Positions 1-64,000 of a stretch of 64,000 bases of DNA are shown here, piece by piece. This DNA is from Comamonas testosteroni. Lineage in GTDB: Bacteria; Pseudomonadota; Gammaproteobacteria; Burkholderiales; Burkholderiaceae_C. The stretch's first letter is position 1, and the number at the start of each line of letters is the position of its first letter. Both the position numbers and the translations under genes were made by a program. Location of the stretch: contig NZ_CP043568.1 of NCBI RefSeq assembly GCF_014076415.1, forward strand, positions 1 to 64,000, written 5' to 3'. The notes beneath the pieces were generated by a model, which saw nothing but the letters and a program-made list of their open reading frames with translations, had not been told where the DNA came from and did not search any database.

Positions 1-1407
1 ATGACAGAGGAACCAACCAATGATGCAGGCCAGGCCCTGTGGCAGGTCTGCGTTGAGCAACTGGGTCAGGAGCTGCCAGAGCAGCAATTCAACACCTGGA
101 TCAAGCCGCTGACGGCACTCGTTGCAGAAGATTTTTCCAAGGTCACCGTCTATGTGGCCAACCGCTTCAAGCTGGACTGGATCCGTGCCCAGTATGCGGG
201 TCGCATCTCCGCCATGCTGGAGTCGCTCTACGGCCAACCCGTCACCCTTGAGTTAGCACTTGCTCAGCGTGAAAGCGTTGTACGTACTTATGTGCGCCCT
301 CCGTCATCGACACAGCAGGCTGCACCGCAGACGCACAATGTCGCTGTGCCAACCGTCACCAGCGAAGAGGCCAGCGCACCGGTATTCCGCACCCGGCTGA
401 ACCCGGCTCTCACCTTCGAGACGCTGGTCGAAGGTACGGCCAACCGCATGGCGCGCTCGGCCGCCATGCATGTGGCAGGCTCGCCCGGTCATCTCTACAA
501 CCCGCTGTTCATCTACGGCGGTGTCGGTCTCGGCAAGACCCACCTGGTGCATGCTGTGGGTAACCAGCTGCTCAAGGACAAGCCCGACGCCAAGATTCTC
601 TACATCCATGCCGAGCAGTTCGTCTCGGATGTGGTCAAGGCCTACCAGCGCCGCACCTTCGACGAGTTCAAGGAACGCTACCACTCGCTCGACCTGCTGC
701 TGATCGACGATGTGCAGTTCTTCGCCAACAAGGACCGCACGCAGGAAGAGTTCTTCAATGCCTTCGAGGCCCTGCTGGCCAAGAAGAGCCATATCGTGAT
801 GACGTCCGACACCTATCCCAAGGGTCTGGCCAATATTCACGAGCGCCTGGTCTCGCGCTTCGATTCGGGCCTGACGGTGGCCATCGAGCCGCCCGAGCTG
901 GAAATGCGCGTGGCGATTCTGATCAACAAGGCCCGCGCCGAGAACGCCGACATGCCCGAGGAAGTCGCCTTCTTCGTGGCCAAGAACGTGCGCTCCAACG
1001 TGCGTGAGCTCGAAGGCGCGCTGCGCAAGATCCTGGCCTATTCGCGCTTCAACCAGAAGGAAGTGTCGATCCAGCTGGCCCGCGAGGCGCTGCGCGATCT
1101 GCTCAGTATTCAGAACCGCCAGATTTCTGTGGAAAACATCCAGAAGACGGTGGCTGACTACTACAAGATCAAGGTGGCCGACATGTACAGCAAGAAGCGC
1201 CCGGCCAGCATTGCCCGGCCGCGCCAGATTGCCATGTACCTGGCCAAGGAGCTGACGCAGAAAAGCCTGCCCGAGATCGGCGAGCTGTTCGGCGGCCGCG
1301 ACCACACCACGGTGCTGCACGCCGTACGCAAGATTGCGGGCGAGCGCCAGACCAACACCGAGTTGAACCAGCAGCTGCATGTGCTGGAACAAACGCTCAA
1401 GGGTTAA
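1..1407 (+). CDS. dnaA: Chromosomal replication initiator protein DnaA
   Basis: DnaA binds DnaA boxes at oriC, oligomerises with ATP and opens the origin. The 468-residue product has the usual four-domain layout: N-terminal domain I, a linker near residues 100-130, an AAA+ core with Walker A GGVGLGKT (173-180) and Walker [10 protein letters not shown], and a C-terminal DNA-binding domain with the [11 protein letters not shown] signature. Length is normal for the family. The window opens on its ATG, so its promoter and any upstream origin cannot be seen. The stop codon touches a short repeat at 1407-1458, and dnaN follows on the same strand. Confidence 0.98.
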
Positions 1408-1458
1408 GAGCGTGTTCACGATCTCCTCGCGCCGACGTAGAGACCTTGAGCACGCTCT
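1407..1458. repeat. Short MITE-like inverted repeat after dnaA
   Basis: The ends form an imperfect 19-bp inverted repeat: AGAGCGTGTTCACGATCTC on the left and, reverse-complemented, AGAGCGTGCTCAAGGTCTC on the right. Sixteen of 19 positions match. The left end plus the following CTCGCGCCG matches the left end of the 325-bp element at 62099-62423, and the right end keeps its CGTAGAGA. It therefore looks like an internally deleted relative. It can fold into a stem directly after dnaA, but the expected T-run is absent, so a terminator role is unproven. Confidence 0.6.
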
Positions 1459-1589
1459 AAAAAACTCCCCCATGAATGTCACTCACACAGGGCAAAATGG
1501 GGAATTCACGCGGCATGAGGGAGCGTCCGCCCTGCCCTGCGGACGCCGCCGCGTCAAAACATATGCGCACTTAAATCACTGAGGTTGAC

Positions 1590-2711
1590 ATGATCGTCCT
1601 GAAAGCCACACAAGACAAAGTTCTCGCGGTCCTGCAATCGGTGGCCGGCATTGTCGAGCGCCGCCACACGCTGCCCATTCTGGCCAATGTGCTGATCAAG
1701 AAGACGGGCAATGCGCTGCAGCTGACAACCAGCGACCTGGAAATCCAGATCCGCACCACGGCCGAGCTGGGCGGCGACGCCGGCGACTTCACCACCACCA
1801 TCGGTGCCCGCAAGCTGATCGACATCCTGAAGACCATGCCCGGCGACCAGACCGTGAGCCTGGAGACGCAGCAGTCCAAGATGATTCTCAAGGGCGGCAA
1901 GAGCCGCTTCACGCTGCAGACCCTGCCCGCCGAAGACTTCCCGCTGGTGCAGGAATCGGCCGCCTTCGGTCCCGCCTTCAGCGTGCCGCAGAAGGTGCTC
2001 AAGGACCTGCTGGGCCAGGTCTCCTTTGCCATGGCCGTGCAGGACATCCGCTACTACCTGAACGGCATTCTGTTCGTCGCCGAAGGCAACACCCTGAGCC
2101 TGGTGGCCACCGACGGCCACCGCCTGGCCTGGGCCAGCGCCACGCTGGATGTGGAAGTGCCCATCAAGCAGGAAGTGATTCTGCCGCGCAAGACCGTGCT
2201 GGAGCTGCAGCGCCTGCTGTCGGACGCCAGCGGCGAGAACCAGCCCGTCATCGAGATGCAGTTTGCCAACAACCAGGCCAAGTTCACCTTTGGCGGCATG
2301 GAGTTCGTGACCAAGCTGGTCGAAGGCAAGTTCCCCGACTACAACCGCGTCATCCCGCGCAACCACACCAACAGCGTGACTCTGGGCCGCGCCCCGCTGC
2401 TGGCATCGCTGCAGCGCACGGCCATCATGACCAGCGACAAGTTCAAGGGCGTGCGTCTGTCGGTCGAACCCGGCACCCTGCGCGTGGCGTCGAACAACGC
2501 CGAGCAGGAAGAGGCCATGGACGAACTCGATATCGACTACGGTGGCGACACCATCGAGATCGGCTTCAACGTGACCTACCTGATCGATGTGCTCACCAAT
2601 ATGAGCCAGGACATGGTCAAGATCGATCTGCAGGACGGCAACAGCTCGGCGCTGGTCACCATCCCCGAGAACGAAAGCTTCAAGTACGTCGTGATGCCCA
2701 TGCGCATCTGA
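1590..2711 (+). CDS. dnaN: DNA polymerase III beta subunit (sliding clamp)
   Basis: Forms the ring clamp that tethers the replicase to DNA. The 373-residue product starts MIVLKATQDKVLAVLQSVAGIV and ends with the typical clamp C-terminus YVVMPMRI. The three-domain length is normal. A GAGG ribosome-binding site sits just before the ATG. It lies between dnaA and gyrB in the common bacterial order. The 180-bp gap from dnaA contains the short repeat. Confidence 0.98.
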   Translation: MIVLKATQDKVLAVLQSVAGIVERRHTLPILANVLIKKTGNALQLTTSDLEIQIRTTAELGGDAGDFTTTIGARKLIDILKTMPGDQTVSLETQQSKMILKGGKSRFTLQTLPAEDFPLVQESAAFGPAFSVPQKVLKDLLGQVSFAMAVQDIRYYLNGILFVAEGNTLSLVATDGHRLAWASATLDVEVPIKQEVILPRKTVLELQRLLSDASGENQPVIEMQFANNQAKFTFGGMEFVTKLVEGKFPDYNRVIPRNHTNSVTLGRAPLLASLQRTAIMTSDKFKGVRLSVEPGTLRVASNNAEQEEAMDELDIDYGGDTIEIGFNVTYLIDVLTNMSQDMVKIDLQDGNSSALVTIPENESFKYVVMPMRI

Positions 2712-2738
2712 GTGAACCGAACGCAGCCAGCCATTTCA

Positions 2739-2791
2739 TTGCCTGAAATAACAGGAGCAGCTACTGCTCGTCCTGTAATGATTTCAGGCAA
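2739..2791. promoter_or_regulatory. Long hairpin in the dnaN-gyrB gap
   Basis: TTGCCTGAAAT at the left end and ATTTCAGGCAA at the right end pair perfectly over 11 bp. Inside them ACAGGA pairs with TCCTGT and GCAG with CTGC, giving a long, nearly continuous stem. It ends 68 bp before the gyrB start and has no following T-run. It could be an RNA structure in the gyrB leader or a protein-binding palindrome; I cannot decide which. Confidence 0.5.
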
Positions 2792-2844
2792 GTATTCATT
2801 TGAAAGTTATGCAGGTCAGGCGCCAACAGCTCCTGACCTTGTAG

Positions 2845-5426
<2,582 letters not shown>

Positions 5427-5427
<1 letters not shown>

Positions 5428-5924
5428 TGTCCTCGGGCGACGTGGGTACCAGTATGGATCAGGATTCGCAGGAGGCGCATGCACTGCCTCCCATGCCTTT
5501 TGTTGAAGACTATCTGCCGGCGCTGCTAGCGCAGGCCAGCAAGCTAATTTCAGCTGAATTCCATACCGTGGTCGAGGCCGAGGGCTTCTCAATCACCGAG
5601 TGGCGAATCCTCGCCTCGCTGACAGGCACCTCCGGCATCAGCACCGGCCGCCTGGCGCAGATCTCGGTCAGCAAGCAACCAACCGTCACACGCCTTCTTG
5701 ATCGCATGGAAGCCAAGGGCTATGTGGAGCGCTTCGCGCACGACACCGACCGGCGCCTCACCATGGTGCGTATTGCGCCAGCCGGCCAGACTATTGTGGC
5801 CGACCTGATCCGCAAGGCCAAGGAGCACGAGCTGCGAGTGCTGCAGCCCTTCGGCCTCAAGCGCGCCGAAGCGCTCAAGGTCACGCTACGGCGCATCATC
5901 GAACTACACCTGCCTCCAGGCTGA
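5427..5924 (+). CDS. MarR family transcriptional regulator
   Basis: A winged-helix regulator of about 165 residues with the MarR core: TEWRILASLTG, GRLAQISVSKQPTVTRLLDRM for the recognition helix, and GYVERFAHDTDRRLTMVRI for the wing. MarR proteins usually repress nearby operons until an aromatic acid or CoA ligand binds. The first ATG overlaps the gyrB stop; a second in-frame ATG at 5454 (MDQDSQ) is possible, and neither has a strong ribosome-binding site. It is convergent with the catabolic operon, sharing the hairpin at 5927-5948, and is the likely local regulator of that operon. That role is inferred from position. Confidence 0.9.
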
Positions 5925-5926
5925 GA

Positions 5927-5948
5927 GGCGGATTCACTTCAATCCGCC
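5927..5948. terminator. Hairpin between convergent marR-like and tctC genes
   Basis: GGCGGATT and AATCCGCC form a perfect 8-bp stem with a 6-base loop. It lies between the MarR stop and the last codons of the convergent tctC. No clear T-run follows on either strand, so it is a possible bidirectional terminator only. Confidence 0.45.
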
Positions 5949-6928
5949 TTGATGCCCTGCGTCCTCACGATGGGACCGAACAACGCCGCTTCCTCGCCGA
6001 CCATGGCCGTCAGTTCAGCTGGCGACAGCGTCATTGGTTCGGCTCCGACCTCTGCAAACCGGGCTTTGATGACAGGCTGCGCGAGCAGCCTGTTCAGTTC
6101 GCGGTTCATGCGCATCACATGGGCCGCCGGCATCGCTGCTGGCGCATAGACCGCAAACGGCGTGTCCACGTAGACTTTGCCAAAACCCGCCTCTTCAATC
6201 GTGGACACATCGGCAGCATAGGATGGCCGGCGCCGGCTTGCCACGGCCAGCAGCTTGAGCTTGCCGGCCTTTACGCTGGGAAATACCGTGCCCGGCACCA
6301 GCGCATAGTCGACCTGGCCGGCCATCACGCTTTGGATTGCCGGCGCTGCCCCCCGATAGGGAATGTGTGCCGCGGAGATGCCCGCCGCCTGCTTGAACAG
6401 CTCACCGCCCACATGCGGCGTGGTGCCGTTGCCGGCAGATCCGTAGCTGAGCTTGCCGGGGTTGGCCTTCGCATAGGCCACGAATTCGGCCAACGTGTCC
6501 GGCGCCAGCGTCGGCCGCGTCACCAAAAACAACTGGGTATTGGCCAGTAGCGCCACATGCTGCAGGTCCTTAGCAGGCTGGATCGGCATACGCTCGAACA
6601 TCAACGGATTGACCGATTCCAGCGTGGTCACGTTGACCAGGAAGGTGCGTCCATCGCTGCCGTTGCGTGCCACCTCCACTGCGGCGACATTACCGCTGGC
6701 ACCGCTACGGTTGTCGATAATCACAGGCTGACCCAGCGCTTCGCTCAGTTGAGGCACCAGCAGGCGCATCAGCACATCAGCCAACCCTCCCGGAGGAAAA
6801 GCCACAACAAAGCGTACGGGCTTGCCGGGCCATGCAGCCTGGGCCAGCGCCGGAGTGCCGATCATGGTCATGGCCCCCGCCAAGGCCAGCAGATCTCGGC
6901 GGCGCGGATAGTGAAAACGTGAGGCCAT
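5939..6928 (-). CDS. Bug/TctC-family tripartite tricarboxylate transporter substrate-binding protein
   Basis: Periplasmic binding protein of about 329 residues. The N-terminus has twin arginines before a hydrophobic stretch (RRRDLLALAGAMTMIGTPALA), then the family start WPGKPVRFVVAFPPGG and the YGSAGNGTTPHVGGELF block. Such proteins bind carboxylates for TctAB transporters. AGGAG lies 9 bp before the ATG at 6928; the TTG upstream is not needed. It is the last gene of the leftward catabolic operon. No TctA or TctB membrane gene is present in the window, so its partner is elsewhere or it acts as a sensor. Confidence 0.92.
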   Translation of the reverse strand: MASRFHYPRRRDLLALAGAMTMIGTPALAQAAWPGKPVRFVVAFPPGGLADVLMRLLVPQLSEALGQPVIIDNRSGASGNVAAVEVARNGSDGRTFLVNVTTLESVNPLMFERMPIQPAKDLQHVALLANTQLFLVTRPTLAPDTLAEFVAYAKANPGKLSYGSAGNGTTPHVGGELFKQAAGISAAHIPYRGAAPAIQSVMAGQVDYALVPGTVFPSVKAGKLKLLAVASRRRPSYAADVSTIEEAGFGKVYVDTPFAVYAPAAMPAAHVMRMNRELNRLLAQPVIKARFAEVGAEPMTLSPAELTAMVGEEAALFGPIVRTQGIKAD

Positions 6929-6950
6929 CAATATGCTCCTGGAAATGGTC

Positions 6951-7679
6951 CTACAGCGCCAGGCTGCCGATGCTGGTGCCGCCGCAAACGTAGAGCACCT
7001 GGCCGGTCACGAAGCTGTTGGCAGCATCGGCAAAGAAGCCGACGGCGCGTGCCACGTCGGCCGACTCGCCTAGCCGGCGTACGGGCACCGAGGCGGCGAG
7101 CTGGCGCTCGCGGTCGCTGCCCTGCTCCACCACGTCGTAGAACATGTCGGTGCGGATGGGCCCGGGTGCGACTACGTTGACGGTGATGCCCTCGGGCGCC
7201 AGCTCCAGCGCCCAGGTGCGCGCCATGCCCTGCATGCCGGCCTTGGTGGCCGAGTAGCTGGTGCGCGTGGCCAGGCCCAGCGCGGCGCGCGACGACAGCA
7301 GCACGACGCGGCCGAACCGACGCGCGCGCATGGCCGGCAGCGCCGCCTGCAGCATCTGCACAGCGCAGCCCAGGTGCAGGTCGACCAGCGCATCCAGGTC
7401 GCCGAGCTTCACGTCGGGCAGCAGCGCGGCGCGGATCACACCGGCGTTGTGCACGATGGTGGTGACCTCGTGCCGCCGCACCATGGCCTGCACGGCCTCG
7501 GCCGTGGCGGCGCGGTCGGCCAGGTCGACCTCGATACTGTGCAGCCGGGGGTGGTCGATCTCGGTGCGCCGCCGCGCCAGCGAGACGACTTCGTAGCCCT
7601 GCTCCAGCAGTTGTTCACAGATGACCTTTCCGATGCCGGCGCTGCCGCCCGTCACCGCCGCAACCTTGTTGGGTTTCAT
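6951..7679 (-). CDS. Short-chain dehydrogenase/reductase (SDR)
   Basis: Classical SDR of 242 residues with the cofactor motif TGGSAGIGK near the N-terminus, NAG, and the catalytic SYSATK (Tyr-x-x-x-Lys). It probably oxidises a hydroxyacyl intermediate or reduces its keto form with NAD(P). The ATG at 7679 overlaps the stop of the upstream cyclase (ATGA), showing translational coupling. The long upstream reading frame extension is out of the real start. Substrate unknown; an aromatic-pathway intermediate is inferred from the operon. Confidence 0.9.
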   Translation of the reverse strand: MKPNKVAAVTGGSAGIGKVICEQLLEQGYEVVSLARRRTEIDHPRLHSIEVDLADRAATAEAVQAMVRRHEVTTIVHNAGVIRAALLPDVKLGDLDALVDLHLGCAVQMLQAALPAMRARRFGRVVLLSSRAALGLATRTSYSATKAGMQGMARTWALELAPEGITVNVVAPGPIRTDMFYDVVEQGSDRERQLAASVPVRRLGESADVARAVGFFADAANSFVTGQVLYVCGGTSIGSLAL

Positions 7680-8482
7680 GTCTTGCCCTCCACCAGTGCC
7701 AGCACGCGCAGCGGGCTGCCGCTGCCGTTCTCGATCTTCAGCGGTGCCGCCACCACCAGCGCGCCGGTGGGCGGCAACTGGTCGAGATTGGTAAGGCACT
7801 GCAGGCCGTACTTGCCGGCGCCGTGCATCAGCGAATGGCAGGGGTACGGCGGGCGCAGGTGGTAGCCCTGGCCGGCGTCCGTGCCTATGGATTCGGTGCC
7901 GAAGCCCAGCACGCCGCGCTGCTCGACCAGGAAGCGCACGGCCTCTGTGTCCGGCCCCGGCGTGTGCTGGCCGCTGGCGTCGAAGTTCTGGAAGGCCTCG
8001 GCATCGCGCGCCTGCGACCAGCGCCGCGCCCAGTCGGTGCGCATCAGCACCCAGTGGCCCTCGGGGATGCGGCCGTGCGCGGCCTCGAAGCGCTCGATGT
8101 CGGCCACGCCCATCAGGTAGTCGGGGTCGGCCGACGCCTGGGCGCTGCAGTCGATCACGCAGGCCGGCGCGATGAAGTGCTGCGGCGGGATGTTGTCCAC
8201 CGCGTTGTTGGGCAGGTCGCGGCCCGAGATCCAGTGGATGGGCGCGTCGAAGTGCGTGCCCGTATGCTCGCCGCAGGAGAAGTTGTTCCAGTACCAGCCG
8301 GGGCCGCGCTCGTCGTAGGCCGAGATCTGCTCGATGCGGAAGGGCTGGCACTGGCCCATCTCGGGCGGCAGCGCGATGGCGGGGAAGTCGGGGCTCAGCG
8401 TCTGCGTCAGGTCGACGATGCGGATGCGGCCAGTGGCGAGGGCGAGCGCCATGCCGCCGAGGAGTTCGAGGGGGGTCTGCAT
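7676..8482 (-). CDS. Cyclase family protein (kynurenine formamidase-like metal hydrolase)
   Basis: 268-residue member of the cyclase/KynB family, whose members hydrolyse formamides, lactams or related bonds with a bound metal. The family metal motif is visible as GEHTGTHFDAPIHW (H-x-GTH-x-D-x-P-x-H). The start at 8482 has GGAGG at good spacing and removes a 26-residue artificial extension. Its stop overlaps the next SDR. In an operon for an indolic substrate, a formamidase-like step would fit, but this is inference. Confidence 0.88.
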   Translation of the reverse strand: MQTPLELLGGMALALATGRIRIVDLTQTLSPDFPAIALPPEMGQCQPFRIEQISAYDERGPGWYWNNFSCGEHTGTHFDAPIHWISGRDLPNNAVDNIPPQHFIAPACVIDCSAQASADPDYLMGVADIERFEAAHGRIPEGHWVLMRTDWARRWSQARDAEAFQNFDASGQHTPGPDTEAVRFLVEQRGVLGFGTESIGTDAGQGYHLRPPYPCHSLMHGAGKYGLQCLTNLDQLPPTGALVVAAPLKIENGSGSPLRVLALVEGKT

Positions 8483-8483
8483 G

Positions 8484-9737
8484 TCAATATCCTCCGGCGG
8501 CGATTTCGCGCTCCAGTACCTTGGGGTTGTGGCGCCAGCGCTCCAGCCATTCCTGGGCAACGTCGCCGGGGTAGATGTCTTCCACGCCGTCCTTCAGCGC
8601 CTTCACGATGGCCGAGGCCAGCGCGGCCGGCGCCAGCTTCGGCGGCGGCAGGTTCTGGTTCCATTCGTCGTCGATGGGGCCGGGAAAGACGTTGACCACG
8701 CGGATTCCCGCCGCCCGCATCTCGGCGCGCAGGCACTGCGCCAGCGACAGCGCCGCAGCCTTGGAGGCCGAGAAGGTGCCGTGCGGCGGGAAGTTGGCCA
8801 GCGCATAGATCGACAGCAGATTGACCCAGGCCGTGGCATGCGTAGCGCCGTCGGCCGCACGGCCCTTGAGCGCCGGGCCGAAGCACTGCGCCAGCCGCAG
8901 CAGGCCGAGGTAGTTGACCTCCATCTCGGCCTTGGCCACGTCGGTGCCGCGCCGCGCCGCGATGCCGAAGCCGCGGTGCAGCTCGGCGGTGTTGACCACG
9001 ATGTCGACCTTGCCGCCGATCTGGCCGGCCAGGGTGCTGACCGAGCGCTCGTCGGTCACGTCCAGCGGCACCAGCGCGACCTGCGGCAGGGCTGCCAGCT
9101 CCGCCAGGCCCGGTAGCTTTTTCCAGGGCTCGGCGTGGCCCACCCAGACGAGGTCGGCACCGGCCTTGACCATGGCATGGGCCACGGCCTGGCCGGTGGC
9201 GGACTTGCCGTCCGTCACCAGCACCTTGCGGTACTTGGGGTCGCTGGCCATCTCGCGCAGCATGGGGTCGTCAGCCATGTTCTCCGTTCCTTTCTCGGGG
9301 TATCCGATCAGCACCGCCTGGCCGGCGCGGTCGAGCCGCGCGCCGACACGCACGCGCGCCGGGGCCTCGCCCACCTCGCCATGCAGGTGCACCATGACGC
9401 TGGGGCCTGCGTCGAGCCGCACCATGCCCAGGCGCCAGGGCAGGCGCTCGCGGAAATACAGGTCGTTGCTGTGGGCCAGCGTGGTCATGGCCAGCAGCTC
9501 GCCTGCGCCGCTTTGCGGCCGCCACGGCAGATCGGGCGACAGGCAGCGGTGGCAGGCCTCGCGCGGCGGGTATTGCACGGCACCGCAGTCGGCGCAGACC
9601 TGCAGCGCGAAGCGGCCTTCGGCCGCCGCAGCGGTGAGGCCCAGCGCCACACGGCCGCGCGCGGCTGGCGGCAGGTTGATCTGCGGGGTGCGCAGCACCG
9701 GGTTCTTGCGCGGGGGCTTGATGAAGGGCATGGTCAT
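8484..9737 (-). CDS. Fusion protein: DUF35 zinc ribbon/OB-fold domain plus SDR
   Basis: About 417 residues. The first ~150 carry a DUF35-type acyl-CoA-associated domain: CADCGAVQYPPREACHRC gives the zinc-ribbon cysteines, followed by an OB-fold-like stretch. After a short linker the rest is an SDR-like fold with FSASKAAALSLAQ near the active site and NVFPGPIDDEW. The nucleotide motif is non-classical (TDGKSATGQAVA). DUF35 proteins normally partner thiolase-like enzymes such as Ltp2, and the neighbour at 9826-11004 is such a thiolase. GGAGG precedes the ATG. The stop lies 1 bp from the cyclase start. Confidence 0.85.
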   Translation of the reverse strand: MTMPFIKPPRKNPVLRTPQINLPPAARGRVALGLTAAAAEGRFALQVCADCGAVQYPPREACHRCLSPDLPWRPQSGAGELLAMTTLAHSNDLYFRERLPWRLGMVRLDAGPSVMVHLHGEVGEAPARVRVGARLDRAGQAVLIGYPEKGTENMADDPMLREMASDPKYRKVLVTDGKSATGQAVAHAMVKAGADLVWVGHAEPWKKLPGLAELAALPQVALVPLDVTDERSVSTLAGQIGGKVDIVVNTAELHRGFGIAARRGTDVAKAEMEVNYLGLLRLAQCFGPALKGRAADGATHATAWVNLLSIYALANFPPHGTFSASKAAALSLAQCLRAEMRAAGIRVVNVFPGPIDDEWNQNLPPPKLAPAALASAIVKALKDGVEDIYPGDVAQEWLERWRHNPKVLEREIAAGGY

Positions 9738-9825
9738 GGCGCCTCCGCCGGGCCGCCCCAAGGAGAGCGCCGCACCCCCTCGTGGGGCAGCGACCACACG
9801 GAGTGGGGAGCGTGGGGGTCATTTT

Positions 9826-11004
9826 TCATTCGCTTGTCTCCAGGATCACCGCCCCAGTGCACAGGCAGCGGTCGTAGGTCACCATGCCGAAGCCTCCCAC
9901 CAACCCGGTGCGCGCGCCCGCCACGCCGCGCTCGCCGGCCTGGCCGGTGAGCTGGCGCAGAGTCTCCGTCATGCCGAGAAAGCCGCCGGCCGCACCCGCC
10001 TGGCCGCAGGAGAGCTGGCCGCCGCTGGTGTTGTGCGGAAAGTCGCCGGCATGGGTCAGGTCGTGCTCGCGCACGAAGGCCGGGCCCTCGCCCTTGTCGC
10101 AGAAGCCCAGGTCCTCTATCTGCATCATCGCGATCACCGGGTAGTCGTCGTAGGTCTGCAGCAGGTCGATGTCCTGCGGCGCGAAGCCGGCCTGGGCATA
10201 CAGATCGGCGCAGTCCACGCGCCAGCCGCCGCGCAGCATCACCGGGTCGTCGGCATAGGCGTTGTGGCGCTCGATCGCGCCGCGCAGCAGCACGTGAGGC
10301 AGCCCCAGGTCGCGCGCTCGCTCGGGCGCCATCACCAGGAAGGCCTCGGCGCCGGCGCAGGGCATGACGCAGTCGAACAGGTGTATGGGATCGGAGATCG
10401 GCCGCGCCGCCATGTACTCATCGAGAGTCAGCGGCTTCTTGAACAGTGCGTTGGGGTTGCGCAGCGCGTTCGCCCGCTGGGCCACCGCGATGCGGCCGAA
10501 ATCCTCGCGCTGCGCGCCGTAGCGGCGCATATAGCTCGCGGTGATGAAGGCGAACATGGAGTTCGGCCCACCTGCGCCGTAGGGGTAGCTCGCGTCGCGG
10601 GCGAAGTCGCTGAACGCGCCCAGCGTCTGGCGGAACGAATCCACATGGTTGGTGTCGGCCGCCACGCAGGCCACCACCTCGGCGTCACCGCACTGCACGG
10701 CGCGGGCCGCGCGCCGCAGCGCCATCACGCCCGAGGCGCCGCCGGTGGGGATGTGGTCCAGCCAGCGCGGCGACAGGCCCAGGTGCTGGGTCACGCCCAC
10801 GGCCGTGTCGGGCGCCAGCGAGAAGCTGCTGACCGTGAGGCCGTCGATCTGCTCCTTGGCCAGCCCGCTGCCCTGCAGCAGGCCACGCACGGCCTGGCCC
10901 AGGAACCAGTGCGCGCCCCGGATGGAGTAGCGCTCGTAGGGCACGGTGACGGGCACGGCCAGCGCCACGCCCTCGTAGCCCCTGCGTCGGATGTATGCGG
11001 TCAT
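9826..11004 (-). CDS. Thiolase family protein (SCP-x/Ltp2-like)
   Basis: 392-residue thiolase-fold protein related to sterol-carrier/lipid-transfer thiolases. The C-terminal glycine-rich block reads NTSGGQLSCGQAGAAGG, unlike the GHPxGATG of classic degradative thiolases. The usual N-terminal nucleophile region reads PTGGASGVMALRRAA, with no obvious catalytic Cys there. This pattern is closer to DUF35-dependent thiolase-like aldolases. It probably cleaves a C-C bond in a CoA thioester together with the adjacent DUF35-SDR fusion. The start is 2 bp from the next tctC stop. Confidence 0.88.
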   Translation of the reverse strand: MTAYIRRRGYEGVALAVPVTVPYERYSIRGAHWFLGQAVRGLLQGSGLAKEQIDGLTVSSFSLAPDTAVGVTQHLGLSPRWLDHIPTGGASGVMALRRAARAVQCGDAEVVACVAADTNHVDSFRQTLGAFSDFARDASYPYGAGGPNSMFAFITASYMRRYGAQREDFGRIAVAQRANALRNPNALFKKPLTLDEYMAARPISDPIHLFDCVMPCAGAEAFLVMAPERARDLGLPHVLLRGAIERHNAYADDPVMLRGGWRVDCADLYAQAGFAPQDIDLLQTYDDYPVIAMMQIEDLGFCDKGEGPAFVREHDLTHAGDFPHNTSGGQLSCGQAGAAGGFLGMTETLRQLTGQAGERGVAGARTGLVGGFGMVTYDRCLCTGAVILETSE

Positions 11005-11006
11005 GT

Positions 11007-11984
11007 TCAGTCCAGCCTGATGCCGGCCGCGCGGATGATGCGACCGAATTTCTGGGTGTCGCCCTGGATGGTCTGCGCGAACTGCTCGGGCGTGCCGGCC
11101 ACCACCGTCATGCCCACGCCGGACAACAGCTCGCGCGTCTGCGGCATCTGCAGGATGCTGGCCAATTCCTGGTGCAGCTTGGCTATGACGGGCTGGGGCG
11201 TGCCGGCCGGCACCACGAAGCCGATCCAGGTCAGCAGATCGACGCCGGGAACGCCGGATTCGGCCAGCGTGGGGACGTCGGGCAGCAGCGGGTTGCGCTG
11301 CGCGCTAGTCACCGCCAGCGCCCGCACCTTGCCGCCCTTGATGTAGGGCATGGCCGGGCCCAGCGCATCGAAGATCAGCGGCACCTGGCCGCCCACCGTA
11401 TCCGTCATCGCTGGCGCGCCGCCCTTGTAGGGCACGGCCAGCAGGTCCGCGCCGGTGGCGCTCTTGAAGACCTCACCCGCCACCTGCGCCGGCATGGCGC
11501 CATGCGCATAGGCCAGCTTGCCGGGCTGTGCGCGCGCCGCCACCAGCAACTCGGACACCGTGCGCGCACTGACCGACGGGTGCGCCGCCAGCACCATGGG
11601 CATGGTGATGGCCAGCGTCACCGGCGCGAAGCTCCTGGCCGGGTCGTAGGGCAGCTTGCCGTACAGGCTCTGGTTCATGGCCAGCGTGGAATCGATGGCC
11701 ACGAACAGCGTGTAGCCGTCGGGCGCCGCCTTGGCGGCCGCCTCGGCAGCGATGATGGTGTTGCCGCCGGGCTTGTTGTCCACCATGACGGGCACCTTCC
11801 AGCGCTCACCGAGGCGCGCCGCCACGGCGCGGGCCACCAGGTCGCTGCCGCCGCCGGGCGGAAAGGGCACGATGATGCGGATAGGCTTGCCGGGATAGGC
11901 ATCCTGCGCCGCCACGCCGCAGACCAGGCAGGCGCTGCACAGCAGCAGGGCCAAAGATCGTTTCAGGAAGGGCAAAACTCGCAT
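11007..11984 (-). CDS. Bug/TctC-family substrate-binding protein
   Basis: Second Bug protein of the operon, about 325 residues. A signal peptide (MRVLPFLKRSLALLLCSACLVCGVAAQ) precedes the family start YPGKPIRIIVPFPPGGGSDLVARA. GAAGGAG lies upstream of the ATG at 11984. It sits between the CoA ligase and the thiolase genes, separated by 16 and 2 bp, so it is part of the same transcript. Probably delivers or senses the aromatic carboxylate. Confidence 0.92.
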   Translation of the reverse strand: MRVLPFLKRSLALLLCSACLVCGVAAQDAYPGKPIRIIVPFPPGGGSDLVARAVAARLGERWKVPVMVDNKPGGNTIIAAEAAAKAAPDGYTLFVAIDSTLAMNQSLYGKLPYDPARSFAPVTLAITMPMVLAAHPSVSARTVSELLVAARAQPGKLAYAHGAMPAQVAGEVFKSATGADLLAVPYKGGAPAMTDTVGGQVPLIFDALGPAMPYIKGGKVRALAVTSAQRNPLLPDVPTLAESGVPGVDLLTWIGFVVPAGTPQPVIAKLHQELASILQMPQTRELLSGVGMTVVAGTPEQFAQTIQGDTQKFGRIIRAAGIRLD

Positions 11985-12000
11985 GGAAGCTCCTTCGGGG

Positions 12001-13590
12001 TCAGCGCTTGAGCTGGATGCCGGCCGCATCGCGGTCCCAGGTCTGCTCGGTGATGCCGCGCTCGCGCAGCTTGAACTTCTGCACCTTGCCGTTCTCGGTC
12101 GAGGGCAGCACGGCCATGAATTCGAGGTAGCGCGGCACCGCGAAATACGCCATGCGCGGCTCGCAGAAACGCACCAGATCCACCGGATCCAGCGCGGCGC
12201 CTTCGCGCGGCACGATGGCGGCCATGACCTCGTCCTCGGCCAGCTCGCTCTTCACCGGAAACACCGCCGCCACGGCCACGGCCGGGTGGCTGAGCAGCAC
12301 CTGCTCCACTTCGTAGGATGAAATGTTCTCGCCGCGGCGGCGGATAGCGTCCTTGAGCCGGTCGAGGAAGGTGAAGAAGCCGTCGGCATCGCGCACCACG
12401 CGGTCGCCCGTGTGGAACCACAGGTTGCGCCAGGCTTCCACGGTCTTGTCTGCCATGCCGAAATAGCCGGTGGCGAAGGCGAAAGGCTCGTCGGCGCGCA
12501 GCAGCAGCTCGCCGGGCGTGCCAGTCGGCACGTCCTCGTCGTGCTCGTCGGCCACCCGGGCGGTGAAGCCCGGCACGATGCGGCCCATGCTGCCGGGGCG
12601 CTGCTCGGCATCAAGGCCGATGACGAAGTTGCTCTCGGTGGAGCCGTAGCCGTCGAGCAGGCGCATGCCGAAGCGCTCGCTGAACTGCGCATGGAAGCGC
12701 GGCGGCACGCCGGGCGCCAATGCAATGCGCACACGGTGCGCGCGGTCGTGCGGCGTCGCGTCCTTGGACAGCAGGATGGGCACCATCGCGCCCAGCACAT
12801 AGGTGGCCGTGGCCTGGTGCCGCACCAGCGCGGCCCAGAAGCCCGAGGCCGAGAAGCGTTTCTCGACCACCAGCGTGGAGCCGGTCAGCAGCGCCTGGAA
12901 GAAGGCGTTCATCGCGTTGGTGTGGAACAGCGGCAGCGTGGTCAGCAGCACCTCGCCATCACCCAACTCCAGCAGCTCGGCGGTATGCCGGCCCCACCAG
13001 TAGAACTGCGCATGCGGGCAGCACACGCCCTTCGAGAGACCCGTCGTGCCCGAGGTGTAGAGGATGGCCAGCGTGTCGCCAGGCTGCACTGATGCGGCAT
13101 CCACCAGCGCATCGCCCGGCGCAGGGAAAGGCTCGGTGCCGGGTTCCTGCGGCGCGTCTGTGCGCCATACACGCTCCAGTGGCAGACCATCACGGTCTTC
13201 CAACCCGCGCAGCGCCGCCAGCCCTTCGGCCTCGGCCACGAACAGCCGGGCGCCCGAGTTGGCCAGGATGTGCCGCAGCGTGGCACCGCGCGCGGCGGTG
13301 TTGACCGGCACGGTGACGGCGCCGATCCAGGCGCAGCCCAGGAAGACCTGCAGGAACTCGGCTCGGTTGCCGCACATCAGCGCCACGCGGTCGCCGGCAC
13401 GGATGCCGGCGGCCTGCAGCACCGCGCCCATAGCCTGGGCGGTGCGCAGCGCGTCGGCGTAGCGCCAGCGGGTATCGCCTGCGACGAGCAGCGTGCGCTC
13501 CGCAAATCGCTGGCACTGGTGCGCCAGCATCGCCGGCAGCGTACGTCCTGCGGGCGCGAAGGTTTCTATGGCGGAAATGGCAGCAGGCAT
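12001..13590 (-). CDS. Acyl-CoA synthetase / aryl-CoA ligase (AMP-binding)
   Basis: 529-residue member of the ANL superfamily that activates a carboxylic acid with ATP and CoA. It has the P-loop ILYTSGTTGLSKG, the YGSTESN motif, GDRVVRDADGFFTFLDR, and the C-terminal catalytic lysine region TENGKVQKFKLR. The ATG at 13590 has GAGG at good spacing; a GTG at 13602 overlaps the upstream stop and is less likely. Substrate is unknown; the neighbouring dioxygenase suggests an aryl acid. Confidence 0.93.
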   Translation of the reverse strand: MPAAISAIETFAPAGRTLPAMLAHQCQRFAERTLLVAGDTRWRYADALRTAQAMGAVLQAAGIRAGDRVALMCGNRAEFLQVFLGCAWIGAVTVPVNTAARGATLRHILANSGARLFVAEAEGLAALRGLEDRDGLPLERVWRTDAPQEPGTEPFPAPGDALVDAASVQPGDTLAILYTSGTTGLSKGVCCPHAQFYWWGRHTAELLELGDGEVLLTTLPLFHTNAMNAFFQALLTGSTLVVEKRFSASGFWAALVRHQATATYVLGAMVPILLSKDATPHDRAHRVRIALAPGVPPRFHAQFSERFGMRLLDGYGSTESNFVIGLDAEQRPGSMGRIVPGFTARVADEHDEDVPTGTPGELLLRADEPFAFATGYFGMADKTVEAWRNLWFHTGDRVVRDADGFFTFLDRLKDAIRRRGENISSYEVEQVLLSHPAVAVAAVFPVKSELAEDEVMAAIVPREGAALDPVDLVRFCEPRMAYFAVPRYLEFMAVLPSTENGKVQKFKLRERGITEQTWDRDAAGIQLKR

Positions 13591-13598
13591 CGCGGGCC

Positions 13599-14087
13599 TC
13601 ACATGAAGAGTTGCATGTTGCCGAAAGCGGCATCGCAGTTCACCAGGTCCACGCGCTTGAGCCGCATACGCAGCGCGCCGTCGGCCTGCCGCACCAGCTC
13701 GTGGCTGGCCCAGCCGGCGTACAGCGTCTGCTCGTCCTGGCGTGTCTCGATGTAGTGGAACGCCGTGCGGCAGGTATAGGTGCCGGCCGCATCGTCGCGC
13801 GCCGTCACGCGTGGCGTCTGCAGCAGGTGGTGGCAGCGGCTGATGGGCTGCTGCGAGAAGGTGCGCGCGCCGCGAAGGCGCTCTATGCGCACCTGCAGCA
13901 GCAGCCGGTCCTCGTACAGCAGCGAGGCATGCAGCCGCGGATCGGTCTGGCCGTGGGCCAGCGGCATCCAGTAGTGGCCGTCCTCGGTGAACAGGGCCAG
14001 CCAGTCGCCCCAGCGCTGCTCGTCGAGCAGGGCCGCCTCGTCGAGCACGAAGTCGATGAGCTGCGGGTCGGTGGGTACGTTGCTCAT
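13599..14087 (-). CDS. Aromatic-ring-hydroxylating dioxygenase small (beta) subunit
   Basis: 162-residue beta subunit of the SnoaL-like fold: LIDFVLDEAALLDEQRWGDWLALFTEDGHYWMP and the typical arginine-rich mid-region. It supports the alpha subunit structurally. AGGAG lies before the ATG at 14087, which overlaps the alpha-subunit stop (ATGA). Together they would form a Rieske dioxygenase fed by the reductase at 16465-17454. Confidence 0.92.
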   Translation of the reverse strand: MSNVPTDPQLIDFVLDEAALLDEQRWGDWLALFTEDGHYWMPLAHGQTDPRLHASLLYEDRLLLQVRIERLRGARTFSQQPISRCHHLLQTPRVTARDDAAGTYTCRTAFHYIETRQDEQTLYAGWASHELVRQADGALRMRLKRVDLVNCDAAFGNMQLFM

Positions 14088-15427
14088 GCCTGGGCTCCTT
14101 CGCGCATGCCGGCCGTCATGAAACGCGCCCAGGCACGCATCTGACTGCGCATCTGCCATTCGTTGGTGCCATTGGTCACGGCCCCTTCCTGCCCGTCTTC
14201 CCGGGCCTTTTCGGCGGGATCGAACAGCCGGCCCACGTTCACCCATTGCGAGCCGCGCGAGGCCAGGCCCTGCTGGGCGCGCTCGTACATCTCCAGGTCG
14301 TCGTGGCCGACCACCGAGGTGGGCGCATTGACCAGGCGGTTGTACATCAGCGTGCGCTCCAGCAGCAGGTCCGGCGCGCCCACGAGGCGGAAGGTCCAGC
14401 TCTCCACCAGCGTGCGATCGGCCGCCAGCGGGCGGAAGATGCGCAGCGTCTGGATAGGGCCCTTGACCATGATGTTGGGGAAGTACACGGTGTTGTGGCG
14501 CACGTCGCTCAGGATGGCGTTGGCGCGCTCCTCGCCATAGGTGGCGACCATGCTCTCCCGGTAGCCGGGCGCGGGCGAATAGGCCGCGTGGATGGAGTCG
14601 CTGACGCCGGTGTGGCCATGGCCGTTTGGCCAGACGCGGATGCCCATGTTCTCGAAGAACTCGTAGGGATTTACGAAAGGCGCGAACAGCTCCACCGCCA
14701 TGGGCTTGGGCGTGCCCTCCGGCGCGCTCTCCCAGACCTGGACGGCCGTGCCGGCCGAGGACTCGTGCGCGACCATGGGGTGGCAGGTGTCGGTCTGGTT
14801 GTCGACCAGCATCTTCCAGTTGCAGCGGTGCAGGTAGCGCATCACGCCGCCGGCCACCTCGAGCTGACCCTCGGGGGAGCGGTCGACCATGTTGTCCAAC
14901 GTGGACAGCGAAGGGCCGAAGAATTCCTCGAAGCCCATGCCCTCGGGGCTCAGCCGGCAGAAGACGAAGTCGCGGTACACCTGCACCGCGCCCACGGCGG
15001 CCAGGCCCTTGCTGGCCTCGCAGCTTTCCAGGCCGGTGTTCTCGTAGCCCTTCTTCAGCGGGATGGACAACAGCTGGCCGTCGGTGCGGTAGGTCCAGGC
15101 GTGGTAGGGGCAGCGGAAAAACTTGCCCGTGCTGCCGCAGCCATCGGGCGCCACCTTCACTCCCTTGTGCGCGCAGCGGTTGTACAACACCTTGATGCTC
15201 TGGTCGGTGTGGCGCACCATGACCACTGGCTGGTCTCCCACGGTGGTCGCGAAATAGTCCCCCGGCTGGGGCACCTGGCTGGCGTGGCCGACGTAGATCC
15301 AGGTGTTGGTGAACAGTTGCTCCATCTCCAGCGCAAAGATCTCGGGATGGATGTAGCAGTCCTTGTGCACTTCGGTGTCGCGCACCAGGGCGCGGATGGC
15401 TGCCGGGTTGTCGCGGTATTCGGACAT
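14084..15427 (-). CDS. Rieske aromatic-ring-hydroxylating dioxygenase large (alpha) subunit
   Basis: 447-residue catalytic subunit. The Rieske 2Fe-2S ligands are C85-x-H87 and C106-x2-H109 (CAHKG and CPYHAW). The mononuclear iron site is D213, H216, H221 in the DTCHPMVAH block, with a later acidic ligand near D376 (DDLEMYERAQQG). It inserts O2 into an aromatic or indolic ring. GGAGG precedes the start. No separate Rieske ferredoxin gene is present, so electrons probably pass directly from the 2Fe-2S reductase two genes upstream. Confidence 0.95.
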   Translation of the reverse strand: MSEYRDNPAAIRALVRDTEVHKDCYIHPEIFALEMEQLFTNTWIYVGHASQVPQPGDYFATTVGDQPVVMVRHTDQSIKVLYNRCAHKGVKVAPDGCGSTGKFFRCPYHAWTYRTDGQLLSIPLKKGYENTGLESCEASKGLAAVGAVQVYRDFVFCRLSPEGMGFEEFFGPSLSTLDNMVDRSPEGQLEVAGGVMRYLHRCNWKMLVDNQTDTCHPMVAHESSAGTAVQVWESAPEGTPKPMAVELFAPFVNPYEFFENMGIRVWPNGHGHTGVSDSIHAAYSPAPGYRESMVATYGEERANAILSDVRHNTVYFPNIMVKGPIQTLRIFRPLAADRTLVESWTFRLVGAPDLLLERTLMYNRLVNAPTSVVGHDDLEMYERAQQGLASRGSQWVNVGRLFDPAEKAREDGQEGAVTNGTNEWQMRSQMRAWARFMTAGMREGAQA

Positions 15428-15437
15428 TGCGCCTCCC

Positions 15438-16409
15438 TCAGTCCAGCTTGATGTTGGCTTCGCGCACCACGCGGCCCCAGCGCTCGCGCTCCTGGGCCGC
15501 GAAGCGGGCCAGCTCCTGCGGCGTGCCGGGCAGCGGCTCGATGCCCAGCGTCTGCATGCGGGCGCGGATGTCGGTGGAGTTCAGCACGTCCACCAGGTGC
15601 TTGTTCAGCGTCTTCACCGTCGCGGCGCTGACGCCGGCAGGCGCCACCAGTGCCTGCCAGGCCGAGGCCTCGAAGCCGGACAGGCCCTGCTCGGACAGCG
15701 TGGGGATGTCAGGCATGGTAGCCAGGCGCTTGGCGCTGGCCACGCCGATGGCGCGCACTTTGCCGGAGGTGATGAAGGCGCCGCCGCTGGAGGTGTCGAC
15801 GAACATGAAGGGCAGCTGCCCGCCAACCACGTCGGCGATGGCCGGCGCGGCGCCGCGGTAGGGGACATGCGTCAGCGTCAGGCCAGTCTGCTGGCGGAAC
15901 AGCTCAGTCGCCAGGTGGTGCGGGCTGCCGGTGCCGGGGCTACCGTAGCTCATGCCCGCAGGATCGCTGCGCACCCAGGCCAGGAAGTCCTTGAGGTTAC
16001 GGGGCTTGGCGTTCGGATGCACGACCAGCACGAGCGGGAAGCGGGCGATGGTGCCCACCGGCGCGAAGTCCTTCTCCGCGTTGTAGGTCAGCTTGCTGTA
16101 GAGGAAAGGGTTGGCGGCGATCACGGCCGAGTCCCCGGTGAAAACCATGTGCTCGGCATCGCGCGACTTGGCCACGTAGTCGCCCGCGATGTTCGAGCCA
16201 GCGCCGGGCTTGTTGATGACGATGATGGACTGGCCCATAGACCGGCTCATGGCTTCGGCCAGCATTCGCGCCACGGCGTCGGAGCCACCGCCAGGAGCGT
16301 AGCCGACCACCCATTCGATGGGCTTGCCATCGGCCAGGGCCAGCGAGGGCGCCACGGCCAGCGGCAGCAGAGAAAGCACTTGGCGACGGGACAGCATGGT
16401 GGATTTCAT
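15438..16409 (-). CDS. Bug/TctC-family substrate-binding protein
   Basis: Third Bug protein of the operon, about 323 residues. The start at 16409 gives MKSTMLSRRQVLSLLPLAVAPSLALADG, a signal peptide with an Arg pair, then the ligand loop WVVGYAPGGGSDAVARML. AGGAG lies 8 bp upstream. It separates the reductase gene from the dioxygenase subunits. No transporter membrane subunit is nearby. Confidence 0.92.
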   Translation of the reverse strand: MKSTMLSRRQVLSLLPLAVAPSLALADGKPIEWVVGYAPGGGSDAVARMLAEAMSRSMGQSIIVINKPGAGSNIAGDYVAKSRDAEHMVFTGDSAVIAANPFLYSKLTYNAEKDFAPVGTIARFPLVLVVHPNAKPRNLKDFLAWVRSDPAGMSYGSPGTGSPHHLATELFRQQTGLTLTHVPYRGAAPAIADVVGGQLPFMFVDTSSGGAFITSGKVRAIGVASAKRLATMPDIPTLSEQGLSGFEASAWQALVAPAGVSAATVKTLNKHLVDVLNSTDIRARMQTLGIEPLPGTPQELARFAAQERERWGRVVREANIKLD

Positions 16410-16464
16410 CGCGGGACTCCTGGAAGCGGGTCGGTGGGGAGGAAGGAAAGGAAGGGGCGCGGGC

Positions 16465-17454
16465 TCAGAGGTCGAGCACCAGCCGCGCACTGCGGGCGCG
16501 CGAGACACAGATCTGCATCACCTTGCCGCCGGCGCGCTCGGCGGCGCTGAGCACGGCATCGCGGTGGTCGATCTCGCCCTCGATCACCCCTGCGGCACAG
16601 ACGCCGCATTCGCCGCGCTTGCAGTCGAACAGCGGGTCGCAGCCGTGCTCGATCAGGCAGTCGAGGATGGACTGGCTTGCCGGCACCCTGAGCTGCTTGC
16701 CACTCTGCGCCAGCACCAGGTCGATGGCCTGGTCGCCCACGGCTGCGACCGGCGCGGTGAACAGCTCGAAATGCACGCGCTCGCGCGGCCAGCCGCGCGC
16801 ATCGGTGGCCGCCAGCACGGCGTCGAGCATCACGCGGGGGCCGCAGACGTAGAGCTGGTCCTCGCCGGCGCAGCCGTCCAGCAGCGCCGCCACGTCCAGC
16901 GGCGCGCCCTGGTCTTCGTCGGCGTGCAGGGCCAGCGACTCGCCCAATAGGACCTGCAGCTCTGGCAGGAAGGCCATCAGCCCCCGACTGCGGCCCGCAT
17001 ACAGCATGCGCACCGGCAGGCCGGCGGCACGGCGTGCAGCCGCCATGCTGGCCAGCGGCGTGATGCCGATGCCGCCGGCCACCAGCACCGCGCAGCCGGC
17101 ATGCGCGCCGAGCGGAAAATCGTTCTTCGGCGGCTCGATCGCGATGCACTGGCCCGGCTGCAGCCCATGCATCCAGCGCGAGCCTCCACGGCCCTCGTCC
17201 TCGCGGCGCACCGCGATGGTGTAGTGCGGCTGCGGCAGGCCGGTATCGGCGCTGGCATCGGTGTTCACCAGCGAGTAGTGGCGCCAGTCCCGCACCTCAC
17301 CCTGAGCCTTGCCCGGCAGCCCTACCTGCACACGCACATGGGCGCCTGCGGCAAAGCCCGGCAGCGGGCTGCCATCCGCCGCGCGCAACGTGAAACGGCG
17401 GATCAGCGGATTCAGTTGGTCGGCGGCGACGACTTCGACAGCAATCGTTTCCAT
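16465..17454 (-). CDS. PDR/VanB-type oxidoreductase (FMN or FAD, NAD(P), 2Fe-2S)
   Basis: 329-residue one-chain reductase. An N-terminal flavin-binding barrel with the R-x-Y-S-like HYSLVNTDA motif is followed by an NAD-binding domain (VLVAGGIGITPLASM). The C-terminal plant-type 2Fe-2S ferredoxin has cysteines in CDPLFDCKRGECGVC. It supplies electrons to Rieske oxygenases. GAAGGAG lies before the ATG. It is 12 bp downstream of the iorB-like gene. Confidence 0.93.
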   Translation of the reverse strand: METIAVEVVAADQLNPLIRRFTLRAADGSPLPGFAAGAHVRVQVGLPGKAQGEVRDWRHYSLVNTDASADTGLPQPHYTIAVRREDEGRGGSRWMHGLQPGQCIAIEPPKNDFPLGAHAGCAVLVAGGIGITPLASMAAARRAAGLPVRMLYAGRSRGLMAFLPELQVLLGESLALHADEDQGAPLDVAALLDGCAGEDQLYVCGPRVMLDAVLAATDARGWPRERVHFELFTAPVAAVGDQAIDLVLAQSGKQLRVPASQSILDCLIEHGCDPLFDCKRGECGVCAAGVIEGEIDHRDAVLSAAERAGGKVMQICVSRARSARLVLDL

Positions 17455-17466
17455 GGAGGTTCTCCT

Positions 17467-18966
17467 TCAAGCCAGCGCATGGCGCGCGAGTGCGTCATGC
17501 AATGCCTTGCCATGCTCATCGGCCAGCGCGGCCTCGCGCAGTTCGCGCAGCGTGGCCGGAGCCAGGCGCTGGCCCGCACCGCGCACTGCATCCATCAGCC
17601 GCAGGTAGTTGGACAGGCCACGCGCATGCGTGTCGCTGTAGCCCTTGACGAGGCGCTGGCACTGCGCCACCTCCACGGCAAGGGCCGGGTTGTGACCGGC
17701 CGCCGTTTCGATGTGCGCCAGCCACTGCTCGATGTTTGCGCTCTCCATCTGGTAGCGCAGCGTACTGCGCCGGATGCCGCGCAGGCGCGACAAGCCCCAC
17801 AGCAGCAGATAGCCGCGCAGCGAGCTGGTGGTGACCACTCGGCCCTCCCGCGTGAAGCGCGCCAACAGGCGGTGCACTGCATGCGGGCGCGCCAGCCAGC
17901 GGCCCAGACCGGTGGGCAGGGTTTCGCAAATTTCCTCGATGCGCGGATGCATGAATTCATTGATCGCGAGCTGCTGGCCCTGCTGCACGCCCACCTCGGA
18001 CTGCACGCGGGCAAAGCGGCTGGCGCGCGTCTTCAGGTCGGCCACGCGGATGGTGTCCTCGTAGCTCATCCACAGCGCGAGATGGCGCGCCGTCTCGCGC
18101 AGCAGCAGGCCGGAGCCTTCGGCCAGCACCTGCACCCGCGCCAGGCGGTCAAGGTACAGCGCGGCATAGCCCGGGTCCTGGTAGTCGAGCATGCGGCGCA
18201 CGCCCTCGATGATCACCGGGCGAGCGTCGACCGCAAAGCCCTGCTCCACGCGCTGCAGCAGCGCCGCCACCCGGGGATCGCGCGGCGTGGCCACGGCGGC
18301 TGCGGCTGTTGCCGTTGCAGGCGATGCGCTGTCCGCCTGCTGCGCCTGATCGCAGGCACCGCCGAAAGCCTTGAGGCTGGCCTTGACGCCCACGCCACCG
18401 CGCTCGATCGTGGCCTCGAACTGCGTGCGGCTGAAGGGCAGTACGCCGGTGCCGGCCAGCGCGCCGAACAGCACGGCGCTGACCACGCTGCCGCTGGCCT
18501 GCGCGGCCTCGGCCATATCGAAGCGCACGAAGCGCTTGGAGGCACGCTCGGCATGGGCCAGCAGGCTGGCGTCATCCACGCGGCCGTCGCCCATGGCCGT
18601 CTTCTCGGCGATGGCATAGACGCGGTGCGTGGAGGAGATCAGCGTGGTGCGGTCCGCGGTGACCAGGCCGCGCTGCACGGCGCGGCCTGCCTCCATCAGC
18701 TCGGAGGCCAGCACCACGTCCACGTCGCCCGGCAGCGGCATCAGCGCCAGCACCGGCTGCGCCCCGTCGCGGCGCGCCTGCTCTGCCGGGAATAGCTCGA
18801 CGTAGTAGATGGTGGCGCCGGTGCGTTGCGCCACACCGGGCACCGACGTGGTCTGGGCGATGTAGTCGTTGTGCTCCGCGAGGTCGACGATCCAGTCGGC
18901 CAGCACGCCGCCGCCCTCGCCGCCCATGGCGAGGATCGCAATCTTGATGGGTTGGATGGTTTTCAT
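17467..18966 (-). CDS. Indolepyruvate:ferredoxin oxidoreductase beta-like subunit (IorB-like, extended)
   Basis: About 499 residues. The N-terminus KIAILAMGGEGGGVLADWIVDLAE is typical of the gamma/beta domain of 2-oxoacid:ferredoxin oxidoreductases. The protein is much longer than archaeal IorB, with a C-terminal DUF6537-like alpha-helical extension, as in bacterial versions. With IorA it would convert an arylpyruvate to an acyl-CoA. The start at 18966 follows the family N-terminus; ATG 18984 is also possible and would overlap iorA by 11 bp. Confidence 0.88.
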   Translation of the reverse strand: MKTIQPIKIAILAMGGEGGGVLADWIVDLAEHNDYIAQTTSVPGVAQRTGATIYYVELFPAEQARRDGAQPVLALMPLPGDVDVVLASELMEAGRAVQRGLVTADRTTLISSTHRVYAIAEKTAMGDGRVDDASLLAHAERASKRFVRFDMAEAAQASGSVVSAVLFGALAGTGVLPFSRTQFEATIERGGVGVKASLKAFGGACDQAQQADSASPATATAAAAVATPRDPRVAALLQRVEQGFAVDARPVIIEGVRRMLDYQDPGYAALYLDRLARVQVLAEGSGLLLRETARHLALWMSYEDTIRVADLKTRASRFARVQSEVGVQQGQQLAINEFMHPRIEEICETLPTGLGRWLARPHAVHRLLARFTREGRVVTTSSLRGYLLLWGLSRLRGIRRSTLRYQMESANIEQWLAHIETAAGHNPALAVEVAQCQRLVKGYSDTHARGLSNYLRLMDAVRGAGQRLAPATLRELREAALADEHGKALHDALARHALA

Positions 18967-18973
18967 GACGGTG

Positions 18974-21139
18974 TCAGAAAGCATGGCGCTCGAGACGGCG
19001 CTGGTCGCGGCTCTGCAACCAGCCGATGACGGCGCTACGCAGGCACTGGCGCAAGCGATCCCAGCGCGTGGGGTTGCTCACGATCTGCGCGCGGTAGAAC
19101 GAGGGGCAGAGCACGGCAGCATGCGAAACCTCGCCGCACAGGCCGCAGCCCACGCAGCTGTCGATGACGGTCGCCACCGGGTCTGTGCGCAGCGGATCGG
19201 GGTTGGGCTTGATGGACAGCGAGGGGCAGCCCGAGAGCCGGATGCACGAGTGGTCTCCCGTACAGGTGTCAGAGTCGACGCCGAAGCGCTCGCGCACCAC
19301 GCGCTCGCCGCGTGCCACGGCGGCGCGTTGCTGCGGCTTGATGCGGCGCTGCTTGTTGAGCATGCACTCGCTCTGCGCCACCAGCACCTTGGGCCCCTGC
19401 TCCTTGGTGGTCAGTGCTTCGCGCAACGTGCCGACCATGGCCTTCAGGTCGTAAGTGCGGCACACCGTCTTGACCCAGTTCACGCCCACGCCACGCACCG
19501 CCTTCTCTATCGCATGGTTGGTGCTGCGCGTGGGGTTTTGCGCCGCCGACGAGAGGATGTCCTGCCCGCCCGTGGCCGAGGTGTAGCTGTTGTCGACGAC
19601 GATGGTCAGGTTGTCGCTCTGGTTGAACACCGCATTGGCAATGCCGCTGGTCAGGCCGTTGTGCCAGAAGCCGCCGTCGCCCATGACCGAGATCACGCGC
19701 TTGCCGCCCTCCTGCTGCTTCGGAGGGTTGAAGGCCGCCGCGCCCGCAGCACCCAGGCCATAGCCCATCGTGGTGTTGCCCAGGTTGAAAGGCGGCAGGA
19801 TGGAGAACAGATGGCAGCCGATGTCGGCGCTGACATGGTGTTCGCCCAGCTCACGCTCAACCAGCTTCATCGCGGTGAAGATGGGCCGCTCGGGGCAGCC
19901 GGTGCAAAAGCCCGGCGGGCGCGCCTGCACGCTGGCCTCAATGGGGTGCTCCGGTTCGGGCGGCACGGGTGTCAGCGGAATGATCTTGCGCGCAGCGGGC
20001 TGCGGCTGCAGCTTGCCATGCATCTCGAGGAAGGCGCGCAGACCCTTGAGCAAAGCGGCCGTGGTGTATTCGCCTGCGACCGGCAGCACATCCTTGCCGT
20101 GCAGCTGGGTGGCCGAGCTGGCCTGGCGCAGGATGGTCGCCACGTTCTGCTCGACGAAGTTGGGCTGGCCCTCCTCCACCACCAGCAGGGCACGCTTGCC
20201 TTCGCTGAAACGCAGCAGCTCGTTGTCCACCAGCGGGTAAGCCACGTTCATCACATACAGCGGAATCTGCGTGTTGCCGTAAGCATCGGCCAGGTCGAGC
20301 TGCTGCAGCGCCCGGATCAGGGTGTTGTAGCTGCCGCCCTGGCAGGCGATGCCGACGTCGCCGGCACCCTCGGCGAAGAACTCGTTGAGGCCGCGCTCCT
20401 CAATGAAGCGCACGGCAGCGGGCCAGCGCTGCTTGACCTTCTCCTGCTCGTGCAGGAAGCTGGCCGGCGGCAGCACGATGCGGTCCACATCGCGCTGCGG
20501 CCGGGCCATGGCCTGCTCGATGGTGTAGGAGGGGCGGCGGTTGTCGCTGGCAGTGAACCGGCCATGCACGTGGCAGGCGCGGATGCGCAGCTGCAGCATC
20601 ACCGGCGTGTTGCTGGCCTCGGACAGCTCGAAGCCGTCCTTCACCGCCTGCACAATGCTCGGCAGGTTGGGGCGCGGATCGAGCATCCAGATCTGCGACT
20701 TCATCGCAAAGGCGTGGCTGCGCTCCTGCATGATGGACGAGCCCTCGCCGTAGTCCTCGCCCACGATGACCAGCGCCCCGCCCTTGACGCCGCCCGAGGC
20801 CAGGTTGGCCAGCGCATCGGAGGCCACGTTCGTGCCCACCGTGGCCTTGAAGGTCACCGCGCCGCGCAGCGGGTAGTTGACCGACGCGGCCAGCGTCGCG
20901 GCGGCCGTGGCCTCGCTGGCGCTGTTCTCGAAGCGGATGCCATGCTCGATCAGGATGTCCTGGGCATCGGCCAGCACGTCCATCAAATGCGAGATAGGTG
21001 CGCCCTGGTAGCCCGCGACGTAGTTCACGCCGGACTCCAGCAGCGCCTTGGTCACTGCCAGGATGCCTTCACCGTGGAATACCTCGCCGGCACCCAGACG
21101 GAGCTTCTTGACCTCTTCGACAAACGAGCGTTCTGCCAT
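18974..21139 (-). CDS. Indolepyruvate:ferredoxin oxidoreductase alpha-like subunit (IorA-like)
   Basis: About 721-residue TPP-dependent subunit, first gene of the leftward operon. It has the pyrimidine-domain block ENSASEATAAATLAASVNYP, the TPP/Mg motif VMGDGGFWHNGL...N, and C-terminal iron-sulfur cysteines in CVGCGLCGEVSHAAVLC plus CTGDHSCIRLSGC. GAAGGA lies 8 bp before the ATG at 21139. Known relatives oxidise indolepyruvate and other arylpyruvates to CoA esters. In an operon with an oxygenase it may feed aryl-CoA into the pathway. Exact substrate unknown. Confidence 0.9.
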   Translation of the reverse strand: MAERSFVEEVKKLRLGAGEVFHGEGILAVTKALLESGVNYVAGYQGAPISHLMDVLADAQDILIEHGIRFENSASEATAAATLAASVNYPLRGAVTFKATVGTNVASDALANLASGGVKGGALVIVGEDYGEGSSIMQERSHAFAMKSQIWMLDPRPNLPSIVQAVKDGFELSEASNTPVMLQLRIRACHVHGRFTASDNRRPSYTIEQAMARPQRDVDRIVLPPASFLHEQEKVKQRWPAAVRFIEERGLNEFFAEGAGDVGIACQGGSYNTLIRALQQLDLADAYGNTQIPLYVMNVAYPLVDNELLRFSEGKRALLVVEEGQPNFVEQNVATILRQASSATQLHGKDVLPVAGEYTTAALLKGLRAFLEMHGKLQPQPAARKIIPLTPVPPEPEHPIEASVQARPPGFCTGCPERPIFTAMKLVERELGEHHVSADIGCHLFSILPPFNLGNTTMGYGLGAAGAAAFNPPKQQEGGKRVISVMGDGGFWHNGLTSGIANAVFNQSDNLTIVVDNSYTSATGGQDILSSAAQNPTRSTNHAIEKAVRGVGVNWVKTVCRTYDLKAMVGTLREALTTKEQGPKVLVAQSECMLNKQRRIKPQQRAAVARGERVVRERFGVDSDTCTGDHSCIRLSGCPSLSIKPNPDPLRTDPVATVIDSCVGCGLCGEVSHAAVLCPSFYRAQIVSNPTRWDRLRQCLRSAVIGWLQSRDQRRLERHAF

Positions 21140-21250
21140 CGCAAGATCCTTCACAGGGCCCGCGTGGGAACGGGCGTTTATGATTTTGGATGAATATGGC
21201 ACGCATTACTTTAAAAATAAATATATCCAAAATCATAGTTTTCCCTAGCC
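21140..21250 (-). promoter_or_regulatory. Promoter/operator region of the catabolic operon
   Basis: An AT-rich stretch unlike the flanking genes. It contains a perfect 13-bp inverted repeat: TATGATTTTGGAT at 21179-21191 and ATCCAAAATCATA at 21225-21237, separated by 33 bp. The arms flank the region where the leftward promoter should lie, so they are good candidates for a repressor operator, perhaps for the MarR protein at 5427-5924. I cannot assign the -35/-10 boxes with certainty. Confidence 0.55.
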
Positions 21251-21822
21251 CCAAATGGGGATGAGAAGTACCGTGTCACGGATAAAAAGCAGTGTGAAAA
21301 TGTCTAGCGCACGCAATGGCTCATGCATTTGCGCCAAGGGGAGTGTGGTTCTTGAGACCCCGGGAAGGTCAAGGACCAGGCATACGCCTGCCACTATGGC
21401 CGGCGCTAAGAGCGCCAAGCCCATGGATCTGATAGCGCGGTTAGCGGCTACCAGGAGATCGCTTGATCAGCATCTGATCTTCCAACAACAGGCCCTTGCG
21501 CACACCACTGACATCCAGAAGTTGGTCGCCGTCGTTCAATTCGACCTCAAACGGGCCATTCACCTTTTCGAGGATTTCTGCCGAATAGGCTTTTTTCCTT
21601 TTCCGGCACCGGTCCACTACCCATGGCCTGGACCCTATAGGTGCCAGCCTGGCTCAGACCCATGATTTCCTGGCCTACTTTTTTGAGCGAGTGATCGCGC
21701 TATCGCGTACCGCGAAGAGAGCCTATGGCCCTCTCCCATTGGGACGCAATCAGGCCTGCCACAGCCCTCGTCACAAGCGCTATGGCAATTCACCGATACG
21801 CTGGCATGCGTATTTCTTAGGT
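21251..21822. other. About 570-bp region without a supported gene
   Basis: No reading frame here has a recognisable family. On the minus strand, between about 21440 and 21670, two overlapping frames read coherently only if one frameshift is allowed (for example AEILEKVNGPFEVELNDGD in one of them). This suggests a decayed gene end of unknown identity. The region lies between the catabolic promoter and the transposase gene, a place where IS activity commonly leaves debris. Confidence 0.35.
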
Positions 21823-23043
21823 TCATCGCGCATTACCGGGGAAGGCTGCGCGAATCTTCAGAAAGAAATAGTCCTGATCGCGGTAGCCATAGGCCCGGCG
21901 CTTGATGACCTTGATGGTGTTGTTGATGCCCTCGACAACACTTGTGTTCAACGGATGCCGGCATCGGGCGATGATCCCGTGCAGGTAGCTTTGCAAGCGC
22001 TGAGCAAAGGTGCTCAGTGCTGTAATACCGCTTTGGCGCGCTTGCTCACACCAGTGCTGCCAGGCGCGATGCGCCCAAGCCGGACGACGGTAAAACCACA
22101 GCTGTTTTAGCTCATCGCGCAAGACGTATACCGCCATTAATGGCTCATTGGCCGCCAGCAGCTCCTTGAGCTGCACTGCTTGTTGAGCCTGCAGCTTGTT
22201 GCGATTGCGCAGTAGCAACCAGCGGCTGGACTTGAGCACCTTGCGCGCCAAGGGCTGTTGGCGCAGCAAGTTGGCCTGATCGACACGCACTCGGTCGATA
22301 ACCTCCCGGCCATACTTGGCCACGACATGGAACAGGTCATAGACGATCTCGGCGTTGGGGCAGTTGGCCTGGATCTCCAGCTCGTAGGCAGTAGTCATGT
22401 CGATAGCAACCGCGCGAATGCGCTGGGCAACGCCAACGGGCAACTGCTCGAAGAACTGGCGGGCCGTCTCGCGTGAGCGCCCTTGCCCCACCCACAGCAC
22501 CTGCCGGCTGATGGGGTCGACGACGACTGTGGCGTAGCGATGGCCCTTGTGCAACGCAAACTCGTCCATTGCCAAGTATTCGATCCGCTCCCATTGCGGC
22601 TGCGCGGTAGTGGCCAGCAATAAGGTCTTGTCGATGGACTTGACCGTGTGCCACCCAAGATCGAAGAAGGCCGCGACTGCCTTGATGCTGCTGCTGCGAA
22701 GCAACTGGCTGCACGCCTGTGCCAGACGGTCTGTGACGCGCTGGTAGCGACCGAGCCAGCTGAGTTTCTCCAGGCGCGGGCCACCACAGCTATCGCACCA
22801 CAGACGCCGACGCGGCACATGCAGCACCACCTTGTACTCGAACAATGCCAGATCGCGCACGCGCCGTGTCGTGGTCTCATGGACTTGGCTGCACTGCGCA
22901 CCGCAGCGCTCGCAATGCATGATGCTGGCCTGCGGCTTCAGATAGATCGACACGGTGCGGCTATCGCCCTGGGGCCACTGCACACGTTCAACCTCGTAGC
23001 CCTCCTAGCCGCCAAGAGCCTGCAATAACTTCGAGTCCAGCAT
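21823..23043 (-). pseudogene. ISL3-family transposase gene with an early amber codon
   Basis: The frame from 22983 down encodes 386 residues of an ISL3-type DDE transposase: N-terminal zinc-finger cysteines (CERCGAQC, CDSCGG), a helix-turn-helix, AMDEFALHKGH and the C-terminal SVVEGINNTIKVIKRRAYGYRD. The natural start appears to be the ATG at 23043 (MLDSKLLQALGG), but codon 13 is TAG at 23005-23007 before EGYEVERVQWPQGD. It is probably inactive unless a downstream GTG is used. I could not define the terminal inverted repeats or target duplication. Confidence 0.8.
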
Positions 23044-23229
23044 TTGATTTGTTCTCCGATGTCAGCTTCGCTGCCGTCAGATTACAAAACGAACGGGCTC
23101 ATCTCCACGGAATTCCTCGATGAACCTTTTTTTATTCATGCTCACCCGCGGACTTGCGGCTACCTGGGAAAGGGCTCGGCCTCATGCAGATTGCGCCGCC
23201 AAGCCAGATATCGCCGTCCGCTTGCTTGC

Positions 23230-24690
23230 CTACAGGCCACCGAAGCAAACGTACTTCATTTCGGTGTACTCAGACAGACCATGGCGGGATCCTTCACGAC
23301 CAAGTCCTGATTCCTTGACGCCGCCAAAGGGGGCAACCTCGTTGGAAATCAATCCGGTGTTCACACCGACCATGCCGCTCTCGAGTGCCTGACTTACTCG
23401 GATGCAGCGCGCCATGTCCTTGCTGTAGAAATACGAGGCAAGACCTACATTCGATTCGTTGATCCGATGAATCAATTCTGCTTCGTCGCCAAAGCGAGCC
23501 ACGGGCGCCAATGGCCCGAAGGTTTCGTTAGCCATACACAAGCTGTCAGGTGTTACCTCGACCAAGACTGTCGGCTCAAAGAAAAGATCTCCCACGGTAC
23601 TTTGCTTGCCACCGATGGCAACCTTGGCGCCGCGCGACAGCGCGTCCGCAATGTGCTCCTGCACCTTGGCCACGGCTTGCTTGTTGATCAACGGTCCTTG
23701 CGTGACACCTTTGCTTAGGCCACTGCCAAGCTTCAGGTCGGACACCTTGGCAATGAATTTCTCGACAAACTTGTCATAGACCGCGCTATGCACAAAGAAT
23801 CGGTTCGCACAAACACAGGTCTGCCCTGAATTGCGGTACTTTGAGGCCATGGCGCCCTCTACAGCCGCATCCAGATCTGCATCGTCAAAGACGATGAAAG
23901 GAGCGTTCCCGCCAAGCTCCAGCGAGAGCTTCTTGACCGTGCCTGCGGCTTGGCCATATAGGACTTTGCCGATTTCGGTTGAACCGGTGAACGACACCTT
24001 GCGCACACGCTGGTCGGCCATCCACACACCTCCGATCTGTTTCGCGTCGCCGACAACGACGCTGATCACGCCTTGAGGAATTCCGGCCTCATAGGCCAAC
24101 TCCACCAGTGATAAGGCTGTCAGCGGCGTCAGCTCCGAAGGCTTTATGACCAAGGTGCACCCAGCGGAAAGCGCTGGCCCTGCCTTGCGCGTGATCATTG
24201 CCGCAGGGAAATTCCAGGGGGTAATCGCGGCACACACGCCAACTGCCTGGTGAGTCACAACCAAAAACTTGTCTTTTGAAGGGGAGGGGATTGTTTCACC
24301 ATAGAGGCGTTTGCCTTCTTCGGCAAACCATTCGATGAAGCTAGCTGCATAGTTGATTTCACCTTTTGCCTCGGCAAGCGATTTGCCTTGCTCAAGAGTC
24401 AACTGAGTCGCGAGTGCGTCGGCGTTAAGTTTGATCAGATCGAACCATCTGCGCAGCAGGCAAGAGCGTTCGGCGGCAGGACGCGAACTCCATTTGGGAA
24501 ACGCTTCAGCTGCAGCGTCGACTGCAGCGTTAGCTTCCTCGGCACCACACTTGGCCACCCGCGCCAATACTTTGCCATCAAAAGGGTTGGAAACGCTGAT
24601 GGATTGCTCGCTGTTGCCCACGATGGTGCCGGAGAGTGAGCAATGAAGCAGGACTGGAGTTGCAGGCTGGAGGGTAATGAAGCTGGCCAT
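23230..24690 (-). CDS. NAD(P)-dependent aldehyde dehydrogenase (succinate-semialdehyde dehydrogenase type)
   Basis: 486-residue ALDH superfamily enzyme of the GabD type. It shows the PWNFPAAMITRKAGPALSAG motif, the catalytic glutamate in LELGGNAPF, and the catalytic cysteine in NSGQTCVCANR. It oxidises an aldehyde to the acid. It is the last gene of a leftward four-gene unit after the TPP-dependent enzyme, SDR and tctC, so its aldehyde may come from the TPP enzyme. The ribosome-binding site is weak. Confidence 0.93.
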   Translation of the reverse strand: MASFITLQPATPVLLHCSLSGTIVGNSEQSISVSNPFDGKVLARVAKCGAEEANAAVDAAAEAFPKWSSRPAAERSCLLRRWFDLIKLNADALATQLTLEQGKSLAEAKGEINYAASFIEWFAEEGKRLYGETIPSPSKDKFLVVTHQAVGVCAAITPWNFPAAMITRKAGPALSAGCTLVIKPSELTPLTALSLVELAYEAGIPQGVISVVVGDAKQIGGVWMADQRVRKVSFTGSTEIGKVLYGQAAGTVKKLSLELGGNAPFIVFDDADLDAAVEGAMASKYRNSGQTCVCANRFFVHSAVYDKFVEKFIAKVSDLKLGSGLSKGVTQGPLINKQAVAKVQEHIADALSRGAKVAIGGKQSTVGDLFFEPTVLVEVTPDSLCMANETFGPLAPVARFGDEAELIHRINESNVGLASYFYSKDMARCIRVSQALESGMVGVNTGLISNEVAPFGGVKESGLGREGSRHGLSEYTEMKYVCFGGL

Positions 24691-24735
24691 AAGAAAACGT
24701 CTTTGAAAAGCCCCGCAGGGCTATGCTTGGGCGGG

Positions 24736-25716
24736 TTAGTTCATCCGAGGAAGGTTCGCGGCCTTGATGGCAACTGCCATCGCGTTGCGACCTTCAATCA
24801 GCTTCGTGCGGTAGTCGGCACCGCTTAGCGAGGCAGGATCCACGCCTGCGTTTTCAAGGATTGCAGCAAGCTGAGGACTGGTTGCAGCTTGACGGGCAAC
24901 CTGTTCCATCTTGTCGCGGATTGCTGCAGGAGTTCCCCTGGGAAAGGCAAGGCCGATCCAGGAATCAATTTCAACGTCAAAGCCTTGCTCCTTGAGTGTG
25001 GGAACCTCTGGCAACTCTTTCCAGCGCATGGGGCTGGCGCTGGCCAACAGGCGCATCTTGCCGGCCTTTACATGCTGCACGATGTCCGACGGATTCTGAA
25101 CGATGGCTTCCACGTGGCCACCCAGCAGGGCGGAGACAGTTTCCGCACCAGACTTGAAGCTCACTTGCTCAAACTGGCCGCCGGTCTTGCGGCCCAATTC
25201 AAACAACGCAATATTGTTGGGTGCAGAAGGGGCACCGAAGAATACGCCCTTGTTCTTCTTGGAAGCATCCACCAAGTCCTGGATGGTCTTGTAGGGGGAG
25301 TCCGCACGGACAGCAACACCGTAGCGATAGCGGGCTACACCGGCAATGAAGTCAAAGTTGTCAACCGTGTAGTCCACATTCATCAAGTGCGGCGTGATCG
25401 CAATGGTGGAGAAGGTGACCACACCAAAGGTATAGCCGTCCGCCTTTTGCTTGGCCAGTTGGGAAACCCCCAGCGTTCCCTGTGCACCGCCGCGGTTAAT
25501 AGGAACCACTGGTTTTCTCAACAAGGTCTCCATGGCATTGCTGATCGCACGGGTGGCTACGTCAGTATTGCCGCCTGCGCCGTAGTTGATGATCATATTC
25601 ATCTCACGCTCAGGGTACTTGGCGGCGTCTTGCGCCAATGCGTGCAGAGGAAGGGTTGCCGCCCAAGTGAGGGCAGCACAGGTGGCAAAAAACTGGCGCT
25701 TGGAGGTAGCAGTCAT
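24736..25716 (-). CDS. Bug/TctC-family substrate-binding protein
   Basis: 326 residues with a signal peptide (MTATSKRQFFATCAALTWAA... ending HALAQ) and the family block YPEREMNMIINYGAGGNTDVATRAI. AAGGAG lies before the ATG. It lies between the SDR and the aldehyde dehydrogenase in a co-directional cluster and probably recruits that pathway's acid substrate. No TctAB genes are near. Confidence 0.92.
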   Translation of the reverse strand: MTATSKRQFFATCAALTWAATLPLHALAQDAAKYPEREMNMIINYGAGGNTDVATRAISNAMETLLRKPVVPINRGGAQGTLGVSQLAKQKADGYTFGVVTFSTIAITPHLMNVDYTVDNFDFIAGVARYRYGVAVRADSPYKTIQDLVDASKKNKGVFFGAPSAPNNIALFELGRKTGGQFEQVSFKSGAETVSALLGGHVEAIVQNPSDIVQHVKAGKMRLLASASPMRWKELPEVPTLKEQGFDVEIDSWIGLAFPRGTPAAIRDKMEQVARQAATSPQLAAILENAGVDPASLSGADYRTKLIEGRNAMAVAIKAANLPRMN

Positions 25717-25769
25717 CCGAGTCTCCTTATCGGCCTCTGGGGCCTGTTGTGTTGCTCTAGTGGTGGGCC

Positions 25770-26537
25770 TCAGGTCATCAAAAAGCCGCCGTTCACATCG
25801 ATGACAGCGCCATTGGTGAAGCCAGAAGACTCGCCGCTGAGATATGCAATGGCGGCACCGACTTCAAGCGGCTCGCCAATACGCTTCACAGGGATTTGAG
25901 CCGCATAGTTACGGTTGACCTCTTCACCCGCTTGCATCGCCATTTGAGTCAGGATGCGTCCGGGAGCCACGCAGTTTGTGGTGATACCGAACTGTCCCAT
26001 CTCAGATGCAATGGAGCGGCTAAGACCCAGTACAGCGGCTTTTGTGAGCATGTACGCTGGGCCTGCCACAATGGATTTGCCTCGGCCGGCAAGAGAGGCC
26101 ACATTCACAATGCGACCCCAGCCCTTGGCTTTCATGCCAGGCAAAGTGAGCTGGCATAGATTGAGCATCGCCAGCACGTTCACATCCAGCATTTTTTGGA
26201 CTTCATGCAACTGAACGTCCAAGATGCCGTTGGATTGGCCCGCAGCATTTTTGATACTCAGGCCGGCGTTGTTCACCAAGATGTCGACCCCGCCATGCTC
26301 TTTTTCCAGCTCTTCCACGAGCTGCCTACACGCTTCCTTGTCCGCCACATCCAGAATATGGCTGAAGGCGTTTGCACGTAGCTCCACTGGGATCTCGTTG
26401 AAGTCGGGGAGACGCAAGTCGGTAAGCACCACCTTGCGGCCATCCTTGAGCAACTCGATGGCACTAGCTAGGCCAATACCTTGAGCGGCGCCGGTGACCA
26501 GGGCCACACGTACAGGTTTCGTTATGGTGCTTGGCAT
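25770..26537 (-). CDS. SDR family oxidoreductase
   Basis: 255-residue classical SDR: TGAAQGIGLA cofactor motif, NNAG, catalytic Ser region ASLAGRG, and AYMLTK (Tyr-x-x-x-Lys). The C-terminus has AIAYLSGESSGFTNGAVIDVNGG. GGAGG lies within the 3' end of the upstream gene, and the ATG overlaps that gene's stop (TAATG). In this cluster it may oxidise a 2-hydroxy acid to a 2-oxo acid ahead of the TPP enzyme; this is inference. Confidence 0.92.
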   Translation of the reverse strand: MPSTITKPVRVALVTGAAQGIGLASAIELLKDGRKVVLTDLRLPDFNEIPVELRANAFSHILDVADKEACRQLVEELEKEHGGVDILVNNAGLSIKNAAGQSNGILDVQLHEVQKMLDVNVLAMLNLCQLTLPGMKAKGWGRIVNVASLAGRGKSIVAGPAYMLTKAAVLGLSRSIASEMGQFGITTNCVAPGRILTQMAMQAGEEVNRNYAAQIPVKRIGEPLEVGAAIAYLSGESSGFTNGAVIDVNGGFLMT

Positions 26538-28264
26538 TAGTTTGCCTCCGGTGTGTAGAAGGTGATGGGAGGAAAGGCGTTTTCAGTGCACATCACTTCG
26601 ATAAGAGTGGAGTCTTCGGCCGCCATGGCGTCCTTCAAGGTTGCAGCAAGCTGCGCAGGATCGTTTACGCGAACACCGTTGATGCCACAAGCGCGAGCAA
26701 CAGCTGCGTGATCGACACCGGCAAATTGCACCGCTGTGGTGTGTTCACCGAATTTCACGTTCTCGGCGTGCTTCTGGTAACCCAGAATTCCGTTGTTGAT
26801 CAGCAGTGTGATGACCTTGATACCCATGCGCTTGCAGGTTTCCATCTCGGACCATACGTGGCCGAAGCCGCCGTCCCCCACCAAGGCGAATACATGACCT
26901 TCTTCACGGGCCAGACGGGCTCCCATCGCCATCGGCATACCCCAGCCGAGACCCGCAAGACCCCGTGGAGTGATGAAGCGCTGGCCGGCTTTGCGGCTTG
27001 TCAGATAGTTAGTCACCCACAATGTGGAATAGCTCGCGTCGGTGACCACCGTATCCTCCGGCTTGAGCAAGGCATCGAGCTCCGTCATCAGGCGCTCAGG
27101 ACGCATTGGCGTTTCCGAACTGTTGCGCACAGCTGCAGATTCATCCTGGTGCCTCTTTTTGCCTGCGGCAATTTGATCGGTCAGCTCTTGCCTGCGGGCT
27201 GAGCGCGCTGCAGTGTCTTTTGTCCTGGCCAACTCGGTCATGGCAGCCAGCGCCAGCTTTGCATCACCCACCAGGCGCAACGCGTCATAGTTGCGGCCAA
27301 TCTCAGTGCCGTCGATGTCCAGGTGGATGAACTTGGCGCTCTTGGGATACAGCGTCCACGAGTCGGTACCGTTCTGATTGGTACGGTTGCCAACCAGGAA
27401 CACAACGTCCGCCCCGGTGATGAAATCCTTCAGATAGCGGCCCGAGGCATTGGGGCCCATGCAGTTCGCCATGACACCCAAGGACAGCGGCTGCGTCTCA
27501 TCCACAGCACCCTTGCCCATATTGGTGGTGCCTACAGGCAGCGTCATGGCATCCGCGAAGGCCACCAGCTCCTCGTGGGCCTGCGAGCCGTGCACACCAC
27601 CGCCGGCAATGATCACTGGACTTTTGGCATTGCGTAGCAAATCGACAGCTTGCTCGAGCAAGCGGGTATCGGGGGTAAAACGGTCGAGCGGGAAGCGGCC
27701 CAGATTGGACTCACGCGGCACACTCGAAGCAATCCCCTTTTCCATCAGCAAGTCAGCGGGCAACATCAACGCCACGGGACCTGGTCGCCCACTGCAGGCT
27801 GCGATCACTGCCTGGTCGATGTAGTCCTCAATGCGAGAGGCTTGGTCTACCCGGCGCACCCACTTGGTAACCGGCTTGAACAGACCCATGTGATCCAAGT
27901 CCTGGAACGCATTCTTGTCCGTTTGCTCGCGCGCTACGTCCTGCACCAAAGCAATAATTGGAACCGAGACCTTGAGGGCTTCAGCCAAAGGCGCAACCAG
28001 CAGCGTAGCTGCGGGACCATTTTGTGCGGTGATCACCGCTGGGGTGTTGGTCATACGGGCGTAGGCATCGGCCATATAACCGCCGGCATTCTCGGTACGG
28101 TAGGCAATTTGCTTGATTCCCAACTCCTCGGCAGCCAGCACGAACATACTTGGCAAGGACTGGCCAAAAAACTGCTTGATTCCGTGCTTTAAAAGGGCCT
28201 TGGCCACAAGGTGGCCCACGGTTTCATGGGCGTTGAGGCCAGGGTTGGCGAGAGGTTTGAGCAT
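26537..28264 (-). CDS. Thiamine-pyrophosphate-dependent enzyme (acetolactate synthase/decarboxylase-like)
   Basis: 575 residues. An N-terminal pyrimidine domain carries the catalytic Glu in YRTENAGGYMADAYARM. A central domain follows, then the C-terminal TPP motif GDGGFGHVWSEMET...NNG. The family includes acetolactate synthases and 2-oxoacid decarboxylases; sequence alone cannot choose. GGAG lies 9 bp upstream of the ATG. It is the first gene of the unit, divergent from the GntR gene. Confidence 0.9.
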   Translation of the reverse strand: MLKPLANPGLNAHETVGHLVAKALLKHGIKQFFGQSLPSMFVLAAEELGIKQIAYRTENAGGYMADAYARMTNTPAVITAQNGPAATLLVAPLAEALKVSVPIIALVQDVAREQTDKNAFQDLDHMGLFKPVTKWVRRVDQASRIEDYIDQAVIAACSGRPGPVALMLPADLLMEKGIASSVPRESNLGRFPLDRFTPDTRLLEQAVDLLRNAKSPVIIAGGGVHGSQAHEELVAFADAMTLPVGTTNMGKGAVDETQPLSLGVMANCMGPNASGRYLKDFITGADVVFLVGNRTNQNGTDSWTLYPKSAKFIHLDIDGTEIGRNYDALRLVGDAKLALAAMTELARTKDTAARSARRQELTDQIAAGKKRHQDESAAVRNSSETPMRPERLMTELDALLKPEDTVVTDASYSTLWVTNYLTSRKAGQRFITPRGLAGLGWGMPMAMGARLAREEGHVFALVGDGGFGHVWSEMETCKRMGIKVITLLINNGILGYQKHAENVKFGEHTTAVQFAGVDHAAVARACGINGVRVNDPAQLAATLKDAMAAEDSTLIEVMCTENAFPPITFYTPEAN

Positions 28265-28379
28265 CGATAGGTCTCCAAGTTTTCTTGCTTCGCATTAATT
28301 TATAAAATAATGCATCACACCCGCAGTGTGGCAGCAGACTTAGATCAACGTACAGGGGAAAGCCCCTATTGGAGACAAA
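28265..28379. promoter_or_regulatory. Divergent promoter region with a palindromic operator
   Basis: This 115-bp AT-rich gap separates the leftward TPP-enzyme operon from the rightward GntR gene. At 28292-28313 it holds a 22-bp near-perfect palindrome (GCATTA and TAATGC outer arms around TTTATAAA; 20 of 22 positions symmetric). This is a good candidate operator for the adjacent GntR protein controlling both directions. Confidence 0.6.
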
Positions 28380-29135
28380 ATGGCTGAAGTCAATCACACC
28401 GACGTGGTGCGAGAGCGGGTACTGAAAAAGCTGATCTATGGCGAGTACGCTCCTGGCCATGTGTTCAAGCTACGCGAAATGCTGGAAGACCCGGACTTTT
28501 CAGGGATGAGCCAGACACCGGTGCGAGAAGCATTGCTGCAGCTCGTGGCCAAGGACATCCTGACGAGCCAGCGCGGCTTCAGCGTGCGTGTCCCCATGCC
28601 ATCGGTCGAACATTTGACCGAGGTTCGGGCCATCCGCACCCAGCTTGAAATCATGGCTGCACTGAAAACCCTTGGCACCTGGACACCGGAAAAATTGGCC
28701 GTGCTGCAAGGCATCCACAAAGAGCTGATCGCTGCAAAAGCCAAAGGTGCGACCAGTGACATCTTGAGCGCAAATGTGCGGTTCCACTTTGGACTCTACG
28801 GCGAGGGGAAGTCTTACTTGCTGAACATGATCACGACGCTCTGGGCCATCACCGGGCCCAGTGTTCGTTACCTATACACCGATGGGGTGCCTAGCAGCAG
28901 CGACCGCCGGCATTCGCACGAAGATGTGATGGAAGGCTTGAAAACGGGTAACCCTGAATTGGTCGCCAAAGGTATCCGCGATGACCTGAGTAGTACCGGC
29001 GATCGCATATTGGAGGTGCTTCGAAAAACAGTCTCACCGGAAGCTCAAGCGATCAAGCAATTTGAGCCGATTCAGCTGGTTCGAGCGCGGGAAAGACGAA
29101 TAAAAAGCTTAAACAAAAAGGAAGATGCGGCGTAA
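28380..29135 (+). CDS. GntR family transcriptional regulator (FadR/FCD type)
   Basis: 251-residue regulator with an N-terminal winged helix (VRERVLKKLIYGEYAPG, SQTPVREALLQLVAKDIL) and a C-terminal all-helical FCD ligand domain (EVRAIRTQLEIMA, HEDVMEGLKTGN). GGAG lies before the ATG. It is divergent from the TPP/SDR/tctC/gabD operon and probably represses it until a metabolite binds. Confidence 0.93.
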   Translation: MAEVNHTDVVRERVLKKLIYGEYAPGHVFKLREMLEDPDFSGMSQTPVREALLQLVAKDILTSQRGFSVRVPMPSVEHLTEVRAIRTQLEIMAALKTLGTWTPEKLAVLQGIHKELIAAKAKGATSDILSANVRFHFGLYGEGKSYLLNMITTLWAITGPSVRYLYTDGVPSSSDRRHSHEDVMEGLKTGNPELVAKGIRDDLSSTGDRILEVLRKTVSPEAQAIKQFEPIQLVRARERRIKSLNKKEDAA

Positions 29136-29257
29136 GTCTTGGACTTGCTCTACAGCGATCGCGAGGAACTGATCCTTGTGCACTCGCTACAGACCAGACT
29201 TCCCCCTGCGGCATTCCAACACTCCTCGGAATTTCTGAGCCCTCCTGGCCGGCCAGC

Positions 29258-30406
29258 TCAGTGCTGGCCGCCGAACTCTTCCCACAGCATCTGCGTGTGC
29301 TCGCCCAGCGCAGGTACCGCGCCCATGGCGGCTTCAGCATCCGAGAGCGTGGCCGGCGGCAGCAGCGCCTGAATGCTGGCGCCCGGCGTGGCCACCTCGC
29401 GCCAGCGTGCTCGCGCCTGCAGTTGAGGATGACTCCAGACCGCGTGCATGTCGTTGAGCGGCGCGTTGGCAATACCACCTTCATCCAGCCGCTGCATGGC
29501 CTGTTCGAGGCCCAGAGGAGCCAGTACGGATGCGATCAGCGCATCAAGCTCCGCACGGTGCGCCACGCGCTGCAGATTGGAGGCAAAGCGCGCGTCCTGC
29601 GCCAGCTCCGGTTGTCGCAGAACATGGATGCAGAAGCTATGCCACTCACGGTCGTTTTGCAGGCCGAAGATCAGGCTCTGGCCATCACCGACCGCGTACT
29701 GCCCATAGGGTGCGATGGAGGGATGTGTCAGCCCGCTGCGCGCGGGTGCCGCGCCGCCGTAGTGGGAGAAGTTCAGCGGGTAGGACATCCATTCGGCCAA
29801 GGCCTCCAGCATGGACACTTCCACGCGCAAGCCACGACCAGTGCGCCCACGCTGCAGCAAAGCAGACAAAATGCCCGAGTAGGCATACATGCCTGCCGCG
29901 ATATCGGCGATGGAAATGCCCACGCGCACAGGCTGTTGCGGTGAACCCGTAACCGAGATGAGACCGGCTGCAGCCTGTATCAGCAGGTCATAGGCTTTTT
30001 GCTCGCTGAGCGGACCGCCTTCGCCATAGCCCGATATATCGCAGACGATGAGCCGGGGATATTTGGGGTGCAGGCTTTCAAAGTCCAGGCCCATTCTCTG
30101 CATAGCGCCAGGGGCCAGGTTCTGGATCAGGATATCGGCCTTTTCCAGAATTCTCTCGACGATATGCCGTCCCTCATCGGTCTTGATATCCGCAGCCAGG
30201 CTTTGCTTCCCCCGATTGGCCCAGACAAAGAAGGATGATTCTCCACCCACCTTATCGTCATAGCCACGCGCAAAATCCCCACCGGGCAATCGCTCCAGCT
30301 TGATAACCCTGGCCCCCAGGTCCGCCAATTGCCGGCTGGCAAAAGGTCCTGCCACGGCATGCTCCATGGCTAATACCGTCAAACCATCCAATGGGCGTGT
30401 CTGCAT
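29258..30406 (-). CDS. Family III CoA-transferase (CaiB/BaiF)
   Basis: About 382 residues: MQTRPLDGLTVLAMEHAVAGPFASRQLADLGARVIKLE is the typical start, with the RGKQSLAADIKTDEG and GYGEGGPLSEQKAYDLLIQAAAG blocks. The catalytic Asp of the family corresponds to the latter block. It moves CoA between carboxylic acids. The ATG at 30406 is preferred over an upstream TTG. It follows the LysR gene on the same strand. Substrates are unknown; the maoC-like hydratase across the divergent promoter may act in the same pathway. Confidence 0.92.
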   Translation of the reverse strand: MQTRPLDGLTVLAMEHAVAGPFASRQLADLGARVIKLERLPGGDFARGYDDKVGGESSFFVWANRGKQSLAADIKTDEGRHIVERILEKADILIQNLAPGAMQRMGLDFESLHPKYPRLIVCDISGYGEGGPLSEQKAYDLLIQAAAGLISVTGSPQQPVRVGISIADIAAGMYAYSGILSALLQRGRTGRGLRVEVSMLEALAEWMSYPLNFSHYGGAAPARSGLTHPSIAPYGQYAVGDGQSLIFGLQNDREWHSFCIHVLRQPELAQDARFASNLQRVAHRAELDALIASVLAPLGLEQAMQRLDEGGIANAPLNDMHAVWSHPQLQARARWREVATPGASIQALLPPATLSDAEAAMGAVPALGEHTQMLWEEFGGQH

Positions 30407-30500
30407 TTTCTTGAACAAGGCGAATGTTGGATGCGGCGGATTCTAGAATTGCCTCCCGACCCAAGCCAGTCGGCATTTTCTAAGGCAGATATCAAATCTT

Positions 30501-31421
30501 CTAAGCCTCAGAAAGCTTGGGCGAGCCTTCCTCGGGCAGTGGATTCGCCACTACATAGGCCACGAAATCACGGGCATAGCCGGGCAGCGTTTCGGGGTCG
30601 CGCGTGACCACTTTCTGCTCGCGCTGTGCCCAGGACTCATCCAGGCTCACCGCGCACAGCCGGCCCGCCAGCAGCGCCGACCCGGCAATGGAGCGTGGCA
30701 CCAACGCAACGCCCACGCCCTCCTGTACACACTGCAACACCGCCTCGAACGTGGGTGCATGTACACGTACGCGCGGATTCATGCCCAGCCTAGATGCCAT
30801 GTTCTGCAGATAGAGAAAATTGCTGGTCTTGCGGCCTATGGAAACCAGGTCATAGGTCAGCGCGGTTTCCAGCGAGACCTTGTCGCCTGCAGCCAGAGGG
30901 TGGCCCACAGGAAGCACGAAGACCAGTTCATCCTGGCCATAGGTGGTGGCATGCAGGCCATGCAGATCGGCATGACCGGCCACCAGGCCCACGTCGGCAC
31001 TGCCGTCCAGCACGGCTCGCACGGTGTCCTCGCTCAAGCGCTCCTCCAGGCCCACATTGACGTTCGGATAATGAGCCAGATAGCGGCTGAGCACGGGCGC
31101 GATTCCCGTCAGCGTGCTGCTGTTGGCAAAGACTCGGATATGGCCAGATATCCCGTTGACATGCCTTTGCATTTCGCTGTGCAGGCGGTCAACGCTACTG
31201 AAGATGGAGTTGGCATATTTCTTGACCGTCATGCCCGCCGGCGTGAGCACCATGCCCTTGGAGGTTCTTTCAAACAGCGACGCACACATGGCCTGCTCAA
31301 GATTCTTGAGTCGGTAGCTGGCCGAAGGCGCAGTCAAGTGCACTTCAGCGGCGCCTGCGCTGAGGCTTTGGGCTTGGGCAATCGCAAGGAAAACCCGTAG
31401 ATCCGTCAATTCATATCGCAT
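30501..31421 (-). CDS. LysR family transcriptional regulator
   Basis: About 306 residues with the N-terminal helix-turn-helix (LRVFLAIAQAQSLSAGAAEVHLTAPSAS) and a periplasmic-binding-like effector domain. Start MRYELTDL at 31421 matches the family; an ATG at 31430 is also in frame. It is divergent from tctC-maoC and upstream of the CoA-transferase gene, and is probably autoregulated through the box at 31456-31472. Confidence 0.93.
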   Translation of the reverse strand: MRYELTDLRVFLAIAQAQSLSAGAAEVHLTAPSASYRLKNLEQAMCASLFERTSKGMVLTPAGMTVKKYANSIFSSVDRLHSEMQRHVNGISGHIRVFANSSTLTGIAPVLSRYLAHYPNVNVGLEERLSEDTVRAVLDGSADVGLVAGHADLHGLHATTYGQDELVFVLPVGHPLAAGDKVSLETALTYDLVSIGRKTSNFLYLQNMASRLGMNPRVRVHAPTFEAVLQCVQEGVGVALVPRSIAGSALLAGRLCAVSLDESWAQREQKVVTRDPETLPGYARDFVAYVVANPLPEEGSPKLSEA

Positions 31422-31455
31422 CCGTTCCATGCCCGCGAGGGGCAACTCCCTGAGT

Positions 31456-31472
31456 GTTAGACGGCTTCTAAC
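31456..31472. promoter_or_regulatory. LysR-type binding palindrome
   Basis: GTTAG-N7-CTAAC is a perfect interrupted palindrome containing a T-N11-A core. It lies in the 127-bp gap between the divergent LysR and tctC starts. Position and form match LysR-type operators. Confidence 0.55.
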
Positions 31473-31548
31473 CGCCTTATCAATGATTCGACTGGCCCGC
31501 CTCGCATGGTATTTCTATATTCGGCGCCAGGAGACAACGGAGAAAATT

Positions 31549-32520
31549 ATGGACTTCAAGACGGCAAGACGCCAAACCCTGATCACTGCTCTGCTGCTGG
31601 CCGCAGGCGCCGCCGCAGCGCAGGACTATCCATCGCGCCCCATTAAGCTCGTAATTCCCTATGCGGCCGGCGGACCCACCGACACCTTTGGCCGCGCCGT
31701 GGCCGAAGTTTGGAGCCAGAAGCTGGGCACACCGGTGGTGATAGAAAACCGCACGGGTGCAGGTACCCTGGTAGGCACTGAAGCGGTCGCCAAAGCTGCT
31801 GCCGACGGCTACACGCTGCTGTTGACCACGGTGGCGCATGCAGTCAATCCCCACATCCACGAAAAGATCGGCTACCGCACCGAAGAAGACTTCGCCCCTG
31901 TGGGCCTGGTCGCGAAGGCTCCGTTAGTGCTCATCGTGGACAAGCGGCTGCCGGTGCATAGCCTGCCGGAGTTCCTGGCCTATCTACGGGCACGGCCCGG
32001 CCAGGTCAGCTATGCCTCGGCCGGCGTAGGCAGCGCTCCCCACCTGGGTGCGGAGCTGCTGAACCTGATGGCGGGAACCAGGGCTTTGCATGTGCCTTAC
32101 CGGGGCAGCGCACCGGCGCTACAGGATCTCATCGGCGGGCACCTGGCCTTCATGCTGGACAGCGCGCCCACGGGCCTGGCACAGGTCAAGGCAGGCACGG
32201 TGCGCTTGCTGGCCACCACCATGGCCCAGCGACTGCCCCAGACGCCAGACACACCGGCCATCGCCGAGCAGGTGCCTGGCTACGAGGCCTACACCTGGAA
32301 TGCCGTGTTCGCGCCTGCAGGCACGCCGCAGACCTTGATCACCAAGCTGCAATCCAGCCTGCAGGCCACGGTGGACGATGCCGGGCTGCAGAAAAAGGCA
32401 TTCGACATGGGTCTGGTTCTGGAAAAGCAGCCGCGCGCACCGGCGCTGGCCGCATTCCTGAAGCAGGAGCTGGAAAAATGGGGCAAGGTCGCCAAAGCCG
32501 CCCATATGAGCGCGAACTGA
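31549..32520 (+). CDS. Bug/TctC-family substrate-binding protein
   Basis: About 323 residues after choosing the ATG at 31549, which has GGAG upstream and yields a signal peptide (MDFKTARRQTLITALLLAAGAAAAQ). Family blocks YPSRPIKLVIPYAAGGPTD and YASAGVGSAPHLGAELL follow. It is paired with the maoC-like gene 10 bp downstream and divergent from the LysR gene. Confidence 0.92.
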   Translation: MDFKTARRQTLITALLLAAGAAAAQDYPSRPIKLVIPYAAGGPTDTFGRAVAEVWSQKLGTPVVIENRTGAGTLVGTEAVAKAAADGYTLLLTTVAHAVNPHIHEKIGYRTEEDFAPVGLVAKAPLVLIVDKRLPVHSLPEFLAYLRARPGQVSYASAGVGSAPHLGAELLNLMAGTRALHVPYRGSAPALQDLIGGHLAFMLDSAPTGLAQVKAGTVRLLATTMAQRLPQTPDTPAIAEQVPGYEAYTWNAVFAPAGTPQTLITKLQSSLQATVDDAGLQKKAFDMGLVLEKQPRAPALAAFLKQELEKWGKVAKAAHMSAN

Positions 32521-32530
32521 GGAGGCGGCC

Positions 32531-32995
32531 ATGCAACACCGCCCCTCCATGTGCGCTCAGCGCTACTTCGAAGACTTCGCACTAGGCGAGGTCTTTGTGC
32601 TGCCCTCGCGCACCATGACCGAAGCTCTCTTCTCCGCCTTCCAGCTGGCCAGCGGCGACAACCATCCCGTGCACTACGACGTGGAATACTGCCGCGCACG
32701 TGGCATGCCCCATATGCTGGCCCATGGCTACCAGGTGGCCATACAGACAGCGGCGGGGGCCGGCCTGTTTCCGCACATGGTCGAGGAGTCGCTCAAGGGC
32801 TTTCTCGAACAGGGAAGCCGATTCCTGGCCCCCGTCTATGTGGGCGACACGCTGTACTGCACACTGACGGTGTCCGAGCTCAAGGCCAGTAACACCACGG
32901 GCGTGCTGACCCTGGCCACCCTGGTACTCAACCAGCGCGACGAGCGGGTGTCTGACGGGTTTCAGAAGTACCTGTTGAGAAAGCGGCCCAACTGA
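32531..32995 (+). CDS. MaoC-like (R)-specific enoyl-CoA hydratase
   Basis: 154-residue hot-dog fold protein. The catalytic hydratase motif is visible as ASGDNHPVHYD with a following glycine-rich region. It would hydrate an enoyl-CoA, perhaps made by the CaiB-type transferase across the divergent promoter. A strong GGAGG lies 5 bp before the ATG. Confidence 0.9.
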   Translation: MQHRPSMCAQRYFEDFALGEVFVLPSRTMTEALFSAFQLASGDNHPVHYDVEYCRARGMPHMLAHGYQVAIQTAAGAGLFPHMVEESLKGFLEQGSRFLAPVYVGDTLYCTLTVSELKASNTTGVLTLATLVLNQRDERVSDGFQKYLLRKRPN

Positions 32996-33079
32996 GGGCT
33001 TCGGGCGAGGCCGCTGCGCAACCTGGCGCGTCCCGAGATGCTGGACAACCTGGTTCCCAACTCATTGTCATGCGGCGCT

Positions 33080-33372
33080 TCACCCTATACAGCAAACTCC
33101 ATACCGCTCATCAGCCGCCATCACCACGGCAATACCCAGAGCGCCATCCTGACCCAGGAGTTTGCAGCAGCCTTGATTACGCTGCCCTGCACTACGCAGC
33201 AGAGAACCTTGTCGGCCTGCTGGGCGACGGCGAACACGCCAAGCTCGCAAAGGTCTGCGTGGCAGATCTCCGAAGCCGAACTCACCACAGGCCACCAGCG
33301 CTTGCAAGGACCTGGGCGAAATAAACCCCGAGCAGGGCCTCATGCATCCGCAATCTGCTGCACAAGATCGAC
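33080..33372 (+). pseudogene. gyrB: Decayed 3' fragment of gyrB
   Basis: DNA here aligns with the 3' part of the intact gyrB (about 4965-5315). In one frame it encodes [18 protein letters not shown] (gyr[19 protein letters not shown]), then in another frame LDYAALHYAAENLVGLLGDG, then again LTTGHQRLQG and CCCGAGCAG. Several frameshifts and an internal deletion have destroyed it. It has the same orientation as gyrB. It marks the right edge of the catabolic block and sits just before jetA. Confidence 0.85.
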
Positions 33373-33489
33373 AACAAAATTGAGTCACATCAAAAGTTCA
33401 TACGCCTTACGCAACCGTCTTTCTGTTAACGCGCAAAGTGCTTTGCCAAGCATTTTGGCAACTGTGTGCATCTATCTACAATTCTTTGC

Positions 33490-34986
33490 ATGCTCAGCCT
33501 CAGCCAGCAACGCACACAGAAATACATCACTGCACGCCAGCAGCATCCGGCATGGCTGTTGCTGGCGGCGCGGCGGGCTCCGCTGGTGCTCAGCTGTCTG
33601 GATGCACTGTTTGAGCATCAGCGCGATGGCGTGGCTTTTGATGCGGCGGTGCAGGCGCTGGCGGACATGCTGTCTGCGCACGCCAACGACACCCACTTCG
33701 AGATTGACAGCAGCGACACGCTGAACGATGCGCGACGCGAAATCCGTGAGTGGATCAGGCGCGGCCTGGTGGTGGAGCGCGAGGGTCGCGTTTTCGAGAC
33801 CGATGCACTCAAGACGGCCTTGGGTTTCATCGCGCAACTCGATGGCCGGATGATGACCTCCACCGCCTCGCGGCTGGCGGTCGTGCAGCGCGAAATCGAC
33901 AACCTCGCCACGGCGCTCAACCCTGATCCACAAAGCCGCATCACGCATTTGCAGCGCCGTCTCGATGAGCTGCAGCAGCAACTGGATGCAGCGCTCGCGG
34001 GCCATATCACCAAGCTGACACCCGAGCAGGCCGTCGAAGGCATTCGCGAGATTTACACCTTGGCCACCAGCCTGCGGGCCGACTTCCGCCGTGTGGAAGA
34101 CTCCTGGCGCAATGCAGACCGATCACTACGCTCAGCCATCATCAGTGCCCGCCATCATCGCGGTGCGGTGATCGATCAATTGCTCGACGGCCATGCCAGC
34201 TTGCTGAGCACACAGGAAGGCAGAGTATTTGACAGCTTTCATCAGCAGCTGTCCAACCGGACCGAGTTGACCGAAATGCGCCATCGCATCCGGCAGATTC
34301 TGCAGCACCCAGCGGCGGAGAAGGCCTTGGATGGCTTGCAGCGCAGCACCATGCAGACGCTGGTGATGCAGCTGATCAAGGAGGCCAAGGTGGTGCAAGG
34401 CGTTCGCGCACGCAGTGAACGCGAGGTAAGCCAGTTTATGAAGACCGGCCAGGCGGCCGAGAATCTGCGCGTCGGGCAATTGCTCAACGAAGTGCTGGAA
34501 CAAGCCTTGCAGGTCAACTGGCAGCGCCAACAGGTCAGGCGCACGCCCGCGCCTTTGCCGCCCCTGGGCGTGGCGCTGGGCAGCGTGCCCATGGTGGAGC
34601 GGCTGCGCATCAAATCGCTCGAAGGCGGTGAACCAGCGGCGCTGCTGCTGACGACCGAATACACCGACCTGGGCCAGATGGAGGGCGACTTCTGGCAGTC
34701 CTTTGAGGGCCTCGATCGTGAAGCCTTGCTGCAACAGACTTTGCAGTTGCTGGCCCAATATGACCAGCCCATGACGCTGGCGCAGCTGGCTGCCGCCTTG
34801 CCACCAGCCGGGCATGATCTCGAAACGCTGGCACTGTGGCTGTCTATGGCCCAAGAAGCAGGCATTGATCTGCAGGACGTGCATGAGCAGATCGACACGC
34901 AAGATGACGAGAAGTCCTGGCGCTTTACCGTGCCACGCGTGGCACTGGATGCAGCACAACTGGCGCATATCAATTGGGAGCTTTGA
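33490..34986 (+). CDS. jetA: Wadjet defence protein JetA (DUF3375)
   Basis: About 498 residues. The N-terminus (HPAWLLLAARRAPLVLSCLDALFE) and long coiled-coil middle (RLAVVQREIDNLATAL..., HLQRRLDELQQQLDAAL) match DUF3375. JetA is the kleisin-like subunit of the SMC-related JetABC complex, which senses circular plasmids. The ATG at 33490 fits the family; the upstream GTG at 33466 is less likely. Its stop overlaps the jetB start (ATGA). First gene of a four-gene operon right after the gyrB remnant. Confidence 0.93.
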   Translation: MLSLSQQRTQKYITARQQHPAWLLLAARRAPLVLSCLDALFEHQRDGVAFDAAVQALADMLSAHANDTHFEIDSSDTLNDARREIREWIRRGLVVEREGRVFETDALKTALGFIAQLDGRMMTSTASRLAVVQREIDNLATALNPDPQSRITHLQRRLDELQQQLDAALAGHITKLTPEQAVEGIREIYTLATSLRADFRRVEDSWRNADRSLRSAIISARHHRGAVIDQLLDGHASLLSTQEGRVFDSFHQQLSNRTELTEMRHRIRQILQHPAAEKALDGLQRSTMQTLVMQLIKEAKVVQGVRARSEREVSQFMKTGQAAENLRVGQLLNEVLEQALQVNWQRQQVRRTPAPLPPLGVALGSVPMVERLRIKSLEGGEPAALLLTTEYTDLGQMEGDFWQSFEGLDREALLQQTLQLLAQYDQPMTLAQLAAALPPAGHDLETLALWLSMAQEAGIDLQDVHEQIDTQDDEKSWRFTVPRVALDAAQLAHINWEL

Positions 34987-35738
34987 TGAACCAAGAGCCG
35001 GATATCTTTGATCTTATGGCAAGCCAGCCCACAGCACCGCAGCTGGATGCGTCAAAAAAAGAAGAGCACTCCCCGCTTGAATTCAATGAATCTGAAGGTC
35101 TAGTCGACCTGAGAACCCCACAAAATAAGCGCAAGGCGCTTCAATTTTTACTAGCAAACGGGTGGCTGGAAGCAGCCAGCAAGCCTGCGCTGTTTCGCCT
35201 GATCGCCACACAAAGCACCCAGTTGGATCGGCTGCTGGAGCCACTGGATTTGCGGCTGCAAGTCGATGATGTACGCGGCCTGGCTTTTCTGGCCGTGGTG
35301 ACAGATTACGAGAATGATGATGTCGATGAAAGCGAGCAGGACGACTGGACGCATCCGCTGATGCGACGCCAGCGTCTGAATCTTGAACAATCGCTGCTGC
35401 TGGCGATTCTGCGCCGTGAATTCCTGCAGCGCGAGCAGGAAAACGGCACCGGCGTAACCGTTCGCATCACCGTGGAAAGCCTGCTGCCGCAGCTAGAGAC
35501 CTATCTGGGCGCCACCGGCAGTGATATGCAGGAGCGCCGACGCCTGAACCAATTACTGGACAATCTGCGCAGCCACGGCATAGTGTCGGAAGTCGATGCT
35601 CAGGACTGCATCACCATTCGCCCAATGATCGTCCACCTGCTCAACCCCGAAAATCTGCAAGCGCTGCTGCTGAAGCTGCAAGAAGTGGCTGACGGCGCAG
35701 CATCGAACAGTGCGCAGAGCCCGGACAACGCCCCATGA
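34986..35738 (+). CDS. jetB: Wadjet defence protein JetB (DUF4194)
   Basis: 250 residues with the DUF4194 core: a winged-helix-like middle (RQRLNLEQSLLLAILRREFLQRE) and LNQLLDNLRSHGIVSEVDAQD. JetB acts like the KITE subunit of the complex. The ATG overlaps the jetA stop and its own stop overlaps jetC, so the proteins are translationally coupled. Confidence 0.93.
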   Translation: MNQEPDIFDLMASQPTAPQLDASKKEEHSPLEFNESEGLVDLRTPQNKRKALQFLLANGWLEAASKPALFRLIATQSTQLDRLLEPLDLRLQVDDVRGLAFLAVVTDYENDDVDESEQDDWTHPLMRRQRLNLEQSLLLAILRREFLQREQENGTGVTVRITVESLLPQLETYLGATGSDMQERRRLNQLLDNLRSHGIVSEVDAQDCITIRPMIVHLLNPENLQALLLKLQEVADGAASNSAQSPDNAP

Positions 35739-38700
35739 GCGCCGAGGCTTCCTACATCCTGCAAGAGCTGCACCTGTATAACTGGGGGCCATTTGCGGGT
35801 CGCCACCAGGCAGATATCGATGCGGAAAACAGCGCCATCATCGGCCCCACGGGAAGTGGCAAGACCACGCTGGTCGATGCGCTGATGACCTTGCTGTGCG
35901 CCAATCCTCGCTACAACCTGGCATCGACAGGCGGGCATGAAAGCGACCGCGATCTGGTGAGCTATGTGCGCGGCGCCAGCGGTCAAGGCAATGAAAGCGG
36001 CGACCATATTGCACGGCCAGGCCAGTGCATCACCGGCATCGCCGCCAGGCTGGAGTGCGGCACGGCGCCGTTCGCGCAATCGGTTCTGCTGGGCGCACTG
36101 TTCTGGTTTGACGGCAGCAGCCAGTCGGCTGGCGATATGCAAAAGCGCTGGTTCTTTGCGCAGGGTCAGGGACAGACGCTGAACCTCTGGCTGGAAGAGC
36201 TGCACCAGGGCGGAGCACGCGCCTTGACGCGCCTGGCCAAGGACTGCGATGACCTGCAGATGCACACCAGCAAGACTGCCTATCTGGCCAAGCTGCACAG
36301 TTTTTTTGAGGTGGGCTCCAATGCCTTTACCTTGCTCAACCGCGCCGCGGGCCTGAAGCAGCTCAACAGCATTGACGAGATTTTTCGCGAGCTGGTACTG
36401 GACGAGCACAGCGCTTTTGACGATGCGCAGAAAGTCGTTGACGGCTTCGCGGAGCTGGCCTCCATTCATGCCGATCTGGAGCTGGCCAATGTGCAATTCG
36501 TCTCGCTGCTGCCGCTGCGCGATCTGGCCGCACGCGAGCAGCAGCAAAGCCAGCAGCTCCAGCATTTGCAGAGCTTGCAGCAACAGTTGCCACCCTGGTT
36601 TGCCGCGCAGGGCGCGCAGTGGTGGCAGCAGCATGCCAATCAGTTGCAGGCGCAGATAGCGCAGCGCAATCAGTTGCTGCACAGTGCACAGACCCGCATC
36701 GACACTGCGCGCCAGCATGAGCAGAATCTGCACGGCATTTATCTGCAAGCTGGTGGTGCCGACATTGTCACGCTGGAGGAAAACATTCAGCTGGCCCACA
36801 AGGAACTAGGGCGCCAGCAGAGCAACCTTGAGCAATACCTGCAACTGGCGCGCAATCTGGGACTGGACACCGCAGCAGGTGCACAGAGCCTGGTGTTCCA
36901 TCAGGCCTTGGTTGCCGAGGCGCTCACGCAGTTGGAAGCTCGCCAGCATCTGCTGCAGGCCGATGCGGAATCCGCCATCACCGCCGAGCGCAACGCGCAC
37001 CAGATCTGGAAGGATCTGGAGGCGGAACATGAAGCCGTGCGCCAACGCCCAGGCAGCAATCTGCCCATGGAATTCCAACGCTTTCGTACGGAACTGGCCG
37101 CTCATCTGGACCTGCCAGAAGACGATCTACCCTTTGTGGCCGAACTGGTGGAAGTGCAAAAAAACCAGCAACATTGGCGCGGGGCCATCGAGCGCGCCAT
37201 CGGCAGCCACCGGCTGCGTATTCTCGTGCCCCCCAAGACCATGCGCGAGGCTTTGCGCTGGGTCAATCAGCGGCACAATCGCCTGCATGTTCGCCTGCTG
37301 GAAGTACGGGCCAGCGCGGCATCAGCCAGCTTTCTCAGCGACGGCTTTGCCGGCAAGCTGAACCTGAAACCACAGGCTCCCGCTACGCACCTGCACGCCT
37401 TGCGTCAACTGCTGGCCGATCTGGACCGCCACTGCGTTGCCGATGTCGAAACCCTGCAACACACGCCGCATGCGATGACGGCGCAAGGCCTGATGTCGGG
37501 CCGTTCCGATCAGTTTGACAAGCAGGACCACAAACGCCTGGACCAGGACTGGATGACGGGTTTCGACAATCGTGACCGCCTGGCACAACTGCTTCAGCAA
37601 AAAGAGCAGGCTGCTCAGGACTGGCAAGCACTGGAGGCCAAAAAAGCGCAAAGGCTGCAAGCCCAGAGCAATGCCCACAGCCAGCGCCAGCTCTGGCTTT
37701 CCTTGCAGGCGCTGCGCCTGGAAGACTTGGACATCACTGCCACCGAGCTTCTGCTGCAGCACAAACAGCAGCAGCTGCAGGCGCTGCTGAATCCGCAATC
37801 CAATACCGCGCAGGTCAAGCAGCAGTGGATGGATGCGCAGTTGCAGACAAAAAGCGCCGAAAATCATTGGCGTGATCTGCAAAGCGCTCAGACGCAGGAT
37901 GAAACCTTGCTACGCACGGCGCACCAGAAGTACAGCGCTTTTGAAGAAAGGCTGCACCGCGCGGCAGCCGTGGATGATGACTTTCCAGCGCTGATCAAGA
38001 AGCAGCTTGGCAAAAGCCTGCCCGTTCTGGATGGCGACAATCTCGATGCGCATGAACGCGATACCGGCAGTGCAGTGCAAGCCAGGATCAATGAGGCCCA
38101 GAAAAAGCTCGCCAGCATACACAACGAGATCATTCGCCAGATGGGCAAGGCCAAGGCCGAAGACCGCGGAACATTGGAAAACCATGCGCCGGAGCTGGAG
38201 GCCTTGTCCCAATTCCTGAAGCGCCTGCAGCTGCTGGAAGAAGAGGCTCTGCCGCAAAAACGCCACCGCTTTCAGGAGTACCTGAACGAGACTTCGCAGC
38301 AAGGCGTAGACACGCTACTCAACGGCATTGCCGCTCATGTGGCTGACATCGAGGACCGCATCGCCAAACTCAATGAAACGCTCATGCGCGTGGATTTTCA
38401 ACCCGGCCGCTATCTGCAGCTGGAGCCACGTCCCGTAGTGCACCAAAGCCTGCAAAGCCTGACCAGGGCGCAGGCACAGCTGCGTACGGAGCGCTTGCGC
38501 GATGACGGCGGCAGCAGCCATTACCGGGCACTGCGCGCCATTGTCGAAATGCTGCAGGAGCATGCCAGCAATCGCCGCAGCAAAGCGGCTCAGGCATTGC
38601 TGGACCCACGCTACCGGCTGCAGTTTGCCGTGCTGGTACTTGACCGACACAACCATCAACTGCTGGAGCGCCGCACGGGCTCCCAGGGCGGCAGCGGGGG

Positions 38701-39034
38701 CGAGAAGGAAATCATCGCCAGCTATGTGCTCACGGCCTCGCTGAGCTATGCGCTGTGCCCCACCGGCAGCAACCGCCCGGTGTTCGGCTCCATCGTGCTG
38801 GATGAGGCCTTCTCCAAAAGCTCGCAAGCCGTGGCAGAACGCATCATTCAGGCACTGCGCGAGTTTGGCTTGCATGCCTTGTTTGTCACCCCCAATAAAG
38901 AAGTGCGCCTGCTGCGCAGCCATACACGCTCGGCCGTTGTCGTGCACCGTCGGGGCAGGCAGGCAACCCTGGCCTGCCTGCGTTGGGAAGAGATTGATGC
39001 ATTCCGTAAAAGCGCTGCACCCAAGCTCCCATGA
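35735..39034 (+). CDS. jetC: Wadjet defence protein JetC (SMC-like ATPase)
   Basis: 1099-residue SMC/MukB-like ATPase. Walker A GPTGSGKTT is at 37-45. Long coiled coils follow, with Gln-rich helices around 260-400 and 600-900. The C-terminal signature QGGSGGEKEIIASYVLTAS and Walker B GSIVLDEAFSKSS complete the head. JetC extrudes DNA loops on circular DNA and recruits JetD for cleavage. The length is typical. Start and stop overlap the neighbours at ATGA. Confidence 0.95.
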   Translation: MSAEASYILQELHLYNWGPFAGRHQADIDAENSAIIGPTGSGKTTLVDALMTLLCANPRYNLASTGGHESDRDLVSYVRGASGQGNESGDHIARPGQCITGIAARLECGTAPFAQSVLLGALFWFDGSSQSAGDMQKRWFFAQGQGQTLNLWLEELHQGGARALTRLAKDCDDLQMHTSKTAYLAKLHSFFEVGSNAFTLLNRAAGLKQLNSIDEIFRELVLDEHSAFDDAQKVVDGFAELASIHADLELANVQFVSLLPLRDLAAREQQQSQQLQHLQSLQQQLPPWFAAQGAQWWQQHANQLQAQIAQRNQLLHSAQTRIDTARQHEQNLHGIYLQAGGADIVTLEENIQLAHKELGRQQSNLEQYLQLARNLGLDTAAGAQSLVFHQALVAEALTQLEARQHLLQADAESAITAERNAHQIWKDLEAEHEAVRQRPGSNLPMEFQRFRTELAAHLDLPEDDLPFVAELVEVQKNQQHWRGAIERAIGSHRLRILVPPKTMREALRWVNQRHNRLHVRLLEVRASAASASFLSDGFAGKLNLKPQAPATHLHALRQLLADLDRHCVADVETLQHTPHAMTAQGLMSGRSDQFDKQDHKRLDQDWMTGFDNRDRLAQLLQQKEQAAQDWQALEAKKAQRLQAQSNAHSQRQLWLSLQALRLEDLDITATELLLQHKQQQLQALLNPQSNTAQVKQQWMDAQLQTKSAENHWRDLQSAQTQDETLLRTAHQKYSAFEERLHRAAAVDDDFPALIKKQLGKSLPVLDGDNLDAHERDTGSAVQARINEAQKKLASIHNEIIRQMGKAKAEDRGTLENHAPELEALSQFLKRLQLLEEEALPQKRHRFQEYLNETSQQGVDTLLNGIAAHVADIEDRIAKLNETLMRVDFQPGRYLQLEPRPVVHQSLQSLTRAQAQLRTERLRDDGGSSHYRALRAIVEMLQEHASNRRSKAAQALLDPRYRLQFAVLVLDRHNHQLLERRTGSQGGSGGEKEIIASYVLTASLSYALCPTGSNRPVFGSIVLDEAFSKSSQAVAERIIQALREFGLHALFVTPNKEVRLLRSHTRSAVVVHRRGRQATLACLRWEEIDAFRKSAAPKLP

Positions 39035-40212
39035 AATCTCCACAGGATCTAGTCGCCAAACTGGCACAGCAATGGCAAAGCGCAGACTGGCGCGAACGCC
39101 AGCTTTTGGGCGGGGCCAGCGCATGGCCCGTGGTGCTCTCCATTGGCCAGCCCACAACACAGGTTTTCATGGGCGATTCAAGCCTGCTGCAGCGCCATCT
39201 GCAACAGTGGCGCAGCATTGAGCAGCAAGGACCAGGCACCGTGCAATGGCAAGCGCGCCGTTACCGCGGCAGCAACGATGTGATTGAAGTGCCCACACAC
39301 TGGCAACTGGCTCGCCCCTCCGAATGGCTGGCCGCCATTCAGCAACTCAAAGCCCCGGGCCATGCACAGATCCGGGCGGACTACACAAGACTGAGCACCA
39401 TCATCATGGCGGTGAAGCACAACGGCTTTCAGTGCCTGCTGGTGCGTCGCCTCACCCAGTGGCAAGGCATTCTCACCAAGGACATCATTAGCGCCGCACA
39501 AATGGCTTTGCAGCTGGAGCCCGGCTGCGCCCAGGGCAAGCCTCTGCGCGCTCTGTCGGTCCAGGGAAATGACAGCAAGTTCTACGAACGCCATGCAGGC
39601 CTCTTGACGGCCTTGCTGGATGAGCGTTTTGACAAGGAGGTCAGCCGCCAGGGCCTGACCGTCTTTCTGGGTGCCCTAGCTGAGGATGACCATTGGCTGC
39701 TGGTGGTACCACTGGCCCCCGGCCTGCTGCCCTTTGCGCGCCAGCGTGTGCCGGCCAGCGAGCTGCAAGCCACTCAATTGCCCGCAACCCGCATCCTGCT
39801 GGTGGAAAACGAGCGCAGTCTGCACCAGTTGCCGCAGCAGCAAGGCACCATCGCCATTCTTGGCGCAGGCCTGAACCTGAACTGGCTTGACGCACCCTGG
39901 CTGCGTGAGCGCAGCGTGGCTTACTGGGGTGATCTGGACACCTGGGGTCTGGCCATGCTGGCAACAGCGCGCCAGCACCTGCCTCATCTGCATGCGCTGC
40001 TGATGGATAGAAACACATTCGACACGCATAGTCATCTGGCCGTGACTGAACCCGTGCACGCACAAGAGTTTCCTGCTCTTCCACCCGAGCAAGCCGCTCT
40101 TGACGCGCATCTTCGAGGGCTCGAGCGTGGACGGCTGGAACAGGAATTTCTGCCCGCCAGCCTAGTGAAGCAGGCCGTACAGGCCTGGGCGAATCAAGCT
40201 GCCACAATATGA
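39031..40212 (+). CDS. jetD: Wadjet defence nuclease JetD (DUF3322-DUF2220, Toprim-like)
   Basis: 393 residues. The N-terminal half matches DUF3322; the C-terminal half is a Toprim-like DUF2220 nuclease with a conserved Glu in LVENERSLH and the D-x-D motif in YWGDLDTWG. JetD dimers cut circular plasmid DNA held by JetABC. It is the last gene of the operon. The full set in canonical order predicts a working type I Wadjet system. Confidence 0.93.
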   Translation: MKSPQDLVAKLAQQWQSADWRERQLLGGASAWPVVLSIGQPTTQVFMGDSSLLQRHLQQWRSIEQQGPGTVQWQARRYRGSNDVIEVPTHWQLARPSEWLAAIQQLKAPGHAQIRADYTRLSTIIMAVKHNGFQCLLVRRLTQWQGILTKDIISAAQMALQLEPGCAQGKPLRALSVQGNDSKFYERHAGLLTALLDERFDKEVSRQGLTVFLGALAEDDHWLLVVPLAPGLLPFARQRVPASELQATQLPATRILLVENERSLHQLPQQQGTIAILGAGLNLNWLDAPWLRERSVAYWGDLDTWGLAMLATARQHLPHLHALLMDRNTFDTHSHLAVTEPVHAQEFPALPPEQAALDAHLRGLERGRLEQEFLPASLVKQAVQAWANQAATI

Positions 40213-40237
40213 ACAGCGCAACCACGCATTTGCTCAA

Positions 40238-40855
40238 TCAGCCCAGCCTCTGCACCGAAGCCCTGGCCTTCACGCGCTCGAAATGGGCTGCCACGCGCGG
40301 GAATTCGGCGATGTCCACGCCGTCGCCCCTGAGCCAGCCGGCCACGGTGTAGAGATAGCCGTCGGCCACGGTGAACTGCTCACCCATCACCCAGGTCTTG
40401 TCGCCCAGATAGTGCTGCTCGATCATGCCAAAGCATTCGCGCATGTTCTGCGGCACCTTGGCGCGCATGGCGGCCTGGGCGGCCTCGTCGTCGGCCCAGC
40501 GCGAGGCGCGCGGGCGATGGGCGTGAGCGATGTGCGCGGTCGATGCCAGATAGGCATTGAATTCCTGCATCTGCGCCAGCGCGAAGGGATCATCGAGCGG
40601 CGCCAGCCTTGCCTGCGGATGGGTCTGCGCCACATACAGCAGCAGCGCCGGAGTCTCGGTCAGCACGCCGCGCTCCGTGGCCAGCGCGGGCACTCTGCCC
40701 TTGGGATTGATGCTCAGGTATTCGGGGCTGCGCTGCTCGTTGTCGGCAAAGCTCAGCGTCTTGAGCGTGAACTGGGCATCGGCCTCATAAAGCGCAATCA
40801 GTACGGCCTGCGCGCAGGTGCCAGCTGCGTAGTAAAGCGTGGTTTGGCTTGCCAA
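40238..40855 (-). CDS. Glutathione S-transferase family protein
   Basis: 205 residues with a thioredoxin-like N-domain (LYYAAGTCAQAVLIALYEA) and helical C-domain (GEQFTVADGYLYTVAGWL). Conjugates glutathione to electrophiles or serves in catabolism. The start is a TTG at 40855 with GGGAGAA upstream; no nearby ATG is in frame. It is convergent with jetD, 25 bp apart. Confidence 0.88.
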   Translation of the reverse strand: MASQTTLYYAAGTCAQAVLIALYEADAQFTLKTLSFADNEQRSPEYLSINPKGRVPALATERGVLTETPALLLYVAQTHPQARLAPLDDPFALAQMQEFNAYLASTAHIAHAHRPRASRWADDEAAQAAMRAKVPQNMRECFGMIEQHYLGDKTWVMGEQFTVADGYLYTVAGWLRGDGVDIAEFPRVAAHFERVKARASVQRLG

Positions 40856-41010
40856 AATCGTTCTCCCGTGGATGGTGATATGCCTGTGCAGTGTAGGCTG
40901 CTGCGCAACCGGCTCAATCCCATGAGCCGGGTCTGCTCATAGCAATGACGCAAGGCAGACATCGACATCTCATGGCAGCATCGCGCTTCTCCCAGAAGTG
41001 CCCACCCGAA

Positions 41011-41418
41011 ATGAAATCCTCCATCCGCATTGTTGACGTCGACCGCCTGGAAACCTGGAGCAAGTACAAGGCCGGCATGTGTGACAGCTGCGCGGCCAAT
41101 TGCTGCACCATGCCGCTGGAGGTACGCCTGCCGGATCTGGTGCGCCTGGAGCTGGTGGACCCGTTCGAGGTCGAAAACATCGAACCCAAGCTGATCGCCA
41201 AGCGGCTGCTGAAGATGCGCCTGATCGACCACTTCAACCCCAAGCACGAGATCTTCACCATGGCCCGCCGGGCAGGCGGAGACTGCAATTTCCTGGACAA
41301 GAACACGCGCCGCTGCACGGTCTATGAAAAGCGCCCGGAGACCTGCAGATTGCATCCCAAGAAGGGGCCCAAACCTGGGTTCTGTGCCTACGGCAACAAG
41401 GCGCTTTCGCAGATCTGA
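41011..41418 (+). CDS. YkgJ-family cysteine-cluster protein
   Basis: About 135 residues with the YkgJ/Fe-S-or-zinc cluster pattern: CDSCAANCCTM near the N-terminus and CNFLD...CTVYEKRPETCRLHP later, ending with FCAYG. Function of the family is poorly known; members chelate a metal. The ATG at 41011 is preferred; an upstream ATG at 40972 is possible. Confidence 0.85.
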   Translation: MKSSIRIVDVDRLETWSKYKAGMCDSCAANCCTMPLEVRLPDLVRLELVDPFEVENIEPKLIAKRLLKMRLIDHFNPKHEIFTMARRAGGDCNFLDKNTRRCTVYEKRPETCRLHPKKGPKPGFCAYGNKALSQI

Positions 41419-41436
41419 AAGCGTCGCGGCAGCGCT

Positions 41437-42834
41437 TCAGACATCAGCCACTGCAGGCAGCCAGATGCGCGCCACCATGCCTGGATGGGCGTTGTGAAAA
41501 CTGAGCCTGCCGCCATGCAGCTGGACAATGGCCAGCACGCTGGCCAGACCCAGTCCGTAGCCCGGACGATCCGATTCTGCGCGATAGAAACGGGTGGTCA
41601 TCTTCTCCAGCGTCTGAGGATCTGCGCCCGGTCCCTGGTCCTGCACGGTGATTTCCACCCCCCATGCTCCATCGCTGCCCTGCTCCTGCGCTGGGGCGGC
41701 ACGCAGCAGCACGTCAGCACCATGAACATCATCGGATGATGCTCCGTATTTGATAGCATTATCAACAAGATTGGCAACGGCACTGGCCAACAGGTCGCCA
41801 TCGCCCAGGGCCTGCACACCTTGCTGCACATCCAGCCTGAGAATGCCGCCGGCGTCCTCCACCAGCGGCTCGTAAAAGTCCACCACATCGACCAGCAAGG
41901 CCTGCAGGTCAACCGGTGCAAAGCTCTTGCGGCTGGCCCCGCTTTCCACTTCGGCAATCTGCAAGAGCTTCTCGAACACCACACCGAGTTCAGCGACTTC
42001 TTCGGCCACCAGCGCCAGCGTGGCGGACTGCATTTCGGGGCTGGCCTGCTGTGCGTTTCGCAGGCGCAGCAATATGCGCGTCAGCGGCGTTCTGAGGTTG
42101 TGCGCAATGCTGTTGGAGACATGGCGTATGCCTTCCATCAACTGTTCGAGCCGATCGAGCATGGTGTTGATATCACGGTTGAGCAGCGTGAATTCATCAC
42201 CGCGCTGATCGACCGGAATGCGCTGGCGCAAATCGCCCGCCGCAACGCGCGACATGGTGTTGCGAATGGCGGCCGCGCGCTCATCCACCACACGCCTGAA
42301 GACCATGGCACCTATCAGGGCCATGATGCAGGCCGCGACGGCTGCCAGCAAGCTGGCCTGACCGAACAGCTCTTCCATATCACGCTGCAGCTGCATGTCG
42401 CTGCCTACGGCCAGCAGATTGCCATTGGGCATTTCGACCACGGCAACCCGGCCCACCATCAGCCGCCCGTTGCGCTTCACGGTCAGCTCGCGCACGCCCA
42501 TGATGCTGAGCTTGCGCGGAGGGTAGACCTCGGCATTGCTGACAATGGTCTCGCCTTGCGGGTTCATGAGAATGAGGATTTCCGTGTCGGTATTCACTCC
42601 GTCACGAATGGTCTGCAGTATCTCGCTCTCCAGCGCTCCGGGGCCGTATTTGGCCGAGTGCTCGGTCAGTCTGCGCACATGGTTTTCGGCCTGCTTGTCG
42701 AGCCTCACCCGCACCACGCCCACGGTCTGCACATAGAAGACGGCCAGCACAATGGCCATGGTCAGAACCAGGAGGCCGCCATAGCTGAGTGCCAGTCTGA
42801 AGGCCAGCGAACTCCAGGGTCTGGAGCGCATCAT
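41437..42834 (-). CDS. Two-component sensor histidine kinase
   Basis: 465 residues. TM1 is at about 13-38, a periplasmic domain at 39-160, and TM2 at 162-180. A HAMP region follows, then the dimerisation histidine H245 (SIAHNLRTPLTR) and an HATPase domain with N-box NLVDNAIKYG and QDQGPGADPQTL. Its ATG overlaps the response-regulator stop. It lies downstream of the czc-like efflux genes and probably senses the exported metal in the periplasm. Confidence 0.93.
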   Translation of the reverse strand: MMRSRPWSSLAFRLALSYGGLLVLTMAIVLAVFYVQTVGVVRVRLDKQAENHVRRLTEHSAKYGPGALESEILQTIRDGVNTDTEILILMNPQGETIVSNAEVYPPRKLSIMGVRELTVKRNGRLMVGRVAVVEMPNGNLLAVGSDMQLQRDMEELFGQASLLAAVAACIMALIGAMVFRRVVDERAAAIRNTMSRVAAGDLRQRIPVDQRGDEFTLLNRDINTMLDRLEQLMEGIRHVSNSIAHNLRTPLTRILLRLRNAQQASPEMQSATLALVAEEVAELGVVFEKLLQIAEVESGASRKSFAPVDLQALLVDVVDFYEPLVEDAGGILRLDVQQGVQALGDGDLLASAVANLVDNAIKYGASSDDVHGADVLLRAAPAQEQGSDGAWGVEITVQDQGPGADPQTLEKMTTRFYRAESDRPGYGLGLASVLAIVQLHGGRLSFHNAHPGMVARIWLPAVADV

Positions 42835-43538
42835 CAGACCACCTCGGGCAGGTCTTGCGGCTGGTCCGAAAGGCTGTAGCCCACACCGCGCACGGTATGG
42901 ATGAGAGGCGTGGCAAAGCCTTTGTCCACCTTGCTGCGCAGGCGGCTGATGTGCACATCGATCACATTGGTCTGCGGATCGAAGCGGTAATCCCAGACCG
43001 ACTCCAGCAACATGGTGCGCGTGACGATCTGGTGCGCATGCTGCATGAGAAACGCCAGCAGACGGAACTCGCGCGGCTGCAGCGAAAGCGGCTGGCCGGC
43101 ACGCTCGGCACTGCGTGAAATCAGGTTGACGCGCAGATCGGCCACCTGCATCTCGCGCGTGGGAGCCGGGATCTGCGCGCGACGCACCAGGGCTTCGAGC
43201 CTTGCCGATAGCTCGGAAAATGCAAAAGGCTTGGTCAGATAGTCATCGCAGCCGGCCTTGAGCCCGCGCACTCTCTCGTCCGTGGCAGACAAGGCACTGA
43301 GCACCAGCACCGGCGTCTGTTTTCCCATGGAGCGCAGTGTCTGCAGAATCTGCAGCCCGTCAAAGCCATTGGGCAACATGCGGTCGAGGATGATGACATC
43401 CCAGTTCTCGCCAACGGCCTGTGCAATGCCTTGAACGCCGTCACCGCAGACGCTGACATGCGCGCCTTGCTGGCGCAAACCTTCAGCGATGTAACGCGCA
43501 TTGAGCGCATCGTCTTCGATGATGAGGTAGCGGTACAT
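42834..43538 (-). CDS. OmpR/PhoB-family response regulator
   Basis: About 234 residues: N-terminal receiver with phospho-acceptor D52 (VIILDRMLPNGFDG) and C-terminal winged helix (QPREFRLLAFLMQHAHQIVTRTMLLESVWDYRFDPQTNVIDVHISRLR region). The start at 43538 (MYRYLIIEDDA) fits the family; the longer frame is an artefact. It is paired with the overlapping sensor kinase. Confidence 0.94.
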   Translation of the reverse strand: MYRYLIIEDDALNARYIAEGLRQQGAHVSVCGDGVQGIAQAVGENWDVIILDRMLPNGFDGLQILQTLRSMGKQTPVLVLSALSATDERVRGLKAGCDDYLTKPFAFSELSARLEALVRRAQIPAPTREMQVADLRVNLISRSAERAGQPLSLQPREFRLLAFLMQHAHQIVTRTMLLESVWDYRFDPQTNVIDVHISRLRSKVDKGFATPLIHTVRGVGYSLSDQPQDLPEVV

Positions 43539-43660
43539 GCTGAGTCTGTCTCTGGCCGTTGGTGGACAGACACTATAAGCCGTTGCCTCCACCTTCGCAG
43601 CCGGAGATGCAGCGGCATCAGGAGGTGGTACAGGGGTTTGTGCCATCTCCCTCGCCTCGC

Positions 43661-44956
43661 TCAAGGCTGCACCTGTGGCAGATCGCCGCTGGCCTGGCGC
43701 ACTTCCCACTCGGCGTCCAGCATGTCCTTGACCAGCTCCAGATGCTCCAGCCTGTGCTCGGTAATCGAGCCCAGCGCATCGATCAGCTCCAGAATCGTGC
43801 CCTTGCCCAGCTTGTAGGCATCTTGTGCCATCTGGTGCAGTGGCGCAATCTGCGCCAGCCCTTCCTTCTCGTAATCGCGCACGGCCGTTCGACGCAGCGA
43901 CAGCTGCTGCAGGGCACGCTGCAATTCGGACTGAGCGGCAAGCACGACCGCATCACGGCGCAGTTCGGCCTGATCGGCCTCGACCTTGGCGCGCTCGATA
44001 GGGCCCTGGCGACGGTCGAACAGCGGGATCTCCACGCTCACGCCCACCTGGTTGAAGCTGCCATCCACGCTGTTGCGGATGCGGGAGAGACCAAAGGATG
44101 GCGTGGGCAATGCTTCACGCTGCTCCAGCTTGATTTTCTGACGCGATCTGTCGAGCTCGGCCTGCGCGGCACGCAGGCTCGGCAACTGGGTCTGCGCCAG
44201 GTTCCACAGCTGCTCGTAGCTGGCTGCCTTGCGAATGTCAGTGGCCTGCAGGCTGCCTTCCACACGCACCTGCCATTGCGGCAAGGCCGCAATGCTGGCC
44301 ACGCGCGATGCGGCATCCCGCAATGCGGCCTGAGCCTTGCTGACCTGCATGCTCATCTGAGCCTGCTGCAGGTTAAGGCGCGCGCCGTCATAGCGGCTGC
44401 GCGTGCCGGCTTCGATCTGGCCCTTGACGATATTGCCTGCCTTCTCCAGCTCATCACGGGCAGCCAACCACACCTGATAGCGCTGCTGTGCCACCAGCAG
44501 CTCATTGAAGGCATGGGCTGCATCGCTCATGGTGACGGCGACTGCCACATCGGCATTGGCCGCGGCGGCCTTCTCGCCCAGCCGGGCATTCTCGATGCGC
44601 ATGCCGCGCTGGCCAAAGATGGGGATGGCCTGCTCCACACCCCATTCCTTTTCTCCGCGCTTGCTGGAGTAGTGCATGGCGGGATTGGGTATGGTGGCAG
44701 CCGTCTTGCTGTCTGCCTTGGCCAGATCCAGCTGCATGCGATCTGCCGCCAGATTGGGCTGGTTCTGCACGACGATGCGCAGATATTCCTGCAGGGTCAC
44801 AGGCTGTGCAGGGGCCGCCATACGGCCCGCTGCAGCATTGCCCTGTGCGGCTGCATCCATAGTCTCGGCAGCATGGCCTGTGCCGCTGAAAGCACCGCAG
44901 CACAGTGCAGCGGCCATGGCCAGAGAGTGCCACTTATTCATCTTGAGCGCTTTCAT
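43661..44956 (-). CDS. Outer-membrane efflux protein (TolC/CzcC-like)
   Basis: About 431 residues with a signal peptide (MNKWHSLAMAAALCCGAFSGTGHA region) and the duplicated OEP repeats with long helices. It forms the outer-membrane channel of the RND pump. The ATG at 44956 has GGAAG upstream and overlaps the end of the RND gene, showing coupling. Third in the order MFP-RND-OMF. Confidence 0.9.
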   Translation of the reverse strand: MKALKMNKWHSLAMAAALCCGAFSGTGHAAETMDAAAQGNAAAGRMAAPAQPVTLQEYLRIVVQNQPNLAADRMQLDLAKADSKTAATIPNPAMHYSSKRGEKEWGVEQAIPIFGQRGMRIENARLGEKAAAANADVAVAVTMSDAAHAFNELLVAQQRYQVWLAARDELEKAGNIVKGQIEAGTRSRYDGARLNLQQAQMSMQVSKAQAALRDAASRVASIAALPQWQVRVEGSLQATDIRKAASYEQLWNLAQTQLPSLRAAQAELDRSRQKIKLEQREALPTPSFGLSRIRNSVDGSFNQVGVSVEIPLFDRRQGPIERAKVEADQAELRRDAVVLAAQSELQRALQQLSLRRTAVRDYEKEGLAQIAPLHQMAQDAYKLGKGTILELIDALGSITEHRLEHLELVKDMLDAEWEVRQASGDLPQVQP

Positions 44957-47900
44957 CACGTTCTTCCTGCGTCAACATGTTCTTGGGGCCCAGCAAGGCA
45001 TACAGCACCGGCAGCAGCACCAGTGCCACCAGAGGCAGCACCACCATGCCGCCGACGATGACCGAGGCAAAGGGGCGCTGGGTTTCGCTACCCACGCCGG
45101 TAGACAGTGCCATGGGCAGCAGGCCCAGCAGCGCCAGCAACGCCACCAGAATGATGGAGCGCATGCGCTCGGCTGCACCTTCGATCAGCGCCTGCATCGA
45201 GGGCATGCCCTGGCGGCGCAAATCCTCGACCGCAGAGACCACCAGCAAGCCCGCAAGGGCCACCTGACCCAGCAAGGCGATAAAGCCGATGGCCGCGCTG
45301 ATGGACAGCTCGATGTGTGCCAGATGCAAAGCGGCGATGCCGCCCACCATGGCGAACGGCGCGCACAGCAGGATGATGCCGGCGCTGCGGGCCTGGCCCA
45401 GCGCGCCAAACAGCAGGGCGTAGACGATGACCAGAGACAGCGGCACCACCACCTTCAGGCGTGCAGCCGCACGCTGCTGGTTCTCCCACTCACCGCCCCA
45501 GACGGCCTGGTAGCCTTCGGGCAGCTTCACGTTCTGCTTGAAGGTGGCCAGCGTGTCCTTCACCACCGAGCCGATGTCGCGGCCTTCCACGTTGAACTTC
45601 AGCGCCATGTAGCGCGCATTGCCTTCGCGGAAGATGGAGGAGTTACCGATCTTCATGCTGACCGTACCTACCGATCCCAGGGGGACCGAACCACCATCGG
45701 GCAGCGGTATGGCGATGTTGCGAATGCGCTCCTCGTCCATGCGGTCCACATAGGGCAGACGCACGCGCACCGGCACGGGGAATTCACCCTCCCACAGAGT
45801 GGTGGCCACATTGCCTGCCAAGGCCACTTCCAGCGTCTTTTGCGCGTCTTCCATGGCAATGCCCTGGCGCGCCAGTGCCTGGCGATCGAACTGCACATGC
45901 ACCTGAGGTGCCGGAGCATCGCGGTACAGGTCCAGGTCAACCACTCCGTCGATGCCTTTCACCAGCGACTTGGTCTGCTGAAGAATGCCACGCAGCGTGG
46001 GAATATCGGGGCCGAACAGCTTGAGTACCACCTGACCACGCGCGCCCGATGTGGACTCTTCCACGCTGTCGCGAATAGGCTGTGCGAAGTTGAAGGCCAC
46101 ACCGGGAATTTCACCCAGCGTCGCACGCATTTCCTCGATCAGCGCGGGCTTGGTCAGGCCCTTGCGCCATTCGCCATGGGGCTTGAGGCGCACCAGCACC
46201 TTGGCCAGATTGAGCGTCTCGTTGTCGGTGCCCGATTCGGGGCGTCCCTGCTCCGTGGTGACGGTGATCACCTCGGGGAACACCTTGAGGCGCAGACGCA
46301 CATCGCGCAGCACTTCCTGGCCTTTTTCCAGCGAGATGGAGGCAGGCATCTGCACCAGCACATAGGCATCGCCCTCATCGAGCTCGGGCAGGAACTCGGT
46401 GCCCAGCCATTTGGCTGAAACCCCGGCCACCACCAGCACGCTCACGAACACGGCGATCACCGCAGTGCGGCGCTTGGCTGCACCCAGCACCTTGGCGATC
46501 CAGTGCTGGTAGCCATGATGCGCGCGGTCGAAGATCTTGGGCTCTTCCACCATCACATGCTTGGGCTTGAGCATCAGGGCGCACAGCGCAGGCACCAGTC
46601 CCATGGCAAACACCAGCGCACCCAGCAGGGCAAAGCTGTAGGTCATGGCCAGCGGGCGGAAGATGCGGCCTTCGATGCTCTGCAGCGAGAACACGGGAAT
46701 CAGCGCCGCAATCACGATGGCCATGGCGAACAGCGTGGGCTTGGCCACGGCAACGGCCGAATCCACAATGATGTGGCGCATGTCATTGGCCGTCTGCGGC
46801 TTGCGCTGGCGTGCGTTGCGGATGATGTTCTCGGCCAGCACCACGGCACCGTCCACCATGATGCCGAAGTCGATGGCACCCATGGAGATCAGATTGGCGG
46901 GCATGCCCAGCCAGTGCAGGCCGATGAAAGCCACCAGCAGCGACAGCGGAATCACGGTGGCCACGATCAGCGAGCCACGCAGGCTGCGCAGGAACAGCCA
47001 CAGCACGGCCACGATCAGCGTGGCCCCGAACAGCAGGTTGTGCTGCACGGTCTTGAGCGTATGGCCCACCAGATCGGAGCGGTCATAGTTGGTGACCATG
47101 TGCATGCCTTCAGGCAGGCCGCCACTGTTGAGCTCCTCGACCTTGGCATGAATGTCATCCAGCACGATGGAGGGGTTGGCGCCGCGCTTGAGCAGCACAA
47201 TGCCCTGCACCACATCGTTCTGGTCGTCCATGCCCACCGAGCCCTGACGCGGCGTATGCGACTGCGCGACACGCGCCACGTCACCGATGGTCACGGGGGC
47301 CTTGCCACGCATGGCAACGACCACATCCTGAATCTCCTGCGGATTGCGCAACAGGCCGATACCGCGAATGATGAAGGACTGCTCGCCGCGGCGCATCAGA
47401 CCACCGCCGACGTTGCGGTTGGACTTGGACAGCGCATCGCTCACATCATCCAGCGACAGGCCCAGGCTGTAGAGCTTCTCGGGGTCCACTTCAACGTGGA
47501 ACTCCTTGACGAAGCCGCCAATGCTGACCACGTCGGCCACGCCCTGCACCTGCTTGAGCACGCGCACCACATGCCATTCCTGCTCGGTGCGCAGCTGCGC
47601 CAGGGTGTGCCTGTCGCTTTGCAGGCGATAGTAGAAAATCTTGCCCAGCGGCGTGTAGTCGGGCGCCATTTCAGGCGTCACGCCGTTGGGCAGATCTGCC
47701 TGTGGCAGACGCTGCGAAACCTCGGCGCGCGCAATGAAGCTCTTCGCGTCGTCGTTGAAGACCAGGTTGATCATGGAGAGGCCGAAATAGCTCTCCGAGC
47801 GCAGCGATATCAAGCCCGGCGTGCCGTTGAGTTCACGCTCCAGCGGCTGGGTGATCTGGCGCTCCACCTCTTCAGGAGCCAGGCCCGGTGCCTGGGTGAT

Positions 47901-48047
47901 CACCCCGACCTGCACATTGGTCACGTCAGGGTAGGCTTCGATGGCCGTCTGCAGATAGGCATAGACGCCATAGATGGCAATCGCCAGCGTGGCGCACAGC
48001 GCCAGCAGCCGGCGATGGACGACAAATGCAATAAATGAACGCAGCAT
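44934..48047 (-). CDS. Heavy-metal efflux RND transporter (CzcA/HME family)
   Basis: 1037-residue inner-membrane pump with 12 transmembrane helices and two large periplasmic loops. The metal-site helix reads DFGIMVDGAVVLAEN with D393, D399 and E406. That is the pattern of divalent-cation pumps (Co/Zn/Cd or Ni) rather than the CusA copper/silver type. AGGAG precedes the ATG. It is 20 bp after the membrane-fusion gene. Confidence 0.93.
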   Translation of the reverse strand: MLRSFIAFVVHRRLLALCATLAIAIYGVYAYLQTAIEAYPDVTNVQVGVITQAPGLAPEEVERQITQPLERELNGTPGLISLRSESYFGLSMINLVFNDDAKSFIARAEVSQRLPQADLPNGVTPEMAPDYTPLGKIFYYRLQSDRHTLAQLRTEQEWHVVRVLKQVQGVADVVSIGGFVKEFHVEVDPEKLYSLGLSLDDVSDALSKSNRNVGGGLMRRGEQSFIIRGIGLLRNPQEIQDVVVAMRGKAPVTIGDVARVAQSHTPRQGSVGMDDQNDVVQGIVLLKRGANPSIVLDDIHAKVEELNSGGLPEGMHMVTNYDRSDLVGHTLKTVQHNLLFGATLIVAVLWLFLRSLRGSLIVATVIPLSLLVAFIGLHWLGMPANLISMGAIDFGIMVDGAVVLAENIIRNARQRKPQTANDMRHIIVDSAVAVAKPTLFAMAIVIAALIPVFSLQSIEGRIFRPLAMTYSFALLGALVFAMGLVPALCALMLKPKHVMVEEPKIFDRAHHGYQHWIAKVLGAAKRRTAVIAVFVSVLVVAGVSAKWLGTEFLPELDEGDAYVLVQMPASISLEKGQEVLRDVRLRLKVFPEVITVTTEQGRPESGTDNETLNLAKVLVRLKPHGEWRKGLTKPALIEEMRATLGEIPGVAFNFAQPIRDSVEESTSGARGQVVLKLFGPDIPTLRGILQQTKSLVKGIDGVVDLDLYRDAPAPQVHVQFDRQALARQGIAMEDAQKTLEVALAGNVATTLWEGEFPVPVRVRLPYVDRMDEERIRNIAIPLPDGGSVPLGSVGTVSMKIGNSSIFREGNARYMALKFNVEGRDIGSVVKDTLATFKQNVKLPEGYQAVWGGEWENQQRAAARLKVVVPLSLVIVYALLFGALGQARSAGIILLCAPFAMVGGIAALHLAHIELSISAAIGFIALLGQVALAGLLVVSAVEDLRRQGMPSMQALIEGAAERMRSIILVALLALLGLLPMALSTGVGSETQRPFASVIVGGMVVLPLVALVLLPVLYALLGPKNMLTQEERDESAQDE

Positions 48048-48067
48048 GGTTCAGACTCCTGCCGGGA

Positions 48068-49231
48068 CTACAGCAGCTGACTGGCCGCGCCGTCGAGCAG
48101 CAGGCCACCACGCACCACGATCTTCTCACCGACCTTGAGGCCGCTGATCACCGGCACCATGCCGCGCGATGGACGCCCCAGCGTCACTACGCGAGCTTCG
48201 AACTGGTTGTTCTCATGCTGCACATAGACCACGCTGCGACTTTCATCCTTGATGAGCACGGCAGTGACGGGAATCAGCATCTCCTGCAGATTCGACAACT
48301 GCACGCCCACCTTGGCCTGCATGCCGGGACGCAGCACCGGGTTCTGTTCGCTCAGCTCCACCACCACGGCAGCGCGGCGCGACTCCTTGTCCAGCGTGGC
48401 TCCCAGATGACGGACCGTGCCCTTGAGAGGTTTGGGCAGTTGCGGTACCTCCACCTGTACGGAACTGCCCAGACGAATGCCGGGCAGATCGGACTCGAAC
48501 ACCTCTGCGACCACATTCATGGCCTGGGGGTCGCCAATCATGAACAGCGCCGCTCCCGGCTCAGCAGCAGTCCCCACCACGGCCTTGCGCTCGGCCACAA
48601 TGCCGGCACGCGGTGCGCGCAGCTCGATCCGATCACCGCTACCGGAGCCCAGCAGCGCTGCCGTGCCCTGTGCACGGCCCAACTCCTGCGAGGTCTCACG
48701 CAGCTTGGCCTGCGCGGCACGCAGATCGACCTCGACACCCACGCCCTTGTCCACCATGGTCTGCTGGCGCTGGGCTTCCACCACAGCCACGTCGTGTGCG
48801 GTCTTGGCCGCAGCCACGTCATAGCGGGTGCGCAGTGCATCGGGGCTGACCAGCGTCGCCAGCAAATCACCGGCCTTGACCATATCGCCCACATGCGCAT
48901 TGACAGCCACGACACGCGCCGACAACGGCACTGAGACCGAGGCCACACGATCCTCGACAAACGCCACATGCGCAGGAGCCCAGGCCATCTGCACCCCTTG
49001 CGGATCGGCCACAGGCGCGATCTCCAGCATCTTCACGGATTCTGGCTTGACCTGAATGAAGCCTTTGGGCAGCTGTGCAACCGGTTTCTTCGCTTCCTCG
49101 GTGGCCTTGGAGGCATCACAGCCACCCAACAGAGCCGCCACGGCAATGGCCGCAGCCACCACCGGCAGTCTTGCCCACGTCCAGTTTGGTAAATGTGCCG
49201 CTCCCGGCAGTCCCACAAGGCTTTTGTTCAT
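48068..49231 (-). CDS. RND efflux periplasmic adaptor (CzcB-like lipoprotein)
   Basis: 387-residue membrane fusion protein. A lipobox LLGGC follows the signal peptide, so it is probably a lipoprotein anchored in the inner membrane. Typical barrel-sandwich blocks follow (VVAVNAHVGDMVKAGDLLATL, IELRAPRAGIV). It links the pump to the outer-membrane channel. AAGGGTG lies before the ATG. It is the first gene of the leftward efflux operon. Confidence 0.92.
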   Translation of the reverse strand: MNKSLVGLPGAAHLPNWTWARLPVVAAAIAVAALLGGCDASKATEEAKKPVAQLPKGFIQVKPESVKMLEIAPVADPQGVQMAWAPAHVAFVEDRVASVSVPLSARVVAVNAHVGDMVKAGDLLATLVSPDALRTRYDVAAAKTAHDVAVVEAQRQQTMVDKGVGVEVDLRAAQAKLRETSQELGRAQGTAALLGSGSGDRIELRAPRAGIVAERKAVVGTAAEPGAALFMIGDPQAMNVVAEVFESDLPGIRLGSSVQVEVPQLPKPLKGTVRHLGATLDKESRRAAVVVELSEQNPVLRPGMQAKVGVQLSNLQEMLIPVTAVLIKDESRSVVYVQHENNQFEARVVTLGRPSRGMVPVISGLKVGEKIVVRGGLLLDGAASQLL

Positions 49232-50255
49232 CGTTCACCCTTTTGCATGGCTGGCAAGTGACGAGCTGGTCCGCGGCTTCACTTGCAGTGATGCCTCCAT
49301 GCTAGGAACAGCCCCCAGCAGCGTGGATGACACACGCATTACGGTTTGGTAAGACCGGGCACGGACTGGAACGGGGCCGCAGAGCAAGCCAGACCCCGCT
49401 GATGGCCTGACACCAGGAAATCAGCCTTCAGACAGGCCGCATTGCCCGTTTTTCAGGCAATTCACGCATACCTTCTGCAATTTGCTCAAAAAACAGGCAT
49501 TTTTCATGTATTTTTTCATACATGAGTATCAAAAGCATCATTACTTCATGATCAAAGGCCGATCCATGCCTTGCCTCTGAATTTCAGAGAAAACACGATC
49601 AATCGATTGATAGTCAATGGATATCTACTATCAAAAGATGAGCTTTGAAGTTATCCACGCGGTGGATAGCTTTCGCCCTCTTCCTCCTTCGCACACAGAT
49701 TTCAACAGAAACCGGCGCTCTTGCATACAAAGCAGAGAGACGAGCATTGCCGGTGAGTAATCTTCCGCCCACAGCTGCGCGCCATTGCCTTCAACAAACT
49801 TGTGGATAAATTTTCAGCTTCACCACCTGCAAGAGCGAAGAAAACCATGAACAACCTTACCCACAGCACTTGAAAACCATGCCATTTCTGAAAAATTCCA
49901 GCAAAGCGAGAATCTAGAAAAATCTTTTTATTCATAAAAATTTAACAACCATATCCACAGGGATAGATACATGGTTGTCTCCAGGATATGTACAGGCTGA
50001 TTTTCGGCTGCTTCTGTGGATAAGTTTCTTGGTAACTGCACCCGGAAGAATCCACAACTACAATGAACAAGTCATATACAAGTAGTGGAAAAGTTCTACC
50101 TGCCGACTCCCTCGGATACGGCTGTAGAACATACAAACCACCCTGATTTGTATGCCGTATTGCATAAGAAATTCAATCTTATTTGATACATATCTCTGTA
50201 CGAATACTTATAAGTCGCAAAAGCACAGCGTCTTTGCGTCTCAAAAAACGCTGAA
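49232..50255. other. AT-rich intergenic region with a DnaA-box cluster (left arm)
   Basis: This 1-kb gap before dinG has no supported gene. DnaA boxes: TGTGGATAA at 49801-49809 and 50015-50023 (exact), with near matches TTATCCACG at 49651, TTACCCACA at 49857 and ATATCCACA at 49951. AT-rich runs (around 49915-49945) and a perfect 7-bp inverted repeat (49505-49524) are also present. It could be half of a split origin or a DnaA-controlled promoter region of dinG. Confidence 0.55.
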
Positions 50256-52427
50256 ATGCATGAAAAAAAGTGGGCTGAAGAGGCCCTGAATTCCTTTGAT
50301 GCCGTGGTCGGGGCCATGCCGGGATTTCGCAGTCGTGATGGGCAGCGAAAAATGGCGGCCCAGATCGCGCAAACGCTGAGCCAGGCCCAGCTCGGAAAAA
50401 TCGATGAAGGCGAGCCGGAACCACGTCGTGCCATCGCTGTCGTGCAGGCCGGAACCGGGGTCGGAAAATCGCTGGCCTACAGCATTCCGGCCATTCGCAT
50501 GGCGCTGTCGCGCGGCACGCGCGTGCTGATCTCCACAGCCACGGTGGCGCTGCAGGAACAGCTGGTGAACAAGGATTTGCCGGCCCTGGCACAAAAGCTG
50601 GACCAACCTTTCAAGTTCGCCCTGGCCAAGGGACGTGGCCGCTTTGTCTGCAAGCTCAAGCTGGAACGTCTGGCGAGTACGGGGGAAGCACAGGACGAGA
50701 TGGACGATCTGTTTGGCGATGAGCAGGGCCAGACCAAGTTCAGCCGTCCTCAGCATGAGCTGCAGGCCCGCATGCAGTTCTACAAATCCATGGCCGATGC
50801 GCTGGCCACGGAGGCCTGGAACGGCGACCGCGATTCGCTGGAGACCCCGCCCGAGGCCGAGGCCTGGAGCCCCGTGGCAGCCGAGTCCTCTTCATGCACG
50901 GGAAAGCACTGCCCGGCCTTCGGCAACTGCGTCTATTACGAGCGCCGCAAAGACCTGGTGGCAGCGCAAGTCATTGTCGCCAATCATGATTTGCTGCTTT
51001 CATCGCTGGGCTCCAAGCTGCTGCCCGAGCTGGACAACTGTCTGCTGGTGCTCGATGAAGCCCACCACCTGCCCTCCACGGCTCTGGACCAGTTTGCCGG
51101 CGAGATGGATCTGAGCCGCCTGGGCTGGATCGACAAGCTGGCCAGCCGTGCGCTGCGCGTGAACCAGGTCGCCGAAGTCGAGGAGCTGGCCGACGTGCCC
51201 AAGCATGCGGGTCAGCTGCGCCAGCAGATGCAGGAGCTGGCGCGACTGGTCATGGAGCACTACGGAGAGACGCTCAAATCGCAGAAAGACAGCTATGGGC
51301 CAGCCAGGGTGCGGGCACCCCGCGGAATGCTGCCTGAGGCGCTTCTGGAGCCCCTGGGACAGATTGCGCACCATGCCGACGGCTTTCTGGATGCGCTGCG
51401 TGCCGTCTCCAAGGCCCTGCGTGCCGAAATCAAGGAGCAACCCGAACAAGCGCAGCGCCTGTCCACCGTCTATGCGCAGGTTGGCGCCCTGGCGCCCAGG
51501 CTGGAAGCCATTTTCAACACCACGCAATTGCTGCTGCAGAACAACGAGAGCGATGGCGACGGCAAGATGGTGCCCCATGCCAAGTGGTTCACGCTGGAGA
51601 TGGACGGTGAGTTCATCGTGGTCAAGGCCCATGCCAGCCCGATACAGCCCGGCTCCACCCTGCGCCAGCACCTGTGGTCGCAGGTGCGCGGCGCGGTACT
51701 GACATCCGCCACGCTGACCAGTTGCGGCCATTTCGACTTCTTTCTGCGCGAAGCGGGGCTGGCCAATGACGACTGTGTCACCACGCTGGAAGTGCCAAGC
51801 CCATTCGACTATGCGCGCCAGGGCACGCTGGTGGCCCGTGAAACGGTCTCAGACCCTCGTGAAGCCGCCCGCTTTACCGAGGAGATGGTCGAGGCCCTGC
51901 TGAACGATCTGAGCCGCATAGAGGCCGGCGCACTGGTCTTGTTCACATCCCGCGAGCAGATGCGCCAGGCCGTGGATGCGCTTTCCACCAGCATGCGCAA
52001 CCAGGTGCTGGTGCAGACCGCCCTGCCCCGCCAGACACTGCTGGCACGCCACCGCGAGGCCGTGGCCATGGGCGAGCCCTCCATCATCTTCGGCATGCAG
52101 TCCTTTGGCGAAGGACTGGACCTGCCCGGAGCGCTATGCGAGTCCCTGTTCATCACCAAGCTCCCCTTTGCGCCACCCGATGACCCCGTTGGCGAAGCCC
52201 GAGCGGAATGGCTGCGCAGCAGCGGCCGCAACCCTTTCAACGAGCTGGTGGTGCCGGCCACGGCCATTCGCCTGGCCCAGTGGGTGGGCCGCGCTATCCG
52301 GACCGAGGAAGACCAGGCCCATGTGTATTGCTATGACCGCCGCCTGACGGGCACCAGCTACGGCCAATTGCTCATCAAAGGCCTGCCGCCCTTCACGCTG
52401 CAACGGCGCCCTGTTTCAATGTCCTGA
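50256..52427 (+). CDS. dinG: ATP-dependent DNA helicase DinG-type (XPD family)
   Basis: 723 residues. Walker A AGTGVGKS is at 65-72, and iron-sulfur cysteines include C in GRFVCKLK and CTGKHCPAFGNC. The DEAH box is LDEAHH, and the C-terminal helicase motifs are SFGEGLDLPG and WVGRAIRTEEDQ. It unwinds forked or R-loop DNA 5'-3', dealing with transcription-replication conflicts. It stands alone between two DnaA-box-rich gaps. The ribosome-binding site is weak. Confidence 0.93.
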   Translation: MHEKKWAEEALNSFDAVVGAMPGFRSRDGQRKMAAQIAQTLSQAQLGKIDEGEPEPRRAIAVVQAGTGVGKSLAYSIPAIRMALSRGTRVLISTATVALQEQLVNKDLPALAQKLDQPFKFALAKGRGRFVCKLKLERLASTGEAQDEMDDLFGDEQGQTKFSRPQHELQARMQFYKSMADALATEAWNGDRDSLETPPEAEAWSPVAAESSSCTGKHCPAFGNCVYYERRKDLVAAQVIVANHDLLLSSLGSKLLPELDNCLLVLDEAHHLPSTALDQFAGEMDLSRLGWIDKLASRALRVNQVAEVEELADVPKHAGQLRQQMQELARLVMEHYGETLKSQKDSYGPARVRAPRGMLPEALLEPLGQIAHHADGFLDALRAVSKALRAEIKEQPEQAQRLSTVYAQVGALAPRLEAIFNTTQLLLQNNESDGDGKMVPHAKWFTLEMDGEFIVVKAHASPIQPGSTLRQHLWSQVRGAVLTSATLTSCGHFDFFLREAGLANDDCVTTLEVPSPFDYARQGTLVARETVSDPREAARFTEEMVEALLNDLSRIEAGALVLFTSREQMRQAVDALSTSMRNQVLVQTALPRQTLLARHREAVAMGEPSIIFGMQSFGEGLDLPGALCESLFITKLPFAPPDDPVGEARAEWLRSSGRNPFNELVVPATAIRLAQWVGRAIRTEEDQAHVYCYDRRLTGTSYGQLLIKGLPPFTLQRRPVSMS

Positions 52428-53300
52428 AGTCCTGAACGAAGCGCGCCTTTCACGCAGGTGATCCAAGGCCGTTTCGCAGCTCTTTTGCACCATTCCTGAG
52501 GCTGGTTTTCAGCGCTCCAGAGCTTCGCAGCATGGCTGTTTTCTGCACTGCCGCTGCGCCCTTCCTGCGCACTTTCACTCAGTCCCGGCGCACTCCGCGC
52601 ATTTGTAATTTTTCTAACAGTTGCTCGGCATTGCGAGCAGCATCCAGCCTTGCCTGGCTGCCGACCCGCAAGGTCTTGCCTGAAGCAATACCGCCGGGCT
52701 TGTGCACCATTGATCACCGCGACTCGTTGGCAACTCCCGGTGCTCGTGGTTTCCGTCCCATCGACGGATGGCTGCACTTTCCCAGAGCTTGCCGTATCCG
52801 CTCAGGTTTCTGCTCCAGGCAGAAGCAAAAAATTCTTTGAAAACAATGACCTATAGATCATTGAATTTTTTTGAATGAACAAGGCGGAATCCGGGCAGCT
52901 ATCGCTGGCGCGCATCCCCGGACAGTTTCCCCCAGCTGTTCATAACATTCTGTGGATAACCAACGTCTCAAAGACTCCTCAATGGGAATTTATCCCCACC
53001 TCCAATCATTGAGGAGGCGCATCTTACGCCAATTTTTCGAGATCTGGCGCGTCAATTTGGCCAAAGTCCTTTTTTTATGGACTTCCCTCTGAATCAAAGG
53101 GATTGGAGCACCTGATCAACCGCAATTTTGCATGGGTTCGACTCTTTCCCGTGGCTTCACCTTCAGTTGTTCTTTAGAAGTTTTATAAAAATATAGTCGT
53201 AGTAGTAAGACTTGGCCCCTGCTGTTGATAACTTCCAAAACCCAAGGTAAATCAAGCATCTTGTGTGATGACAAACATGGAGACAAATGGCGGTTGCTGC

Positions 53301-53351
53301 TGTCCTTGATCCATGAACAACTTTGGCTGCTTCCGTATTTTTGTGGAAAAC
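53301..53351 (+). repeat. Origin-region direct repeat, copy 1
   Basis: TGTCCTTGAT, 4 variable bases, GAACAACTTT, exactly 17 bases, then TGTGGAAAAC (a DnaA-box variant). The same parts with the same spacing recur at 53730-53780. Confidence 0.6.
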
Positions 53352-53729
53352 ATGAAAGTTGATAGGTTGTTATCCACAGAAATCCATTTATTCGTCTATA
53401 TCCATTAAATACTCTGTATACATTGATATATAAGAGTTTTTAGCTACTATTTTTATAGTGAACAACTGGTGAAGCCGTGCTTGGGCACATCAGATTTCGA
53501 GGGTGTGATGTAGCAAGAACTTCTTGAAGTCGATCTGATCGGCCTCTTTTTTTATTCAGTCCATGTCCGATTGCTGTGTAAACTTCGACCAAAGTTGTTA
53601 TTTCTAGTCTTATCTTTTTACTTAGTAGTAATAGTAAGTAGTCCACTTAATTGTTGATAAGTAGTTAATTTCAATAAAAATCAACAACTTACAGTTTCAC
53701 AAAGTCTGTGCCCTGACATGGGCTGCCGA

Positions 53730-53780
53730 TGTCCTTGATTTGGGAACAACTTTCCAGAAGCCAGCCGGCCTGTGGAAAAC
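53730..53780 (+). repeat. Origin-region direct repeat, copy 2
   Basis: Second copy of the 51-bp module, 429 bp after the first, with identical TGTCCTTGAT, GAACAACTTT and TGTGGAAAAC parts and the same 17-base spacing. Spacers differ, so the parts look conserved by function. Confidence 0.6.
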
Positions 53781-53844
53781 CGAAAATTTCCTTGGCCTTT
53801 ATCACCATGTTTATTCACAGATCGTGCGACTGCTGCAAAGCATG

Positions 53845-53867
53845 AAAAAAGCCGCCCGTTGGGCGGC
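53845..53867 (-). terminator. Rho-independent terminator after pagL
   Basis: On the minus strand GCCGCCC-AAC-GGGCGGC is followed by six T residues. It lies 32 bp past the pagL stop and also bounds the candidate origin. Confidence 0.8.
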
Positions 53868-53899
53868 CTTGTCGATACAGATTGCGCTGGCCCGGGAAT

Positions 53900-54463
53900 T
53901 CAGAAGTGACGTGCGTATCGCAGCTGAAGAAAGTTCTCTCCCGGATTGGGGCGCTTGATGCCTGCATTGGACTGGTGCTCGAAGCGCAGGCTGATCTCGT
54001 TTTTCATTTGCTCGCCAAACAGGTAGCCGATGCCTATATGGCTGGCAAAGTTGTAGCGGGTCGAAAATTCCTTGTGATCGGTGATGAAACGGTGGTTGGT
54101 GGCATAGCTCATGCCTAGGCCGGCTTGCAGGAACCAGGGCGACTGGCCTTGAGAGGGGCGCCAGCGTAATGTGGGTTGTGCTCCCAGAACCCAGGTTGAA
54201 CGATTGCTGCCCTGATAGTCGGCCGACCAGCGGCTGATGGAGAGATCCCAGAAACCTGTCATCCGTCCCGAGCCAAGGGCGTAGCTCCAGTTCCAGGGGA
54301 GGATGACGCCACCTGTCCAGCTGTCGGTGCTGTGCTCTGCCGAGCCGTACTGCAGATAGATCGCTGCTGTCGATGCTTGCACAGGCTGTGCATGAAGCAT
54401 GGGGCTGCCCAGGCTGACCAGCATCGGGATTACGAGATTCGTTGTCAATTGCAGTTTTTTCAT
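53900..54463 (-). CDS. pagL: Lipid A 3-O-deacylase (PagL family)
   Basis: About 187 residues: signal peptide (MKKLQLTTNLVIPMLVSLGS... ending MLHAQ), then an eight-stranded outer-membrane barrel. The C-terminal PagL motif HQSNAGIKRPNPGENF contains the catalytic His and Ser, with the Glu in GENF. It removes the 3-O acyl chain of lipid A in the outer membrane. An ATG at 54475 is an alternative start. Confidence 0.85.
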   Translation of the reverse strand: MKKLQLTTNLVIPMLVSLGSPMLHAQPVQASTAAIYLQYGSAEHSTDSWTGGVILPWNWSYALGSGRMTGFWDLSISRWSADYQGSNRSTWVLGAQPTLRWRPSQGQSPWFLQAGLGMSYATNHRFITDHKEFSTRYNFASHIGIGYLFGEQMKNEISLRFEHQSNAGIKRPNPGENFLQLRYARHF

Positions 54464-54627
54464 GTCAATTGCCATCTAAATGTTTTGAATCTGGTCGCGA
54501 TATCGATGCTCTGACAATGCCTTGATTTCGCTCCCTCTGTGGATATGAATCTAGAATCTTGTGAATAATTGTTCTGTCGGCAAGCGCTTGCGTTGGTAGT
54601 CAGCCAATTGACATCGAAATGAAAAAA

Positions 54628-54652
54628 GCCCCCGGTCATGACGACCGGGGGC
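54628..54652. terminator. Bidirectional terminator between spy-like gene and pagL
   Basis: GCCCCCGGTC and GACCGGGGGC form a 10-bp stem flanked by six A on the left and four T on the right. It works best for the leftward Spy-like gene that ends at 54681. Confidence 0.8.
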
Positions 54653-54680
54653 TTTTATGGAGAAGGCGATTGGGCTCGGC

Positions 54681-55235
54681 TTACTTTGCTGCAGGGGCCG
54701 GAGCTGCGGGACGCTCCTGGCCGGGTTTGCCGCCATGCTGGCCATGATGATGCTCACCGCGCTGGTGATGCATGTGCAGGGTGGCTGCATCGAAGGTCTT
54801 TTTCTGCTCGGCATTGAGCTGGGCGTAGAAGGCCTTGGTGGCTTCGGCACGGCGGTCCATTTCCGCCATGCGCTTGTTGCGCATTTCACGCATCTTGTCG
54901 ATGCGCTCGGGCGTGGTCAGCTTGGCAAAGGCTTCGCGGTCGCCGGGGGCAGGGCGCTCACCGGGTTTCATGGCTTGCGTGTAGGTGGTCCAGGCAGCTT
55001 GCTGCGCAGGCGTCAGCTTCAGATCGGCCTTGAGTTTTTCCATGCGCTGCTTCATATGCTCCATGCGGTCGCCGCGCTTGTCACCACGCTGGTGCTGGTG
55101 CGGCTCAGGTGCTTTTTGAGCTGCAGCAGGCTGCTCAGCGGGGGGCGTAGTCTGGGCAAAGCTGGGCAGGCTCAGCGAGGCGAGCAGGGCGGTTGCAACA
55201 GCAGCGCCGGTCAATGTCTGGCGAAAGCGGTTCAT
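54681..55235 (-). CDS. Spy/CpxP-family periplasmic protein (LTXXQ motif)
   Basis: 184 residues: signal peptide ending SLPSFAQ, a His/Gln-rich stretch, then the LTXXQ-type motif LKLTPAQQAAW and basic helices (RIDKMREMRNKRMAEMDRR), and a His-rich C-terminus (HMHHQRGEHHHGQHGG). Spy-type proteins are periplasmic chaperones or metal-stress sensors. AAGGAAA precedes the ATG at 55235; the long upstream extension is antisense to rdgC. The histidines could bind metal. Confidence 0.85.
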   Translation of the reverse strand: MNRFRQTLTGAAVATALLASLSLPSFAQTTPPAEQPAAAQKAPEPHQHQRGDKRGDRMEHMKQRMEKLKADLKLTPAQQAAWTTYTQAMKPGERPAPGDREAFAKLTTPERIDKMREMRNKRMAEMDRRAEATKAFYAQLNAEQKKTFDAATLHMHHQRGEHHHGQHGGKPGQERPAAPAPAAK

Positions 55236-55496
55236 GTCTGTTTCCTTTTCGGTTGAAGTGGAAGAAGTGGCCGCCTGGTCTTGCTCCTGAATGGGCATTC
55301 GGTAGCGGATGACTGAAGTGTGGACCTCCCATGTTTCTGAGACGTGAGGTTTTGCAGCCGCTCTGTAAAGTATTGATAAGTTTGAGTGGCTCCGACTGCG
55401 CAACAATGGATGCATGGGCTGCTTTGGCGGCCGATTTTTTCCGCGAGGTCCAGCTGCAGGAGCTGGCGACGATTGAAGGTTTAGCAAAGGTTTTTG

Positions 55497-56534
55497 ATGT
55501 TCAAGAACATGATTGTTTATCGCATTGCCGAGAGCTGGCAGGGCGATCTGCAGCTGCTGGAAGATGCGCTGCAAAAGACGGTGTTTGAGGAGTGCGGCGC
55601 GACCCAGGAACGTTCCGTGGGCTGGGTGCCGCCGCGCGGCGAGCCGCATGGCCCGCTGGCGGAAAGCGTGGCCGGCCAGTGGGTGATGCGCTTCATGAGC
55701 GAGTCCAAGATGCTGCCGGCCAGCGTGCTCAACCGCAAGGTCAACGAGAAGGCCGAGCACATCGAAAAGACCGAGGGCCGCAAGCCGGGCAAGAAGGAGA
55801 AAAAAGAGCTCAAGGACGAGGCCAAGCTGGACCTGCTGCCCATGGCCTTCACCAAGCAGGGCAGCATGTGGGTCTGGATCGATCCGCAGGCGCGCACGCT
55901 GGTGCTCGATACCAGTGCGCAAGGTCGTGCCGACGAGATCGTGACTCTGCTGGTCGAAGGCCTGCCAGGCTTTGCGGTGGCGTTGCTGGACACGCAGACC
56001 AGTCCGCAGGCCGCCATGGCGCACTGGCTGATGACGCAGGAGCCTCCCGCAGGTTTTTCCATCGACCGCGAGTGCGAGCTCAAGGCCGCCGATGAGTCCA
56101 AGGCCGTGGTGCGTTATGCGCGCCACCCACTCGATATCGACGAGGTGCGCCAGCATATCGAGCATGGCAAGTTGCCGACCAAGCTGGCCATGACCTGGGA
56201 TGACCGCGTGAGCTTTGTGCTCAGCGAAGGCCTGCAGATCAAGAAGATCGCGTTGCTCGATGCAGTGATGGATGGCAACAGCCAGGACGATGGCGGTTTC
56301 GATACCGATGTGGCGATTGCCACGGGCGAGCTGTCGCGCCTGATTCCCGATCTGATCGAGGCTCTGGGCGGGGAGGGGCGCACGGGTCTGGGCGAAGGCC
56401 TGCCTGCATCGCTGTCGTCGGCGCCTGCGGCAGAAACTCTGCCCGTGCGCCTGGCACAGGGGCGCAGCCAGGGAACAGTCACCGGGCCGGCCACAGCTCC
56501 CGCCGACACTGCTCCTGAAGAGGCTCCATTCTGA
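55497..56534 (+). CDS. rdgC: Recombination-associated protein RdgC
   Basis: 345 residues starting MFKNMIVYRIAESW, the typical RdgC N-terminus, with the GWVPPRGEPHGPL and KLPTKLAMTWDDRVSFVLSE blocks. RdgC forms a ring around DNA and modulates RecA. AAAGG lies before the ATG at 55497. The Ala/Pro-rich C-terminal tail is longer than in enteric bacteria. Stands alone and ends before a bidirectional terminator. Confidence 0.95.
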   Translation: MFKNMIVYRIAESWQGDLQLLEDALQKTVFEECGATQERSVGWVPPRGEPHGPLAESVAGQWVMRFMSESKMLPASVLNRKVNEKAEHIEKTEGRKPGKKEKKELKDEAKLDLLPMAFTKQGSMWVWIDPQARTLVLDTSAQGRADEIVTLLVEGLPGFAVALLDTQTSPQAAMAHWLMTQEPPAGFSIDRECELKAADESKAVVRYARHPLDIDEVRQHIEHGKLPTKLAMTWDDRVSFVLSEGLQIKKIALLDAVMDGNSQDDGGFDTDVAIATGELSRLIPDLIEALGGEGRTGLGEGLPASLSSAPAAETLPVRLAQGRSQGTVTGPATAPADTAPEEAPF

Positions 56535-56628
56535 AGCTATGGATGATGTAGCGGTCTGCGCTTGCCAGGCAATGAATTCAGTATTTATTGATGCTGAAAT
56601 TAAGTACTAGCAGGCGCAAGAAGCTATC

Positions 56629-56665
56629 AAAAAGGCCTGCCAGATCACTCTGGCAGGCCTTTTTT
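56629..56665. terminator. Bidirectional terminator between rdgC and thiolase gene
   Basis: AAGGCCTGCCAGA and TCTGGCAGGCCTT make a 13-bp stem with a 4-base loop, flanked by A-run and T-run. It serves the convergent rdgC and acetyl-CoA acetyltransferase genes. Confidence 0.85.
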
Positions 56666-56698
56666 CATGGACGTTTCAGGTGCTCTGAAACGCGTGGA

Positions 56699-57886
56699 TC
56701 AGACGCGTTCGAAAATCGCGGCAATGCCCTGACCGCCGCCGATGCACATGGTCACCAGCGCATAGCGGCCGCCGGTACGCTGCAGCTCATACAGGGCCTT
56801 GGTGGTGATGATGGCGCCGGTGGCACCCACGGGGTGGCCCAGTGAGATGCCGGAGCCATTGGGGTTGACCTTGGCAGGGTCCAGAGCCAGCTCCTGAATC
56901 ACGGCGCAGGCCTGGGCGGCGAAGGCTTCGTTGGCTTCGATCACGTCCATCTGCTCGATCTTCAGACCGGTGCGTGCCAGCACCTTCTGCGTGGCAGGGA
57001 CCGGGCCGATGCCCATGTATGCGGGCTCGACGCCGGCGTGGGCGTAACCGACCAGGCGGGCAATGGGCTTGGCGCCGGAGGACTTCAGGGCCTGCTCGCT
57101 CATCATCAGCACGGCAGCTGCGCCGTCGTTGATGCCGGAGGCGTTGCCGGCCGTGACCGTGCCGCCTTCCTTCTTGAACGCGGGCTTCATGCCGGCCAGG
57201 GTGTCCAGCGTGGTGGCGGCGCGCACATGTTCGTCGGTGTCGAACAGCACCACGCCCTTGCGGCTGGCAATTTCCACGGGAACGATCTGCTCCTTGAAAC
57301 GGCCTGCCTCGATGGCGGCCGCGGCGCGCTGCTGGCTGATGACGGCCAGCTCGTCCTGCATCACGCGGCTGATCTTGTAGCGCTCTGCCACGTTTTCAGC
57401 AGTGATGCCCATATGCATTTTTTGCCAGGGATCGTGCAGGATGCCCAGCATGTAGTCGATGCTCTTGGCATCGCCCATGCGTGCGCCCCAGCGCGCGGAC
57501 ATGTCGAAGTAGGGACCGCGGCTCATGGATTCGGAGCCGGCGCCAATGGCCACTTCGCAGTCGCCCAGCGCAATCGATTGCGCTGCCGAGACGATGGCCT
57601 GCAGGCCTGAGCCGCACAGGCGGTTGACGTTGTAGGCCGGGGTTTCGATGGAGCAGCCGGCGTCCACGGCCGCCACGCGGGACAGGTAGGCGTCGCGCGT
57701 GTCGGTGGGGATGACGTTGCCCATCACCACATGACCCACGGTGTCGGCAGCGATGCCGGCACGCGCAATGGCGGCCTTGACCACGGTGGTGGCCAGCTGG
57801 GCGTTGGGAACGTCCTTGAGGCTGCCGCCAAAAGTGCCGATGGCCGTGCGCGCGGCGCTGACAACGAAGATGTCTCTGGTGCTCAT
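56699..57886 (-). CDS. Acetyl-CoA acetyltransferase (thiolase)
   Basis: 395-residue classical thiolase. The nucleophile Cys is in [10 protein letters not shown]; the later motifs are [14 protein letters not shown] ([11 protein letters not shown]), [15 protein letters not shown] and CIGGGQGIA. It condenses or cleaves acetoacetyl-CoA or longer 3-ketoacyl-CoAs, feeding PHB synthesis or degradation. AGGAG lies before the ATG at 57886. Stands alone. Confidence 0.94.
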
Positions 57887-58038
57887 GGTTTGTCTCCTGC
57901 ATCGCGTCGGCAATGCTTGTGCTTGAATGATTTGAAAGGATGAATGAGAGCAACCGCATTCATCGCACAGAGTATTCTGCAGTATTTGCTGCAGTGCAAC
58001 ATGTCTCGTTGTTGACGCTGCCCTGCGTGGGTGGCGAT

Positions 58039-58054
58039 GGTTTCACGTGAAACC
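58039..58054. other. parS: parS-like centromere site 1
   Basis: GGTTTCACGTGAAACC is a perfect 16-bp palindrome containing the full 14-bp parS core GTTTCACGTGAAAC. ParB binds such sites, which cluster near bacterial origins. It lies in the gap between cueR and the thiolase gene. Confidence 0.8.
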
Positions 58055-58065
58055 CATGAGCCGCC

Positions 58066-58572
58066 TCAGGCTGCTGTCCTGCGCCTGCTTCTCGGAGTGG
58101 GGGCCCTGGGTTCGTGATGGGCCGGCGTCAGGTCGGTGTCCGCGCTGGCCAGGTCGTCGAGGATGGGGCAGTCCGGCCTGTCATCGCCATGGCAGCAATG
58201 CACCAGAGTCTGCAGCGTGCGCTGCATGGACTGCATGGCGGCGATGCGTTCGGCCAGCGTGGTGATGTGCTTTTGCGCGATGGCCTTGACCTGGCTGCTG
58301 GCGCGGCCCTGGTCCTGCCACAGGCCGAGCAGGGTGGCGATCTCGTCCATGGAAAAGCCCAGATCGCGCCCGCGGCGGATGAAGCGCAGCGCATGCACAT
58401 CGGCTTCGGTGTACTGGCGATAGCCGCTGTCGGTACGGTGCACGGGTGGCAGCAGGCCCAGTGACTCGTAGTGACGCACCATGCGCGCAGAAACCCCGGC
58501 GCGGCGTGCAGCCTCGCCGATGACGACAGGCCAGTTCTGAGCGATTTTTTGTGTCGATGCTTGTTTGGGCAT
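58066..58572 (-). CDS. cueR: Cu(I)-responsive MerR-family regulator (CueR)
   Basis: 168 residues with the MerR helix-turn-helix (IGEAARRAGVSARMVRHYESLGLLPP) and the C-terminal copper-binding loop CCHGDDRPDCPIL, which is the CueR-type Cys pair. It activates copper-export genes. It lies 76 bp downstream of copZ on the same strand. The C-terminus has an Arg-rich tail. No copA is nearby in the window. Confidence 0.9.
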   Translation of the reverse strand: MPKQASTQKIAQNWPVVIGEAARRAGVSARMVRHYESLGLLPPVHRTDSGYRQYTEADVHALRFIRRGRDLGFSMDEIATLLGLWQDQGRASSQVKAIAQKHITTLAERIAAMQSMQRTLQTLVHCCHGDDRPDCPILDDLASADTDLTPAHHEPRAPTPRSRRRTAA

Positions 58573-58648
58573 GGGCGGTCCTGAAAAAACGCGCCAGCGG
58601 CCTTCCGATGCCTTGCATGAGGTGCTGGCGCGGTGGTAGAGGCTGCGT

Positions 58649-58843
58649 TCAGGCTACCTTGTAGCCCTCTTCGGCAATGGCGGCTGCCACGGCTTCGCGA
58701 CTGGCGCCGGTTTCGACTTCCACGCGGTTGGCAGCGCGGTCGATCTTGATCTGTGCCTGGGCATCGACGCCCTGGATGGCATTGGTGACGGCGCGTTCGC
58801 AGTGGCCGCAGGTCATGCCTTGAACTTCAAAAACTTGTTGCAT
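58649..58843 (-). CDS. copZ: CopZ-like copper chaperone (heavy-metal-associated domain)
   Basis: 64-residue HMA-fold protein with the metal motif MTCGHC and GYKVA at the end. It carries Cu(I) in the cytoplasm, usually to a CopA ATPase. AAGGAG precedes the ATG. Probably co-transcribed with cueR. Confidence 0.92.
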   Translation of the reverse strand: MQQVFEVQGMTCGHCERAVTNAIQGVDAQAQIKIDRAANRVEVETGASREAVAAAIAEEGYKVA

Positions 58844-58896
58844 GGATGGCTCCTTCAGAAAGTGAGTCGACCGGACTGGCGGACTCCATGTCTTGA

Positions 58897-58927
58897 ATGG
58901 TCAACCCTAACATCATGGCAAGGTCAA
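58897..58927 (-). promoter_or_regulatory. CueR-type operator/promoter of copZ-cueR
   Basis: On the minus strand TTGACC (-35) is followed by a 19-bp spacer, the long spacing typical of MerR-family promoters. The spacer contains ACCTTGCC-N7-type dyad sequence (58904-58924), with a degenerate right half. The -10 element GACCAT is weak. Confidence 0.5.
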
Positions 58928-59115
58928 GCCTTTGACAAGACATGCAGCCGGCAGGGTTGATAAGCCGCAAAGACTGCCGATAAGAACTTGTCATATTGCA
59001 GATCGCCATGGCTTGGGCATCGGAGTCATGGGTTTTTCTCTGTGTCGGTGACAATCTGAAACAATTTGCAAGTTCTGGCTCGACAATGCCAGTCGTTCAA
59101 AGTGGAGAGGGATTC

Positions 59116-60804
59116 ATGAGTCTGTTGGAAATGATGCGGGGCTTCACCATCCGCACGCGCATGCTGGGCGCCATTGGTGTGGTGATGGTATTGCTGGGTC
59201 TGCTGGGAGGCGCCGGGATGTTGGGCATGTTCCGCATTCAGGACATGAGTCAGGAGTTTCTGAGCAACGCCTTTGTCAAATCGGGCCATATGGCGCAGTT
59301 GCGCATGGAGCTGGGCGGCATTCGTTCCAGCGAGAAGGACATGGTCATCCAGTACGAAAAGCCCGAAGAGGTGCGCAAGGCCTATCAGCAATGGGTCATG
59401 TTCATCGACAAATCCAAGGTGACATTGGGCAAGTTTGTGACCGACCAGAACGCGCAGGACGCACAGCTGACCAAGAGCATCATTGGGCACATCGACGCTT
59501 ATCGAAAGCTCTTCGAGCCTGTTGCGCGTCAGCTGGAAGCCGGTGGCTATGACTCGGCCACCACGGCCAACCGCATGAGCGGCAAGGCTCTGGCCGAAGT
59601 CATGGAGGCCGACAAGCTGCTGGCGCAGCTGGACAACTTGCTGCGTGAGCAGGCCAATGCGCTGGCCGCCGCCGAGCGTGATGTGGGCGACCAAACGCGC
59701 TGGATGTTTGTGGCGGCCGTGATCCTGGCGCTGGTGGTGGTGATTCCGCTGACTTTGCTGAACATGCTGTCCATCTGCCGTCCGCTGGAAGTGGCCCGCC
59801 AGATGGCACTGACGATTGCCGGCGGCGATCTGTCGCACAAGGCCGAGGTCAGCGGCAAGGACGAGCTGACGGATCTGCAGCGTGCTCTGGACCAGATGCA
59901 GCAATCGCTGAGCACCACGGTGGCCCAGGTGCGCGATGCCAGCGGCAATATCGCCACGGCCAGCCAGGAAATTGCCACGGGCAACCAGGATCTGTCGGCC
60001 CGTACCGAACAGACCGCCAGCAATCTTCAGGAAACCGTCGCATCGCTGGCTCAGCTGACGGCCACGGTGCAGCAGACCGCATCGTCTTCGCAGCTGGCCA
60101 ACCAGCTGGCTGCCTCGGCCTCTTCGACGGCCGTGCAGGGCGGCGAGATCGTCGGCCAGGCCGTCAACAGCATGCAGGAGATTTCGGCCTCCAGCCGCAA
60201 GATCGGCGACATCATCGGCCTGATTGATTCCATCGCTTTCCAGACCAATATCCTGGCGCTGAATGCCGCCGTGGAAGCGGCCCGTGCCGGCGAACAGGGC
60301 CGTGGTTTTGCCGTGGTGGCGGCCGAGGTGCGCAGCCTTGCCCAGCGTTCGGCCCAGGCCGCAAACGAGATCAAGTCGTTGATCAACACCAGCGTGCAGA
60401 CCGTGGACGTGGGCGCGCGCCAGGTGGAGAGCGCAGGCAAGGCCATGCAGGAGACCGTGGACAGCGCACAGCGAGTGGGCGACATCATCGGCGAGATTAC
60501 GGCGGCGTCCAGCGAGCAGTCGCTGGGCATCAGCCAGGTCAACCAGGCCGTGGGTGATATCGACCGCATGACCCAGCAGAATGCGGCACTGGTGGAAGAG
60601 TCTGCCGCTGCCGCAGAATCGCTGCGCGAGCAGGCGGCGCGACTGGCACAACTGGTCAGCCAGTTCAAGCTGGCCGGCGGCGCGATGCATGCAGTCATGC
60701 GCAGCCCCAGAGGCACAGCCCATCCCGGCATGGCACCGGCGGTGCCTGCAACCGCTCAGACCGCCTTGCCTGGTCAGAAGGCGCAATTGCTGGAACATGC
60801 CTAA
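59116..60804 (+). CDS. Methyl-accepting chemotaxis protein
   Basis: 562 residues. TM1 is at 17-38, a four-helix-bundle periplasmic domain at 40-195, TM2 at 197-218, then HAMP, methylation helices and the conserved hairpin [26 protein letters not shown] lies before the ATG at 59116. The C-terminus (QKAQLLEHA) lacks the NWETF pentapeptide that tethers CheR/CheB. Ligand unknown. Confidence 0.94.
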
Positions 60805-60841
60805 GTCCCGAGCGGCTCATCCCTGAGCGGCTCGTTCCATG

Positions 60842-60877
60842 AAAAAAGCCCGGTTGCAGTGATGCACCGGGCTTTTT
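60842..60877. terminator. Bidirectional terminator after the chemoreceptor gene
   Basis: GCCCGG-TTGCA...TGCA-CCGGGC folds into a stem flanked by six A and five T residues. It lies 38 bp after the chemoreceptor stop and also faces the leftward nemA-like gene. Confidence 0.85.
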
Positions 60878-60937
60878 GTTTTCCTCCCAATGACTGCCGG
60901 CGCAATCGGAAAAGGGCCGGAGCCGGATGGACGGTGC

Positions 60938-62055
60938 TTACTGGCTGGCGAGTGCCGGGTAGTCGGTATAGCCATCGGCACCGCCCCCGTAGAAGCGTTC
61001 ACTTTTCCAGGCATTGAGCGGCAGATCGTCGCGCAGACGGTGCACCAGATCGGGGTTGGAGTATAGGACTTGCCGAAGGCCACGACATCGGCATAGCCGC
61101 TTTCCACTGCCTGCATGGCCAGTTGGCGGTCATAGCCGTTGTTGACCATCCAGGCTCCCTTGCCTCCTGCACAGCGATAGGCCTGCTTGAGTGCCTGGTA
61201 GTCGAAGGGACGATCCGCCAGCTCGCGCGGACCGCCTGTTGCGCCTTCGATCACATGGATATAGGACAGGCCCAGAGGGGCGAGCTGGCGCACCAGATAT
61301 TCGAACAGCACCTGCGGGTTTTCGTCCACGATGTCATTGGCGGGAGTGACCGGAGAGATGCGGATGCCGACCTTTCCGGCACCGATGGCATCGGCCACGG
61401 AGCGTACGCATTCCAGCACCAGACGGGCCCGGTTTTCGATGCTGCCGCCGTAGTCGTCGCTGCGCTGGTTGGTACCGGTCTTGAGGAATTGATCGAGCAG
61501 ATAGCCGTTGGCTGCATGCAGCTCCACGCCATCGAAGCCCGCCGACTGTACGGCTTCGCGCGCGGCGGTGGCGAAACTGTGAAAAATGCCCGGCAGCTCC
61601 TGTTGCCTGAGTGCGCGCGGTGCCGAGGTGGCGACAAACTGGCCTTGCCCCGACTGCTTGTCGATCACATAGGTCTTGGAGCGGGCCGTCAGCGCGGAGG
61701 GCGCGACCGGAGACTGGCTGTCTGGCTGCAGCACGTTGTGGGAGATGCGACCCACATGCCAGAGCTGGGTGACGATGCGGCCGCCCTTGGCATGCACGGC
61801 ATCGGTGACTTTTTTCCAGGCCCGCAGCTGCTCTTCGCCATAAAGACCGGGCACATCGGCATAGCCCTGTCCCTGGTGGCTGATGGCCGTGCCTTCGCTG
61901 ATCAGCAGACCGGCAGAGGCGCGCTGAACGTAGTAGGTTTGCATCAGCGGCGTGGGTATCGCGTCGGGAGCGCGGTTGCGCGTCAGCGGTGCCATGGCAA
62001 TGCGGTTGGGCAGACGCAGGCTGCCTGCTTCAATCGGTTCGAACAATGAGGTCAT
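60938..62055 (-). pseudogene. Old-yellow-enzyme alkene reductase (NemA-like) with a frameshift
   Basis: FMN-dependent OYE family member. The N-terminal ~330 residues are intact: PNRIAMAPLTRNRA, the FMN/substrate His pair region ELHAANGYLLDQFLKTGTNQR, and GGSIENRARLVLE. After FGKSY near 61062 the frame is lost; a single missing base restores [18 protein letters not shown] and [10 protein letters not shown] to a stop at 60938. As written, the frame runs on to 60817 with an unrelated tail. It is either a recent pseudogene or a sequencing error. Confidence 0.82.
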
Positions 62056-62098
62056 GCAGAACTCCAGATGAAAAAAGCTCGGTGGGTACCGAGCTCCT

Positions 62099-62423
62099 AG
62101 AACGTGTTGACGATCTCCTCGCGCCGCGACAGAGGCTTTGCGGGATGGGATGCAAGGGGGCGGCCCCCCGCGCGCGATACCGCAGCAATAGCCGTGCTAT
62201 TGCGAGGATTGGCGCGGCCGGCGAGGCAACGCCGCAGACCGCCCCTGACCGGGCGTCCCTGACCGGGCGTCCGCAAAGACACTGTCCCGAAGGGTTGGAG
62301 CGAAATCGGGCGATTTCTGTGCGCTGTCTCTTGCTTGCACCCCGGTGCAAGCGGCGAGCCATCGCTTCGAGCTCATCCCGATTGCGCTCCAACGCGGCTG
62401 CGTAGAGATCGTAAATACGTTCT
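62099..62423. mobile_element. MITE-like element with 19-bp terminal inverted repeats
   Basis: 325 bp without a gene. Ends AGAACGTGTTGACGATCTC and (reverse complement of the right end) AGAACGTATTTACGATCTC match at 17 of 19 bases. Inside are several hairpins (GCAATAGC-CGT-GCTATTGC; GCTTGCAC-CCCG-GTGCAAGC) and a 14-bp tandem duplication at 62244-62271. The ends match the short repeat after dnaA. I see no clear target duplication. Confidence 0.65.
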
Positions 62424-62447
62424 CAGTGTGCATGGGTGTCGAAAAAC

Positions 62448-63056
62448 TTACTTGAGCAAGCCTTCTGCCTTCATGGCGGCCTGCACTGCGGGGCGCGCCA
62501 GAATGCGCTCGCGATAAGCCTGAAGGTGCTGCAGTTCAGAGATGTCCAGGCCCACAAATTGGGCCCAGCCTGTGACCGTGAAAAAGTAGGCATCGGCCAC
62601 GGTGAACTGATCACCCATCAGATAGGACTTGTTGGCGAGCTGCTCGTTGACCCAGCTCAGGCGCTTGAGCAGATTGCCGCGCAGCACAGTTTTGAAGTCT
62701 TCGGGCGTTGTGGGGCTGAACAAGGGGCTGAATCCCTTGTGCACCTCGGTGCTGATGAAGTTCAGCCATTCCTGCAGGTGGTAGCGGGCCACGGTGCCGT
62801 TGGCCGGCGCCAGGTTCTTTTCGGGGGCCAGGTCGGCGAGGTACTGAACAATGGCCGGACCTTCGTGCAAGGTGTCGCCGTTGTCCAGCACCAGAAAGGG
62901 CACATAGCCCAGCGGATTGATGCCGTAGTAATCCGTTCCGTCCTGGAGCTTGTGGCTCTTGGTGCTGACCATCACGGTTTCATGCGGCAGGCCTGCTTCA
63001 TGCAGCACGATGTGCGGAGACATGGAGCAAGCGCCGGGGCTGTAGTAAAGCTTCAT
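62448..63056 (-). CDS. Glutathione S-transferase, beta class
   Basis: 202 residues starting MKLYYSPGACSMSPHIVLHE, with the beta-class cysteine (Cys10) in the active-site helix. The C-domain has GDQFTVADAYFFTVTGWA. Detoxifies electrophiles with glutathione. Start at 63056 is chosen from the family N-terminus. Confidence 0.92.
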   Translation of the reverse strand: MKLYYSPGACSMSPHIVLHEAGLPHETVMVSTKSHKLQDGTDYYGINPLGYVPFLVLDNGDTLHEGPAIVQYLADLAPEKNLAPANGTVARYHLQEWLNFISTEVHKGFSPLFSPTTPEDFKTVLRGNLLKRLSWVNEQLANKSYLMGDQFTVADAYFFTVTGWAQFVGLDISELQHLQAYRERILARPAVQAAMKAEGLLK

Positions 63057-63161
63057 GGTGAGTGGCTCTCTATGCAATGAAAAGACAAGCGCCCATGCTA
63101 AACCGGTTGCACTTCATATGCATGCGCAGCCGGCAGAAGTCCGGATCGGAGAGGAGATTGC

Positions 63162-63737
63162 TCAGCCCAGGCGCCCTGCAGCCCACAGCACCTGCTGCAC
63201 AAGAGCCTCCATGCCTTGCTGGTTCTGCGCGCGCAGCAGATGACCCTGGGCATCGAAAGCCTCTGCCGCATGGCTCACGGCATGGCTGCGCGGTGCTACC
63301 CAGCATTCCAGATTCAATAGCAGCGCAGCGAGGTGAGACTGGGCTCTTAGGCCGCCAAGACCGCCAGGCGAGGCACTGGCCATGCCGACGACCTTGTTGC
63401 GAAAGGGCAGGACACCGTCGGACCACTGCGCATCGCCCTTGACCGGGCTGGAGGCCCAGTCAATCGCGTTCTTGAGCAGGGCCGGGTAGCTGCCGTTGTA
63501 CTCGGGGCTGCAGACAATCCAGGCTGCATGGCTGTGCATGGCCTGCTTGAGGCGAATGACGTCGGCAGGCGTTCCCTGGGCCTCGAGGTCGGCGTTGTAG
63601 AGCGGAATGTCGTAGTCCGACAATTCCAGCAAGCTGGGCTGTGCACCCTGTTGTTCCGCGATGGAAGCAGCCACCTTGGCCAGCTTGCGGTTGTACGAGT
63701 CCTGGCGGGTACTGCCCGCAAAAATGAGAATTTGCAT
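63162..63737 (-). CDS. NADPH-dependent FMN reductase family protein
   Basis: 191-residue flavodoxin-like reductase: N-terminal FAGSTRQDSYNRKLAK phosphate loop and SPEYNGSYPALLKNAIDW, both typical of the ArsH/SsuE/ChrR group. Reduces FMN or quinones and similar substrates. Start MQILIFAGSTR at 63737 fits the family. It may share a transcript with the GST about 100 bp downstream. Confidence 0.92.
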   Translation of the reverse strand: MQILIFAGSTRQDSYNRKLAKVAASIAEQQGAQPSLLELSDYDIPLYNADLEAQGTPADVIRLKQAMHSHAAWIVCSPEYNGSYPALLKNAIDWASSPVKGDAQWSDGVLPFRNKVVGMASASPGGLGGLRAQSHLAALLLNLECWVAPRSHAVSHAAEAFDAQGHLLRAQNQQGMEALVQQVLWAAGRLG

Positions 63738-63825
63738 GCAGTGGATTGCAGCACAGAGCGATTGCATTTTTCATGCATAGACGGGGCTATCAGGGCAAAC
63801 ATCTAGGCTGCACTTCAGACCGCCA

Positions 63826-63841
63826 TGTTTCACGTGAAACC
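63826..63841. other. parS: parS-like centromere site 2
   Basis: TGTTTCACGTGAAACC matches the consensus parS at 15 of 16 bases and contains the complete 14-bp core. It lies upstream of the probable mnmG start, a usual place for parS near bacterial origins. Confidence 0.85.
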
Positions 63842-63993
63842 CCCCTGGCAAGGCATTGTTGCGCCAATGGTGGGAAAATTGCAGGTTCCCCAGCAGGGAT
63901 GACATGGCGCGAGAACATGTCCGCCTGCCGTGAGAGCCGAGGCATGGTTGCTTCGTGCAGGGGCAAGGGCCGGGCTCGGCCCGGAGCAGGAAT

Positions 63994-64000
63994 ATGTTGT
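63994..64000 (+). CDS. Possible start of mnmG (gidA), cut by window end
   Basis: The last seven bases, ATGTTGT, would encode Met-Leu and the first base of a third codon, as in the MLY- start of betaproteobacterial MnmG. GAGCAGGA lies 3-10 bp upstream as a ribosome-binding site. A parS site upstream and origin features nearby fit the gid-par neighbourhood. Only two full codons are visible. Confidence 0.3.

Follow-up and report, generated by a model that had tools for sequence, protein, structure and literature searches.

One-sided displacement, in which incoming DNA leaves the old 3' parts of genes behind, has been proposed for the effector–immunity arrays of the V. cholerae T6SS and for rhs, with homology-facilitated illegitimate recombination as the mechanism (PMC5361080, in the part of that paper available to us). 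Tn7-like transposons have protein-guided att sites, which include glmS, tRNA genes and comM, and parE in the case of Tn7017 (PMC11406308 and PMC10293859, each as available in part). gyrB itself appears as a phylogenetic marker in the available part of PMC12452197. Neither gyrB as a Tn7-like target nor a gyrB–jet link is described in the titles and abstract openings of the open-licence literature searched (gyrB or gyrase with Tn7-like, TniQ or Wadjet), which is not proof of absence, and no title there was on point for gyrB islands. The words 'gyrB' and 'gyrase' are absent from the text of PMC10293859 and PMC8649781, and 'gyr' from that of PMC11406308.

We analysed a window of 64,000 nucleotides from Comamonas testosteroni, in which a decayed copy of the gyrB 3' part (the orphan copy) lies between a block of catabolic genes and a jet operon. 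Its relevant features are:

2860–5427, plus strand: intact gyrB, after dnaA and dnaN (ORF)
5427–5924, plus strand: MarR-family regulator (Pfam MarR; likely ATG picked by reading)
5939–21202, minus strand: catabolic module (Pfam; GC)
21823–22983, minus strand: ISL3-family transposase gene (profile scan)
23230–29135: aldehyde dehydrogenase, TctC, SDR, TPP enzyme and GntR regulator (ORF scan)
29258–32995: CoA-transferase/LysR/TctC/MaoC module (ORF scan)
33082–33388, plus strand: decayed gyrB copy, equivalent to gyrB 4961–5328, codons ~701–823 (blastn, looser scoring, alignment with 66 gyrB 3' ends)
33455–33482, plus strand: sigma-70-like site, TTGGCA-16-TACAAT (one found, mean 0.1 in shuffles)
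33466–34986, plus strand: jetA (DUF3375; Pfam)
34974–35738, plus strand: jetB (DUF4194; Pfam)
35735–39034, plus strand: jetC (SMC-like; SbcC/AAA_29; Pfam; PADLOC JetC, E 0)
39031–40212, plus strand: jetD (DUF3322/JetD_C; Pfam)
40238–40855, minus strand: glutathione S-transferase (GST) gene, next to gyrB on its right where the site is empty (G068, G055 and G060)
40945–41418, plus strand: CxxCxxCC protein, conserved right flank (comparison with relatives)

Comparison of 2501–6000 with the window by blastn gave a sole strong second match, 33096–33335 against 4976–5259 on the plus strand (71.3% over 286 columns, E 1e-41), confirming the direct-oriented, decayed gyrB 3' copy that an earlier note had placed ~28 kb after the gene. 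Looser scoring widened it to 33082–33335 (215/302 identical, 51 gap columns), and alignment with 66 gyrB 3' ends carried it to ~33388, equivalent to gyrB 5328; the final ~100 bases of gyrB are unrecognisable at the copy (51 of 300 shuffles score equally high). Local alignment of 33000–33085 gave no match beyond chance, either with gyrB (88 of 300 shuffles did as well) or with sister intergenic DNA (165 and 174 of 300 did), so that the joint upstream of the orphan copy is unreadable. When 53 Comamonas genomes were searched with 32990–33480, 51 matched, G048 and G062 being without any match; no other second gyrB copy was seen among the 51, in which matches outside gyrB were short, up to ~55 bp. 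A short match to the orphan copy in G049 was discarded, as the retrieved sequence had no gyrB similarity.

The orphan copy differs from the window's gyrB at 55 of 288 aligned sites, and has deletions of 1, 24, 20, 17 and 3 bases together with a 1-base insertion. Its changes are spread 16/19/20 over the three codon positions, compared with 13 of 15 at third positions in the G055 comparison: the tail has decayed as a pseudogene, without codon constraint. This even decay indicates that the copy is not young, contrary to the recent insertion that had been supposed. In the aligned-site comparison it is closest to gyrB of its own species group, and not to an unrelated homologue, the outcome that the earlier note had named as damaging to its proposal. 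At sites that separate groups, it sides with its own group, by 11:1 when the alternative is the sister group (3 sites fit neither), by 16:1 for the G012 group (5 fit neither) and by 23:5 for Acidovorax (7 fit neither). Only one of the seven fixed sites that match the own group against the sister group is derived, since the states at the other six are also the commonest in outgroups. A maximum-likelihood tree places the copy within the clade formed by its species group and G067 (UFBoot 92); no placement is rejected by AU tests (outside the species group, p 0.099; with Acidovorax-type gyrB, p 0.129).

With all four Pfam families and a PADLOC JetC match, the window's jetABCD is a complete Wadjet operon. 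Comparison of starts in related loci suggests that jetA begins at the ATG at 33490; the sigma-70-like site lies nearly on it, is weak, and would leave almost no leader. The genes flanking jet on the right are ordinary for the species group, which is compatible with either direction of exchange considered below, and the CxxCxxCC gene also follows jet in L096, L097, L098, L100 and L103 among the stretches compared. JetC is 73.5% identical to that of the uncultured Comamonas G012, 73–75% to Acidovorax and 62% to C. composti; being about equally close to the first two and further from the third, it suggests that jet moves between lineages.

Among 29 jetA loci from related bacteria, 16 have a same-strand gyrB upstream of jetA; the gap is smallest in L096 (Acidovorax; 12 bp), reaches 9.6 kb, and is below 100 bp in four. 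The gyrB-before-jet arrangement that the earlier note suggested seeking is therefore present in related genera, but was found in no examined genome of the window's species group. The orphan copy stands just upstream of jetA in this same strand and order. Given this position, and the place of gyrB in those 16 loci, we consider that the copy is best read as the old gyrB end, left when catabolic DNA entered between gyrB and jet, and that gyrB probably once adjoined the jet operon before the catabolic genes intervened.

The intervening 28 kb hold catabolic genes, five TctC receptors, regulators and the ISL3 transposase gene, so that the catabolic operons, transposase gene and regulators noted earlier were recovered by the ORF and Pfam scan; no integrase was found among 30 scanned ORFs (Pfam) of the block and jet region. 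The likely ATG of the MarR gene overlaps the gyrB stop codon (TGATG), identically in G057 and G022. The catabolic module, with ~70% GC from 7 kb onward, carries genes for TctC receptors, SDRs, a ChsH2-like protein, a thiolase-like protein, an AMP-binding ligase, Rieske oxygenase alpha and beta subunits, a Fer2 reductase and a POR/TPP-enzyme pair. The ISL3 transposase gene has a 94% copy elsewhere in G020.

In the stretches compared, the block is absent from seven of the eight other genomes of the species group, and G057 has part of it. Where G068, G055 and G060 have an empty site, the window carries additional DNA from 5428 to ~40237, jet included, which makes the orphan copy internal to the variable segment and not, as had been supposed, an island border. 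Modules of the block are found piecewise at the gyrB address in G057, G022 and G006/G041/G042, mostly 7–20% diverged, with one gene at 33%. The catabolic module is in the same place in G057 (~89–91%) and, from 6951, in G022 (~83–89%); the CoA-transferase/LysR/TctC/MaoC module supplies the first genes past gyrB in G006, G041 and G042; and blastn against the relatives' gyrB stretches found nothing equivalent to 23230–29135. A donor-like order, gyrB–MarR–catabolic–..–MaoC, is seen in G022 and partly in G057 and G006/G041/G042. Since other species have these modules in separate pieces at this address, the block is not a compact, recent, integrase-type island. What survives of the proposed island insertion at the gyrB 3' end is DNA lying between gyrB and its probable old neighbour, with the old tail left; a bounded, recent island that restored gyrB does not, and nothing shows replacement of the gene's end, the last ~600 bp being ordinary for the group (97–99% to G068, G020, G013, G017 and G045). 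The 3' side of gyrB is a hotspot, with 0.05–96 kb to the next conserved gene in 28 genomes, and is an address that Tn7-like transposons share with catabolic operons and with defence genes (Wadjet, Lamassu, DRT, type I restriction).

In related bacteria, Tn7-like transposons use this side of gyrB as a site. For one TniQ family, gyrB lies 4–26 kb upstream in 11 of 13 genomes, with a transposon-like end 2–11 bp past the gyrB stop, a position consistent with TniQ-directed insertion. G046 has TnsA, TnsB, TnsC and TniQ genes (Pfam; TnsB by Mu-transpos_C) and G010 a homologous set; TnsA, B and C are all present in 8 of the 11 gyrB-adjacent genomes, with partial sets in G101 (TnsA), G210 and G391 (TnsC). 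A search with the observed gyrB-proximal ends, and not a general inverted-repeat search, resolved four of the nine elements whose far side was scanned; no far end was found in the other five. These four have 5-bp target duplications (TGCTT, TAAGC, GATGT and TGACC), the last belonging to G010, whose far end has 3 mismatches in 12. A tartrate-type catabolic operon with a TctC receptor (gene names by protein reading) is enclosed by transposon-like ends in G021; the far end is weak, with 6 mismatches. gyrB is not the address of all Tn7-like elements in the genus, since most TnsA family matches lie elsewhere: the 53 genus genomes gave matches in 12, 10 of them above the cut-off, and those in the gyrB region were in G046 and G016 only, the others, including the window genome's own at 4.94 Mb, lying outside it or on other contigs. 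This search missed G010, whose TnsA blastp does find. When the 29 jetA loci were searched for the tns genes of G046, G010 and G016, L101, the jet locus of G012, alone was positive, with TnsA and TnsB fragments 94–100% identical to G046 ~1.2 kb before jetA.

On balance, we favour a history in which catabolic DNA recombined into a gyrB–jet chromosome and the old gyrB tail was orphaned before jet. The ancestral order would have been gyrB–jetABCD–downstream genes, and the incoming DNA would have come from a relative with catabolic genes behind gyrB (MarR, the catabolic operon, and on up to MaoC). One end would have been anchored through homology in gyrB and the other joined illegitimately within the resident gyrB 3' part, yielding an intact gyrB that leads into the new block, and a former tail that was stranded before jet and decayed as a pseudogene. 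One-sided homologous recombination in this direction is most likely. Because the decay is large, yet close genomes are without both jet and the orphan copy, losses or later whole-locus exchange must be assumed. The opposite polarity, possible though doubtful in our view, would yield the same layout in one event: gyrB–MarR–catabolic–MaoC would be resident, and a gyrB–jet donor fragment, anchored on the right in GST or beyond, would have brought jet and a cut-off donor gyrB tail, joined after MaoC. Jet-less blocks are known in G057, G022 and G006, the JetC similarities suggest exchange of jet between lineages, and the window's intact gyrB has a 3' end native to the species group; however, the orphan copy is nearest to own-group gyrB and not to that of the jet-bearing lineages, by the counts given above for Acidovorax and the G012 group, with AU tests that are not significant.

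It is improbable that the block was delivered to its place between gyrB and jet by a gyrB-homing Tn7-like transposon whose ends and tns genes were later lost. Such elements do occupy this address in the genus and order, and in G021 ends of this kind, the far one weak, lie on either side of a catabolic operon with a TctC receptor, but neither TGTAGG nor CCTACA occurs near 5428, 33000–33490 or 40237, and the MarR start overlaps the gyrB stop. Moreover, we know of no Tn7-like insertion that duplicates 300 bp of its target gene. With no ends at its borders, the window's own block gives no support to a transposon origin. A site-specific integrase island in gyrB with att duplication, which we think very improbable, would account for a 3' part of the gene that is repeated in direct orientation around compositionally foreign DNA; against it, the 30 scanned ORFs include no integrase, and the copy exceeds 300 bp, omits gyrB's last ~100 bases and is internal to a variable segment running to ~40237. 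Small decayed fragments do occur in genomes, but that an unrelated gyrB fragment landed beside jet by chance is hardly credible when its position and orientation equal those of the gyrB–jetA junction of related genera.

The orphan tail provides evidence, in the sequence itself, that catabolic DNA can stack behind an essential gene while its former neighbour and a piece of its sequence are retained, and it exposed a gyrB address common to Tn7-like transposons, defence genes and catabolic operons. More tentatively, the gyrB 3' side may be a conserved homing site for a Tn7-like family in this order, with a long TniQ reading the gyrB end; the Wadjet address after gyrB would then be a domesticated cargo relic, and the window's orphan tail a fossil left when host recombination later exchanged cargo at that site. 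A gyrB-homing TniQ, if true, would add a protein-guided target to Tn7-like transposition beside the known parE one.

Compared with known Wadjet (JetABCD), the window's operon is complete, and its address, here and in related genera, is often after gyrB, inherited or exchanged. As in the V. cholerae T6SS and rhs orphan modules, to the extent described in the available part of PMC5361080, new DNA would have been anchored by homology in a conserved gene and the old 3' part kept downstream; unlike there, the anchoring gene has a housekeeping function, the orphan tail has become a pseudogene where theirs are modules that can be reused, and the DNA that came in is catabolic. The relatives' elements differ from known Tn7-like transposons in their apparent target, gyrB, the parE paralogue, and are an improbable vehicle for the window's block. 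They resemble them, as far as the available parts of PMC11406308 and PMC10293859 describe these transposons, in having TnsA, TnsB, TnsC and a long TniQ, TGT..ACA ends, a 5-bp duplication and a position just past an essential gene.

A decayed, same-strand second copy of the gyrB 3' end, which the earlier note had observed, is indeed present; of 288 sites aligned with the intact gene, 55 differ, and there are six indels (five deletions, one insertion).

2860-5427, + strand: gyrB, intact, after dnaA and dnaN, which we take from gene order to be the first two genes of the window
33082-33388, same strand as gyrB: the remnant, a decayed copy of gyrB 4961-5328

The differences are spread evenly over the three codon positions (16, 19 and 20; chi-square for evenness, p 0.79), whereas in real gyrB orthologues third positions account for most of the differences at the same sites (13 of 15 in genome G055, 15 of 26 in G022). 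Judged by this pattern, the remnant is a pseudogene fragment rather than a divergent gene. The final ~100 bases of gyrB have no recognisable counterpart in it. No second gyrB copy was seen elsewhere in the genus among 53 genomes searched, 51 of which gave a match; G048 and G062 had none and are uninformative.

We then compared the remnant with the species group of the window's genome, picked by gyrB similarity (the window's own G000, G057, G068, G045, G013, G020, G017, G055 and G060). At group-separating sites, defined by 80% majority, the remnant sided with its own group over a sister group at 11:1 sites (3 neither), over the group of an uncultured Comamonas (G012) at 16:1 (5 neither) and over Acidovorax at 23:5 (7 neither). 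A stricter count of fixed sites against the sister group gave 7 own, 1 sister and 2 neither; six of these seven own-group states are the commonest in outgroups, so that little of the own-group signal is derived. The maximum-likelihood tree placed the remnant inside a clade of its species group plus G067 (UFBoot 92), and the AU test rejected none of five constrained placements besides the best (p 0.10-0.58).

Directly 3' of the remnant lies jetABCD, the Wadjet plasmid-defence operon. It is rare in the genus: five of the 53 genomes gave long matches (the window's, G012, C. composti G046, G065 and G023). We retrieved 29 jetA loci from named genomes. In 16 of them gyrB preceded jetA on the same strand, an order of the kind the earlier note had suggested looking for; the two genes are 12, 43, 59 and 72 bp apart in four loci and 0.3-9.6 kb apart in the remaining twelve. 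gyrB was not found upstream in the other 13, of which five offered < 7 kb of upstream DNA and eight 10 kb. The gene at window coordinate 41011 (w41011) follows jet in an Acidovorax locus (L096) and in L097, L098, L100 and L103. Taken together, these gene orders make it likely that gyrB–jet–w41011 is old in the family; the remnant sits at the gyrB place in that order, and hence is likely to be the old gyrB end.

The region downstream of gyrB varies extensively among relatives. In G068, G055 and G060 the site is empty, a glutathione S-transferase gene (w40238-40855) following gyrB after ~60-85 bp. G057 carries, after gyrB, MarR, the catabolic operon as far as w21812 and finally the glutathione S-transferase gene, and has its own insertions of 4.2 and 2.5 kb in the operon stretch. 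In G022, MarR and the catabolic operon are separated by 6 kb of unrelated DNA from the CoA-transferase–MaoC module (w29264-32986), after which comes w41011. In both genomes, as in the window, MarR apparently overlaps the gyrB stop codon. The CoA-transferase–MaoC module alone separates gyrB from w41011 in G006, G041 and G042, and 1-13 kb of other DNA occupies the place in G020, G013, G017 and G045. By hand count, gyrB and the CxxCxxCC gene (w40945) share a contig in the window's order and orientation in 28 of 53 genomes, the window's included, at spacings of 0.05 to 96 kb (under 1 kb in six); of the other 25, 13 lack a match to the w40945 gene and 12 have it rearranged or on another contig.

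Relative to the empty site, the extra DNA in the window runs from 5428 to ~40237, jetABCD included. The remnant is therefore internal to the variable segment, and not the border of an island as the earlier note had proposed. Nor was any integrase island seen, none of 30 ORFs scanned being an integrase, and the supposed recency of insertion does not agree with the divergence of the block, the catabolic DNA between gyrB and remnant. At third positions, six catabolic genes are 13-25% diverged from G022, MarR 31%, the CoA-transferase–MaoC module 29-41% and the first TctC gene 51%, the G022 sequence aligned in this last case being another copy. Among core genes the figure is 30-42% for four that lie to the right of jet, and 15-19% for dnaN and gyrB. 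Divergence from G057 is 17-24% in the block and 8-25% in five right-flank genes. From these values the block pieces look like old genus residents of the gyrB address, not a recent foreign island, although GC content is ~70% in the module at 7-21 kb and ~61% around it.

What survives of the displacement idea is its outline, in which DNA entered between gyrB and jet and the old tail was left behind. One-sided recombination anchored in gyrB would yield, in a single step, an intact gyrB followed by the block, the orphan tail and jet, and the donor-type order, gyrB–MarR–catabolic genes through to MaoC, is present in G022. The main rival is the mirror event, in which jet and the gyrB tail came later; at the presumed joint beside the remnant, 33000-33085 matched neither gyrB nor sister intergenic DNA beyond chance. 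The remnant has decayed by 19% on one branch; compared with the 29-40% by which three longer flank genes of G000 and G055 diverge at third positions, this suggests by rough dating that the event is old.

Elsewhere in the window, mid-gyrB (3460-4360) is 91-95% identical to G068, G020 and G045, and both gyrB ends 96-99.7%; a segment recombined in from a lineage outside the sample may account for this. A GC-rich ~330-bp repeat (62095-62424) has 10 matches in the window's genome, up to 34 in another, and matches in 15 of 31 genomes. It is absent from this spot in G068, G020, G017, G057 and G055, whereas G013 has it there and G002 has it between dnaA and dnaN; on these features we class it as a mobile, MITE- or REP-like element. 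Self-complementary stretches at 54624-54656 and 56629-56664 (89-91%) are possibly terminators.

The window also gave a lead to a Tn7-like family that may home to gyrB, located in relatives and not in the window. Of 50 other genus genomes, 15 carry a TGTAG or TGTCGAATG motif <= 25 bp past the gyrB stop, where random 28-mers drawn from these loci would give 0.76; the motifs had been selected after the sequences were inspected. In C. composti, gyrB is followed by TnsA, a TnsB-like protein, TniB/TnsC and a 660-aa TniQ; G010 has a homologous set there and G016 TnsA/TnsB. Searching 349 genomes sampled from the order with this TniQ (E 1e-20) found relatives, 23-29% identical, at 14 places in 13 genomes. 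In 11 of the 13, gyrB lies 4-26 kb upstream of tniQ in the same orientation; it was not found within 60 kb upstream in G333 or G201, or within 40 kb upstream of the second G079 copy. The TGTAG motif begins 2-11 bp past the gyrB stop codon in all 11, and TnsA, TnsB and TnsC homologues are all present in eight, G101, G210 and G391 having been searched over part of the stretch. Nine elements were scanned on the far side. In four, a far end was located together with a perfect 5-bp target duplication (G175, TGCTT; G303, TAAGC; G328, GATGT; G010, TGACC, read by eye, its far end with 3 of 12 mismatches); the scan of the other five revealed none. In G303 and G010 the duplicated bases include the gyrB stop codon. 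Such gyrB-site loci occur in diverse genera (L127, L149, L181, L182, L186, L188, L190, L191, L195, L199, L201, L205 and L208).

In G010, the element's target duplication is immediately followed by another Tn7-like end, a degenerate one (L212:7600-7720), which suggests successive insertions stacked at one gyrB site. Downstream of gyrB in G021 (L046), Tn7-like-looking ends, the far one weak, surround a tartrate-type catabolic operon of 8 kb that includes a TctC receptor gene; no tns genes were recognised between them, gene names being read from the proteins.

When nine Comamonas hotspot proteins were scanned against PADLOC, five matched defence families (LmuA and LmuB of Lamassu in G010; DRT8 and a weaker LmuB-like protein in G016; a type I restriction enzyme in G045) and four had no defence match. 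PMC8649781 lists Wadjet for 34 Tn7-like transposons, which makes a transposon origin of the gyrB–jet link thinkable, but in the 29 jetA loci no tns genes were found beside jet except in the G012 locus, where TnsA and TnsB fragments (L101:1705-1828), 94-100% identical to those of C. composti, lie ~1.2 kb before jetA.

One-sided recombination, as suggested here for the gyrB block, has likewise been proposed for T6SS arrays in PMC5361080. In the open-licence papers searched on Tn7-like transposons, TniQ and Wadjet, gyrB was not found as a TniQ target. Its paralogue parE is a known one, according to PMC11406308, so that the elements in relatives of the window would differ from that system in using gyrB where the described TniQ uses parE.
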